From Massospora cicadina (lineage: Eukaryota; Entomophthoromycota; Entomophthoromycetes; Entomophthorales; Entomophthoraceae), in contig JAKSZP010009567.1 of assembly GCA_022478985.1 (NCBI GenBank), positions 27,651 through 91,650 of the forward strand: DNA of 64,000 bases, in the 5' to 3' direction. Shown in pieces: positions 1 to 64,000 of this stretch; positions within the stretch are counted from its first letter, which is position 1, and each line of letters begins with the position of its first letter. Both the position numbers and the translations under genes were made by a program. Under the pieces are notes generated by a model, which saw nothing but the letters and a program-made list of their open reading frames with translations, did no database searches and was not told the origin of the DNA.

Positions 1-158
1 AAGGACTAGCCGCTTGCGCCAGACTAGGCGTATGACTCCTGGAAGGACCATAGAAGGGGTTCCATTGAGCATCCTGACTCATCTGCTGAAAGAGACGGAG
101 GTCTGGATCAGACAGACTGTTGAGGAGCTTCTGGTAGTGAGATTCTGAATTTGACATA
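1..158 (-). CDS. Antisense ORF of A1, N-terminal part (runs off window)
   Basis: Read on the minus strand from an ATG at 158, this frame stays open to the window edge (about 52 codons). It begins MSNSES and is rich in Ser, Gln, Leu and Asp, with no domain I recognise. The homologous ORF in element A (60044 down to 58909) has the same N-terminus but suffers a 1-nt deletion and several TGA stops. In A1 the reading frame crosses the site of that deletion without a break. The ORF lies on the strand opposite to gag-pol, between integrase and the 3' LTR. It could be non-coding, but the conserved start and the pattern of breaks in A argue for a former protein. Confidence 0.5.
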
Positions 159-735
159 TAAGCTGGACAAGAGGGGGATGTTGGATTTATATAGAAGTTG
201 GCATTATGCACTCTATAATCCATTAAGCTCCAATTTTGGGGAAATTAATATCAAAATTAATGAGATAAGCTTTCTGAGGGAAGAATTAGGAATGACTTAC
301 AGCCAAGAAGTTATGAGAAAAAAACGAGGGAGAATTGATATAAGTACTATTAATCAAGCCACAAAACGAACATTTACAGCAAGAGTCTCCTGTCTCAGAT
401 AAGGAGAAAATCAGCAATTAAAGGACGCTGGACCAAGAATCCTGAATATGACAGAGGGTCATATACCCTGACAGGGGAAAACCAGATCCCAGGACTATTA
501 TCATCACAAGTAAATTGATCAGCCCAGCATGACAAAAGTCATAGGGACCACGCTCTGAGAAGGCAGTAGTGAGGAGGAAGAGGAAGAGCGCCGCATGCTG
601 AAGGTTGTTCTGAGCAGCGTTGAGTATTAAGGAGTGTACTCTGCTTGAAACAATGAAGTATTCAATCAGGTGTCCAAAGCAGTGTTCTAATGCCCCAGTC
701 CTTTTCTCGCTGGAAATCTAGGCAAGAGGGGGATT
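1..735 (+). mobile_element. A1: 3' internal tail of a gypsy element
   Basis: This is the end of the internal region of a Ty3/gypsy element whose body lies left of the window. It matches 59885-60627 of the complete element A almost base for base, although it is somewhat more diverged. It ends in a purine-rich tract (721-735, AGGCAAGAGGGGGA type) directly before an LTR, as expected of the plus-strand primer. The matching part of A carries the 5' part of an antisense ORF, and that is present here too. No sense-strand protein is recognisable. Confidence 0.85.
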
Positions 736-1858
736 TGTTGGGATTTTTGCCCATATTCCCAGCCTGCTAGATTACCTGGTGTCGCTAGGGGAAAATTCCC
801 TAAGGCGAAGTGAATTAGAAATCAGTTGGCCTGAGATTTGGAGGAACTACATTCAGGGGATTTTGGGATATTCACCTGGTTGTATCCATTGGGGATCAAT
901 CCTGATGAATACCTAAGATCTCATTGGGCAGAGTGTCTGACAAAATAGGGGCATCTGATAGTGATTAACTATCAGGTGTACCAATTGGGATTGGTCAGGT
1001 TTCATCACTGACTGATTGGAAATGAATAGTGAGTTGCGAGGCGAGTGATGCCACCTGCAACAAGTGAGTCAATCGGTTGGTGAAGTGACCTGCCATAATG
1101 GGTAATAAGTCCCATTACCTAAGCAGGTCGCTAGCCAATTATGGTTGGTTTGCTTGGATTGAGAGGAAAACGTTAGGGACATATTTTCTGACTCTTTCTG
1201 TTTGAGGTCTTGAGGATGTCCAATGACAGAATCCTAGCCAGGATGGGGAAGACCATCACTGCTGAGATGAGGAAGGGTGATTCAATGGCAACGGATGCCA
1301 TTTCATTGAAGAGGTGTCAACTGAGGGTTAGACGGCCAAATCCCCTACTATATAATTCCCTAGGATCCACTATTATAAAAAACAGCATTTAGAAAAACAT
1401 CATTTAGGAAAACAATTTGATGTATAGTTAGACTATCAGCATCCATTGTGACGTTCCATCTCAAGGATATTATTGCAGAAGGCAATAATTGGAAGACTCT
1501 CAGAGATAAGAGTAGAGATCTGAGTGGGGATCTAGAGACAAAGACAACAATCAGGGATAGCTGCCAACTGTGTGTTGGGCTGAAAGAGACTGTCACCGGG
1601 GTATCTGGACAAAGATTGGGTAGACAGGAATATAGGGAATGAATCCCTATGAGTACGACTTATAGAGTATTTAATTGGAAGTACTAGCAGAAGTGTTGGG
1701 CCTAATAATAGTTCAAACTCAACTACAGAAAATAGTCTCCATACTATTATCAGATAATAAATTCTATACAATGTGAAGTGCATGAGGAAATTGAATCTAT
1801 GCAGTAAAAAGGTTACTGGGTTGATGACCAATAATCAATCCTTAAGTAAATTTTTACA
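736..1858 (+). repeat. LTR of A1 (family A), 1123 bp
   Basis: The sequence starts TGTTGGGATTTTTG and ends TTTTTACA, the TG...CA ends of an LTR. Two further copies lie at 52217-53386 and 60628-61770. A TATA-like ACTATATAATT lies near 1343. The copy is visibly more diverged than the other two are from each other. It follows a polypurine tract, so it is the 3' LTR of A1. The matching 5' LTR and TSD are outside the window. Confidence 0.9.
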
Positions 1859-3062
1859 AATGGAGAACAGATAAGTTCACTGGGAACTGACATTGAAGGA
1901 TTCAACGGCAGTCCAAGTCACTGTCAGTTCAACCTCAAATGCATGAACTGAGACTTGACTGCATTTCTGGAAGTTGGCATGATGGCATCTATCCTGAAGA
2001 GCGATGGGAATCCCCAAGGCCACCTCACATAGGGGCGGTCCAAATTGGTTGGGAACAGGTTCAGTATGCCCAACCCGCCCGTGCCCAGTCACTGGGCCAT
2101 TTGTTCAGTTAAAAGCATTGTGTTGGCCACAATGCCCGATTGGCCAGAAGGAGCTTCAAACTATTGTTGATGGTGTCCAATGCTGCTACCTGCAAGTTGG
2201 GAATCATCTCTGATGACTTTGGGAGGGAATTAATTTTGATGATTAAGGTGTTGACCAAATTTACACTGTCAGCAATACTGGCCAATGAGTCAATTTTCAT
2301 TACTTTTGACTATGTGGATCCCGATCATTGGGCTCATTTCCACTCATTTTTGAACTGATCAACTTCCTTTCAGCAATTTTAGTGCAAATTTCCCTGATCA
2401 GGAATACAAGTTTGGGAGAGGTGAATGTGGGCACCAGGGGAGGGATCCAAAGCGGGAGAGCTGTTACCCAGAGCTTGTCTACCACGTGGGAAAGATCACC
2501 CTGGGTGATGAGGAGTATCGCCACCCTCTTTGGAGCCTTTCATGCTTGGAAATGGGAAGAGTTCCCGATTGACACACAGGGGACGTTCCACTGGACTTAC
2601 AATATGTTATGAAATATATAGTTGAAATCTCAGCCTCAGATCACTGAAGCCCTGATTTTGCAATTACAAATGACAATGAGCACAGTGGTTAGAATAGGTA
2701 TAATGAGTATAATTAGTATAATGGAACACAATTTGGGAAGGAGCTCATGACAGGATGGATTATTGTGTGACAATTTTAATAGAGAAAAGAGTTTTAGTGA
2801 AGGATCAGTGTTATTATGCTATAACTTTTACTTGTGGTTTCCAAATAAATAATCAATTACCATAAAGTGGAGATGAGTAATCTTATTATTAGACATGAGT
2901 CAATTATTTGTACAGCATATTACTTTAACTTGTCTCACTCTTTAAGTATCTTGAGTGCTGCCAAAATGTTGAATCGACTTTACATAATTCCCTTTTTCTC
3001 TTTTAGTTATTTAAGAATTATTTGAACAAACAAAAGCGTCCAAGTCATCAACCCATACCACT
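1859..3062 (-). other. Degenerate stretch, probable tail of gypsy F1
   Basis: No intact gene is visible. About 2950-3062 read on the minus strand gives a faint integrase core end (around a SRFN-like motif) that would continue the F1 integrase cut off at 19321 by element D. The part 1877-2612 has short ORFs on both strands, and one minus-strand stretch (2109-2300) has a regular spacing of Leu/Ile/Val suggestive of a former coiled coil. 2640-2950 is A+T rich with nothing recognisable. The assignment to F1 is inference from position. Confidence 0.3.
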
Positions 3063-3355
3063 TGTTAGATATCAAAATATTTGAAATGTTAAGAAAATAT
3101 TGACTACTCAACTCTCACAGCTGATTTGACACCTAAACCTGAGAGTGAGTTAAAGAAGGTACCTCAGTTAATCACATGGATAAATCAATAGTCAGTAAAG
3201 CTAAAATCTACCTTAGGGAGATTCCATCAGATCAATAAAACCTAAGATACCCTAGATGATTACTGCTTAATCAAGATAAAGGATCATCAGAAGTTCAGAG
3301 ATAATTACTCAAGGTGGCACTTGAGTCAGTAAATTAAGATGAGCTAAAAAATGGT

Positions 3356-4312
3356 ATATTAAAATTTTTGGCCTGGTTTATTGCTCACTTCTAGCCCTGA
3401 TTTCAACTGCACAGATTCGTGGATCCTTGCATTGATTCTTTGATTGAAATTGAGTAAATGGGGCAATAATAGTATGAAGACTATTATTAGAGTTGAATCC
3501 CCAAAAGCCACATTGAGTGAAAAGTCTAACGCTAAACTGGTGCATCTTTGTCTTGAAGATATTCTGATACTGGTAGGGAACACTTTCCCTATTCTCTTCA
3601 TGCAAAGCAAAGCAGAGACTTGATAGTAACAACTTAAGGATATCTGATCCTTACACTCTTCTCTTAAAAGTAATGTTAAAACAACCAATGTTAAAATAAC
3701 TTAGTTAATATCAAGTTTGAATCTGCTTTTATTAGAGAGTAATTAAGGGGGTTTTATAGTTAGAATTGGCACACACCTTTTCAGCTGTCCGCTGGGAATT
3801 ATTTGTGCTCCTATACTGGTTTGACCCTCAGTGTTAGGCACTGAATCTAGTCAGGTACTGTTGCCTTGGGTTTCTTAGGCAGCATAACTCTCAGATGTTT
3901 GTTGACCAAACAATTGGTATTAGGGACTTGAAACCAAATGTTTCAGCTAATGACAATTCTACTCTTCCTCCGACATTCAAACATTTTGGTAGTTTTCTGA
4001 CAACTCCATTCCATTCTGCTCTGAGAAATTCCCTACAGTTCAACTATTGTATGTTATTCCCATATCAAATTATTGTTTTATTCATCAGAGATGATGACCA
4101 ACGAAATTATCATCTATTGGCGGCCTCAAATATTCCTGGGGATTATGCCCAGCAATAATTTTATTAGTTGGTGGCCTCAAATATCATCAGGAATGATGCC
4201 CAATGATAATCCTATCAATCAACAGCTGTTGCTGATCCTATATGATTACATTTTCATCATCAAATCTATTAATTGGTTAAAAGGTTGGATTATGTGGTCA
4301 TCTGAAATTCTG
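3356..4312 (-). mobile_element. Unclassified insertion in the D 5' LTR, possibly LTR-like
   Basis: This block is absent from the D 3' LTR. The flanks ATGGT (3351-3355) and ATAGG (4313-4317) could be a worn TSD. Read on the minus strand it opens with TATCAGAATTTCAGATG, which resembles the start of the family-B LTRs, and holds a further B-like segment (GCTGCCTAAG...) internally, so it may be a distant relative. Minus-strand ORFs of up to 109 codons occur at 3359-3688 but resemble nothing I know. Confidence 0.35.
4106..4209. repeat. Two-copy tandem repeat of about 51 bp
   Basis: Two adjacent imperfect copies share the cores GGCCTCAAATAT and ATGCCCA (about 4106-4158 and 4158-4209). The repeat lies inside the unclassified insertion at 3356-4312. 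Confidence 0.65.
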
Positions 4313-4572
4313 ATAGGGCAAGAATCAAAAATCTGCCAAATTACCAACCTAGTGATACCAAGTCTCGTCTGACTTGGCATATTCAACAAATTATTTTTAC
4401 CCTATCAATAATATGCTAAAAAGGCACATGCCATCTGGAATTCATCACCTGATCAAGATCCCTCCTTTCATATTTCTTCCTCCATTAATTCTATTAGTCC
4501 TTTTCCTTTTGAGGCTTATATTGTTAAATGTGACATATAAAAATCCATATTCTATACTACAATAAAAGGGAC

Positions 4573-4898
4573 GTCAGGTGGTGTGGCATAGTTGGGATGG
4601 GCATCCCACTATCACCCCTCACAATGCAGGTTTGAATCCCGTTGTGGCAGAAAATGTATTTCTGTGCCAAAAGGATAGAAATACATGTGGATTTGCGCAC
4701 CATGCCTCAGTCTGACCATGCATATTAGTAAAGTTAGATCATGTAATCCTGGTCTATCAGAACATGTGCAGGAAGGTTTTACCCCCAGTACTTGAGTTTT
4801 GTCCTCTTCTCCTATATATTCGCTCCCCACCACCTATCCCTTCTATTGGTGTGGCATATTTATCCCAAGGTTGGCCCACCTCAAATAGAATATTAAAA
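4573..4898 (+). mobile_element. tRNA-derived SINE, 326 bp
   Basis: The head carries an RNA polymerase III internal promoter. The A box TGGCATAGTTGG is at 4584-4595 and the B box GGTTTGAATCC at 4629-4639, with 33 bp between them as in a tRNA gene. The B box differs from consensus by a single C-to-T at its CpG. A body of about 250 bp without coding capacity follows and ends A-rich (ATATTAAA). The insertion is flanked by 12-bp direct repeats AATAAAAGGGAC (4561-4572) and AATAAAAGGTAC (4899-4910), one mismatch apart, and is missing from the sister LTR at 18559-19320. I cannot say which tRNA the head came from. Confidence 0.8.
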
Positions 4899-5128
4899 AA
4901 TAAAAGGTACTTCATCAATTCTATATCTCGTTTTGGTACTTGACTTCAATAAGTACAACTTTCCATACTTACCATAGGGTGGATACTCTAGATGACAGGA
5001 CATAAGCGGGGACTTGGCAACCTTTAAAATAAATAATACTTGTCATGCATCTGAGACGGCTTCAATTATTGACAGTTGGGCTTCTTGGGCATAGCATCAT
5101 TGAGATCAAAAATGGAAGCCCAATAGGC

Positions 5129-5146
5129 TGGTTCTCACTACAGGGG
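5129..5146 (+). other. Primer-binding site of D
   Basis: TGGTTCTCACTACAGGGG lies 3 nt after the 5' LTR. It is the same site, with one or two changes, that follows the LTRs of A, C, F1, H and K. Confidence 0.7.
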
Positions 5147-5148
5147 CT

Positions 5149-7341
5149 CAGCTGACGCTTAAAGATACTGCACCCAAAAGGTTGAATATTAAAGATAATC
5201 CAATTGATAATGTCACCAACTGGGTGCACAACTGGAATGGTAAAGAAGACGATTCAATGGGAAGCCCACCCATTCTCACATTTGAAGACGTTCAAGAAAG
5301 CTATATGGAGATTCCCAGTTCTTTCCCTCTACATAGATTTCCAGCAAAAGATTCTGAGAGTTATTTTGTGGAGTCATTATCCCAGGAGACAGAGTCAGCT
5401 GTGAAAGGGCATCCACTGTGGACATGACTCTCATGAACCTGTATGAATTCATTGTTCTTACAGAGAGTTATGATCAAGTGTGAATCTATCAAACTATATT
5501 GTGCAATTCATACACCGTGAACTTTATCATATAGTGCTTTTCTAGGGTCCATAATGAGGAACTCCACCATCATATCGATACCCAAAGGGGTCTTATGAAT
5601 GGCCTACGAGCAGGTATATAATTTAACATTACAAAGTATAGGGGACATCCACCTTTTGATCAAAGTGAACTTTTCCTACATTATTCAGCTCCATAATCAG
5701 GTGGGAACTATTTAATTTCAGTGCTGTCAAGTATGTGGAGAAAGTTATGAAACTTCTTTGAAAGGAAATCTCAGAGTTTAATGAAAACACTAAGTAATTA
5801 CTTGATGTCTTCAATGAAAAGCTCCAAAGACAAAATATCTAATCCCATGGTGAAATGGCAGCCCAATCTTCTACTAGCCAATAACAGGAAGTAGAACAAA
5901 TATCCATCCTTAAGGCCTGGCTAGAGAAATCCCTATGACTGTTTGATAATCTAGAAACATTGAACCTCTAAGACTTCATCAGTGTCTCAAAGTATCTTTT
6001 CCAAGTAGCAAATGTCAAACAGGACCTGGCATCCCATGTGACTCAGGTGGTTCTTTTCTTTACTGGCAACACAACAAATGGGAGAGCAACATGAGAGGAA
6101 AATTTACTAGTTGAGAGGACATTAGTAAATTCTACAATCACCTCAACAAAGCTGAAAAATGCTAGAATACTTTATAGAAGAGTTGAAAGCTAAGACTGAC
6201 AAGCCCCCTCAGAGTACAAATGCAAAGAGATGAAGGAGGACTTAAATTGGTGCATTAAAGTATTAGTGGATGAGAACAAAATTTTATGAACTTACAACTC
6301 ATCTGCTTGTAACAAATTCATGATCTGGACATTCAAAATAAGAACTTGGAGAATAATAAGGGCATTCTTGAAATAAAAATTATTATGCTGAATGTTATGC
6401 CAAGACTTACCCTGGAGAAAATGGAGCAACATCTCAATCTTCTATAGGACCAAATATGTTGACTTGAACAGCAATTTGAACAGAGTGACGTAAGATCCAA
6501 AGTTACTGCATCTGAAGCTCTTGGAGTACACGTTATTACAGTGTTGAAAGCCACTACATTTGAGCCTAGGTTCAAGGTAAGTTTACTCTGGCGAAGGGAG
6601 TATCATATCTTTTCTCTATACTTATGAAGCTGTGATAGAAGGTGTGACTGATCATTAAAAGAACGAGAATATCTTATCTTGTTTTGGCCGCATGACTCAA
6701 AAGGTTATGATACCTCATATGGATGACCCGCATACTTGAAAAGAAGTGAAGAAAGCACTTATCAAAAAATTTGGGTCAAAACAGAGCCTGAGTATGAAGA
6801 AACAAGCCTTCATGAGAATTGCGTTACACCAAAATAAAACCCCTTTCCAAATACAGACTATTTTTATATAGAGTATAAATACTTATGACCTCAAAGATGC
6901 TTACTTTGGATGATGCAGTAGCAACCGTTGTTTCTGGTTTACATAGTAGCACTAACTTAGCCATGTACGTTGCTTCTGTCAAAAGAAGCTTCAATTCTGT
7001 TTTAGATATTAATGAAGCCCTACTCAATGTAGTTAATATAAACAAGCCAGAGACCTCCAAAGAGGTCTCCACAAAACCCATGGTGTATACTGTGAGAAAG
7101 TAAAACTTAAGAAGGAGGATCATTCAAGATGCAACTACTTAAAGAAGAACAAGCATACTGAGGATATGTTTTAATAATAACCCTGCCCTTGCCAAGCAGG
7201 GAAAAGAAAGGTCAGCTTAAAGGTTAGATACCTCTAAAGACAACTGACTTAAAGTACCTGAAAGCTTAACATTTCTGATTGCTCATCTTGCATGCATAGA
7301 TAATGAACCTGATGATGACTCTGAAGGGGTCACAATGATAC
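5149..7341 (+). pseudogene. D gag, decayed
   Basis: This is the Gag region of D. An 81-codon open stretch at 5182-5427 (NWVHNWNGKEDD...) resembles the gag start of element K at 63540 onward, which fixes the frame and shows D and K are related. Another open stretch at 6885-7103 corresponds to the end of the capsid region. At about 7085-7140 a damaged zinc-knuckle-like segment (Cys, Lys-rich, His, Cys) follows. Many stops and frameshifts separate these pieces, so no protein can be made. A family-E LTR interrupts the region at 7342. Confidence 0.6.
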
Positions 7342-8259
7342 TGTAAGGAGAGTATCTATAGCTCTCCAGTTCCCTGCGTAGTGGTGCATAATGCAAAGAC
7401 CCAATGCAAGGGAACCCATAATCAGTATTGCAAGAAGAATTGCCCCACAGAGGGTGCTTGGGTTAAAGTGACTTAGGGCGAGGGTGGTTAACACGGTGAA
7501 CATTAATAGAGATTGTATGATCAGCAAAACTGGCTGCGTCCTAAGGGAATGTATATATTCAAGCTTTGAACTGGGCTAGAGTGCACAGTTGACTCGGTAT
7601 GGAGGGAATCTGAGCTGCCCAACGGTGTACCTGATGCTGTTGTGATGTTAAAGCACATAAATTGGCTAACGTGTCATGAGACCTCCTCAAAGAGGTCCAC
7701 GCACATGTTTGCTCCAGTCCACATAAAATTCTAAAAAAACTGTAAACGATGGGGTATTTTATTATAGAGAATAACAACCAATGAGGATGGTTGGTATTAA
7801 AGGATCATTATTAAACAAACTTAGGGGGATCATCTGTTGGAGATAGTGGTGCTAAGCTGAGGTGCACCATAAGCGCATACTTCCAGCTTACAGGATGCTA
7901 TACTTTAAAATATTCCAAACTTGAGTAATTGATTGAAGTCAAGGATGACCCAAGTTAGAAATTTAGTAAACTAAACGGGTTTCAAACCCATATTCACTAA
8001 ATAATTTGTTTGTCCCTTTGTTGTTCAAGAGATAATTCATCCGTTTTAATGCAAGAGCTGAAACAAGGGGCTGAGCGTTATGCACATCACCTATACTAAC
8101 CTGGGCATACCTGGCCTGTACCCAGCGTTGGTCCAAGGTGTGCTTTAGATCAGGAAGGTCCTGAAACTTGACCCTTTGGACCTCCTGCCGCCCAGCCTTC
8201 TTTTTGATGTTTGTGCCCTCTATTAGGTAATGTAAATATGACAGATACAGGTTATTACA
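7342..8259 (-). mobile_element. Family-E LTR (minus orientation), 918 bp
   Basis: In minus sense it begins TGTAATAACC and ends in CTCTCCTTACA. It is a diverged, inverted copy of the LTR at 24689-25582; shared blocks include the region around CAGGACCTTCCTG and the AGGCCTCCTCAAAGAGGTC type segment. No coding sequence for an E element is seen on either side, so it is probably a solo LTR. I found no matching TSD (GATAC on the left, TTTTA on the right). Short ORFs inside are not genes. Confidence 0.6.
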
Positions 8260-8860
8260 TTTTAGGTTCAACTTCCAAGCTCGCCATTCTGGACCATTTG
8301 AATGCTAAAAATATTGACAGCGCTTAAGTTTCTAAAGGCACTTACCTCATTCAGTTTATCAAGTATCCCAGGATAAATGATACACCAGAAATGCTGATCG
8401 TTACCTTGCCCTAATGATATGACGCATCTTTAGCATTCACATTATACTGGAGAAAGATGAAGTATCCCAAGGCTGCCCAAAAAAATCAATGAAACGTTCC
8501 TCCTCAAAGAGGTGTTACTCTCTTACCAAAGTTTGGAGGAACCATTATCAAGGTGGAAGTGGTAAAAAGAAGGTCCAAGTTATATCTATCTTAGAAATAG
8601 GTTCACCAATCAATGTTGTCTCATCCTGACTCATAAAGAAGATCAAGCTTGCCCCTGATCTTGAATACACTCAATAGTATAATACCGTTAGTCCAAACAA
8701 CACCAAGGCATTAGGTGCATATTCATCTCTACCAATACAACTTGGAAAATTAATATTTTCAACTTCCACAGTTGCCCTAGACAACAGTCAGTATGATATA
8801 CTTATTGCCACACAGTTTATGATCTTATATAAGGAGTTATCTATCTGAAAGAAGGATACT
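8260..8860 (+). pseudogene. D gag end and aspartic protease, decayed
   Basis: 8260-8520 is the probable linker between zinc knuckle and protease, without a clear frame. From about 8585 the plus strand reads LEIGSPINVV, a retropepsin active-site region in which the usual D-T/S-G is altered, followed by the flap-side pattern (NNTKALGAYSSLPIQLG) and NSQYDILIATQF, which match the protease of element A at 55140-55400. The loss of the catalytic Asp triad and several stops mark it as dead. Confidence 0.6.
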
Positions 8861-10833
8861 TATAGCTTATTAGCTATGAAGTTCCCTTTGTACTAGATGA
8901 TAAAGATTTTAGCAAGAATTTTACTCTTGTCTGATAGAGTACCCTGTTTTAGCTTTACCTTTGTGATATTCTACCTCTGCAGAAACATGAAAAAGCTATC
9001 TGACTCAATATACTCAGCAGAGGGCATACATAGTATGCCGCAGAGGAGGTAAAAAATCAAACCAATAGAACAAAGAGTAATTTCCACCAACATAAACCTG
9101 AGTATACCCCAAACTTCTTGCTACATATCACTAGTGTCAATGTAGCAAGTATATTTAAACCAAGACTTTTGCCAGGAGTTCTTAATCCAACTTATCAGTA
9201 GCTTATCGAGCTTTTAATTAAAAACTAATCCAATCAAGTTATCTTAGTCAAAAAACATTAAGAAATTGAAAAAGGTCAATTACTACACATTTATGAAATC
9301 AATAAGGTACATTTTATTAGTACTCACCTTAATTTTAGATTACCCACCAACAATTTAATTTGCACTATACCTCAAGTCCAAAAAGCTGATAAACTAAATC
9401 AGGAAGAACTTAAGAAAGTGCACCAATTACTCAAAGACTATCAAGATGTTTTTTAATTCAATGTCGAATATGGTCACATGAAAGACTAGACACATAGTAT
9501 TGATGTTGGAGACTCAACCCCCATCCAACTGAAGCCACACAGGAAGTTGAAGGTAGATGAGCAATACTTGAAGACTGAGCTCAAGAAGTCATTGAATGCC
9601 ATCTTACTTTTGCCTTCCCAGAGTCCATGGTCGTCCCCAATGTTATTTTTATAAAGAAAGAGAATGGGTTTCACAGAGTAGTGATGAATTACCAGAAAGT
9701 TCAACAGCCTTACTAAGAAGGACAGCTATCAGATTCCACAAATTGACAATGCTTTTAACTGACTCTCCAGCTCAAATTTCTTCTCCATGATGTACCTCAC
9801 CAGCGGTTATTGGAAGATGGATCTATTAGCAGAAGACTAAGAACAATGCGCATTGATGTGCACAGAAGGAATATTCCAACCTACCCAGCTCCATCAGGGA
9901 CTATGAGATACTCCCACATTATTCCAATGGGTGATGGATCACATCATGCAAGACCTTAAACTCAGCTGTGTGATCATGTACATAGATGACATAACGGTAT
10001 CTTCCAAAACCTTTACAAATCGTCAAGACCACATCAAGTCAGTTTTATTAAGTGAGAGAGAACCACATCAAACTTAAGGCTGCAAAATGTACCTTCTTCC
10101 TGCAGAACCTTGAGTTTTTAGGACATGGCATATAGTGGGAAGAAATTCAACCTTATATGATAAGCTTAAAGTAATTTATAGGATGCCAGAGCTTAAGAGC
10201 CTTTAAGACATACATGTTTCTTAGGAATGTTGGGATATTATGATCAATTTATTCTTTATTTCTCTCAACTCGCCTAACCTTTCATCCAATTGCTTTACAA
10301 AACATCCCTTTTTTGTGCGGAGTAGAGCAAAGAACTGCATTTGAGTCAATGATGAGTTTGTTATTGAGTAGATTTATCCTATGACATCTGGACTATGGAA
10401 AGCCATTTATCATGATTATCAACGCCTTCAAATTAGCTGTAGGCACCATCCCATTTAAATTGGATAGTGAAGGCATTGACCACCTGGTGTCCTATTATAG
10501 AAAAAAACTAAAAACAGAGCGAAATCATAGCATCATAAAAAAAGTGCTTTTCTGTTCTCCTGGCAGTTTAAACATTTCTGAACCTTCTTGTATGGTATTA
10601 ACTTTAAAATTGTTACAAACCACGCCAATTTAAAGTGGCTGAAAAAAATGAAAGATATGAAAGGAAGACTAGCCCGCTGGGCTCTCAAACTTCAGCACTA
10701 TGACATGAATATCGTCCTCCAAGCTGGATCAAAGCACATGAACGTAGATGGACTGATAAGAATGCACCTATTATATCTAGACAATAGTGAAGCTGAATGG
10801 TTACAAGACCTACTCATAAAGCTAAACTCTTGA
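8861..10833 (+). pseudogene. D reverse transcriptase and RNase H, decayed
   Basis: 8861-9480 is the linker before RT, with no clear domain. RT motifs run from about 9500 to 10160 in shifting frames: the Pro-rich N-terminal part, KKENGFHRVVMNYQK (9650s), and remnants of the palm near 9970 where YLDD should lie (nucleotides encode MYIDD-like text in a broken frame). RNase H and connection follow. The stretch 10588-10833 (NHANLKWLKKMKDMKGRLAR, then NVDGL) is the typical end of gypsy RNase H. Several stops and small indels make it non-functional. Confidence 0.65.
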
Positions 10834-11825
10834 CTAAAGAATATGAAACATTTCAGAAGATGCTAAAATGACAAGCTCCAAAATATGTAGGTTCTCTATG
10901 GTTTACTTTACAAGAAGGTTGGAATCAACTGGCTACCTTACTTGCAACCTTCATAACGGGTACCAGTTATAATTGAAGCCCACAATACTTTAGGACATGA
11001 ATGAGCCAAAAAGCTTATGAATGGATCAAGGATTAAACTATTGGGAAGGAATACAAGACTCTGTAGTGGAAGTATTAGACGCTTGTATACTTAAAAAGGC
11101 AGATGCTGCATAAGGCCCAAGTACAATTATTAACTATTGAACCCTCAGAAGCCATTTCATACCATCAGTTTAAACATCATAAGTCTATTACCTGAATCCA
11201 CAGAAGGGAATCTATACAACCCTATAGGAATTGAACATTTCAAGAAGTGTGTTGAAGCAATCACCTTCCCTGCACAAAACGCTAAAGCTACTGCTAACTT
11301 TTTTATCAATATATTTACTAGGCATGACTGACCGCAGGTACAACCGTGTAACAATGGGAAGTATTTTACTTCAAACGTTGTGAGTTTATTAGCTACGGGC
11401 ATGGGAGCTCAACAATTAATTTCAGCGCCTTACAACCATCAACTAATGTGAATTTAGAAATAGAAAATAGAACGTTGGTTTCAATATTATGCAAGATGGC
11501 CACTATCAATCAATTACATTGGGACCAATAACTCCTAAATGAGTTGATGGCTTACAGAATAAGTTTATATCAAATCATTAAAATGTCTCAAGTCAAGGCC
11601 TTATATAGAAGAGAACCAGGAATTCCGGCTTTATAAGCTTGTGAAGTTACCAGTGAAAACACCAAAGAGCCTGATAAAGTTTTATGAATATTAGCTCAGA
11701 AGACTATTCAACTTAAATTAAAGGCGATGACAAATTTAGCCAAGATTGTTACAAGGGAAGGTCAAGCAAATGCAACTTGCCAACCTTTACCCACCTTTGA
11801 GATTTTGGGCTTAATCCTGTACTAT
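10834..11825 (+). pseudogene. D integrase, decayed and cut by element C
   Basis: An integrase N-terminal His/Cys region is guessed at 10930-11100. The catalytic core is partly visible at 11137-11331 (SLNIISLLPES... with an EHFKKCVEAI strand) and continues at 11335-11480 in another frame. The first catalytic Asp is replaced by Asn in this copy. The rest (11500-11825) is A+T rich with stops. Element C is inserted at 11826; the D 3' tail resumes at 18376. Confidence 0.5.
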
Positions 11826-12389
11826 TGTTGTAATTTTGAATGGTATTGCTAGGATCCGTCGGGATAACCACACAGGTTGAGCCCTCTGAGCAACAGATGG
11901 ACAATGTGGAGATCGTCAGTCCTTCAGAAACACTTAAAAATATACTAAAAAAATAGGAGCAATTGCCCCAACAGGTTCTTTTATTTATAACTTATATATA
12001 CAGCGTCCTTGCTGTCCCATCTCGTATGCACTTCCAAAAACCTTCTTTTCACAATCGCCCATTTTGCTTATATACCTCAGCTTCAGATGATACTATTTTC
12101 TCATTGCTTGGATTATTCTATTCCGCTAATTTTCCTCTAATTTGGCTTGTTATACTTAATCCGGTGTCGCCCCAATTGTAGGCGATTTACTTTGTATTCA
12201 TCAAATATCAACATCGCCTTATCACCTTATATAGAGGCGATCCAATAAACTCATTATATCCAATAAGACTCGTTATATCCCAATATCACCTCATCTCAAG
12301 GCAATTGAATATTTGTAGCTGATACTGTGTTCAGCGGTTTCCACCCAGCTGTCCCAAGACTATCGTCCAGTCATATCAAAATTGTGACA
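11826..12389 (-). repeat. 3' LTR of C, 564 bp
   Basis: On the plus strand it runs from TGTTGTAATTTTGAATGG to AAAATTGTGACA. The minus sense therefore starts TGTCACAATTTT and ends AAAATTACAACA. A TATA box (CTATATAAGG in minus sense) lies near 12226. It matches the 5' LTR at 17811-18375 closely. Confidence 0.9.
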
Positions 12390-12419
12390 TTACCCCCTTT
12401 TTGACTGGACAATAAGATC

Positions 12420-13330
12420 CTATTGTTTATAAGGTCTGAGGAACTTCGCGTGTACTTGTTTAATGATCCAACCACTTGTAGGATCCTTAATATTATACAC
12501 GTCAACTCCAGTCTTCTCTATTATTTCAAATTGACCTATCCAAATACTAGCAAGTTTATGCTTCCACCTGAATACATGCTGATAGTGAAGAACCATATCA
12601 CCTTCCTTGAATGGCACCAACCCACTACGGCATGCCTGATCAGCTGCCTGATTCTTAATCTTCTTAGCCAAACTGAAGGAATATGCTTCAGTTTGTAGCT
12701 TGATCAGAATGTTCGCAAGGTTAATCAAATAGCGTGGGGTTCTAATCCACCAGTGTCTTACACACACACATAAAGCAGCGCTGGGAGAGCTGGGTGTTGG
12801 CCATATATTAATTGGAAGGGACTATTTCCCGTGGCAGAATGGTAACTAATTATATAAGCAAACATGGAGGTGGAAAGGAGGGAGCTCCAATCAGAAGGGC
12901 GATCCATTACTAATTTTCAGAGTATGTTAACCAGAGTTCCATTCACTCGTTTGATCATTCCATTGGACTTGGGGTGGTATGGGGTCATCAGAACTCCGCG
13001 GATCCCCATAAGCTCATTCAATTTAGGAAGTATTTGCAAGGTGAAGCTGGTGCCATTATCAGTGAGAATAAACTGAGGGCAACCATGTTTCTGAATAAGC
13101 ATTCCAGCACAAATTTAGCCACCATAACTGCCCCCAGATCTTGTATCACCCTTGCTTCAACCCACCAGGTCAAGTGGTTGATAGCCACTAGAATGTACTT
13201 ACAACGGTTGGATCCTGTTGGCAAGGGCCCAACGACATTGAGGGAGACCATATGTTAAGCAAAATGTGGTTTCACTAACCAATATGATGTCACATGACGG
13301 AATAGCTTCTCCACTTGCACTGATGGCAAC
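12420..13330 (-). pseudogene. C integrase
   Basis: Ty3/gypsy integrase inserts the cDNA in the nucleus. The core is read from 13251 (LNVVGPLP with the D position occupied by N in SLNVVGP) and 13102-12917 (ILTDNGTSF carries the second catalytic Asp). The third catalytic residue should be Glu in the NGMVER-type motif, but here the text is NGMIKRVNGTL, giving Lys. The C-terminal part 12767-12420 shows the GPY/F-type SH3 fold (WIGQFEIIEKTGVDVYNI) ending at KFLRPYKQ. Two of three catalytic residues are changed and frames shift between the pieces, so it is inactive. Confidence 0.8.
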
Positions 13331-14190
13331 AGGAAATAGTTTTGAGCACATCAAAACTCATACTTTCCTAATAGTACCGTGGGCGTAATAACTTCATAGT
13401 CTTACACACGCCTCCATGCCTGACTGCCCTGTGAGCGCTCATAATGATTCCTAGCCATGCGGAGGGCTGCGGAAATTCACCGTAGAATTGCTGATTCATC
13501 TATACAGTTCTCCATTCCGTTGGAAGGTATTAGTATGCAATTCATTTAACATTTTGATTACTTGAGGCAGTTCATTGTCATATTTTTTGCTGAGCATCTT
13601 GTCATACATCACGTCGCTGAGGTCTGCTGTAACTGCAATAGTCAGTAATTGAGATAAACAGTCCGCATTCTGATGCTTCACTCCTGGCCAATGGAGAATC
13701 TCAAAATCGTAAGCCTGTAACTTGAGAGCCCATTGAGCCAACCATCCTTCTGGTTCTTTGAGATTCTGCAACCAGCGTAATGACGCGTGATCAGTTATGA
13801 CTTTAAACTTTACCCCATGCAGATAGACTCTGAATTTTTATATGTGTAGATTACCGCTAAGCACTCTCACTCAGTCACAATATAGTTATGCTCATGACAG
13901 TTCAGACTATGACTACAGAATGTAACAGGATGTCTTTCTCCCTCATCATCTTTCTGAGAAATTACTGCCCCAACAGTGGAAAGAGATCTGTCTGAATAAT
14001 AAACTCCCAGCTGAAGTTTGGATATTGCAACACCAGTGCGCTGCTCAACGCCATATGGAGTGCATCGAAAGTGGATTGGTGATGTTCCATCCACTCAAAC
14101 ACAGCGTCCTTTTTTAACAACTCAAATAGTGGGCCCCCAATACAGCTAAAATTAGGGATAAAGTGTCGGTAGTAAATGACCATCCCCAGA
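13331..14190 (-). pseudogene. C RNase H and integrase N-terminal linker
   Basis: This segment follows RT in minus sense. RNase H is read at 14183-13867 (YYRHFIPNFS, then IIQTD with the first catalytic Asp) and continues to the tail at 13771-13496 (LARWALKLQ-type helix as LAQWALKLQAYDFEILHW and NADCLSQL). 13330-13495 corresponds to the integrase zinc-binding region and is poorly preserved. It is broken by frameshifts near 13800-13870 and 13962-14094. Confidence 0.75.
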
Positions 14191-14925
14191 AATACCTGTA
14201 TGTCAATTACTATTAGGTGTAGCCATTTTGCTAATGGCCTCCACCTTAGCCAGTTGTGGCTGCAGCCCAGTTGAGTCTACCACAAAACCCAGGTAGTCTA
14301 GCTGATCTTTAAAAAAGTTACACTTTGAGGTTTAATTTTAATGTTCACCTCAGCCAGCCGGTGGAATACTGCTTCAAGGTGGTCTAGGTGCTCTGAAAAG
14401 GTCCAAGAGAAAATGTTAATATCATCAAGGTATACTAGGATGCATGAAAGTTTCAGGTTGCCAAGAATAGTGTCCATGGCACGCTGAAAAGTAGCAGGAG
14501 CGTTATACAGTCCTTGAGGCATCCATGTTGGTTGAAAAAGGCTTTAGATGTGATCACAGCACACATTTTTCCTGTTCTGCCAAGGGTAACTCAATTTGTC
14601 AGTAGCCTGATATAAAGTCCATCGCAGAAAAGTAGGCACCCCTAATCAGTCCAGGGCGTTGTCAATTCTTGGCAAGGGGTACAAATCCTTTTTTGTAATA
14701 CTGTTGAGTTTCTGATAGTCTATTACTACCTGGTTGGTGCCATCCTTCTTTTTTACTATCAGAACAGGTGAAGCCCACGGGCTCTTGGATGGCTCAAGCA
14801 TCCCTTGTTGTAATAACTTGTCAATTTCTTCAGTAACCACATCTTTCCACTGCCTGAGAGTGGCGGATCGGCTGAGACATTATCAGAGGATGATCACCGG
14901 TGTCCAATTAATGAACCACCCCTGA
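14191..14925 (-). pseudogene. C reverse transcriptase
   Basis: This RT would copy the element RNA into cDNA. Minus-strand frames 14840-14646 give [29 protein letters not shown] and VVIDYQKLN. 14522-14298 gives MPQGLYNAPATFQRAMD and the catalytic YLDD in ILVYLDDINIF. The stretch between them (14530-14645, palm motif with the first Asp) is interrupted. Apart from the frame breaks, the catalytic YLDD is intact. Confidence 0.85.
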
Positions 14926-15540
14926 GCACACCCTAAATCGTGATCATCAACAGCAAAAATCCCCTTATATTTCTGAAATAAAGCCATTGCTTGATCTTTT
15001 TGTTCATTCGTTAATCCCATTAAATTACTCCATGATACCACCAATAGTACATCAACCAATGGTTCAAGCGGTAGTCCAAATTCATCCAATGATCCAATAT
15101 CATGAACCTGGCAGAACTCTTCTATGGGAATCAGATGTAAATACGCTATAGTTTGATGGTGGCGGATTTGCATTGGTTTGCTCTGTAGGTTTGCTAACAA
15201 AACCTTTATCTCCCCATGGCCCAGTAGTATAATTCCTGGAGCCACATGCGGCTCAAACTGTGTTTGATGATAGATCCCAATAACTTCCCTGTATAACCCA
15301 CTCGGCACTTCTACCTCTAACTCAGTATTCAAAAAGACTTGATGACCAGAAGGGATGGATATGGGCCCTGCCGCTTGAAAAGGTATCCCTTGATATTCAT
15401 AGATCTGCTAAGGAAGGGCCCAGGTTTTGAACTTCAGATGATGGAGCGAACAGGCCATACCCCATCACTATAGGCGAGGTTGATATGATTGGTATGCACC
15501 GGATCTTTTAGTACTCCCCTAGTAGTAAAGTAAATTGGGA
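14926..15540 (-). pseudogene. C linker between protease and RT
   Basis: A 149-codon open stretch (15332-14883) resembles the same region of element A (55643-55987): an EVEVPSGLY-like start, then ILLGHGEIKVLLANL, then a helix ending in DDHDLGCAQG just before RT. The corresponding A segment reads IIMLGHGEIQVLLANL. No enzymatic role is known to me for this part. It belongs to the Pol precursor. Confidence 0.7.
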
Positions 15541-16015
15541 TCCGCTAACCCAGGATGTCGAGATCCTCCTCCATCATATCAATGATAGCCCCAAAATGAC
15601 GCAGAAAAGCAGTCCCTATTAATATGTCATAGTGTTCATTTAGTAACACAATAGCTGGAGCCACAACGACAATGGACCCAAAGCACAGAGGCAGCGCACT
15701 ATAAGCTCCCTCAGAGACAGTGCTTACAGCTCCAGCAGTTCCATAAACCATGTGATGGTCTACATAAGGTTTCAGCGTTAATTTTTGCATTAACTTAGTG
15801 GAAACTATTTTGACTGGAGCACCAGTATCTATTATAGCGTGAACTCTATTTTTCACTACAAAAATATCACAGTATGTACAATCAGAATAAGAAGAATATT
15901 GGCAGTTTAATATGTGAACATTTATGGTCTCACTTTTCCCAAGAAAATTCTTAATCCCCTCTCTGACTTGGGGATATTCTCTGACAATGGCATCTACCAG
16001 AAGAGTGACGTTTAC
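15541..16015 (-). pseudogene. C aspartic protease
   Basis: Retropepsin-type protease that would process Gag-Pol. The minus-strand frame 15856-15545 shows an intact active site AIIDTGAPVKIVSTKL, a flap region (VYGTAGAVSTVSEGAYSALP) and the conserved HYDILIGTAFLRHFG. Of the proteases in the window this is the only one with DTGA still present. 15860-16015 is the linker to Gag. Confidence 0.8.
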
Positions 16016-17790
16016 TCATTTCAGAGTTGGTGCATCCGCAGCAGGATTGAGTTGGTCTGAGGACGCTTGATCAAGCATTTGACGGGCATAGGGATTCAGT
16101 TGTTTGATGGTTTCTTCTTCTGCTGCCGCCTTGGCTTGAGCTTGAGAAACTACATTTACTCCTCCATCCAGCTGTTGGTATAGAATTCCGTCATTGTACT
16201 GAGGAATTTTCGCAGGGTATACTACTATTGATTTGGGGACATGTTGAGTGGGTATCGCGGAGGTAGAGGGTCTCATCTCTACTCCACTCCATCTTTTCTC
16301 TGATAGTATTGGTCTTGTTGTATGTAATTCACGTGGTGATTGTGGCAGAATTTTGCCAAATGACCAGGGCGACCGCATTCGTAGCAGTTAACCCCATAAG
16401 AACTACATCCTGAGTTATCATAAGCGGGTCCAGACTGGAAGGGTTGGGGTCATTTGGTATACTCAGTTCCTGGTCGGTAAGCCAATTGTTGACAGTTAAC
16501 GTAATTGGGTCCTGGTTGATAACTAGGTTGCTGACAGTTGTCATGGCCAGCCCATTGACGCTGATTGTACTGTTAATTATAATTCAGCTGAGGATGAGGT
16601 TCATAGTTATATTAAGGCTGAGGATTACTAAACAAAGCTGGAGGCGGCCAATAGTATTCTCCAGAATAAGAGGGTGCTGGGGCAGTGGTAGTCTTATGAT
16701 TCAAATTTGGTGGCAAAAAGTTAGAGGATACCTGACATAGAAACTGTACAACTTTAAGCAGAGGTAAATCATCCAGAAGCAGCGAAATAACATTAGAAAG
16801 TTCGCGATATGGCTTCACTGCGGTGGACATGGCAATGCACACATCAGCTTCTGCTTAGTACCCAGCTCCAATCAGTACATGGGCTTCTGTTGTAAATTGA
16901 TCAGTGAACTTGATGAGAGTCTCATTTTGATGGAACCTGATTGTTAAAAATTCCGCTTTCCATTGTGACATTTTTGAGTTCCCCTAAACAAGTGGAGTAA
17001 GGTGTCCTTTACATCTTTATAGGAGATGGAACTACTGGGGAGGTAACAGGTGACTTGATTGGCGCTTCCTACATCCAGGGCAGATATTAGCAACTTAGCC
17101 TTCCATTTATTGGAGGCTCCTTCTACAGCGAACTAATATCATTTTAAAGAACCCATGGATGTACCCCATTGCAGTCAAACGGGAGTATTTTTTAGATATT
17201 AATTTCCTCCTTTCATTCACAGTTTTTAGGTCCACACTGAGAAATGGAATGAGACCCAAAAGCGGACTCTCAATGAGGAGCAGGATTAGCAGAAGTGGGG
17301 ATATTCATTGCTTTGGGGTAGCATGACTGTCAGTAGTAGGTGGTACAGCCATTACTGGAGGTAAGTGGTGTTCTGACTCATATAAATATCTGGTGCTATT
17401 ATCATGAGGGTCATAGCTATGACCAGCGCTGTTTTCTCCTACATAGGATGTTTCTTCTTGATAGTCATCATCCTCCCAGCATGACGAAGGAGTAGAGAAT
17501 CTTTGTTCTGTATATTGCAACCGCTGTGTGGTATCATTTAGTCATTCAGCAAGTTCTTTGTTTTGTTGTCCCAAGATTCTTATTTGACTAAACATACTAT
17601 CAAGTTGATGCATGACCGCGTTACATTCTTGAAGGATTTTGGCTTGGTTTTTGAGTACCGCGTCTAAGGTAACTTTGATTTCCTCATATGAAGCTGATAT
17701 GGGGTTTTGGGAGGACTCCCCAATGACATGACTTGGGTAAGGCATGATTGGCGACTGGAATTCTGGAGTGTTAGGTGGTTGATCAATGGG
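16016..17790 (-). pseudogene. C gag with intact CCHC knuckle
   Basis: Gag forms the particle and binds element RNA. From the 5' end (right) a frame 17991-17542 crosses the LTR boundary and holds a helical, Gln/Asn-rich N-terminus. 17520-17305 and 16842-16612 are middle parts of capsid. At about 16342-16383 the minus strand encodes CYECGRPGHLAKFC, a complete C-x2-C-x4-H-x4-C RNA-binding knuckle. One frame lower, 16378-16016 gives the Gln/Ala-rich tail (QAQAKAAAEEETIKQLNPYA). Frames shift at several points, so no single Gag can be translated. Confidence 0.75.
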
Positions 17791-17809
17791 CCCCATGTAG
17801 TGAGCACCA
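17791..17809 (-). other. Primer-binding site of C
   Basis: In minus sense TGGTGCTCACTACATGGGG lies 1 nt after the 5' LTR. It shares its first 14 bases with the sites of F1, H and K. Confidence 0.8.
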
Positions 17810-17810
17810 A

Positions 17811-18375
17811 TGTTGTAATTTTGAATGGTATCACCAGGATCCGTCAGGCAATTTGCACAGGTTGAGCCCTCTGAGCAACAGATGGATGATGTGGAGATCG
17901 TCAGCCCTTCAGAAACACTTGAAAATATATTTAAAAAATAGGAGCAATTTCCCCAACAGGCTCTTTTATTTATTTCTAATAAATACAGCATCCTTGCTGT
18001 CCCATCTCATCTGATCTTACAAAAAACCTTCTTTTCTCAATCGCCCATTTCACTCATATGCCTCAGCTTCAGATGATACTATTTCTCATTGCTTGGGTTA
18101 TTCTATTCCGCTAGTTTTCCTTGAACTTGGCTTGTTATACTTAATCTGCTGTTGCCCCAATTGTAGGCGATTTACTTTGTATTTGTCAAATATCAACATT
18201 GCCTTATCGCCTTATATAGAGGCAATCCAATAAACTCATTATATCCAATAAGACTTGTTATATCTCAATATCGCCTCATCTCAAGGCAATCGAATATTTG
18301 TAGCTGATACTGTGTTTGGCAGTTTCCGCCCGGCTGTCCCAAGACTATTGTCCAGTCATATTAAAAATTGTGACA
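17811..18375 (-). repeat. 5' LTR of C, 565 bp
   Basis: It pairs with the LTR at 11826-12389 and has the same TGTTGTAATTTT and AAATTGTGACA ends on the plus strand. It is followed directly by the right TSD ACTGT. Confidence 0.9.
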
Positions 18376-18558
18376 ACTGTTAAAACTGTATAGCACCCTA
18401 AAGAAAAAATTAGACTCTATATGGGATGGGAAATATGCTATAACTTACAAACGTGAGAAAAATACTCAATCAAGCCCTTAGAAACTGTAGCAACTATCAA
18501 TTGTATATGTAGTTGTTTTAAAATCAATACTACTCTACCAATTTTCTTAAGAGGGTGA
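18376..18558 (+). other. D 3' internal tail and polypurine tract
   Basis: This is the continuation of element D after element C. It contains no ORF of note. A purine-rich AAGAGGGTGA directly precedes the 3' LTR. Confidence 0.6.
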
Positions 18559-19320
18559 TGTCAGATATCAGGATATCAGACACAATGGGTAGTATTGACC
18601 ATCTGACTTTCTCAACAAAATTGATGCCTAGACTTAATAAGGGGGCTAAAGAAGCTATTTCAATCAACAAAATGGAAAAATTATCAGTCAGTAAGGCCAA
18701 AGTTAATACCAGGAAAGTCCATCAGATCAATTTGAGCTTCAGATATCCTAAAATGAATTCTGCCAAATAAAAATAGAGGGATCATAAGAAGGTTAGATGA
18801 CAACTACTCAAGGTGGCACTTGAGTCAGTAAATTAGGATGAGCCAAAAAAATAGTAAGGATTATGAATCTGCCCAAAGACCAACCTAAATGATACCAGGT
18901 CTCATCTAGCTTGGTACATTCAATTTAAAAGTTTGCCCTATCAATAATATGATACAAAGGCATCATAACATCCAGAATGCAACGCCTGACCAAGAACCTC
19001 CCTTCTGGATTTCCCATACCATTAAATCTATTAATCCTTTTCATTTTGGGGTTTAGATTGTTAATTGTGAAATATAAACCCCCTAACTATACTATGGTAA
19101 AATTACTTTGATAATTATATTGTCATTTTGGTACTTGACTTTAATAAGTTCATTTTGCTGTACTTATCATAGGACGGATACTCTAGATGATGGGATATAG
19201 GCGGTGACTTGGCACACTTTCACTTAAAAATACATTTGTCATGCATCTTAGACAGCTTCAAGTATTGACTGTCAGACTTCTTGGGCATAGCACCATTGAG
19301 TTCAAAATGGAAGCCCAACA
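18559..19320 (+). repeat. 3' LTR of D, 762 bp
   Basis: It runs TGTCAGATATC to GGAAGCCCAACA and aligns with the blocks of the interrupted 5' LTR. It shows what the uninterrupted LTR looks like, which is how the SINE and the 3356-4312 insertion were recognised. Confidence 0.8.
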
Positions 19321-19860
19321 GGGTTCTTGTAGGATGTAAATTTTCTCTATTATCAATTTATTAATACTTTCAGGCAGCCATGCTGGTACACAACTTAATT
19401 AGTAATAATCTTGAAGATCTTGTAGAATCACTCTGATCAAGGCCTTTGTCTCAACCTATCAGTCAGATAGTCTATTGTGAATATAATGTACTCTACTACC
19501 CCAGTACTAACACTCAAGGGTCCCATCACGTCTATTGACACCATGTACCAAGAAAACCCAAGGCAAACTAGCTGTTACCCATCACATTCTTGTGGGTATT
19601 ATGGAGTTGAATTCCATGTAAAAGGCTATATAATTCGCAACATTGTAATGAATTAATTTCCAGTAATAATACTGATGTAGATTGTCCATCATATCTTAGG
19701 ATACAATGCCCTATGACCTTTGTGCGCATCTTGAGTAAGTTCTGAGCGTTCTGATAATTTAGGGATTAAGTACCGTTTTCTGTCCATTGACTTATAAAGT
19801 TGTCCGTTCATTATCTCCATATTTTACATAGCTTTCTTCAGAGAGCTTAATAATCTCCTG
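19321..19860 (-). pseudogene. F1 integrase fragment
   Basis: The minus strand near 19375-19395 reads VYQHGC, the strand before the second catalytic Asp in gypsy integrases (element A has VVYWHGCPQ). To the right follow the first catalytic region (SIDVMGPLSV-like text around 19500-19545) and a His/Cys N-terminal region near 19690-19760. Stops are frequent. The C-terminal half was separated by the insertion of D. Confidence 0.65.
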
Positions 19861-21170
19861 GGGTTCATCACCAAAATTCCCTTTGATTACTTTGTTGGAA
19901 TAATTCATCTGCTTGCCTGTACACAACTTGAACAGCAGGTGATCTCAATAATCCATCAACATTCTGATTTGCTGCTACTGTTCAGCGTATAATATTAAAT
20001 TTGTAGGCTTTCTTTCTTAAAGCCCATCAAGCCAGTAAACCTTCTGGTTCTTTAAGATTATGCAACCAGCGTAGAGATAAGTGGTCAGTCACAACCTTGA
20101 AGTGTGTCCCATGAATATACACTCAGAATTGTTTGCAGTCGCATATCACTGTGAGGCAATTATGCTCCATCACAGTGTAGTTCTTTCCCGCTGACATCAA
20201 TGTTTGACTCACAATTTACTGGATGCTCTTCTCTGTTATTATCTACTTGATATAAAATAGTGCTAATAGCCAAAAACAAGGCATCTGTCTGAATGATAAC
20301 TTCTTGGTTAATATTTGAGTATTTCAGAACAGAACTAGTCATCAGATATATATCTATCTCATTGAATGCTTCTTGGGCCTCCTCATTCCACACTCATCCC
20401 TTTTAGGATCCTTCAATAGGTGAGTTAGAGGTTTGGCGATTCTGGAAACTTCTTAATAAATTGGTGATAGTAGCCAACCATATCAAGAAAAGACTTGTAT
20501 GTCCCAAGCACACTTTAAGATTAAAATCTGTTCAATGGCCAAGGTTTTCTGAAGCTGCAGTTGTAATCTGTCAGAGTTTATCACAAAAAATAAATATTTA
20601 AGCTCTTTATTGAAGAAATGACATTTCCTTAACTTGATCTCAATCTCATCATTGCTAGGCTTTTGAAAACTTACTCCAAGTGTTCCAGGTAATCAGTGAA
20701 TGTCCTATTGAAAGGATTGATGTCATAAAAGTCACAAAACACAAAAAAACTCCCTATTACCAAAGATGGAATCCATCGCCACTGGAAAGTAGCCAGTGAG
20801 TTACATATTTTTGGGGATTTCTGTCAGCTGGTATAATCCTTATGCAGTGATTATTGCACACTTATTTTCGTCTACTTTTGGCAAGTCTAACTGCAATACC
20901 CTGAGATCAAATCCATCTCCAAAAAGAACTTTGTTTCCCCTAAAATCAAGCGCATCATCAATTCATGCAGCAGATATAATATTTCTTGGTGATCTTATTC
21001 AACCAGAGGTAATTGTTATCACTCAATTTTGATCCACCCTTTTTCTTCACAATAGAAAATAAACCCACCCATGGACTCAATAAAGGTACAAGTAGCCCAT
21101 GATTATTCATTTTACTGATTTCTTCACTGACTAATGCTTCAGCAGCCTTGAATCAGCGGACACGTTGCAT
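19861..21170 (-). pseudogene. F1 RNase H and reverse transcriptase
   Basis: RNase H is read at 20393-20160 (EEAQEAFNEIDIYL, then VIIQTDALFLAISTI with the first catalytic Asp). 20100-19990 gives the DHLSLRWLHNLKEPEGL-type end in a broken frame. RT lies at 20410-21170: WVYFLL-KKKGGSKLSD-like N-terminal palm near 21030-21070, and the region where YLDD should occur (about 20720-20740) reads DFYDINPF. No stretch is long enough to function. Confidence 0.6.
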
Positions 21171-22130
21171 TCAGATTGTTGGGTATTCCCAGTGTCAACC
21201 TTATGGATCAAGTCTATAGCGTATCCAAGGTCATGATCATCTTAGGAAAATATTACTCAATATTTATCTCATATAACTGTAGCACTACTTCCGATTATAT
21301 TTTGTTGACTCATCAAGTTGCTCTCAATTGACAAGTACATTAATGTTTTTAGCAACATCCTCTAGTAGTTCCATCTCTGTTAGAGTTCCATAGCAATTGA
21401 ACTCTCTGATTTTAGCCGTTGGAATCAAATGTGCAAACATCATAACTTGGTATTTTTCCATCTTCATTAGTTTTTCGCTCAGATTGGTAAGTAGAACTCA
21501 GATACACTAAGACTGATATTATAATCACAGGAACTACCCAAGGCTCCATTCTCATCTTATTCCATTAGTGAAAGTTATCCATATAGCTTTCCAGGGTTTC
21601 CAGCGTTAACCCTTTGTTAACTACTATTTGTGTTCCTTCAGAGTGATATTCATTGTTTTCATCCTCAACATTATTTTATTATTTTTGAAAATTTGCATCA
21701 GAATTTCCCTGTTTTTCTTCCAACCAACTTATATTGGATGGGAATCATTCCATCATTGTAAATTAGACTTACAAAATTACTCTTCTTCATCAGCGGAAAT
21801 TTACTTTCTTTTGATATACCAAGGGCAGGAATTGCCCTAAAATTGTTAGTATATTCTCTAGGAAATCCCTTTGAGACCTCATTTTCTCAGGATTTCTGTT
21901 CTAATGAGGCCGTTATAATCTTGAGTTTCTAATACTATGGCGGAACTAATACAGCCAGTGATCCAAACCAAATAGGCAGTGCATTGTATGCCCTGCAGAA
22001 TGTTGTAGTAACTGGTACAGCAGTTCCATATTCCTTCTGGTGTTCCAAATCTGAGAAATCTTTTTTTGCTTCAATAAATTGGTCAAAACAATATTAATAT
22101 TACTCTTCTGTTGATTATTGCCTGTACTTT
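21171..22130 (-). pseudogene. F1 protease and linker
   Basis: 21171-21780 corresponds to the linker before RT. At about 21840-22080 the minus strand shows the protease end (TLTIL-like strand, then the Gly/Ala region near 22000 that equals GVYSALP of element A), with the active site around 22090 in KNNINIV-like text. Only similarity to the A and F2 copies identifies it. Confidence 0.45.
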
Positions 22131-23872
22131 TACTTGATTGACTACAATTTCTGCATACATAAACTCAGAGAATTGTAATAAGGTTTTTACTGAAAAAATC
22201 GTGGCATTATTTGCCAAACCTAAAGTATGAATTTGTTGCATGGACAAATCAGGAAATGATTACTTAGTTGCGCTAATAGTAATTGGAACGTTCAAACTGT
22301 CAAGTTTCATCATAAGCAACTCATAAGTGCTTTTGGCAGTTCTGATCTTTTCCATAACTGACAGCATAAGGTTGAGAAACTTCTTTCAAGTTTTTAGGGT
22401 CTATCACTTTCCATTTTCTTAAGTGATTGCATTTAATATAAAATAATAACCTAGTAGAGCGGATCAAGTATATTATTCTCTACAAATAGAATAGAAATAT
22501 TCAGGTCATCTTTGAATAGTCAAAGGGAACAGGATTGATTGCAGTGCTAGATTGTTCTGTATCTAGACTGATGGTCCTTTTCCCAAATCTTGCCAAGTTT
22601 CCCTCTCTTTAGCCTGAACCAGATTCACTTATTCTTTAGGCTTCTTGATCCAACAATGAGCATCTACATATCTGAGTTTTCCACTTTGATGGCAGCGGTT
22701 TTGAGATTTATCCACCCTTTTTGGTCTTTTGTCTTGTTTGCCATTATGAATCAAATTTGTAGTTCATTATTAGGCTGAGCGAACTTCACTGTATCCCAGT
22801 TTCTGATGGAGTAGCTTTGAATGTTTGGTAAGGTTCTTTAAATTGTTTCATAGCATCTTGAGTTAAACTACCATCTGTGATGTTAAAATTTGTTTGCAAG
22901 CGCTGAAACCATAGTGCGGTGCAAATCTATGTAGGGCTGAAGCGCCGTTTGCATTGCTATCTGTGAATTGAAATCTGACAGAACTTTTTTACCATCCAGA
23001 AATTTGTGCTTCCTGGTAAAAACAGTCAGAGAAAGTGGCTGAGTTTCGTCCTTCTTGAATTGAATTCCCATAAACTCCTGTTTATGGCTACCATCCACGA
23101 AGAACTACCAAAATCAGTCATGATTTCTTCTTTAGCATCACTTTATGTCCAATTGTCCCCATTAAGATGGGGCAATGTCAGATTTTGACAGGATGTGCCT
23201 AAGAAGTTCATCACCACTACTGCCTTTTGTTAGTCATCATATCTAAACATCATCATTTCGAATGGGAGAAAAAATACTGGTGAATTATACCAGTGAAACA
23301 TAGGTAATCTAAGCATATTCAAAATTTTTCTGTCACTACCATGGCAGAAAAAACCCTTCTTGGAAACCCAATTAGCAATGGGGTGTTTTTGGGTCATCTG
23401 TGAAGTTGCAGTGAAAGATCCAGAAATTTTAGAGAGTTAGACTTTCTCAGCTGAACTTTTGGGTATCTTTTTGTCATTTCATCTGCCTCCATCAGGGTGC
23501 AATCACACTTGTGATTTTTGAGTTATTGTAAGTTATTTAGGATCTGTGCTATGTCTTCATGAATTTATAAAAGCGTTCACTATCTGCTTTTCTTTTCAGT
23601 TTCATGAAACAGTTAATCTTTAGTTACTTCAGTCTCCTTCTGTTTTAAGGAGATGACTTGATAATAAAGATTGTTGTTAAATTTAGCGACTTGTTCTATT
23701 TCTCACTTGGATTTAATTACTCATTAATCCATTGTAGCTAGACAGATTGTGACACCAAGTTCAGAGTATACTTAGAATGGTTTACAATTCCATCCACAGC
23801 TTTTAAAGTTTTTTTATGTATGACATTGGGAAGATACTTTTCTTCCATAATCTTTGGCCTGAAAACTCAACT
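22131..23872 (-). pseudogene. F1 gag
   Basis: A 71-codon stretch (23098-22883) reads KQEFMGIQFKKDE and continues to IAMQTALQPYIDLHRTM. It is clearly the capsid segment of element A gag (KQDFMGIKFHKGK, then IALQAALQPYCDLH). The zinc-knuckle region follows at about 22590-22720. The N-terminal part (23100-23870) is badly broken. The same segment is found once more, in F2, at 62545-62704. Confidence 0.6.
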
Positions 23873-23891
23873 ACCCCTGTAGTGAGCACCA
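23873..23891 (-). other. Primer-binding site of F1
   Basis: In minus sense TGGTGCTCACTACAGGGGT abuts the LTR. It marks 23892-25914 as the 5' LTR of F1. Confidence 0.8.
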
Positions 23892-24174
23892 AAATATACT
23901 TTTTTGGGTTTACTGCACATGTTTGAGGTGTGTGTTGCATAAATTATTGATATCATAAATGAATGGCTTGAAAATAGTATAAAGATTATTATCCTACTTG
24001 CGCTTTTCACAACCATATTTGAGTATGTCTTCAACGCTAGACAGGTTCTAACGCTCTTCCTTCACAAACCTAAAAATACTTAAAATCTTCTAGACAAAGC
24101 AGCGCCTATCCCTTCAACTATTATTCTAGAGTTGGTACCTTTTGGAAACAAGAGAACTTCCCCCTTCCTCTCTT

Positions 24175-24198
24175 TTTTTTTTTTTTAGTACTAGATGG
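24175..24198 (-). mobile_element. Micro-insertion of a G-type 3' end, 24 bp
   Basis: A run of 12 T followed by AGTACTAGATGG lies between direct repeats TCCTCTCTT (24166-24174) and TCCTCTCTT (24199-24207). In minus sense the insert is a CTAGTACTA terminus with an A-tail, the terminus of the 1.9-kb G1 elements. It looks like an extremely 5'-truncated target-primed reverse transcription product. Confidence 0.65.
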
Positions 24199-24688
24199 TC
24201 CTCTCTTGACACAAGAGATCTCACAAGCTTTAAAGCAATATAGAGACAAAGAAAACTATCCTTCAAATCTAGTCTCAAGTGTACAATACAGATTTGTACA
24301 GTAGTCTAAATTTTTATTCACTTATCAATTCTTTTTTAGTAAAATAAAATTCAAGGAATTTATATAAAACAAAAACAACTCCTAACTCTTCTATTGGTTC
24401 TTTGATAGGAATGATATCTGTCATCAATGAATTTAGCCCTCAAGAGTCATCTAAAATGATTATTACTTGATCTGTCTAGTTGGATTCTACCACTGACTAG
24501 AACATGACTCCTCCTGGGATGAGTATCTGAAGAACGTGTCCCAATGCCTACACTCAACCCATGGCGGATTATACTTAATAAGCTAACAGCCTGATTAAGT
24601 AATGGAACCATTTACCCATTAACAGCAATCGTGTTTCCTATTAGGTTAACCCACAATTTGCTGCCAATTAAAGCTTTGTCAACGCTTA

Positions 24689-25582
24689 TGTAATGTCCAA
24701 ATGACATAATTGAGGGGACTAACTGAAAGGATCATTCTGGTCATCAGGAGGCCAAAAAGGTGAAGTTGGCAGGCCTTCCTGACATCAATTATACTTTGGA
24801 CTAACGCTGGCTTAAGGCGAGATATGCCCAGGTTGGTACTGGGGATATGCGAGAAGTTCAGCCCTGCATTACAGCAGGCGTGTTAAAATGAGACAGCTAT
24901 ATGATTAATAATGACAGTTCGCTTTGGTTGCTTGGTGAACAAGGTCTCAAAACCCATTCAATTTACAAAATTTTTAGCTTAGGTCAGCCATGCCTTCAAT
25001 CAATCACTTGAGTTTAGAAAATTTTGAAGTATAGTACCCTGTCAGATGGGAGCGTGCACTTATTGGTGCACCTTGGCTTAGCACCACTTTCACCAATAAA
25101 TGATTCCCCTGTTTTGGTTTAAATATGATTCTTTGATACCAACCTTCCTCGTTGGTTGTCTTCCTCATTAATAAAAACCCCTCTAAAATTACGTTTTGCC
25201 ATGTTAACTTGAACAAACCTGTGCGCAGACCTCTTTGAGGAGGCCTACTGCAACGTTAGCCTTATGATTTGCGCAAATTTAATTCTCATATCCGGTGCAC
25301 CGCTGTGCCACCCTGGTTCCCTCCAGACCAAGATACCCTGCACTTCAGACCAGATCACCGCTTGGATATGGTCTTTACTTTTGGGGGCCACCCAAGTCTT
25401 GTTGTGTGTTTAAACTTTATTAACCTTAACCGTGATAAACACCCTCACCCTATGTTACTTTGGGCCAAACACCCTCTCAGGGCTATCCTTCCCTTAGTAA
25501 TGACGGCTAGTTCCCTGGCGTTAGAAATGTGCACCGGGCACCTCCTCTCTGGAAATCAAGAGTTATAGACACTCTCCTGAAA
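24689..25582 (+). mobile_element. Family-E solo LTR, about 894 bp
   Basis: It starts TGTAATGTCC and ends after ACTCTCCTGAAA. It is flanked by GCTTA (24684-24688) and GCTCA (25583-25587), a 5-bp TSD with one change, and it interrupts the F1/F2 LTR, which can be aligned across it using F3. A second copy lies inverted at 7342-8259. No E coding region occurs in the window. Confidence 0.65.
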
Positions 25583-25914
25583 GCTCAGAAGCTACTAATA
25601 AACCCTTATCAATAGGTGACAAACTATGATCAATCCATACAAGATAATTAGTACTATCCACTAAATCAATAATCAAACCACTTTTAATCTTGTTGGGGAT
25701 CCTCCCTGATGAGCATTTTAATCTAGCAGAATTAAATCCCAGTGAATGAATTAATTCCCATAAGGAATTAAAACCAACAATTGTTAACATATTAAATGAT
25801 AAATCCCACATTTGCTATAAAGTTTTATTATGATAAATCACCCCAGCAGATAGTGAAGATAATTTTTAATTGATTAATCTGGATGATGTGGGAATTTTAA
25901 AATCCTAGAACAAC

Positions 25915-26605
25915 CCCACTTGACTAGTTTTTCAGAAGAAAAAATATAAATTTGGAAGTGGATGCTGCTTTGGTCCATGATCATAAGTTGGGCAACATGG
26001 GTAAAATTAAATTTTGGAAGAGCTAGGTCTTCTTCTCCTTGATTAATGAATCTTATTGTGCTCATTTTTAGTAGCGCAATTCCCCTTCTCCTTTTCATAT
26101 TAACTTCTGCCTCACATGAGCAAAACTATTCTAGGTACTTGGTTGATCACACCAATGATGAACTTCTGAACACCTGCTTTCCTCCATGGTGGAGGTTAAT
26201 GATGATGGATCTCATGGCTACCTGTCATACCAGAGTACTTGATCAATATTACTGATTGATTCTTCAACACATTTTTACTCAGTCATGTCTCTCATGCTTA
26301 CACACCATACAAGGATCTCCTTGGTCTTTTGCAGATGAATTACAAAATGCCTGTATTTCATCAGGGTGGGCTTCTCTTGTTTTGATCAGTGCAGAACTTC
26401 AAATTCTTTTTCCTGGTGCAACTTCATGGTGGACCCAGTTTTCAAAATGAGCTGGTACTTTCAAATGTTCATAATCACTTAATATTACTGACATTTGTCA
26501 TATTACATATCCCCTATCCCCGCAAGACAATGGAAGGTGCAAACATTTCCAGATACACTTGATCAAGGCAAAAATAAAAAAAACAATTTTGTTTAGTATA
26601 TATTC
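25915..26605 (-). other. F2 3' region between integrase and LTR
   Basis: This is the rest of F2 downstream of integrase, separated from 30499 by the two G insertions. Short ORFs exist on both strands (26046-26255 and 26256-26450 on plus; 26098-25874 on minus), with no recognisable domain. In element A the equivalent interval carries an antisense ORF; I could not align this one to it. The last 14 bases (26592-26605) are the left TSD of G1(-). Confidence 0.4.
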
Positions 26606-26788
26606 TTTTTTTAGTACTAGTGGTGCACAACCCAAAAGGGGGAGCCACCACGCATCTTTATTCACAAATGAGGCAAACAAAGGGATTATCATTAATTGAA
26701 AAAATCCTAATATAGCCCCTAGGTTATCAGCCTAGGAAGCCATATCAGATGGCGAGGAGGCGTTGGGGAAACTTTTGCTCAGCACTCG

Positions 26789-27196
26789 CTAGCTGGCGGA
26801 CCATGGCAGACAGCATTGGGGTGGGAACATCAGTGACATGGGGCATAAGGAGGTATAGTTGGGGTTTTCTTCATTAATGAGGCTGGAAGTGTCCATCGCC
26901 TCAACGTATTGAGCAAGTTGATGCTCAGAAAAACTGATGAGAGCTGGCACACAAGTAAATGTTTTGATGCGCCATTGGGTTTGGGGATAATTGGGGTCAA
27001 AAAGAGAAGTTTTTGCTGCATTGATGCAAGCGCGGCTTGCACCAAAAGCAAGCTCCTCAATTTCATACTTTGCATCTTCCTCATAACCATGAGGAAATTT
27101 GGGGATAGGAATACCCTCAACAAGGAGCTCCATTGACCCATGGAGTTGTTGGTGGAGGAGGGTGTTGGCCGGGGAAGCTGCAGCTGCAACTGCCAT
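26789..27196 (-). CDS. G1(-) ORF2, 135-aa protein of unknown function
   Basis: An intact ORF starts at an ATG in an ACAAAATGGCA context and begins MAVAAAA. It has an Ala-rich N-terminus, an acidic centre (YEEDAKYEIEELAF), and a Cys-containing C-terminus ending PPQCCLPWSAS. The homologous ORF of G1(+) (38011-38418) has the same start, stop and length and differs at about 11 of 135 residues, so the frame has been kept since the copies diverged. No domain or catalytic motif is recognised. It lies after ORF1 in the same direction, separated by a short gap. It could be a separate protein or a former C-terminal part of ORF1. Confidence 0.6.
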   Translation of the reverse strand: MAVAAAASPANTLLHQQLHGSMELLVEGIPIPKFPHGYEEDAKYEIEELAFGASRACINAAKTSLFDPNYPQTQWRIKTFTCVPALISFSEHQLAQYVEAMDTSSLINEENPNYTSLCPMSLMFPPQCCLPWSAS

Positions 27197-27209
27197 TTTG
27201 TTAATATTT

Positions 27210-28441
27210 TATAAATTGGAAACCCATTTTTGGACAAAAATGGTGGGAACGTGATTTGGGAGGGTCAATGAAGAACTGCTCCAAAGCAAAATCAGGTTTC
27301 AAGTGGTACAGCAATTCATCCTCATCAATCCATTTGAGAGCCTCGAATGGATTGGATTAGGCCAGCGCTAGGCCAGCCACAGGAATTGGGGCTGTGGCCA
27401 GAGCTGATTGGCCACATGCTGCAACTATGGCAGCTCAGCTGAAACTGTTTCAGCCATCAACTCAGGATTCTGTAATCCAGTCAAATTTTCAAAATTTTAA
27501 AGTTTCTTAAACTTTGATTGGCCACTGCTTTGGAAGCAGCGCCAGAATTCTCTGACATTGGGGGTGAGAGGATCAAGCCCCATTCAAAAAATTGGGGTGA
27601 GGCAGCCACCAGGGCGGCGCCCAAGCCCTGAGCGTTGGACGCGGCAGAAGTGGCAACCATGGGGCACCTGCGCTTTGAGTGGTCAAACTCAAAGCAGAAG
27701 GGACAAATGGCGTGGCGATTTTCAACATGCGCCCAGAATGGGTGATCAGGGGTGGATCTTATCAAGGTGCAGCGGTGAATCATGAGGTGAAAGTCATATT
27801 GAAATGGGCGGATCATTGCAAAGGCGTGAGGCCCTGCCAAGTGATCCACCCCATTAGGAACCACAAACTGCAACATGAGGTCTGCACCATAAATGGCCAA
27901 ACCCTCCGTGAGCTCGTGGTGGAGGCATTTGGGGGAAAGGAAAGATGGCAACCTGGCGAACTGGACCACCAAAGTGGCCTCATCTGGGAGCTGGGTGAAA
28001 ATGGTGGGTAAAGGATTTTCTTAAAAATTAATTGCAGCTTGGCTGCTGCTGCTGCTTTGGCTTCAGAGTGGAAGCTGAGGTCAAGGTACCCCTTAAAGGG
28101 GCAGAAGTCAATATAGCTGGCGGGTTTGAAAAACTGCCATGGCCATCTTAATGATGGTCGCGCTTGCGTATGGGAAGAGATTCCCATATTTGACCTGGAG
28201 GCTGAAATGCAAATTGCTCCATGGGAGCACCAAAGGGCTCCAGAGCACCGCCTGAGAGCTGGTGAGGTGGTGGCCAAGTCCTGAGGGGGGCATAACGCCT
28301 GGTAGCGTTGGGAGGGCTAGCAGAGCCAGCCTGGGCGCACTTCAGCGGCAGCTGAAAGATGCCAGATGGCAGTGCACCACCACCCCAAGCTGGGCAACAG
28401 GCATTGATTGCATAGACTTTGGTAAGTTTCGGCTTGATCAA
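27210..28441 (-). pseudogene. G1(-) ORF1, Gag-like with CCHC knuckle, frameshifted
   Basis: In minus sense the protein starts around 28441 (KVYAINACCPAW), shifts frame near 28290, continues in VKYGNLFPYASATIIKMA (28293-28108), and shifts again. From 27972 it reads VVQFARLPSFLSPKCLHHEL, a fold like the RNA-binding part of LINE ORF1/Gag proteins, then CPFCFEFDHSKRRC, a complete C-x2-C-x4-H-x4-C knuckle (about 27660-27705). The tail 27560-27480 is Ala/Ser rich. The expected role is RNA packaging in cis. The G1(+) copy at 36776-37648 is less damaged and gives the true frame. Confidence 0.7.
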
Positions 28442-28768
28442 GCGGTTGTTTTTTGTTTTTTATTTTATAAATCTAAATCTGGCTTCAATTTAGGTATTGA
28501 AGTGAAAGATAGATAGATTTTAGTATATATTCTTTGATTTTTATTTTTTTTCAAGGGTGATCTTGATAAATCTTATTTAAACGAGGTAAGCTGAGCAGGG
28601 GATGGACATTACCAAATCTCAAAGAGCAAACAAAATAAATCCTCAATAATTTAATTAAACAACCCACAAAACAAGCAGATGACACACAAGTTATGAACAA
28701 AACCAAACAGGTGGGGCAGGGGAAAACTGCTTATCCCATCATGACAGAAGGGGAGGGGGATCAGGGGG

Positions 28769-29332
28769 CTAATCCTCGGTATTGTCTACACCCCAAAGCA
28801 GAGCATGGGTCACAGCGGAGAGCAAGGGCATCAGGGCATCATTGGGATGCAGAGAGAAATTTCTGATGATTGGGGTGGCAGAAAGACTGCGGTTGACTAT
28901 AAGAGAGACAATATAAGTATTTAAAGCTGTTTCAGATTTCATGCATGCGTCAGGGAGCTTTACAAACGTGGCAAAATTGGTGTGGGTAATCTTGGCTTTG
29001 GGATTCTGCACTATCACTGCCATGTGCTGGAGGGCGTCGTTGGTGGCTTTGTGAGATTTGATCAACATATTCTTTTGGATATTTTTGGCAGTGGAGGGGA
29101 TAATGGGAAGGAGGGATTCCTCCTGTGAGCATTGTCACTAATTTGGCGGCAGCTTTGTGGAGAGGATGACAATCTGGCTTAGCCGTTGCTTCAACAGCCA
29201 GCTGGTGGTTGCTGCAGAACATTTTGTCATTTTCTGGGGGCAAATAAACAAGGGGTAGCTTAGAGTCATGGTAAGCATATATAAACTGCTCAAGTTGGTT
29301 AGTAGGGGTTTCAATAATACACCTGGAATCAT
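28769..29332 (-). pseudogene. G2(-) ORF2
   Basis: Minus-strand pieces 29332-29138, 29243-28950 and 29068-28769 are parts of one protein in shifting frames. The text includes SNHQLAVEATAKPDCHPLHK and, near the end, HPNDALMPLLSAVTHALLWG. Both match G2(+) (SDHQLAVEAAATPDCCPLHK; SPTPLLSALTCTLLQ). There is no recognisable domain. The stop lies just before the 3' untranslated part. Confidence 0.6.
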
Positions 29333-29636
29333 AAATTTCAGCCTCTAGATTTCAAGGATTTTGGTTGAATTGAATTGTGGAATTGGCATATGCCTGAGGT
29401 TTGGTTGGTTCACTGGAGAACGCATGGGAGCAAACTGGGGTCCAAGCCAGTTCTTGATTGGAGGGATCATTTATGGCACTGAGGTAAGGAGGAGGCTGAT
29501 TGGTGGCTGCAGGCGCAGCTGCAGCAACAGGCTTTGGGGGAGGGGAAGGTAGAATTGTACTTCATACTGAAACTGGTGCAGGGTGGGGTGGCGGATTAAA
29601 AGCTGGCGGACAAAAAATCAGAGCTGTTGGAAGCAT

Positions 29637-30400
29637 CTAAGAAAGGGCGCTTACATTTTGAGTGGTCCAACTTGAAACAGGATGGACAGATTGTCTGCCT
29701 GACCTCGACGTAAGCCCAGAATGGATGGTCATGGGCAGAGGGAATGATGGCGTGGGGGGAATTGACAAGGTAATTTTACTAAATTCAGGGCTGATCATGG
29801 AATATGCATGAGGCCCAGCAAGGCGTGTGGCCCCATTTAAGACCACAAATTGTAGGATAGGGTTGGAGCCATGGGCTGCCAAACCGTCCATCAGCTTCTG
29901 GTGGAGCACTTCAGGAGGGAGGTGGGTGGGCAAACCAGCGAACTGGACCACAAAAGTGGTATCCTCTGGGAGCTGGGTCCAAATTGTGGGGAGAGGGGTA
30001 CCCTGGAAAACCAGGGCACAGTTGCCGCAGTGGCAGCGTTGGCTTCACAGGTGGAGCTAGGGTCAAAATACCCATTATAGAGGCAGAAATCAATAAAACT
30101 AAAGGGAATCATCACCGCCTGAGCCATTTTGATAATGGCTTGGTCATGGTAAGGGAAAAGTTTCCCATATTGAACCTAAGGTCAAAACGCATGTTGCTCC
30201 AGGGGAGCATCAGGGGGCAATGAGGCACCGCTTGGGTATGAGTGAAGTGGGCGTCAAGATCCTTGGGAGGAACTAATCATTCCAGAGGTTTGGTATGACT
30301 GGGCGAGTCAGTCCAAGCATTTTTTCCCGCTGGAAAGAAAATGGTGGGGAGTTTTGCCGCTGCCTCATACTGGAGCAGCCAGCGGGGAATCCAAGTACAT
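29637..30400 (-). pseudogene. G2(-) ORF1, Gag-like
   Basis: The frame 29951-29637 gives VQFAGLPTHLPPEVLHQKL and LQFVVLNGATRLAGPHAYSMI, corresponding to the segment before the knuckle in G1. In another frame at about 29650-29710 the knuckle reads CPSCFKLDHSKCKR, in which the last Cys is displaced. The N-terminal part (30400-29960) is in broken frames (AQAVMIPFSFIDFCLYNGYFD). It is a decayed copy of the same protein as 47218-47674. Confidence 0.65.
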
Positions 30401-30498
30401 TGGAGCAAAACTAAAGTGGGTGATCAAAATTTACTTTCTTTGTTTTCCATAAAATTTGCTAGGAAAGGTATGCTGAGCAGAAAAAGATGATCTCCATA

Positions 30499-31139
30499 TA
30501 ATATAAAACTAATGGTACATATTTTTATATATTTTTCTATAAGTTTATATCTTTATTATTTGTTATATGTTTTTCTATGAGTTCCATTACTTAAAAAATT
30601 TGCTATGAACCTAATTCACTATATGACCATTGAAGATGTTTTTCATTGTATATGCATCTGTTGTTGACTTGGTGATAATTTCAATTGGGCCTGACCATAG
30701 GGCATCCAACTTGTTTCTTCTTACTATTTGTGGGTATCACAATAGGATATCCTATCCCCCACATGGTATTCCTAGAGTAAAAGTTAATTTCATTTATCTT
30801 GCTTCTTTTTCTTATTTCTTCTTTTTCAACGTTGTATTAAATGTCTGTGATTGAAATTTTATCATGATGTTTTCCAGCCAAGGTAAATGTTGCTCTGAAC
30901 TCATCCCTGAAGTGGTTCTAATGCTAAATATAAATTCAGTGGAAGTGAGGCTCTTTGTCCATATAAGAATTTGAATAGTATTTTCCCTGTTGCTGTATAA
31001 CTGAGATTGTACGCTAATGTAACTGAACCCAAATAAGATTAACAATCAGAGGTTTTCCCTGCTACCAAATTTCTCAGTATCCTAGCCAGAGTTCTGTTGA
31101 ATCTCTACCATTTTATTTGTTTCTGGATGGTATGAGATG
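30499..31139 (-). pseudogene. F2 integrase C-terminal half
   Basis: Read from right to left, the minus strand gives PSHTIQKQIKW near 31110, NRTLARILRNLVAGKTS near 31030-31090, and AYNLSYTATGKILFKFLYG near 30950-31010. This is the end of a gypsy integrase core (element A: LAMTLRKLVAGRTSSWG and TYNISHHMAMGKTPF). The catalytic Glu position reads Gln here. 30499-30640 is A+T rich without a clear frame. The N-terminal half is at 43931-44349, on the other side of element H. Confidence 0.7.
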
Positions 31140-31144
31140 GACAA

Positions 31145-32356
31145 TGTGGCAGATAAGGCCATAAACATTTTAACAGATCATTACTCGCCAGGGGAATGAG
31201 TAGAGATAGCCCTAAAACAGTAAAGATACAGGTGACCAACCCACCAAAGATGGAGGCAAATGATCCCCTTTTATAGATTTGGGTAAGCAAAGGAATCTTC
31301 ATCAATTTTGGGATGATATCAAGCGAAATAAACCTTCAACCTAACGAGTCAGAAGATTTAGTATGTGAAGATGACAAAGTTAGTGGGATTCATTATTAAA
31401 ATTGACCCTTTTATATATACCTTTTGGGGGCCAAATAATTTGCATTCCGTCAATGATGCTATAATGAGCAGATTAAATTACCTCAATGAGAGCGTTCAAG
31501 GCTTAACTTATATTACAAATTGGGCAACCACCAATTTCAAAAGTTGCTTAAAACCACAATGGAAGGCGCATCATAGGAGCTTCATCTTTTAAACCTGATG
31601 TCAACCAGAGTACTACCAAATTTAATAATTAATCAATATTATAAGATGATAATTTGACCAACAACCAGAAGTGGGGACTATTGAAAGGGCCCCTTGACAT
31701 CAAGGCTCATGGATAATCAACATAAGAAGGATCTTGTGACTAAAGAAAATGGTTTAAATGGATGAGGCCACTAAAGCAGCAAAAAGATGGCATCTAACTA
31801 GAGGATTCTGAAATTTTCCATATCAAAACAAATTAACTCAATTATCTTGCAATTTTTCATTTAAAATTCATATCACTTAAATTATAAAATACTTCTCTTT
31901 TTATCTTAGTATAAAACTTTCCAAAGGATCTCAGTGTTATTTGTTTACTTTCACCTATAGTTGTTTAAGTATGCCAATCACCAGTAACCAGTATAGATTA
32001 ACCAAATATACAAAATACAGTAACCAGTCTGAGATCTTCTCAGTTTGGATAAAGACACTCTCTATATTGGATATCATGGAGCTGAGCTGCCAAAGAAGTG
32101 GTTGGATTGGCTATTGATTCCTGGGTGCCAACATACAATTAATATGTCTAAGAGTGTCAACAAGAAATTCGCCATGGGTGTGAACAGGTTACCAAAGTGA
32201 ATAATGCTACAAGAGGTAGAAAAATGGAGAGTTTACCCTATGAAGCTGATTGTAACCTTAATGAAGGTTGTCTGGTGCCTAATCTGCATGTAGTAGACCC
32301 CCTGAGCAGAGATTCAGTCATATATGTTGATTGAGCTGAGGAAAGTGAGATAAGTG
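31145..32356 (+). repeat. 5' LTR of H, 1212 bp
   Basis: It begins TGTGGCAGATAAGG and ends directly before the primer-binding site. Its central part aligns well with 42717-43925, for example in the TACAGGTGACCAACCCAC block and the GCGCATCATAGGAGCTTCAT block. Confidence 0.8.
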
Positions 32357-32375
32357 TGGTGCTCACTACATGGGT
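32357..32375 (+). other. Primer-binding site of H
   Basis: TGGTGCTCACTACATGGGT abuts the 5' LTR. Confidence 0.8.
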
Positions 32376-34010
32376 GGCATCATCAGGCCCTAGTGATGAT
32401 CATGAGAGTTCTTAAGAGAAGTTCAAGGATGAAGCGGATATCAAAGTGTATAATGGAGAATGGATTCCTCTGAGCTCCTGGTGAAGGAGGAGGATACAAT
32501 TTGTTTAAGACTCCATACTCTGGAATTAGAAGTGCATGATCTATGCAATGATTTTGAGAATGTCAAGGAGACCTCCAGAAGAGCACAAATTGCCTCATTA
32601 CCTATTGTGAGAGGACCATCACCAAATTATAAAACTGGAATCTAAGCTTAATAATTTTGAGGAGAGACTTGTTTTCCTTGAAGAAGAGAACGGCAAAAAT
32701 CATCACCACTTTGAATGAATATGGAGATTGCTGGAACAGCATGACAATATGCTGTTTGATATGGACAAGAGTATATAAATTTGAAGGCAAAAATGCATAT
32801 TATACCAGAACCTACCTCTACTTGACTTATAACCTGATTGGAGGCACCCATCTGGGTCACTCAACAGATTGTACCACAACTGGTCAGAACTGCTAATCAA
32901 TTGACCATTATGCAAGCTGATCCTGTTGAATAGGATCCCAACTTTGAGCCTTTCATTAAGACCATGTAAACACCTGAAGAAAGAATGATTGGGGGTTTCT
33001 CCAGTGTATGAGAACAGCATGGATTGTGCTAGAAATCGCCAGAAGGCCCACCACAAGTAAGGGTTTATGAGCCGCAAAGCTCAGGAGATCCTTAGCTTGA
33101 GCCTATGACCTGGACTATCTTGGACTAAAGTGAAGAATATTCTCCTTTTGAGAGTTCAGTAGTAAACAAGACGTCTAAAATATGAAAAAAGAGTTCCTAC
33201 TGATGAAAATGGGCAAGAATGAGTCAGTTACAATTTATGCCTCTCACTACTACTTTAAAGCTACCAGTTATGGACTAGAGGAACTAAGGTTTGCCTATCT
33301 TGAAAACCGTTTTGCTGATCTCAGTGGAGATGCATCCTAATTTGAAGGTGCATATGACTCTAGTGGTTAAGAAAGCAATGTCTTTAAAGGCACTTAAGTA
33401 AGCTTTACTTGATATACAAGGGATATATAAAGATGAATATAAGGAAATGGGACCAACACCTACCCCTCAACGAGCTTACAAGTCCGTTTATGTTGCCAAC
33501 AATAAGGGTGACAAACTAAAGTTAAAAGTTCTAAACTTCTAAACACTTGCCTCTTCAAGAGATCACCTGCAATAAGTGTCAACCTGTTCACTTCTACCAA
33601 TCCTTTCCGCTACTAATTATGAAGGAGAAGGAAACAGCCCTTAAAGAGGATACCCTTAACGCTATCAAATGGGTGAATCTACACACTGATGGTGAAGGTG
33701 ACCATGAAGATGACAAATTGGCTAGCTTAGGATACCATGTGTTAGGGGCATCTAGTGCGGTGGCTGTGACTGCTAAATTAGGAGTCCACAGCACTAATGG
33801 ATCTACACTGAGTGATACCTATTTGTAGCAAGAAAACCAGACTACCCAGGTCATAGATTCAGTTGAAGAGGTAGAGCAGTTAATTATGGCTAGTTATAAA
33901 ATTTGGCAATAAATGGCGAGGATCCTTTCAAGGATAATATGAGCACTGCTACTCTTAGACAGTCTGAGGAATCTGATACTGGCGTGCTGACCACTGGAAA
34001 CCATTTCAGC
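32376..34010 (+). pseudogene. H gag, decayed
   Basis: The order is as in other gypsy gags: a charged, coiled-coil-like N-terminus (32460-32645, with EEDTICLRLHTLELEVHDL), a capsid region (about 33110-33450) in broken frames, and a degenerate knuckle at about 33560-33605 (CNKCQPVHFYQSF, where the last Cys is lost). The acidic tail follows at 33620-33830. Multiple stops exclude a functional protein. Weak similarity to D and K gag fits the similar LTRs. Confidence 0.6.
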
Positions 34011-35045
34011 AAGAATGTGACAAAAGTGTAAGTAATCATTAAGAGATGCGCGTTTTGGCAGTATTGGACACTGAGGCCTAAGTTAAAATCATCACATCTA
34101 AACTCATAAAGAAACTGAATTTTATATATTTAATATTAATTACAATATGAAGTACCACACTACATGACCCAACATTACCTGTGCTTTAGGAGCTTATTCC
34201 GCATTATCCTTGCACTATGGTCGCATGATCCTGATGGCATTGGCGGTGGTTTTGGACAATAAGCACTACACTTTTTTGATCTTAACACAGCTTCTCTTGG
34301 AGTTTAAATGAAGGTTAATTTTACCACTAGCACTATAAGTATTTTGAGCTTCCAACTTTCGTGTTGTTTAGGGACAAAGATATCAAACTGCAGAAACAAT
34401 GTATGATTTTGGTTGAAATGGAACAACCAAATACCTCAAACCTACACCCAGACTGTGAAAAGTGTAAAGCAGCTAGCACTCACTGTTAGTGCAGAGGAAG
34501 GGCTTCCTCTGAGAGCTAGAGAAACCATAGACATTTGATAAGGGGATTAATGCAGGATGATCATGTCGTTTAGTGTGAATATTCCATTTAATACCATATT
34601 GGAAGTATACAGCCATGACGGAATCTGCAAGCAAGAACCAAGAGTACTATTAGGATTCTATGACACCACCCACTCTGTAGAGTTGAACATCGTTACAAGG
34701 AACATTACTACCCAACCTATCCAATTTGAAAAAACACAAGTTTTTGCACTGGCCCAACTATTTCATTGCCAGTAGATTGAATCTCTCCATGCAGTAGGGG
34801 ATTTAACGAGCTTGGGTTTAGAGATGTGACCCTTAAACAGAAAAAGGATCTCAATAAACTACTGGTTGAGTTAAGTGACATCTTAATTACTGGCTCCATC
34901 ATTATGGATTATGCAAGGGCGAGGTCCAAAAAATGGATACAGTTTACGCTGTATTATTCAAATATAAAGCCACTGCCGCTCAAAAGCAGAAAATGCAGTT
35001 ATCATGCAAGAGCTCAACCAATTGAACAAATCAGGGCCAATTAGA
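34011..35045 (+). pseudogene. H protease and linker, decayed
   Basis: Near 34050-34110 the plus strand reads LAVLDTEA followed by VKIITSKLIKKLNF, a retropepsin active site in which DTGA has become DTEA. The GAYSALSLHYG-like segment lies at 34185-34220. 34300-35045 is the linker to RT. An open stretch 34557-34775 belongs to the fold seen in A at 55670-55850. Confidence 0.6.
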
Positions 35046-35714
35046 CCTTCAAAAGCCCGCAGGCATCTCCTTTGTTGCTGGTGCGCAAAAAAATGGAACC
35101 CATAGAGTAGTCATAGACTACCGCTGCCTAAATGATGTACCTGAGAAGGATTCATACCCGCTACCATGCATTGATGATGCTTTGAAACTCTGGAGTTTCT
35201 CAAAATACTTTTCAGCAATGGATCTTGCCAGCGGCTACTGTAAGGTAGAGCTCTCTCCAGAAGATAAGGAGAAGTGCGCCCTGATCTGTAGTCAGGTGTT
35301 GAGCTCACAAGGATGCCACAGGGGCTCTGCAATACCCCTACTACATTCCAGCGCATGATGGATTAGAAGGATTCATTGCTCTTAAGCTATCACCTGTGTT
35401 AATATATCTTTAAGACGTTATTGTCTTCATCCAGACATTACAAAAGAATGCAGAATTTTCAGGAGGTCTTTATGCAGCTGCGCGTCTAAACTAAAGTTGA
35501 AACAAAGCAAGTGTACCTTCCTCAAGAGACATCTAGAGTTTCTGGGGCATGAAATTAGCCCAAGTGGAATCGAGCCTCAAGACAGGCAGTTGAACGCCAT
35601 TGTGGCTATGGAGCCACCAAGAGCATGAAGGATATCCAAGTGTTCCTTGGAATGGTGGGATACTATTGAAAGTAAATCCCTCATTTCGTGGATTTGGTGG
35701 CGCCCCACACATAC
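35046..35714 (+). pseudogene. H reverse transcriptase, decayed
   Basis: RT motifs in order: SPLLLVRKKNGTHRVVIDYR (35070-35130), YPLPCIDDALKLW, FSAMDLASGYCKVELSPEDK (35210-35270, with the first catalytic Asp), a frameshift, then VLIYL-stop-DV near 35395-35420 where YLDD should stand, and LEFLGHEISPSGIEP (35530-35575). The catalytic box is interrupted by a stop codon. LTR I is inserted after the SKCSLEWWDTI-like segment. Confidence 0.75.
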
Positions 35715-36775
35715 TGTCATGGAACCTGCTGATTGGAGTAAGATTGGTCTTTAGTCTGGGTGTGTAATAACCCAGTGGAAAGCTCAGAATCCCCAATAGC
35801 ATAGCAGTTCTGATTACTTGTAGGAGGAACGCCCTATGATTTTTGTGAGAGAAATAAAAATTTAAGAACATACCAAAGTCCCTCATGGAAAACCTTATGG
35901 CTGCAATGGGGGCAACCGCAGGTCTTTCAGGGGCATATCCCAAGGGTGGGAGAGGCAAGAAGGAAGACCAATCTCCTAGGTTTGCAGTTGGTGACCTTTA
36001 GGATCAGTTTCCAGTTTTCTGGTTCAATTTCATCAGAAATAAGTATTCTGAGGATCACTAACCTTTTTAAATTTTTGAAAATGCTGATTGGGTTCATAAA
36101 TCAAATTAAATCAACGTGATTCAAACGTTGGGAGGCCTTAAGATTTGCCTTTTACCGGTTGAGGGTTTTTGTGATGACTTTAAGGGTTGGGAACGTTACC
36201 AGAGCGGCGAATCAAATTTATTAAGTTATTTGAGATGGAATGGCCTGTGGAGAGAGGGCCCAGATAATCTGGTGCCTGGTTACTGACTTGCAGTTGCAAG
36301 GATAGCTGTTCCTCACCACAAATGGTGAATTGTGATTAGCGGAGAAAGCCTCATTTCACCCAAATTGCACCAAACTACTGGTAGATTAGCTGGGCGAATT
36401 AGTCTAAATTCTCTTACTATCTTAAACAAGGGAGATGGACCTGTAGTTTTTCTGCCATGTGCTGATAGAGGAGAAGATTTTTGCGAAGATTTTGGCATAT
36501 TTGAAAGCCCTTCAGGAGTGGCAGATTGAGGTAGCATGTCCATGGTGAAATCTTTGATCATTGTGATCACCATTTAGTGTGCCAATAGATTGATGGCTTG
36601 GAGGGCCCACTTAATGACCATTGTTTCTAAAACGCAAATCACGGCGTACTTTGTTGGGTTAAAAAAGTATATTGAAAAAAGGCGGAGTCAATCTTTTTTT
36701 CACTTTGATACCCAGATTGAATCAAAATTCAGATTTTAAAAAAATACAAAAAACAACTGCTCACTCAACCCATAA

Positions 36776-37648
36776 CTTACCAATGTTAATGCAATTGACA
36801 CATGCTGCCCCAGCTTGGGGTATGATACGCTAACATCTGGCGTCTTTTGGCTGCCATTAAAGCGCGCCTGGGATGGCTCTGCTATCCCTCTCAATGCTAC
36901 CAGGAATTATGTCCCCCCTCAGGACTTGGCCTACCACCTCGCAAGCTCTCAGGCAGTGCTCTGGAGCCCTTTGGTGCTCCCATGGAGAAATTTGTGTTTT
37001 GGCCTCTGGGTCAAATATGGGAATCTATTCCCATATGCAAGCTCAGCCATCATTGAGATGGCTATGGCAGTTTTCAACCCTGTTGGCTTTATCAACTTCC
37101 ACCCCTTTAAGGGGTACTTTGACCTCAGCTTCTGCTTAGAAGCCAACGCAGTGGCAGCAGCCAAGCTTCAATTGATTTACATAAAAATTCCGCTTCCCAC
37201 CATTCGCACCTGGCTCTCAGACAAGGCCACTTTGGTGGTCCAGTTTGTTGGGTTGCCCTCTTTCCTTTCCCCCAAGCGCCTCTTCCATAAGCTCACGGAG
37301 GGCTTAGCTGTTTATAATGCAGACCCTGTGTTGCAGTTTGAGGTTTCCAATGGGGCAGATTGGTTGGCAGGGCCTCACGCCTTTGCAATGATCCACCCAC
37401 ATCATCATGACTCTCACCTTGCAATTCCCCCCCCCCGCACTGTGATCAGATCCACCCCTGATCACCCATTCTGGGTGTGCATCAAAAACGGCCACGCCAT
37501 TTGTCCCTTGTGCTTTGAGCTTGACCACTCAAAGCGCAAGTGCCCTACAGTTGCTGCTTCCACCACATCCACCGCTCAGGTCTCGTGCGCCACCCTGGTG
37601 GCTAACTTACCCCAATTTTTGAATGGGGCTCAATCCTCCTGCCCTTAA
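36776..37648 (+). CDS. G1(+) ORF1, Gag-like protein with CCHC knuckle (start lost)
   Basis: The reading frame is open from 36776 (after a TAA at 36773) to the stop at 37646-37648, about 290 codons. G1(-) has a Lys codon where this TAA lies, so the start was upstream. Residues about 140-220 (LVVQFVGLPSFLSPKRLFHK, then LQFEVSNGADWLAGPHAFAM) resemble the RNA-binding domain of Gag/LINE-ORF1-type proteins. Then follows CPLCFELDHSKRKC, a perfect C-x2-C-x4-H-x4-C knuckle (about 37500-37545). The expected role is binding and packaging of the element RNA. The frame after 37648 (to 37908) continues in another register and may have been the C-terminus. Confidence 0.65.
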   Translation, partial: LTNVNAIDTCCPSLGYDTLTSGVFWLPLKRAWDGSAIPLNATRNYVPPQDLAYHLASSQAVLWSPLVLPWRNLCFGLWVKYGNLFPYASSAIIEMAMAVFNPVGFINFHPFKGYFDLSFCLEANAVAAAKLQLIYIKIPLPTIRTWLSDKATLVVQFVGLPSFLSPKRLFHKLTEGLAVYNADPVLQFEVSNGADWLAGPHAFAMIHPHHHDSHLAIPPPRTVIRSTPDHPFWVCIKNGHAICPLCFELDHSKRKCPTVAASTTSTAQVSCATLVANLPQFLNGAQSSCP

Positions 37649-38010
37649 TGTTGGGGAATTCTGGTGCTGCTTCCAAAGCGGTGGCCAATCAAAATTTAAA
37701 AAAAAGTAAAACTTTTGTAAATTTGACCAGATTATGGAATCCTGAGTCAATGGCTGAACCACTTTCAGATGAGCTGCCATGGTCAAAAGCACATGGCCAA
37801 TCAGCTCTGGCCAAAGCCCCAATTCCTGTGGCTGTCCCAGCGCTAGCTGAATCCAATCCATTTGAGGCTCTCAAATGGATGATGAGGATGAATGGCTGTA
37901 CCACTTGAAACCTGATTTTGCTTTGGAGCAGTTCTTCATTGACCCTCCCAAATCACGTTCCCACCATTTTTGTCCAAAAATGGGTTTCCAAATTATAAAA
38001 TATTAACAAA

Positions 38011-38418
38011 ATGGCAGTTGCAGCTGCAGCTGCCCCAGCCAACACCCTACTCCGCCAGCAACTCCATGGGGCAATGGAGCCCCTTGTTGAGGGTATTCCT
38101 ATCCCCAATTTTCCTCATAATTTTGAGGAAGATGCGAAGTACAAAATCGAGGAGCTTGCTTTTGGTGTGAGCCACACTTGTATCAATGCAGCAAAAACTT
38201 CTCTTTTCGACCCCAATTATCCCCAAACCCAATGGCGCATCAAAACATTTACTTGTGTGCCAGCTCTCATCAGTTTTTCTGAGCATCAACTTGCTCAATA
38301 TGTTGAGGCGATGGACACTTCCAGCCTCATTAATGAAGAAAACCCCAACTATACCTCCTTATGCCCCATGTCACTGATGTTCCCACCCCAATGCTGTCTG
38401 CCATGGTCCGCCAGCTAA
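38011..38418 (+). CDS. G1(+) ORF2, 135-aa protein of unknown function
   Basis: Intact ORF with ATG in an ACAAAATGGCA context, identical in length to the ORF at 26789-27196. The C-terminal half (DPNYPQTQWRIKTFTCVPAL to PPQCCLPWSAS) is unchanged between copies; nearly all differences lie in the first 60 residues. The region from SLCPMS to the end is kept in frame in both copies. No known domain, signal peptide or membrane segment is seen. Confidence 0.6.
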   Translation: MAVAAAAAPANTLLRQQLHGAMEPLVEGIPIPNFPHNFEEDAKYKIEELAFGVSHTCINAAKTSLFDPNYPQTQWRIKTFTCVPALISFSEHQLAQYVEAMDTSSLINEENPNYTSLCPMSLMFPPQCCLPWSAS

Positions 38419-39375
38419 AGCGGGCGCCAAACAAAAGTTTCCCCAAAGCCTCCCCGCCATCTGATATGGCTTCCTAGGCTGCTAACCTAGGGGCTATATT
38501 AGGATTTTTTCAATTAATGATAATCCCTTTGTTTGCCTCATTTGTGAATAAAGATGCGTGGTGGCTCCCCTTTTTTGGGGCACCACTAGTACTAAAAAGG
38601 TGGAGTCCATGAAATAGGTTTTACAAAAATGATCAGTTTTATAAAATGAAGGAGGAAAATGAACTGCAACTGCCACTTTCAGAGGCAGTTGTCTTAAAAA
38701 CTAGGTGGTAGGGAAAGGGGATCACGGGTTATCCTAGACAGTAGAGGCTGACATGCTCGCAGGTAAACATCTTGGGCTTGGGAGTTTTCAGCTAGCTTAT
38801 GCACTAGGTCATAGAAGCTCTGGCAATTTTATTTATGATCCAAAATGTGAACCCTCACAGGTCCAATCTTGGCAGCTTTGCTCAGATAATAAGGGCGAAA
38901 TTGGATTCCATTGGAGTTAATTTTGACAAACTTTAAAAAAATTAAATTTTTTTTAAACAGATTATCAGCTTGGATCAGCATTCTGGAACCCAGATTTTTT
39001 TGGTCTAATGTTCTAATATTTTTCTTAGCTCATGAGAAATTTCTTGAGTTTCAAGATCGATTTTCTCCATTTCCAGAGAAGTGAGGGATGGCGGGGTGGA
39101 GGCCAAGGGAGGGAGGAGATGCTGCTGGTGGCCTCTGGCCTGGATTACCCTAACTACAATTCTCCTTTATCTTGTCAACAAGGGAAGGAGCAACCAAGAA
39201 GACGCTGGGGAGGGATTTTTGAGGCCAATGCTGTTAACCAACGTTCATCAACAACTTGGGCCAAGCCCCCCAGTGAGCCAAGGGCCCCACAGGGGGCTTA
39301 GGTCCCCTCTCTCTTTATATAAGGAAACTTGTCCTGTTCCAACCCAAGAGGTTGAGTCTCTATACTTACACATAC

Positions 39376-39900
39376 CTGCTTACTAAAGAAACAACTTTTG
39401 ACTGGGGCCTAGAACAGAAGCAGGCCTTTTCAGAGCTAAAGGCATGATTGGTAGAGGCGCCAATCTTAGCCTATCTTGACTTCAACAAACATATTACATA
39501 TATACTGACGCCAGTGATGTAGGACTTGGTGCAATCTTGGCATATATGATGAAGACAGGTTGGATCACTGATCAAGTTTTTAATTAAAATTGTTCAGTAA
39601 AGCTAAAAAGAACTACATGGTCTAAACATGAGTGCTTGGTAGTGATCAGATAAGTCAAACGCTTTAAGCCTTATTTGTATGGGTTACATTTTAAGGTAGT
39701 CATGGATCATGCATCTCTCCAATTGTTGAGAAATATGAAAGATCCCAATGAACGCGTTGCCCGTTGGTCTGTAGTCCTCTAATGATATCATTTATCACCA
39801 TACATTGATCAGGAGATAAACACCTCAACGTGGATGGCTTGTTGAGATTACTGGTGTCTCACTTGAAATTAGCTGTGAGTTTTGCCTTTATGACCTAATT
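39376..39900 (+). pseudogene. H RNase H, decayed
   Basis: The text resumes after LTR I with YLLTKETTFDWGLEQKQAF (39375-39430). The first catalytic Asp region appears as DASDVGLGAILAY (39510-39545) after a frameshift. KHECLVVIR (39625) holds the catalytic Glu, and LHFKVVMDHASLQLLRNMKD (39690-39745) is the typical end. NVDGLL follows at 39830. Stops and frameshifts break it. Confidence 0.75.
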
Positions 39901-40876
39901 AGGCTACCAGAAGAGGCAAGCAGGACGAAACAGAGTAAGTCAAGAGCGTCCTGGGAAGATATTGCAAAGACACCCAGCACATTGGTAAAATCTACAAAAG
40001 AAGATAAAAACAAGTGGCACCCCTATATCTAACCTAGCAACCGCATGGAGTTAGAGATGTAGGCTCAAGCATGAGGGACAAGGAAGATTTCAAAAAGCTA
40101 GCATACCTAAAAGAAAGGTTCTTCTGGGAGTACATGTCAGAAAAATTGCACCAAGCCTTGGAGTAGTGCATACCTGGTGTGAGTTTCCACCAGCTGGAGA
40201 AGTGATTTGAGTTTATGCTGATTCCACCCACAGCGCCTTTCATTAATGTCTCAATTGACGTGGTAGGACCCTTACCAACTGCCTCCAGTAGATCCAAGTT
40301 CATCCTAGTTGTGATTAACCATTTCACCAAGTGGGATGAGGCCTCAACAGTTAGGACATATACTGCAAACTTCACTGCTCATTTCCTGTACAATCATGTT
40401 ATCATGAGGCACGGTTGCCCTCAAGTTTTACTCTCAGACAACAGCAAGGACTTAATATTGGACGTAGTGAGAAACCTGATGGACCTAGTAGGAGCGAAGC
40501 AGCAGTCCACTACCACCAACACTCCATCCTCAAACAGAAACATTGAGTGAGTAAATAGAACCTTAGGAGGAACGTTGAGGAATATGGCCCATAACTATAA
40601 GTCAAAATTAAAATAAGTTGCTTCCGTCAGCGTTGTTGGCTTACTGGTTGAGTCACCACCATGTGATTGGGTTGTCTTCTTTCAAGGCCCTGCATGGGTG
40701 AGAGGCAACTTTGTAAGACCATCTGGCCCTGATCATCTCAGCGGATTGTAAGAGCCTGCCTCCTGAAAGCTATTAGCAGGAATTAGCTGACAAGCTTATA
40801 TGAACTCAATTAGAGGCTTCAAACATAGGAGCGACCATCCCTCAAAGTCAACAGGAGAGCCAAAAATAAATTAGGC
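39901..40876 (+). pseudogene. H integrase, first part
   Basis: The N-terminal His/Cys region lies around 40090-40200 (LKERFFWEYMSEKLH). The core is open at 40215-40550: SIDVVGPLPTASSRSKFILV (first Asp), RHGCPQVLLSDN (second Asp), and SSNRNIE followed by a stop and VNRTL (the catalytic Glu retained). After 40560 frames shift. An LTR-like insertion starts at 40877. Confidence 0.75.
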
Positions 40877-42200
40877 TGTTGGAACTGATGCTAGGGCCTT
40901 GTATCTCAGTTTCACAAGTTACACACACATGCAACAAATAGCTACAATTTGAGGACAGTGACCTTGACCAAAAATTAACAAAAACCTAATATAATGAAAT
41001 ATGGTTTTTTTTAGAAATGAAAGAGCACACTGTAATATTGAATACTTCCAGGGCTCATGGGGTACTAAAGTGATTCTTTTGGATATGCTTTTCACAGCTT
41101 ACTTAGGAAAAAGATCACCTTGCAACTGACAATCCTCTTCAGATATTCTCATTCTACCAGTATTCTCATTGGTGCTTTCACTAGTTACCAAGCAGCACTA
41201 CAAGCTTAGTAGACTAAAATGGTTATATCCTAATTGGACCAAAGAAGCGAAAACTAAGGTTCAGAGAATTTACTGGAAAAGATGTAATCCACTGAATTAG
41301 TTTATTATTGAAGGGTGGCCCTGATAAATAATAACGACCCAATTACTGATGTTTTATGCTGGCACAGGGCAATTTAGAATAAATATGACAAAATAAGTTA
41401 GAAAGTGATAAACAAATGAAGACCACAGTGTTATATAGTTGACTGGACCATAATTGTCAAGTAGATTAAATATAAAAGATAATAAAATTAGCTTATGTCT
41501 AACTTATTATATTCTATGTTAAAAACTAAGCGATTAAGGATTAAAAATACACTAAGTACAAACAGAACTTAGTATTTGTGGCCTAGAAGTTCCACTTAAT
41601 CATATCTGACTTGATAATCCAGGAATGGGGCTTTTTTGTCAAGTCAAAATTAGTTTTTAATGTCAATCAAGTTACAATCAAATTAATTACTAAACAGTGG
41701 CACAAAATGTCTTGGTATATGCTACTATTGCTTGAAAGGAGCAATGGTTTAGCCATTATCAGATGCGTCAGAGGAAACGCTGTCTCAAAATAATTTTGTT
41801 GATAAGACACTGTCCATGAGGCTAATATGGGTTACAGTGGTATGCCTAATAGTTTTTTGACCCTCTAAAGACCTTCATTATGAACCTCTAGTTAATTGGC
41901 GATGTGAGGCGACGTGTCACGGGTAAAGGTAGGGAAACATCAAGCCCTATAAATTCTCTAACATTAGATAAATAAAAAGCAATCTTTAAGCGGAATACTC
42001 TTTTGGTAGTTTGCAATATAAAAGCTTTTTACTGTTAATACATTTCCATTATATAAAGTCAGTAAATTATTTGTGATCAGGAAGATCAGGGAAGGAAGCC
42101 ATTGTACAAGTAAATCAATAGTAGAATACAGCCTTTAGCCTTATCTTTAAGGAATTCATATTCTAAGAACTATCGCCATCTAGCCTATTGTCCTCATACA
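40877..42200. mobile_element. Probable LTR J, about 1.32 kb
   Basis: The block separates the core and C-terminal domain of the H integrase. It starts TGTTGGAACTGATGC and ends CCTCATACA. TAGGC precedes it (40872-40876) and TAGGC follows one base after it (42202-42206), so a TSD is likely but imperfect. It contains only short ORFs and A+T-rich DNA. The orientation is not clear, and part could be decayed H sequence. Confidence 0.4.
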
Positions 42201-42716
42201 GTAGGCGTTCATAGCTCCTACTTTAATCACAGACAAAGATCAAGACATCTGAAGTATGCCAAAACTTCAACAAACAGCATCAGCAGCTGATAGATTTGGT
42301 TAACAAGAGATGAGCCGGTGGGGAGTTAGAGATTTGATTAATAGTAAGGTAATACTTTAGGCCACTACATATATCTCTAAGATTGCATGGCTTAGAAACT
42401 AAAGTACTAAATAAATCCATATCTAATTACTAGATAAAGTATGAAATTAAATATAAACAAGTATCATGTCCATATGGTTGATCAAACCAATTACAACATA
42501 GGCTTTCAGAGTTTAGCCTGGGGTAAAAGTATTTGTTTTATCACCTGTGGATAACATAACCTGAGAAATTAATACCATATGGACTGGTCCTGTTACTGTA
42601 TTAACGAAAAGAGGATATGAATACTCTTTCCAGGACAATGATACTAACATCAAGTTTGGTAGAGTAAATGCCCGGCATCTCAGATAATTCACCAGGTCTC
42701 ATATTGGAAGGTCAAG
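42201..42716 (+). pseudogene. H integrase C-terminal domain and 3' tail
   Basis: At about 42570-42680 the plus strand reads WTGPVTVLTKRGYEYSFQ, then FGRVNARHLR, the GPY/F-type C-terminal module of gypsy integrases. The equivalent in element A is LWSGPFKVIAKTAIDAYSI. 42210-42480 upstream is without clear frame. A purine-rich GGAAGGTCAAG precedes the 3' LTR. Confidence 0.65.
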
Positions 42717-43925
42717 TGTCAAAGATGAAATTGCAAACGGTCAACATATCATTCAGCTCCCAGTGGAATGAGTTGAAATACTTCCCAAACTGTTGGAGGT
42801 ACAGGTGACCAACCCACTATGGATGGGAACAAATGAGCCCCTTTTATAGATTTAAGTGAGAAAAGGAATTTTCAACAATGTTGGGATGGCATCATATACA
42901 AACTTTCACTCTAACGAGTTAGAGGATTAAGTATATGAAGATGACAAAGTTGGTGGAATTCATTATTAAAATTGACCACCTTATATACCTTTTGGGGGCC
43001 AATTGATTTTCATTCTGCCAATAATGCTATAATGAGCAGATTAAATTACCCTAATGAGAGCGTTCAAGGCTTAAATTATACTATAAATTGGACAATTATC
43101 CAAAATCAAGAGTTTCTTAAAACCTCAAGGAAGGCGCATCATAGGAGCTTCATCTTTTAAACCTGATGTCAACCAGAGTACTACCAAATTTAAAAAAATC
43201 AATATTATAAGATGATACTTTGCCCAACACCCAGAAGTGGGACTAGTGAAAGGGCCCCTCAGCATCAAGGTACATGGATAATCACCATGAGAAGGATCTT
43301 GAAACTAAAGAATTTGGCCCAAATGGATGAGGCCACTAAAGCAGCAAATAGCTGGTCTAACTAGGGAATCTTGAAAATCCCCATATCAAAACCCATAAAC
43401 CCAATTATTTTATAATTTTTTTTTATTTTTATAACTTGAATTATCCCTTGAAGTATAAAATACTTCTCTTTTTATCTTAATAAAAAACTTATATACAGAA
43501 CCTCAGTTCTATCCTTATACTTTCACTTATAGTTGTTTAATTGAGCTAATCACCAGTAAACAGTCTGGGATTAACCAAATATACAGAATACAGTAACCAG
43601 TCTGATATCTGCTCTATCTGGATGAAGAAATTCTCTATCACGGATACCTTGGAGCTGAGCTGCTAAATTAGAAGTTGTATTTTTTTGTTGAGTCCTGAGG
43701 TCCATCATAAAATTATTATGTTTAAGAGAGTCAACAAGAGATTTTTCATGGGCTAAAATAGTTTACCAAAGTGACTGATGCTACAAGGTGTAGCATCAGG
43801 AGAATTTTCTCTATGAGGATGGTTGTGATTTTAGAAAAGTGTCTGGTGACTAATCTGCATGGAGTATGCCCCTGAGCAGCAAGTTGGCCTCACATGTTAA
43901 GCAATCTGAGGTCAGTGAGTAGAAT
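42717..43925 (+). repeat. 3' LTR of H, 1209 bp
   Basis: It starts TGTCAAAGATG and ends before the TSD copy GACAC. It aligns to 31145-32356 over its length, with many single-base differences and small indels, so H is not recent. Confidence 0.8.
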
Positions 43926-43930
43926 GACAC

Positions 43931-44349
43931 CAACATGGATTCCCATTGATTTTTTCAGGCTTGGGATCACATAGGAGGTAAAATTGGATCCTTTGTCGCT
44001 CAATGAAACTTATGGGCATCCATGCCAGTACACTACTTAGTCCAGTATAAATCTCTTGGTGCTTGTTGCATTTATCCTGCTCAAGGACTTGGTCTTGACC
44101 CATCTGGTTAGATGGTCTATTGCAACTATAATGTACTTTACTTCCCCAGTACTAACACTAAAAAGTCTTATCACATCTATTGACACCATGTTCCATGCAA
44201 ACCCAGGGCGTACTTGCCAATATCCTGTCACAATCTTGTGGGCTTGTTGAGTTAACACTTTACGCAACAGGCTAGTTAATTTAAAACAATTTAATTGATT
44301 GGTTCTCAGTAGACTGGTGTAGATGATCCATTGTTTTTCTTAGGCCACC
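43931..44349 (-). pseudogene. F2 integrase core, N-terminal half
   Basis: Read from right to left: YWQVRPGFAWNMVSIDVIRL (first catalytic Asp, 44220-44165), KYIIVAIDHLTRWVKTKSLS (about 44150-44085) and VVYWHGCP-like text around 44010-44035. The frame 44267-44037 is open for 76 codons. Element A has SIDVMGPLA and KYIIVAINHLTRWVKMKALT here. The rest of the core is at 30499-31139 beyond element H. Confidence 0.8.
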
Positions 44350-45290
44350 TGTCAGAAAATTAACCAGATGGATCCCTTCAATAATTATAATTATTTGGGA
44401 TGAAATAGGCCGATCCCATTGGAATGGCTTATCAACTGAATTTCGTATGGTTTAATGATTGCATGGTGAGTTGCTCTTCAAATTGAGTTGAGCCAAATCT
44501 GTATTTCGCTGAGTTAGGATGTTAGGATTGGTGAGGCTAATTGATGGCCCTAAATTAGTATTTAATCACTGGCAACTAGTAGCTGATGATGATCTATTTA
44601 TATTTATTTAAGTAATGTCAGCAGAAACTTCTGATCTCAAGTTTGAGGTGGCCAAGGTTTTCCCACCGCCTCATATTTTTTAATCAAATATTTCCTGAAA
44701 AAGGCGATTCCCTAATTGATTGACTAGGAGAGTCAAAAATGTGTTATTAGTGAGAAGCAAGCTATTCTGAGAACCCAAGCGACTGAAGCTGTTTCTGAAG
44801 CACAATTACTAAGGTGAATCCACATTCATTATTAATTTATATTTAATAATTATTCAGCTCACCAGCAACTGAATGCTGAGGATGAGCAGAAACTAATGTT
44901 TGTTCATTGGGAAGGATGGGGTGAGAGTATCAACGCCAGTAAGAGAGTAAGCGCAGCACAAGAGAGAGAATGGTTGGCTGGAAGGTCCAGCATTGAGCTG
45001 ATAGGCCAGCAATGGGCGCAGTAGCCCTTTTGTACATATAGATACCCAGAACTTCCCTTTCAATAAAGATCTCCCTTTTCCTAATCTATAATTTATTATA
45101 AGTCATGTTTATTCTTGTGGGTTGGGTTTAGGCTGGGGGATCCCTGAATGGCACGGGTGACACGTCAAGGGGTCAGCTGGCACTGCTGATCCTGCTGCCT
45201 AAGGCGAAATGGCAAGGGCTGACCAGTCCTCATACTGGTTGGCCTGCCAACTAGCAAATCCACTGTCGCTGGAAAAGCGATTTTCTGACA
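44350..45290 (+). mobile_element. B1: solo LTR of family B, 941 bp
   Basis: It has perfect 10-bp inverted ends, TGTCAGAAAA and TTTTCTGACA. The flanks CCACC (44345-44349) and CCACT (45291-45295) are a TSD with one change. The F2 integrase text is continuous across it. A TATA-like region and AATAAA lie near 45040-45065. The second copy is B2 at 47858-48861. No B coding region is found. Confidence 0.8.
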
Positions 45291-45295
45291 CCACT

Positions 45296-45388
45296 ATGCC
45301 CTACACCTTTGTGCGCAGCTTGTATAATTGCTGAGCGTTCCAAAGATTTGGGAAAAAGTATCCTTTCTGTCAATTTATTTATAAAGCT
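45296..45388 (-). pseudogene. F2 integrase N-terminal fragment
   Basis: A short stretch matches F1 around 19700-19800 (ATGCCCTA...CTTTGTGCGCA and the following bases), where the integrase N-terminal region is encoded on the minus strand. It continues the gene from 44349 across B1. Confidence 0.6.
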
Positions 45389-45820
45389 AGTAGTGAAATA
45401 CCTATGCTTTGCTAAGGTGTTTATAACTTGCCAGATGATCCTAAATAGATTTAGTATTTATATTGGTAGATATTCATCAATAAGTTTATAAATCATTAAA
45501 CCTATCAAATATTTTCCAATCTCCAACCACTTAACCAAAATCAGTTAAGCCTACCAAATTAACTAAACCATTAATCAAATACATGAAATTACTGAACCCA
45601 TCCAATCAGCCAAAAAATGAACTGCTACTCAAAAAAACCAATTGTTGAATTACAAAACAGTCAAAGGCTACCAATCACTTATCAAAACCTATAAAATCTA
45701 TTAAATTAAACAAATATGAAAATTCTCAGCCAAATTTCTATATAATTACAATTAGAAAAATATAATTTTTAGATTGTATATAAAAACTGATATTAAAATT
45801 CATATGATTTTATTAGAAAA

Positions 45821-45941
45821 GCGGTATTTACACGGCGTTGCTAGGGTTTATAAATAATACCGCACTGACATAGCCTATAGGCTGTGCCAGCGCTACTCTC
45901 AAGCCACTTGGACTAACAGCTTCGCTGTTGCCCTTGTGGCT
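45821..45941. other. Cluster of three inverted repeats
   Basis: GCGGTATT (45821-45828) pairs with AATACCGC (45856-45863). AGCCTATAGGCT (45872-45883) is a perfect 12-bp palindrome. AGCCAC/GTGGCT (45902-45907 and 45936-45941) encloses AACAGC/GCTGTT (45915-45920 and 45924-45929) with loop TTC. These GC-containing stems stand out against the A+T-rich surround. Confidence 0.6.
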
Positions 45942-46178
45942 GGTGAGCTGATTATCCTAACTTTATTTAATCTACTTAAAACTTGAACACTAATTTTAAT
46001 TAGTTTTGGGTGAGCAATTTGGTGAATTATTTAATAATAATCGCCAATTCTCACCTACTCACCCAAATAGATTGAACCTATTACATTTGATAGTTTTAGA
46101 TTCAATATTAATTGCCAATAATCACTCACCTAATTTGATTGAACCTATCAGACTTGAAGGTTTCAGATGTCGTTCAGT

Positions 46179-46210
46179 CAGTACATCAGTACATCAGTAC
46201 ATCAGTGAAT
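46179..46210. repeat. Tandem repeat CAGTACAT, three units plus one variant
   Basis: Three perfect 8-bp units followed by CAGTGAAT, near the right end of the unclassified insertion. Confidence 0.85.
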
Positions 46211-46226
46211 GTGTTTGTTAAGTAGA

Positions 46227-46746
46227 TCCCTTTTTTATTCAGCATTTCCCATCATCTTCTTCAGAGCGCTTTGAATCTCCTGGAATTCATCACCAATATC
46301 TCCTTCAATCATTTGGTGAAATCATTATCAGATTGCTGATATACAACTTGAACATCAGGTAATCTTAATAATCCATCAGCGTTTTGAAGGGCTGATATTG
46401 CTCTGTGTATAATCTCAAAACCTAAGGATTGCAGCTTCAGAGCCTAAGGGAGAGTTGCTCCTCTGGTTATTTAAGATTATGCAACCAGCGTAGATATAAA
46501 TGGCTTTTCATAACATCAAAGTATATCATATGAATATACTTTCAAAAAAATTTTCAGGCGTATATCACTATGAAGCATTTGCACTCCATCAAGGTGTGGT
46601 ACCAGTCCACTGGTTTCAATGTCTAACTCACATAAGCCACAAGATGCTCCTCCCCGTCATCATCTACTCTACTTAAAACAGCTCTGATCACCATCAATGA
46701 GGCATCCATCTTAATAAAAATGGCCAATTAAAATCTGTGTGCTTTA
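46227..46746 (-). pseudogene. F2 RNase H, decayed
   Basis: The minus strand aligns with F1 at 19840-20290 (for example at the ATAATCTCCTGG/GAATCTCCTGG block and the GCAACCAGCGTAGA block that encodes LRWLHNL). Several stops. The last 17 bases (46730-46746) are the left TSD of G2(+). Confidence 0.6.
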
Positions 46747-46878
46747 CTCTCTCTCTGCTTGGCGTAGCTTTCTAAGCAAATTGTTTTTAGTAAATTAAAA
46801 GCAAACACTTAATCACACACCAAAGTCTTGCTCCATTGTTGTCAGATCCCCTGCTGACTGTCCCAGCATGGGGCAGCG

Positions 46879-47674
46879 GTGAAACTCCCCCCTCCATTTT
46901 CTGTCCAACAGGAAAACGCGCTCAGACTGGCTCACCCAGTCAATCCAAACCCTTGGGATGATTCGTTCCTCCCAAGGATCTTGATGCCTATCTCGCCTAA
47001 ACCCAAGCAGTGCCCCGCTGCCCCCTGGTGCTCCCCCAGAGCAACATGCATTTTAGCCTTAGGGTCAATATGGGAAATTCTTCCCCTACAATGACCAAGG
47101 CATAATCAAAATGGCTCAGGTGGTGATGACACCAGCCTGTTTTATTGACTTCCACCCCTATAAAGGTAGTTTGATCTTGGCTTCCCCTATGAAGCTGATG
47201 CAGCCACTGCGGCAACTGTGCCATTAATTTTCAACAATATTCCCCTCCTAACAACTTGGACTCAGCTCCCAACGGACACCACCTTGGTGGTCAAGTTCGC
47301 GGGTTTGCCCACCCACCTCCCCCAAAGTGCTCTACCAGGAGCTGATGGAAGCTTTGGCAGCCTATGGCTCCAACCCCATCTTACAATTTGTGGTCCCAAA
47401 TGGGGCCACATGCCTCGCTGGGCCTCAGGTGTATGCCACAATCAGCCCTGAATTTATGAAAATTTCTTTGGCAATTCCCCCTCATGCCACCATCCCATCT
47501 GCCCCTGACCATCCATTCTGGGCCCGCGTTGAGGGCGGATGGACGATCTGTCCATCCTGTTTTGAGTTAGACCACTCAAAACATAAATGCCCATACTCAG
47601 AAACTTCCGCCAACGCCAAAAGTTTGCCCAACGCCCACCAATCTGCTGCCCACCCCGCGCCAACTCTGACATGA
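46879..47674 (+). pseudogene. G2(+) ORF1, Gag-like with CCHC knuckle
   Basis: Pieces in shifting frames: 46879-47094 (HPVNPNPWDDSF), 47218-47320 (TTLVVKFAGLPTHLPQ) and an open 115-codon stretch 47327-47674. The last contains LQFVVPNGATCLAGPQVYAT, then CPSCFELDHSKHKC, a complete C-x2-C-x4-H-x4-C knuckle (about 47545-47590), and a Ser/Ala/Pro tail ending at 47674. At least one frameshift lies near 47320. The protein is the same type as 36776-37648. Confidence 0.7.
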
Positions 47675-47857
47675 GGTATAATCCTACCTTCCCCTCCTCC
47701 AATGCCTGATGCTGCAGCTGCACCTACAGCCACAAATCAGCACTCACCCTGCCCCAATGCCACAAATAATTCATCCAACCAAACATCAGATTGAATCCCA
47801 GTTTGATTCCATGCATCCACAAACAAATTGAACAAACCTCAACTGTATGCTGATTCC

Positions 47858-48861
47858 CTGTCAGAATTTTAACCAGATGGAATCCTCCAATGATTTAGCA
47901 ATATTTGGAATGATATAGTTAATCCCAGCGGAATGGTTTATTAACTGAATTTTGTGTTATTTAGTTTAATTGCTGGTTAGTTGCTCCACAATTTGGGTTG
48001 AGCCAAAATTAGTATTCCGCCAAGTTTGGTATTTAGGTTCGCATGGGGCCAATCAGTGGCCCCAAATTAGTATAAGTATCACTGATGACTAATAGCTGAG
48101 GATAATCCAATCTGTCAGCAGAATCAGTAGCTGATGCCAATGGCCATTAATGGTCCATTGTGGGATTTCTGGTGGAAAGCTGATGTATTGCTTCAGATGT
48201 TTGCTGCCTGTACTGATCCGATGTTGATGGATCCAAAAATTATGAGTTGAGGCGGCTGAGGTTGTTTCCAGTGCCTCATTTATTATCAAGATAAGGCGAG
48301 AATAGATGTCAGTGAGATGCTGAGATATTCTGAGTCAAAAGCGAGCAACCAAAATAGTTTCTGGTGCATTAATATCAATATAAAGGTCAAAACCAAATTT
48401 GACGTTTATTTAGATTATTTATTTATATGGTTCACTGGTGACTTAAGGCTGAGGATGAACCGAAACTAATTAGGACATTGGGAAGGATGGAGCGAGAGGG
48501 TCGACGCCAGGGAAGAAATAATGTAAATAGAGAAGAAGAAGAAGTGGTTGGCTGGAAGAACCAGTGGAAGAGCTGATAGGTCAGCGATGGGTGCAGTACC
48601 CTTTTGTAAATAGTATAAATACCTGGCGCTTCCCTTTCAATAAATATCTCCTGTTGCCTAGTCTACCTTTTGTTATAAGCTTATATTTATCTTGTTGGTT
48701 GTAGTTTAGGTCAAAGGGGATCCCCAAAATGGCGTGGGTGACACGCCAAGGAGTTAGCTGGCGCTGTTAGCCTTGACGCCTAAGGCAAAATGGCAAGGGC
48801 TGACCAGTCTTCATACTGGTTAGACTGCCAACTAGCAGAGCCCAAAGTTGATTTTCCGACA
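47858..48861 (+). mobile_element. B2: solo LTR of family B, 1004 bp
   Basis: It runs TGTCAGAATTTT to GATTTTCCGACA between perfect TTCCC repeats (47853-47857 and 48862-48866). TATA-like AGTATAAATACC and AATAAA lie near 48615-48648. It interrupts G2(+) between ORF1 and ORF2, so it is younger than G2(+). Confidence 0.85.
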
Positions 48862-49517
48862 TTCCCCCATTCAATTCAACCAAAATCCATTGGAATTAAT
48901 GGATGAAATTGACAAATCAGGTAACATCATTGAAGAACTGACACTGCAACTCGAGAGGCTCTGTAACGCAGAATGGGATGCAAAATTCCCACCTCAAAAA
49001 TATGTCCCACAACCTAACGCTAAACCGTTCTACAGCGACCACCAGCTTGCAGTAGAAGCAGCTGCCACACCAGATTGCTGTCCGCTTCACAAAGCTGCCA
49101 CCAAATCTGTGGCTGCGCTCACAGAAGGAATTCACTTCCCGTTATCCCCATAAATCTTACTGCACAAAGTAAGATCAACATGAAAACTTTACACAATAAC
49201 GTCACTGAAGCCATCCAGAACGTGGTAAAAGTAGCAAGAATCTGAAAGCAAAAATCACCCAAACCAACATTGCCACATTCATTAAATTCTCAGACACCCG
49301 CCTCAAAGCTGAAGATGCTTTGGGCAAGTACATCGTTGGTATAATGATGGCTGGCAACTATTTGGAAGTTCCAGTCATCAAGGATATCAAACCCCATGCC
49401 ACCGATTCCCCCACACCCTTACTATCTGCCTTAACATGCACCCTACTCCAGAATGAGATGGATGCGGCCAAAGATGAGCCCCCTGATCCCCCCTCCCCAT
49501 CCACCATGGAGGGATAG
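48848..49517 (+). pseudogene. G2(+) ORF2
   Basis: Two open pieces, 48848-49153 and 49320-49517, with a frameshifted gap between. The first includes IIEELTLQLERLCNAEWD and SDHQLAVEAAATPDCCPLHK; the second SPTPLLSALTCTLLQ and a Pro/Asp/Glu-rich end. It matches G2(-) 28769-29332. No domain is recognised. The first ~15 codons overlap the B2 end, so the true start lies upstream of B2 or was lost. Confidence 0.6.
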
Positions 49518-49689
49518 CAGTATTCGCTGCTCACCTGGTTGGATATTTTGTTAGGTACAATTCAATTGATCCATCCATTTTGGGCGTTTTGTTTGAACCG
49601 TTATTTTTTTATTATGATTTTAGTTTTAGTTTGGTAATGTCCATCCCCTGGTTGGCTTACCTTGGTTAAATAAAAATCCGTGTGCTTTA

Positions 49690-51080
49690 TAGCAGGACTA
49701 GCCATCAGATGTTTTCAGAGCTCACTAGTCGATTCTTGGGCCTTTTCATTCCATATGTATCCTTTTTTGGATCCATTAATAGATGGAGTAATAGTTCAAA
49801 ATTTCAAGTAATTTCTCTGATTAAATGGCATATTAGCCAACCATCTAATAAAGGCTTATATGTCACAAAAACTCTTTGGTGTTGAGATCCATTCAAGGGT
49901 CATTCTTTTCTGCAGTTGCACTTGTAATCCATTGTATTTTATCACAAACTTCAAGTATTCAAGCTCTTTTTAAAGAAATGGCATTTCCTAGTCTTGATCT
50001 TCAAATTTGTCATTGCTAGGAATTTGAACACTTCCTCTAATTGTTCCAGGTGATTGTGAATGAAGTACTTAATTTGTTGATGTCGTCCAAGTACACCAAA
50101 ACCCAGGAAAGCCTCAAATTACTTAGGATGGAATCCATCGCCCTCTGGAAAGTAGCCAGTGTGTTACATAATCCTTGGGAATTTCTGTCAGCTGGTTAAC
50201 CCTTGTGAAGAGATTATTGCACACTTCTCCTGGTCTTCTTTTGGCAAGTATATCTGTCACTACCCATAGATCAATCAATGTCCAAAAAGAACTTAATTTC
50301 CCTTAAACGGTCAAGTGCATTATCTAACCTAAGAAGCGGATACAAATATTACTAGTAGTTTATTTAACCGGTGGTAATCAATCACCACTCAATTTAATCT
50401 ATCTTTTTTCTTTACTATAAGGATCAGAATCGTCCATGGACTTGAAGAAGGTATGAGGAGCCCATGCTCAATCAGTTTACTGATTTCTTCACTGACTACT
50501 GCTTCAGTGGCCTTGGATTGGTGGATGGGTCACATTCAAATTGACAGGTATTCCCCAGTATCAATCTAAAGTATCACATCTTTAGCGCATCCAAGTCATG
50601 CTCATCCTGGGAAAGTATTACCCAATATTTTTAAATAACCGTAGCACTTCCTCTTTCTGATGTTCTGATAAACCAGCAAGTTGCTCTCAATCAACCAGTA
50701 CATTAATGATATTGGCAGCATTTTTCCATAATTTCATTTCTGAGAGCATCCCAAAAATCATGGTCCTCTAAATCCAGCAGTTGGGATTAGATGAGCGAAC
50801 GCAATAACTTGGTATTCTCCAACTTCATTGGTTTTTTCTCAAATTGGCCAGTAGAACTTTAATTTTCATTGAGGCCTGGCATTATAATCCCTGGAGCTAC
50901 CCAAAGCTCCAACCTTTTTTTATAAAGCAATGACTTCTACATATAATTGTTACAGGATTTTAGAATTAACCCTGTGTTAACTATAATTTGCATTCCCATC
51001 AGAATGGTAATCATGTTTTCATTATCAACAGTATCCATGGTTCTTGATAATTTGTGTTGGCATTATTCTGAGTCTTCAAA
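49690..51080 (-). pseudogene. F2 reverse transcriptase and linker, decayed
   Basis: The minus strand aligns with F1 20330-21560. RT motifs are at 50400-50460 (the KKKDG region), 50130-50200 (the M-P-Q-G region), and 50060-50110, where a VYLDDINK-like text preserves the catalytic box in a locally open frame. 50480-51080 is the linker. Numerous stops. Confidence 0.6.
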
Positions 51081-51480
51081 TCAACTTGTATTGGATAAGA
51101 AATATGCCACTAATGCAAATTAGACTTACGAAATTTTCTTCTTTGTCAGAGGAGTTTCTCCTTTTTGCTGTTTACTAAGATCAACATTCGCCCCAAAATT
51201 GTTAAGGTATATTTCTCAAAATCACATTTGACACCCTGTTTTATCAGAAGTTCTGTTCCAATGAGGATGTCATAAGTTTGATTTGCCAATACTATGGTTG
51301 AGCTAATACTAACAGTTATTTGAGCTAAATGGACAGTGCACTGTATGCCCCACAGGATGTTGTAGTATCTGGTACAATAGTTTCTATTACTTCCAGTGTT
51401 CCAAGTCTGGAGAAATCTTATTTGCTTCATCAACTTGATCAAAACAATATCAATGGGCGCTTGCTGTCAATTATTGCCCA
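51081..51480 (-). pseudogene. F2 aspartic protease
   Basis: Frame 51442-51146 (98 codons) ends VLANQTYDILIGTELLIKQG then LTILGRM, matching element A (LANQNYDILIGTEFLRKYG). The active site lies around 51440-51470 in IDIVLIKL-like text, without DTG. The fold is recognisable but the enzyme would be dead. Confidence 0.7.
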
Positions 51481-51857
51481 TACTTTAAATTAATTAAATA
51501 CTATATGCATGCATACTTGTAGTATCATAATAAGGTGTTTACCAAGTAAATTGCATCATCCTTCACTGAATATTAATTATAAATTGATTGTGCAAATAAA
51601 TCAGGGAATGATTCTTGATAATTAATAGGGTGAGAAACATTCAAATCGTCAAGTCTCAACTTAAGCAAATCTTTGGCATTTTCAGCAGCTCTGAATTTTT
51701 CCTCTGATTGATAGGAATAAGGCCAAGCGACCTCTTTTACAATTCCTGTGTTGATACGCTTTACCTTTGCTATGGTTATTGCATTTACGTTTAATTTAAT
51801 AACCCTTTAGAGCGGATCATATATATCTTCATATAAATAAATCATATATATTCAGTT
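51481..51857 (-). pseudogene. F2 gag fragment (C-terminal part)
   Basis: A+T-rich minus-strand sequence aligning with F1 22130-22510 (for example the AGAGCGGATCA block). It continues at 62545 on the other side of solo LTR F3. Confidence 0.55.
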
Positions 51858-52216
51858 CATCTGCAGAATTTTAGGATCTGTGTGCTCAATTACCCTTGGT
51901 AATTAGCACTAAATGTAAACTTCCAACTGGGTGGCTCACCTTGGCTCTCAACATTACTTCACAGATTCTTGTATAGACGTTGATGTAAATTATTGATATA
52001 CTCAAAAAAAAGTCGGCAATAGTATGATGATTACCACCCTAGTTGAGCTTCTCAAGACCAAGTTAAGTATTGTGTATAACGCTAGACTTTGTGCTAATGC
52101 TCTTTCTCTCTTCACACAAAAGTAGGCGGAGTAACTGATCCAACACCTGTATAAGGAAAAATTTCCCTTCAATTCTTTCTTAAGAGCTGGCAACTGACAA
52201 TATAGATCAAGAGAAT

Positions 52217-53386
52217 TGTTGGGATTTTTGCCCATATTCCCATCCTGCTAGATTACCTGGTGTCACTAAGGGAAAATTCCCTAAAGTGAAGTGAATCAGA
52301 AATTGGTTGGCCCAAATTTTGAAGGAACTACATTTGGGGGATTTTGGGATAATCGTCTGGTTGTATCCATCTGGGATCAATCTGGATGAATACCTAATAT
52401 CTCGTTGGGTGGAGCGGCTGACGAAATAGGGGCATCTAATAGTGATTAACTATCAGGTGTACCAATTGGGATTGGTTGGGTTTCATCACTGAATGATTGG
52501 AATGTATGATGAGTTGTGAGGCGAGTGATGCTGCCTGCAACTGGCAAATCGATTGGTTGGTGAAGTGACCTGCCATAATGGGTAAAAAGTCCCATTACCT
52601 AAGCAGGTTGCTAGCCAATTATAGTTTGTTTGCTTGAATCGAGAGGAAAACGTTAGGGACACGTTTCTGACTCTTTCCATTTGAGGTCTCGAGGATGTCC
52701 AATGTTAGAATCCTAGCCAGGATGGGGAAGACCATCGCTGTTGAGACAAGGAAGGGTGATTCAATGGCAACGGCTGCTGTTTCATCAAAGAGGTGTCAAC
52801 CAAGGGTTAGATGGCTGAATCCCCCTATAAATTCCCTAGGATTCACTATAATAAAAAACACATACACTTATACATACTACTACTCTAGAACATTAATAGT
52901 TTTATTGTAGATTCATTAATAGTTAGACTATCAGCATCTAGCGTGAAGATTCCATCTCAAGGATATTATTGCAGAAGGCAATAATTGGTAGACTCTTAGA
53001 AGAAGAGTAGAGATCTGAGTGGGGATCTAGAGACAAAGGGAACCACGACTAAGGGATTGCTGCCAACTGTGTGTTGGGCTGAAGGAGACTGCCATCAGAG
53101 GATCTTGATGAATATTTTTTTTAGTACTAGATGATCTTGATGAATATTGAGTGGACAGTATTATAGGGAATGAATCCCTATGGTTATGACTATCGAGTAT
53201 TTAATTGGAAATACTGGCCAAAGGTTTGGCCTGAAAATAGTTCTAAATTAACAACGGATAATGGTCTCCATACTAATATTGCATTATATATTCTTACAAC
53301 GCGAGGTGCACAAGGAAACTGAACCTGTGCAGTAAAAAGGTTACTGGGTTGACAACTGATAATCAACTCTTTAGTAAATTTTTACA
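52217..53386 (+). repeat. 5' LTR of A, 1170 bp
   Basis: It runs TGTTGGGATTTTTG to TTTTTACA. It exceeds the 3' LTR mainly because of the micro-insertion at 53117-53132 and its duplicated target. Confidence 0.95.
53117..53132 (-). mobile_element. Micro-insertion of a G-type 3' end, 16 bp
   Basis: TTTTTTAGTACTAGAT lies between perfect 16-bp repeats GATCTTGATGAATATT (53101-53116 and 53133-53148). The 3' LTR has a single copy of the target (GATCTTGACGAAGATT near 61520) and no insert, so the event is proven by comparison and postdates insertion of A. In minus sense the insert is ATCTAGTACTA plus an A-tail, the terminus of the G1 elements. Confidence 0.8.
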
Positions 53387-53389
53387 AGT

Positions 53390-53407
53390 TGGTGCTTATT
53401 ACAGGGG
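53390..53407 (+). other. Primer-binding site of A
   Basis: TGGTGCTTATTACAGGGG, 3 nt after the LTR. It is the common site of this window with two C-to-T changes. Confidence 0.75.
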
Positions 53408-53433
53408 TAGTTGGGTAGAAGAATTTATCAAGA

Positions 53434-54937
53434 ATGTTATACAAAGAAGAGATGTGCAAGTTGTGGGCTGAGATTGCCACAGTGAACCAGAACGCCTTAA
53501 ACTCTGCAGACCACCGGGAGTTTGCAGCCTTGGAAGAATGAGTAACCAAGGTGGAGGAAGAAGTTGAAAATGTAGCCAATTTCGGGAATGAGTTACTTGT
53601 CAAAGTAAACTCGTTAAAGAGGAAAGAAGGAAACCTCATCTGAGAGGTCCTATTCCTGAAAATGGAACGTGAAGCGGATTGCGTTCATTTGAGAAAGTTC
53701 AGTGCAGACATTGAGAAGTTGATGAAAGAAATAGAGGATTTGAAAGCCCACAGATGTGCATGTGAGCCTAATATGCCAGTGATGCTGAAGAAGGAAGTCC
53801 TTAAATGATACTTGGGAAGAGGATACCCTGATAAATATGCCACCCACATTAAATGCTATTTCAGAGATGATGCCAGAAGTCACTCCACAAGTGAGCCAAG
53901 TAGCCAAACTGAAAGAATCGGTCTGAAATAACTCGGAGGAATTAAAAGCAACACCTAAATTGCACACATTCCATTGTGATAACGCCCCCACGTTTTTCTG
54001 ACTATTCAACATGACCATTAATGGATACAGGGATCGTCAGAAGGCGTTGATGGTAATGAACTGTTTGGACACAGATTGTCAGAATCTAGTGTTACCCCAC
54101 CTGGAGGGAAACAACTGGTCCTATGCTGAGGCTAAAGAGGCCATAATGAAGGAATTTGGCAGTCCTACCCGCATGTCAAAATGCAAGCAAGACTTTATGG
54201 GAATTAAATTCCATAAAGGCAAGTCTCTTGTAAGCTTCGCGGATCAATTCTACCAGGAATCGCAGATACTGGCTGGAGCGAAGGTGTTAGATGACTTTGA
54301 TGCAAGAATCGCCTTGCAAGCAGCCCTTCAGCCCTATTGTGATTTGCATTGAATGATGTCTACTGTATTTGTGACCAAAATAACTACCTCACAAATGGTA
54401 GATAACCTGAAGATTCTGGGAGCGATGTTTGATGCTCCAAATAGAAGCTTCAAGTCCAATCTGGTCTGAAGTCTGAATCCCATGAAGGGAGGCGAAGGAG
54501 CAAAGGAGACTTTTATCTGAACTGTGCCGGGAAATAAGCCTGAGGAATTCAAATGGTTAAATAAGAAAGAGAAGGTCTGCTTCCAGTGTGGTGGGAAAGG
54601 GCATTTCGCCGCTCACTGCAAAAAGTTGAAGGATCAAATTAATGTGGTCCAGGCTAAAGAGACATCAGTAGCCAAGGATTTGAGAAAAAGGTCCCACTGC
54701 ATAGACAAGGAACAGTCTAGAGCGGCGGAGAAACCTGTTCCTCCCAATATTATTAATGAAGAAATATATATTAGCAATATGTTTGTAGATGATGAGCAGG
54801 ATCAGCTATATCAAGTGGTCAACATGGACATAAACGCCATGACCAGAGCCAGGGCAAAGAAGCTTGACCCCAAGATAGTTCAGGAGGTTGACCAGCCGTA
54901 CGCCCAACAACTGGTGGAGAAGATTCAGACTGCTTAG
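53434..54937 (+). pseudogene. A gag
   Basis: The N-terminal part (53434-53800) is helical and heptad-like (LWAEIATVNQNALNSADHRE, VTKVEEEVENVANFGNELL), a probable coiled coil. After a frame change near 53940, the capsid is open at 54011-54352 (MVMNCLDTDCQNLVLPHLEG, SYAEAKEAIMKEFGSP). 54524-54937 holds CFQCGGKGHFAAHC, a perfect RNA-binding knuckle (about 54580-54625), and a charged tail. Stops at 53997, 54350, 54466 and 54518 are all TGA where related copies or context suggest Arg. The product would form the particle and bind RNA. Confidence 0.8.
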
Positions 54938-55564
54938 AATCCTGATGAGTTAACCAATGTTCGCTTAGATGAGGCTGATCTGTCGATTCCCCTTGGTGCA
55001 ATTAAGGAATCATTTCCTGAATTATTGGTGCAGATCATTCATACCCTAGATTCAGCTAATAAAGCCGCAATTCACTCAGTAAATGCTATATTAAAATACT
55101 CCAATTGTAAATATATAGATATTCAGGTAAATCAAAAGAGGGTGTGGGTGATAGTCAACAGCGGAGTGCCCATCAATATTGTGTCAACCAAGTTGGTAAA
55201 GAAGATGAAGATCTCTCCGGATTTGGAGCACAAGAAAGAATATGGAACAGATGGGCCAAACACCACCATTTCCTGTGGAGTGTATAGTGCGCTGCCACTA
55301 CAATTCAGGTCGTTGGTGGTATCCACGCCAGCAATAGTTTTAGCGAACCAAAACTATGATATCCTGATCGGAACAGAGTTTCTGCGGAAATATGGAGTTA
55401 AATGTAACTTTGAGGATAATATGTTGACCATCCTGGGTCAGACGTTACCATTAGTATACCAGAAGAATGGTGAAGTTACATTGAACTGGAGAAATAACTT
55501 CATTAATCTGATATACAATGACGGCATTGTACTGATTCAGTACCAATTAATTTGTAGGAAGTGA
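54938..55564 (+). pseudogene. A aspartic protease
   Basis: In frame with gag and separated from it by one TAG (54935-54937). After a 28-residue linker (DEADLSIPLGAIKESFPEL) the retropepsin domain follows: WVIVNSGVPINIVSTKLVKK, where the active-site DTG/DSG is NSG, so the catalytic Asp is lost; then CGVYSALPL and NYDILIGTEFLRKYG. The open stretch 55025-55564 is 179 codons and ends in a TGA. Confidence 0.8.
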
Positions 55565-56010
55565 CAAGAGATGCTGGCGGAAATCCTAGAAAACCAGGGA
55601 ATTCCCTTAAGGATAAAGTAGGAAAGAACCATACCGGCTGGATTGCAGATGATAGTTGACACAGGGTTGACTTTAGAGATCCTGGAGCTGTTGTATGGAG
55701 AAGTTGGAAGCCCCTGGAAGAAGTCCAGAGTGGAGCCATGGGTGGCTCCAAGGATAATTATGCTGGGACATGGAGAAATACAAGTTCTTTTGGCAAATTT
55801 AAGCAAAAAACTGATGAAGATCAAGAGGAATCAAATCATCGCATTTATTTATTTAATCCTGATGGCAGAATTGAGACGATTCCATAATTTTGGGTCTCTC
55901 AAGGAAATGGGATTACCAGCCAGAGCAGCCAAAAGCATCAACCTATTAGTTGATCGAGAGCAGCTCGCAGATCTGCTAGAAGGGTAGTAGGAGGAGGTGC
56001 TCAAATTATT
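55565..56010 (+). pseudogene. A protease-RT linker domain
   Basis: Same frame. It contains VDTGLTLEILELLYGEVG and IIMLGHGEIQVLLANL, a conserved beta-rich segment also seen in element C (15332-14883). It ends at two consecutive TAG codons (55985-55990), plausibly former Gln codons. I know no function beyond being part of Pol. Confidence 0.65.
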
Positions 56011-56788
56011 TGGAAGATATCAGGAAGTATTCACTCAGGATGACCACGATTTGGGATGCGCACAAGGCATAATTCACAAGATTGACACTGGGGAAAATCT
56101 ACCAATAAGGATGAGACCAATCTGAAGATTGAAAGCCATCAAAACAGTAGTGGAAGATGAGATCAGCAAACTAGTGAAGCATGGGCTTCTAGTTCTGTTG
56201 TCAAGTCCCTGGGCAAGCCCTATTTTGATTGTAAAGAAGAAAGATGGATCAAATCAGGTAGTGATTGACTATCAGAGGCTGAATAAAATTACGAAGAAGG
56301 ATTTGTATCCCCTACTGAGGATTGACAATGTGCTGGATTGATTAGGAGAAGCGAAGTATTTCTCTGCAATGGACCTAATCTTGGGATACTGGCAGATCGA
56401 CTTTCCAGATGAAGACCAAGAAAAATATGTGATTATTACTGTGCAGGGGTTATACCAGCTGACAAGGATGCCCCAGGGTCTTTGCAATGTGCCCACGACG
56501 TTCCAGAGGGCCATGGACGCTATATTAAGCGACCTGATATTGTTGTGCATCCTGGTATATCTGGATGATATCAATGTGTTCAGTAGGACGTTTACTGATC
56601 ACCTTCATCACTTGGAAGAAGTTTTTAAGAGACTGTCCGCAGCTAACATAAAGATCAAGCCAAGGAAGTGCCACTTCTTCAATAAAGAGTTGGAGTACCT
56701 GGGATTTGTGATCAACGCAAATGGATTGCAGCTGCAAACCCAGAAGATAGCAGCTATAGAGCGCATGGCTGTGCTGAAAAGTGTATGA
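56011..56788 (+). pseudogene. A reverse transcriptase
   Basis: All RT motifs are present in one frame: [30 protein letters not shown] (56220-56280), KYFSAMDLILGYWQIDFPDE (56355-56415, first catalytic Asp), MPQGLCNVPTTFQRAMD (56468-56520), ILVYLDDINVFSRTF (56550-56595, catalytic YLDD intact) and LEYLGFVINANGLQL. The frame is broken only by TGA codons at 56123, 56339 and 56786. It would copy the element RNA into cDNA in the particle. Confidence 0.9.
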
Positions 56789-57350
56789 GATATCCAAGTT
56801 TTCTTGGGATGGTCAGATACTATAGAAGATTTATTTGGGACTTCGCTCAAATAGCTGAGCCTTTTCTTTACTTATTAAAGGATCCAAAAAATGGATTTTT
56901 ATGAAATGAAGAGGCCCAGGATTCCTTTGATGAATTACGCTGGTACCTGATAAATTCGCCAATTCAGAAATATCTGAATTTTGATCGGGAGTTTATCATT
57001 CAAACTGATGCTTTGTTGATGGCGATTGGCGCCATACTGAGTCAAGTAGATGAACTTGGGGACAAACATCTGGTGGCATATGTGAGCCAGACACTCTCAG
57101 CTGCTGAGAGGAATTACACCATGACTGAGAGTGAATGCCTTGTGGTCATTTATGCCTGTAAGCAGTTTCAGGTGTATGTCCATGGAACGCACTTTAAGGT
57201 GGTGATGGACCACTCTTTGCTGCGTTGGCTGCACAATTTATGGGAAACTGAAGGATGACTGCCCGATGGGCACTTAAGCTTTAGGCTTATGATTATGAGA
57301 TAGTCCACCGAGTGGGGGCTTCTCACTAGAACGCGGATGGCTTATTGCGT
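56789..57350 (+). pseudogene. A RNase H
   Basis: After a frameshift near 56800-56900, the connection segment is followed by IIQTDALLMAIGAILSQVD (first catalytic Asp), SQTLSAAERNYTMTESECLV (catalytic Glu) and HFKVVMDHSLLRWLHNL (57013-57258 open). Another small indel near 57245 leads to MTARWALKL and the NADGLLRL-type end near 57335. It would remove RNA from the RNA-DNA hybrid. Confidence 0.85.
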
Positions 57351-58600
57351 TTACCAATGGTCCAGTTGGTATATCTGCAGGAGGATGAGTTATTCCAGAG
57401 AATGGTCGAAGGAAGAGTTGAGGATGAGCCTCAAGAAATCCAAGGTGCACTTCAAAAAGTGATGGAAAACACCGAGATCATGGATGGACAAGTATTTAAA
57501 ATGATAAATGGGAAATGGCTATTATTCCTGAAACTGTCAGAAAAGAGTAGCAATTGTTCAAGCCGCTCATAAGGTTGTTGGGCATGGGGCCTGAGAAAAA
57601 CGACTGATCATATTTGCCAGTATTATTACTGGGAATTGATAAACTATGATGTCGCGGACCATCTGGCTTGTTGCGTGGAATGCCAACTGCTTAAACCACA
57701 CAAGAATACAAATGGATACTGACTGGTCCGCCCTGTATTTGCATGGCACACGGTGTCTATTGACGTGATGGGACCATTGGCAATGAGTACAGGAGGAGTG
57801 AAATACATCATAGTAGCCATCAACCATCTGACAAGATGGGTCAAAATGAAAGCATTAACCCGAATTGATGCTACCAGTACTGCGAGATTCATCCTGGATC
57901 AAGTAGTATACTGGCATGGATGTCCACAAGTTATACTGAGCGATAATGGGACCAACTTCACATCCCATGTGATCCCAAGGCTAAACAAAATAATGGGGAT
58001 CTGGGGAGTCATGTCATTACCATACTGGCCGAAGATGAATGGACTGGTAGAATGGGTCAATGGGACACTGGCCATGACGCTGAGGAAGCTAGTTGCAGGG
58101 AGAACTTCCTCATGGGGAACATACCTAAGTTTGGTGACATTCACCTACAACATCAGTCATCATATGGCAATGGGAAAGACGCCTTTTTGATTTACTTTAA
58201 AGGAGGAAGGCCGCGTTACTGCTGATATTATATTTGGTAGTAGAACCTACATTGGGGATGAGTACTGAACAATACCTGAACCAACTGATGAGTATAATGA
58301 TTGATATGAAAAAATCAAGCATTTGATATTACCTTAAAGAAAAGGATACAAGTGAAATCGATGGATGATAAGAACTGACCGCCTTTAGAAAAATATCAAA
58401 TAGGAGAAAGAGTCGCCTATTGTGATATGCATGGTTTCTTATGAAGAAAAAAATTGGATGCATTATGGTCAGGTCCATTCAAAGTAATCGCCAAGACAGC
58501 AATTGATGCTTACTCCATCAAGAATCTCTTGGATGGAAGAGCAATAAATTGAGTCCGCGCTAAGTATTTAAAGCAGTGGAAAGAAATAAATAAAAAAAGA
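57351..58600 (+). pseudogene. A integrase
   Basis: A spacer domain (57345-57540) precedes the His/Cys domain (57560-57700: HKVVGHG..., then ACCVECQLLKPHK). The core is open at 57753-58190: SIDVMGPLA (first Asp), HGCPQVILSDNGTNF (second Asp) and NGLVEWVNGTLAMTL (Glu), so the DD35E triad is complete. The C-terminal GPY module follows near 58465-58545 (LWSGPFKVIAKTAIDAYSI). The reading frame ends around 58600. TGA/TAG codons interrupt the terminal part. Confidence 0.85.
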
Positions 58601-58908
58601 GTTCCCAAAGGACTGATGAATCATTATTTTGGTCATGTCCTAATGATTAGGTAAGTCAAAAAAAGGACCTCTGAACCATAGAAAACTGGTAGGTTTAAGT
58701 GCCCAGGATCCAGTTTGGGGAAAAGATGGACCTTGAACCAAAACAAGGTCAAGTCTTATAGAGGAAAAAAAAGGGAAATGAGAATAAAAAATTGATAAAA
58801 ATATTGGAAAAAAAAGATTTTTAAAATGCATAGGAAAAAAAGCCAATATGTTTTTATAATATTTTTATTTTATTAGTTGTCCTCAGTGTGGGGATGCTTC
58901 TGCCTATG

Positions 58909-60044
58909 TCACCTCTTGGGGGAGGGAGGATGGATCGCAGTAGGAAGAAATAGTCCATCAAAGTCAATATGTGATCGGACACTTGCAAGGGTGAGACCTA
59001 CGCGAAACCACGTTTTTTGAGCTGACGCTGAGCCCTGAAAGAATGTGACTAGGGGAAGGGAAATGGATATGTTGGAAGAAGCCAATCGCAAAACCCCAGA
59101 GCGGGGAGGAAAACAGTAATAAAGGAAGAGGCAATTGGCGAATAACCCTGAGTAATCCTGATAAGGCACTGGCGCCAGAAAATTTGTCTTGAGTGCCTGC
59201 TGACGGGCCTCATCAAGAACACTGGACATGTGAGCTGGAAGCGAAGAAGGAATACTTGAGGGGGGTTGTCAAATCATGCCTCCAATTAATGCCATAAATG
59301 GAAGATAGCAATGAGAAGCTCCAGAGAAGAGGTAGTCATGCAAAGAGTGAATTGCATCTTGTAAACAATGACTACGGGCTTCATGGAAGCTGAAGCTGAA
59401 TGACCAATGAAAGTCAGGTGAGGCTGGAAGCTTCATCAACCAACTTTGAAGAACTTGGCCAGCAAAGCGGAGAGCATAAGTGGCAGTATCCCAATCCAGA
59501 AGGTTGTCCAGATCTGAGGGATTCAGCGCTAATGACAACGCCTTGGTGACTTGCGCTCAAAGTTCAGCATAGGGGAGCTCAGAATGAATGCTGTTCCCAA
59601 TTGAAAGCTCAGAAACCAGAACAGCGGGTTGATAAAATTGTCTGAGTCAGAAGAGGAACTCAGGGAGCAAATCTGACCTGGCCAAGAATAAACGATCTAA
59701 AGCAACTGGCATAACCTCCAGAGCATCAACAATGATGTTTGGAGCCTCAGTGAAAGGAGCCAAATCCAGAAGGGTTTTGAAGTCCAACTTGGGGATCGAT
59801 TGCAAGGGAAGAGTCAGCTGAGAGTTATTTGAAATGATGGCACGCCTGGTTTCAGAGGGATTGGATACCATTTCTAGTAATTCTATGGAAGGACTAGCCC
59901 CTTGCACCAGACTAGGCGTATGAGTCCTGGAAGGACCATAGAAGAGGTTTATTGAGCATCCTGACTCATCTGCTGGAAGCGGTGGAGGTCCAAATCTGAC
60001 AGACTGTTCAGAAGTTGCTGATAACGGGATTCTGAGTTTGACAT
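58909..60044 (-). pseudogene. Antisense ORF of A, about 378 codons, unknown protein
   Basis: On the minus strand an ATG at 60044 starts MSNSES. After about 30 codons a 1-nt deletion (near 59945-59950, judged against A1) shifts the frame, then one frame runs from 59907 to 58909 with TGA codons at 59649, 59559 and 59271. Open pieces read SQLTLPLQSIPKLDFKTLLD, NPSDLDNLLDWDTATYALRF and FFQGSASAQKTWFRVGLTL. The protein is rich in Leu, Ser, Phe and His. I see no known domain. It lies between integrase and the 3' LTR and points towards integrase. Plant gypsy elements are known to carry antisense ORFs at this place; a link is not shown here. Confidence 0.6.
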
Positions 60045-60611
60045 ATGAGCAGGACTAGAGGGGGGATGTCAGACTTATATAGAAGTTGACATTATGCACT
60101 CTACAATCCTTTAAGCTCCAATTTCAGGAAATTAATTTCATAAAATTAGTGAAATAAGCTTTCTGAGGGAAGGATTAAGAATGACTTACAGCCAAGAGTT
60201 TATGAGAGAAATAATGAGAAAAAATAGAAATAAGTATTCTTAATCAAGCCGCAAAAATGAACATTGATGGCAAGAGTCTCCTGTCTAGGATGAGGAGATA
60301 ATCAGGAATTCAAGGATGCCGGACCAAGAATTCTGAGAATGACAGCAGGTCATATACCCTGATGGGGGGAAACCTGGATCCTGGGAAAATATCACCACAA
60401 GTAAATTGATCAGCCCAGCATGACAAGAGTTCATGGGGACCGCGCTCTGAGTAGGTGGCAGCGAGGAGGAAGAGGAGGAATGTCATATGCCAAAGGTCAT
60501 CTTGAGCAGCATTGAGTATTGACAAGTGTACTCCACTTGAACCAATGAAGTATTCAACCAGGTGTCCAAAGCGGTGTTTCCATGCCCCAGTCCTTTTCTC
60601 GATGGAAATCT

Positions 60612-60627
60612 AGGCAAGAGGGGGATG
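60612..60627 (+). other. Polypurine tract of A
   Basis: GGCAAGAGGGGGATG-type purine-rich run ending at the 3' LTR. The same tract precedes the LTR of A1. Confidence 0.75.
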
Positions 60628-61770
60628 TGTTGGGATTTTTGCCCATATTTCCAGCCTGCTAGATTGCCTTATGTCGCTAGGGGAAAATTCCCTAAGGCAA
60701 AGTGAATCAGAAATTGGTTGGCCCGAGTTTCAGAGGAAATACGTTCAGGGGATTTTGGGATATTCACCTGGTTGTATCTATTGGGGATCAATCCTGATAT
60801 ATACCTAAGATCTCATTGGGCAGAGTGTCTGACGAAATAGGGGCATCTAACAGTGATTAACTATCAGGTGTACCAATTGGGATTGGTTGGGTTTCATCAC
60901 TGAATGATTGGAATGTATGATGAGTTGTGAGGCGAGTGATGCTGCCTGCAACTAGCAAATCGATTGGTTGGTGAAGTGACCTGCCATAATGGGTAAAAAG
61001 TCCCATTACCTAAGCAGGTTGCTAGCCAATTATGGTTTGTTTGCTTGGATCGAGAGGAAAACGTTAGGGACACGTTTCTGACTCTTTCCATTTGAGGTCT
61101 CGATGATGTCCAATGTTAGAATCCTAGCCAGGATGGGGAAGACCATCGCTGTTGAGACAAGGAAGGGTGATTCAATGGCAACGGCTGCTGTTTCATCAAA
61201 GAGGTGTCAACCAAGGGTTAGACATTTGAATACCTTATAAATTCCCTAGGATTCACTATAATAAAAAACACATTAACTCATAGACTTATACATACTACTA
61301 CTTTAGAACATTAATAGTTTTATTGTAGATTCAGTAATAGTTAAACTATCATCATCTAACGTGAAGATTTCATCTCAAGGATATTATTGCAGAAGGCAAT
61401 AATTGGTAGACTCTTGGAAGAAGATTAGAGATCTGAGTGGGGATCTAGAGATGAAGGGAACCACAACTAAGGGATTACTGCCGACTGTGTGTTGGGCTGA
61501 AGCAGACTGCCATCAGAAGATCTTGACGAAGATTGAGTGGACAGTAATATAGGGAATGAATCCCTATGGTTATGACTATCGAGTATTTAATTGGAAATAA
61601 GCCAAAGTGTTAGCCTGAAAATAGTTCTAACTCAACTATGGATAATAGTCTCCATACTATTATCAGATTATATATTCTTACAATGCGAGGTGCACAAGGA
61701 AACTGAACCTGTGCAGTAAAAAGGTTACTGGGTTGACAACTGATAATCAACTCTTTAGTAAATTTTTACA
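60628..61770 (+). repeat. 3' LTR of A, 1143 bp
   Basis: It has TGTTGGGATTTTTG and TTTTTACA ends and is followed by TSD copy AGAAT. It lacks the micro-insertion present in the 5' LTR. Confidence 0.95.
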
Positions 61771-62544
61771 AGAATCTTCTTCTTTTCCACTCTTTATCCC
61801 AATAGTATACAATAGAAATTGTAAAACTATCTAGATGCCTATTCCAAGTAGATTAATAAAGTATCTTATTACTAATTTTTTACTGCTTTATTTAAATCAA
61901 AATCAAGTAAATTATATAGGGTTATTGGCGTTCAACCTCTGTTGATGCCTCACTGAGGAAATGGCATCTGTCGCTGTTGATTTAGTCCTCTGAGGTCATA
62001 CCAACAAGGACCTTCCTCATCCACCTAGTTGGTTTTCACTGAAGACTTTAATAATAACATGTCCAGGTTAATTGATAAAAATGGCCCCATAGTCTCAATT
62101 TACCTCAGCGGAGCACTCTTATTTGGCTAGCGCCCTGATAAGGTAATGGGACCTTTACCTAACAACAGCAGGTAACATCACCTAAAAGATTAAATACAAG
62201 TTTCTCCTAGAAGAATTTTCAATACTTCAGCAATCAAAGTAATCTTTGAGTCAATTGCTGACAAACCATGAATGACTAATATGACTAAATTTAATATTAA
62301 TTATTTAAATTGACAATGAATCTAAAATAGATGCATTATTGGGAATCATCCCCAACAAAACTTAAGTAATTTGGTGGGATAAAATCCCGCCAGATTATCT
62401 AATATTCGTCAAAGGGTTTCCCTGAACAATAGTTATCATTTAAAAGATAACTCTCACATCCACAATAGGATATAATTTCCTAGTGGGCAAACAGCTTTAT
62501 AATCTGATCCAGCTGGATAATGTGACATATCAAAAATCCCAATA

Positions 62545-62704
62545 CATCTTTGAATATCTTGGGGGAACAGGATTAATTGCAGTGCTATGTTGTTCTATAT
62601 ATAGAATGCCAGCTACGCCCAACCTCAGCCCAGTTTCTTTTTCTTTAGCCTAAATCAGATTTACTTGTTCCTCAGGCTTCTTTATCCAACATTGAGCGTT
62701 AAAA
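62545..62704 (-). pseudogene. F2 gag fragment (continuation)
   Basis: It matches F1 22513-22660 (blocks GGGAACAGGATT and GATTGCAGTGCTA type, then the CTTTAGCCT block that encodes the area before the knuckle). It continues 51481-51857 across F3. Element K interrupts it at about 62705. Confidence 0.65.
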
Positions 62705-63474
62705 TGTCAAGTGTTGGACAAGTGCCTTCTCAATAATGAAGAAGAATGTTCTGGGTGTGAATAGTCTGAACTTTAATTTTAATGAGCCACTTACCTCTCA
62801 GCGGAATGATCTAACCTGGTGTAATCGTTTTACTCCTCGCCTTCAGCCAAATGCTGGATTAAGTTGCCCTCATCACCTCCAACTCCCAGTGGAATAGGCC
62901 ACATGAGTTGTAAGTTCACTCAAGCACTAGCTCAAGTTCAGTGCTATCATCTATGAAAAACCACCCCCTTTATAGGCTTGAGGGTGTGTTGGATGGTAAA
63001 GAAAGTTTACCCACCAATCGAAGGACAGAGCATCCAGAGATCAGCTGCAATGTAACTATTTTTAAGAGGGATGATTGGGTAAAATATATTAAATCCTTAC
63101 CACATGGTTTATCATACTCACGGGTGACAAATCATCCAGTGTTAAGTCAAATCAAGGTGAAAATTTTTTCACAAGCTCTGATAGGTCAGTTAGTCCTCTA
63201 TCAAAGCAATGATGCCTCATGTGTATTAAGAATCTCATTACATATCCCATTATTAGCCTTTGAATACCCCAAATTTTGGGAGAAGGCATTCTAATAAAGT
63301 ATCTTTTATCACACCCATTTACCTTATTGGTAATGATATGTTTGTAAATTAAATTATAGTTTTAAATTTTGTAAGTGCTGCCATATAGTTTGCCACCTCC
63401 AAGTTTGATAAGTTGTTGTAATCCTGCTGAATCAGCACCTGTGACCAACTAACTACCAGGATTCCAATATATAG
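62705..63474 (+). repeat. 5' LTR of gypsy K
   Basis: The right border is fixed by the primer-binding site. The left border (TGTCAAGTG at 62705, or TGTTGG at 62712) is a guess. A CTCCCAGTGGAAT block near 62880 is shared with the LTRs of H. A 117-codon ORF at 62941-63294 lies inside and is unlike anything I know; in an LTR it is probably chance. Confidence 0.5.
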
Positions 63475-63492
63475 TGGTGCTCACTACAGGGG
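63475..63492 (+). other. Primer-binding site of K
   Basis: TGGTGCTCACTACAGGGG, identical in its first 18 bases to the F1 site. Confidence 0.8.
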
Positions 63493-64000
63493 CAACCTGT
63501 ACACTACAAGCTTAACTGTAACTAAAATGGAGGAAGCTCCCGCTGCTAGATTCACTGGATGGGTAAAAAATGGAGATAGTGCAGAAGATGACCAGATGGA
63601 TGCCCCCCGACCATAACTTTTAGAGAAATAATTTGATTGTGTTATTATACCAGAGTCTTGATGGCTTGCCTGGCCGGTGACTGAAGTAGTGAGGGACCTG
63701 ACTCATGGGATACTAAACCCTGGAGACGTTGTTTCTCATGAGGGGGGTTCTTCTGTGGAGGACAGTCTTATGTACCTCTATGAAACTTAAACCCCTTGGA
63801 CACCTACAGTCAGCTTACTAACTTGAAAACCTATGCCTGAAAGTTTGCACATCCGGCCATGTCCCACGTGATTCACTTGTTAGGCGTGCAACACGAGGAA
63901 CTGCACCGCCACTTGGTAAATCATGATACCTTGAGAATAGCATATGACAACTTATATAATTTAGCCTCTGATCATACTAGAAAATTAAAAAATAATGTGG
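63493..64000 (+). pseudogene. K gag, N-terminal part (runs off window)
   Basis: The plus strand from about 63525 reads MEEAPAARFTGWVKNGDSAE and then, after several stops, THGILNPGDVVSHEGGSSVE. The WVKNGDSAEDD text corresponds to NWVHNWNGKEDD in D gag at 5212. Stops are frequent. The rest of K is outside the window. Confidence 0.6.

Follow-up and report, generated by a model that had tools for sequence, protein, structure and literature searches.

Two families of 1.9-kb protein-coding retroelements without reverse transcriptase in Massospora cicadina, related to LINE ORF1 and probably mobilised in trans

Element copies in the window and their insertion sites

The window, a stretch of 64,000 nucleotides from contig JAKSZP010009567.1, is part of the 1.47-Gb genome assembly of M. 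cicadina, and comparison of the window with itself revealed two families of elements of about 1.9 kb, designated A and B. Copy A1 (nt 26606–28518, minus strand, 1913 bp) was flanked by a perfect 17-bp target site duplication (TSD), AAAGAATATATACTAAA, and contained two ORF pieces on the minus strand, one with a LINE-ORF1-like region and a CCHC motif (nt 27484–28020) and one encoding a C-terminal half (nt 26792–27208), the ORF2 of the original prediction. Copy A2 (nt 36690–38593, plus strand, 1904 bp), with a 14-bp TSD containing one mismatch, possessed an open stretch of 290 codons for the N half, with LINE-ORF1 homology and the CCHC motif (nt 36776–37645, plus strand), and a piece for the C-terminal half (nt 37999–38415, plus strand). 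Copy B1 (nt 28569–30482, minus strand, 1914 bp) contained a piece for the C-terminal half (nt 28772–29134, minus strand) and a tail (nt 28576–28615) matching LINE tails. Copy B2 (nt 46747–49672, plus strand), flanked by a 17-bp TSD with one mismatch (nt 46730–46746 and 49673–49689), was split by a solo LTR of 1003 bp (nt 47859–48861, plus strand) lying between two TTCCC; subtraction of the 1,003-bp LTR and the 5-bp repeat TTCCC gave a length of 1918 bp. The 3' tail of B2 (nt 49631–49672, plus strand) was common to a 5.2-kb RT-bearing LINE family. These are the four copies originally predicted as one family, with the same lengths except that about 1917 bp had been given for B2, and with the predicted A-rich 3' ends; the elements are real, although they fall into family A (A1 and A2) and family B (B1 and B2).

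Other repeats were observed in the window. In B1 (nt 28569–30482) and B2 (from nt 46747), the 5' end (CTGCTCAGCATACC in B1) was similar to the element's own 3' tail (CTGCTCAGCTTACC). A diverged relative of the solo LTR, 75–76% identical in pieces, was located at about nt 44348–45256. The orf at nt 55025–55564 showed an aspartyl-protease match (PF09668, E 1.4e-7) and, being part of a repeat common to nt 19375–22511 and 49693–51862, is a remnant of an LTR retrotransposon. Three further related repeats, at nt 1–1859, 52213–53388 and 59889–61772, shared 81–90% identity with one another.

Genome searches with the copies, as proposed along with the original prediction, yielded many full-length A and B copies among the best-scored candidates. 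With A1, 36 of 41 rows were essentially full length (query and A2 included; best 40 of 12,965 candidates scored), and these full-length rows were 84–87% identical, the query itself aside; with B1, both ends were reached in 22 of 42 rows (best 40 of 14,036 candidates scored). The protein stretch of A2 gave at least 140 matches (best 140 of 86,551 candidates scored), and nine loci taken from them, mostly for their long open frames, were all A elements with both ends reached or nearly so, one of them (L063) interrupted. The A 3' tail pattern occurred at 6,134 places with up to two mismatches (backward control, 0), a number that includes truncated copies, one such tail of 47 bp having been read.

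Among 22 A copies the repeat-to-repeat length was 1894–1927 bp (median 1912), single values being approximate since a longer or different repeat was chosen by the script in a few rows (L024, L027). The flanking repeats were predicted to be TSDs, and this was borne out: 21 of the 22 A copies had own flank pairs scoring at least 10 (only L025 fell below), a score reached by 1 of 462 mismatched pairs, and an empty site exists for B2, the joined flanks of which align through nt ~20111–20516 (plus strand), a relative of its target repeat, with one target copy and no insert. The A TSDs were mostly 13–19 bp long. Among 17 TSDs compared, the first base was a purine in all and the second base was A in 16. 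The range of 14–17 bp predicted for all four window copies applies to A1, A2 and B2, whereas at B1 inspection by eye showed no more than a degenerate repeat, with about 9 of 11 bases matching. Thus, both marks of target-primed reverse transcription expected of a HAL1-like element, TSDs and an A-rich 3' end, were found. Non-autonomous LTR elements (LARD, TRIM) were rejected as candidates, since no long terminal repeats appeared in the self-comparison and the TSDs were mostly 13–19 bp instead of 4–6 bp.

A single ORF under purifying selection

In the alignment of 22 A copies, one frame lacked a majority stop from position 511 to 1807, another was open from about 113 to beyond 511, and the final stop at 1807 was common to 22/22. 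Near position 512 there is a T/A run, the longer form of which, present in seven copies including A2 and L027, joins both parts in one frame, while in the other 15 the run is short by one or two bases and the parts are out of frame. ORF1 and ORF2, predicted as two ORFs, are therefore best regarded as two portions of a single ancestral ORF of ~565 codons. The layout of L027 was a 94-base 5'UTR, one 565-codon ORF (566 codons with the final stop, three premature stops included) and a 121-base 3'UTR. Two observations led to the longer form being regarded as ancestral: B2, by eye, continues in that frame, and selection was detected on both sides of the run. It is also possible that many A copies descend from sources with a broken ORF, as the 15 frameshifted copies would suggest, and this makes an absolute requirement for the protein in cis less likely. 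Across 10 copies of family B, the 192 codons of the C-half frame included 7 stops, the other frames having 91 and 162.

Selection was assessed in 35 copies, with possible CpG-decay sites excluded and the interrupted L063 left out. Changes private to one copy had an N/S of 636/162 (3.93), whereas those found in three or more copies had an N/S of 259/156 (1.66; p = 1.8e-10 versus private). The shift was seen in the N half (p = 1.4e-5) as well as in the C half (p = 1.8e-6), while other frames gave p values of 0.39 to 0.89, except for one reverse frame sharing third positions (6.8e-6). The ORF frame is thus under purifying selection in both halves, and the lower N/S in shared changes indicates that the protein mattered while the lineages were active, the later decay being neutral-like.

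The predicted Gag-like protein with a CCHC knuckle was upheld as to the motif, C-x2-C-x4-H-x4-C, which was recognised by eye, but the Pfam zinc-knuckle match was sub-threshold for A1 (E 0.19) and none was obtained for A2. Pfam searches with the element's pieces up to E 10 returned sub-threshold matches only, and no Pfam family matched the second half. A search of solved structures with the N half of A2 only gave six matches (best E 0.32), taken as chance. AlphaFold2 on window sequences produced no usable model (pLDDT 31.9 and 38.9), and an RRM seemingly visible by eye is accordingly not claimed. Comparison of the C half between A and B, with eight more B copies added, gave a profile score of 59.5 versus a maximum of 19.6 in 60 shuffles; with three B rows only, the score was not significant (19.5 versus a shuffle maximum of 20.5). 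Judged from these profiles, the C half is common to A and B.

Relation to RT-bearing LINEs and their 3' tails

A LINE of the same genome (L068, with L069) encodes an ORF1 with a CCHC motif, an endonuclease-like region and a reverse transcriptase (RVT_1, 1.9e-38), with a weak zf-RVT match below cut-off; a PF14529 search gave three weak endonuclease matches. Both ends lying ~5.2 kb apart and a 16-bp TSD were found in two of three LINE copies checked, and no TSD was recognised by eye at copy C5849. The N half of A2 matched the ORF1 of the L068 LINE (BLASTP E = 4e-6, one comparison), and profiles of the N half and of LINE ORF1 aligned with an hhalign probability of 93.6 and a score of 55.0, as compared to a maximum of 22.1 in 60 shuffles and 15.4 for the reversed profile. 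By this sequence evidence, the N half, although only ~24% identical, is homologous to LINE ORF1, so that homology to LINE ORF1 as in HAL1-like elements was found for this half only. No match was obtained between the C half and the LINE ORF1 and ORF2 parts tested; when it was compared with four LINE ORF1 C parts, one narrowly exceeded its 15 shuffles (16.8 versus 15.8, over two aligned columns). In tblastn searches at E 1e-6, the LINE endonuclease, reverse transcriptase and C part had no match inside any A copy read or anywhere in the window, in agreement with the predicted absence of reverse transcriptase and with a HAL1-like element, which has neither enzyme.

Longer RT-bearing relatives with the same 3' terminus, proposed in the original prediction as something to look for, were found for B and not for A. 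The last ~42 bases of the LINE in L065 match B2 at 93%, and the B tail was present beyond the ORF at 14 of 14 LINE ends fetched, one with a variant core, these ends being drawn from the best 150 of 66,151 candidate relatives of the L065 LINE C-terminus. Genome-wide, the LINE ORF2-end motif followed by the B tail core occurred at 5,594 places (backward control, 0), whereas the same motif followed by the A core occurred at none; a second pattern for a LINE with the A tail had two matches, both A-like by their letters. The exact 14-base A core used here is present in about 15 of 22 A copies (by eye), and thus a rare, divergent or differently spaced LINE with the A tail could be missed. A second LINE type (L068, L070–L073, L088, L089) carried a related tail. 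Opposite-orientation B tails were also seen near LINE 3' ends (L072, nt 457–496; L073, nt 285–324), within ~30 bp in L073.

Across 27 tails from LINEs and B copies, two pairs of a stem were changed on both sides, with a covariation of 0.232 versus 0.112 (0 of 500 shuffles); the count of pairs changed on both sides was no higher than in shuffles, and the innermost pair failed in 16 of 26. The hairpin of the A tail across copies was not significant (alifold -6.5 versus -3.7, sd 2.15), and single tails of B1, B2 and L065 folded no better than shuffles (z -0.54, -0.77 and 0.03). At contig C14823 (L065, nt 2111–2189; L090, nt 45–60), one 16-bp target is present three times without change, flanking a 5.2-kb LINE and an A tail of 47 bp, as if two insertions had used one site; this single case hints at an endonuclease shared by the LINE and A.

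Mode of mobilisation and comparison with known systems

Taken together, A and B are probably non-autonomous non-LTR retroelements of the HAL1/HeT-A kind, with an added protein half and mobilised in trans. In this reading, each encodes one protein, composed of a LINE-ORF1-like half with the CCHC motif and a second half for which no LINE origin was detected, and selection on the ORF suggests that the RNA on which this protein acts is probably its own. The endonuclease and reverse transcriptase of a LINE would then be used in trans, and the RNA would be inserted by target-primed reverse transcription. Since its tail is common to the abundant 5.2-kb LINE, B would most likely be recruited through this tail, and it is most likely a satellite that copied the tail of that LINE. 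A looks like a sister of B with another tail; its enzymes may come from the same LINE, with the A-rich end and bound protein as the means of recruitment, or from a LINE lost or missed. Thus, the predicted HAL1-like, trans-mobilised family was supported as regards elements that are RT-less, protein-coding, LINE-ORF1-related and TSD-flanked, with the B tail on an RT-bearing LINE; the second half and the A tail, found on no LINE, depart from it, and trans mobilisation presumably applies.

Could the elements instead be large SINE-like passengers, their RNAs copied by LINE machinery through the tail or A-run alone and the protein having no role? A 3' tail common to a LINE, as in SINE/LINE pairs (PMC3747384), was found for B only, and the frameshift in 15 of 22 A copies would also agree with this; purifying selection on both ORF halves among shared changes and the retention of one long frame by both families nevertheless make it unlikely. 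The non-coding, small-RNA-derived head of a SINE was likewise not seen, the ORF being under selection and no Rfam match occurring in the window at the gathering threshold.

Derivation by internal deletion from present RT-bearing LINEs, without a history of their own, would account for the B tail and for an N half related to LINE ORF1. It is highly improbable, however, because DNA identity between B and its LINE is confined to the last ~40 bp, with differing 5' ends (by eye), the N half is so distant from LINE ORF1, and nothing corresponding to the C half was found in the parts of LINEs that were tested; as far as tested, no RT-bearing element was found from which A or B could come by internal deletion. 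TSDs, A-rich ends and lack of RT are also features of processed pseudogenes, but retrocopies of a host gene family made by LINE machinery would hardly keep their ends conserved, leave tails by the thousand, show homology of mobile-element type to LINE ORF1 or, in B, carry a LINE tail, and such an origin can be given very little credence. Trans-mobilised elements with a protein of their own are the preferred reading. More tentatively, A and B might both descend from an ancient lineage encoding ORF1 alone, to which a second protein half was added. By acquiring or exchanging 3' tails, this lineage would have persisted beyond the loss of individual LINE hosts, B now having the tail of the abundant LINE and A, whose tail was found on no LINE, recruiting the LINE enzyme mainly via its own protein.

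HAL1 (half-L1) of mammals is non-autonomous, encodes only an ORF1-type protein and is mobilised in trans by LINEs (PMC5753468, PMC4161310). A and B also encode an ORF1-type protein without RT and are presumably mobilised likewise, but their protein, only distantly related in sequence to LINE ORF1, has a second half that was not found there, and B has a specific 3' tail in common with its LINE. As far as known, they are not HAL1 by descent, the mode of working being HAL1-like. Drosophila HeT-A is a Gag-only non-LTR element without pol, its gag is under negative selection, and TART or TAHRE is believed to supply its RT (PMC5537684); A and B similarly are Gag-like-coding, lack RT and have an ORF under purifying selection. 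HeT-A adds to chromosome ends, whereas A and B lie at interior sites with TSDs, and chromosome-end addition without TSD was accordingly rejected for them.

SINE/LINE pairs share the 3' end of the partner LINE, with a terminal stem, and include Tad1-clade pairs in fungi; the SINEs described there are tRNA-derived and non-coding (PMC3747384), unlike A and B with their ORF of ~565 codons. EKA genes of barley powdery mildew, present in very many genomic copies from LINE ORF1 alone (PMC4641428), resemble A and B in being LINE-ORF1-derived at high copy number without remaining LINE parts, but are described in that source as parts of degenerate, truncated LINE copies, whereas A and B are complete with their own ends. 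No fungal ORF1-only LINE family was found in the literature searched, which is weak evidence given partial journal coverage. A 1.9-kb Gag-like-coding element that probably borrows a LINE enzyme indicates that the HAL1/HeT-A way of life seems to have arisen here too. As an independent case of high-copy, RT-less, Gag-like-coding LINE satellites, A and B can be compared with HAL1 and HeT-A, and they raise the questions of why a LINE parasite keeps a protein under selection and whether the enzyme is recruited by an RNA tail, as is likely for B, or by a protein, as may hold for A.
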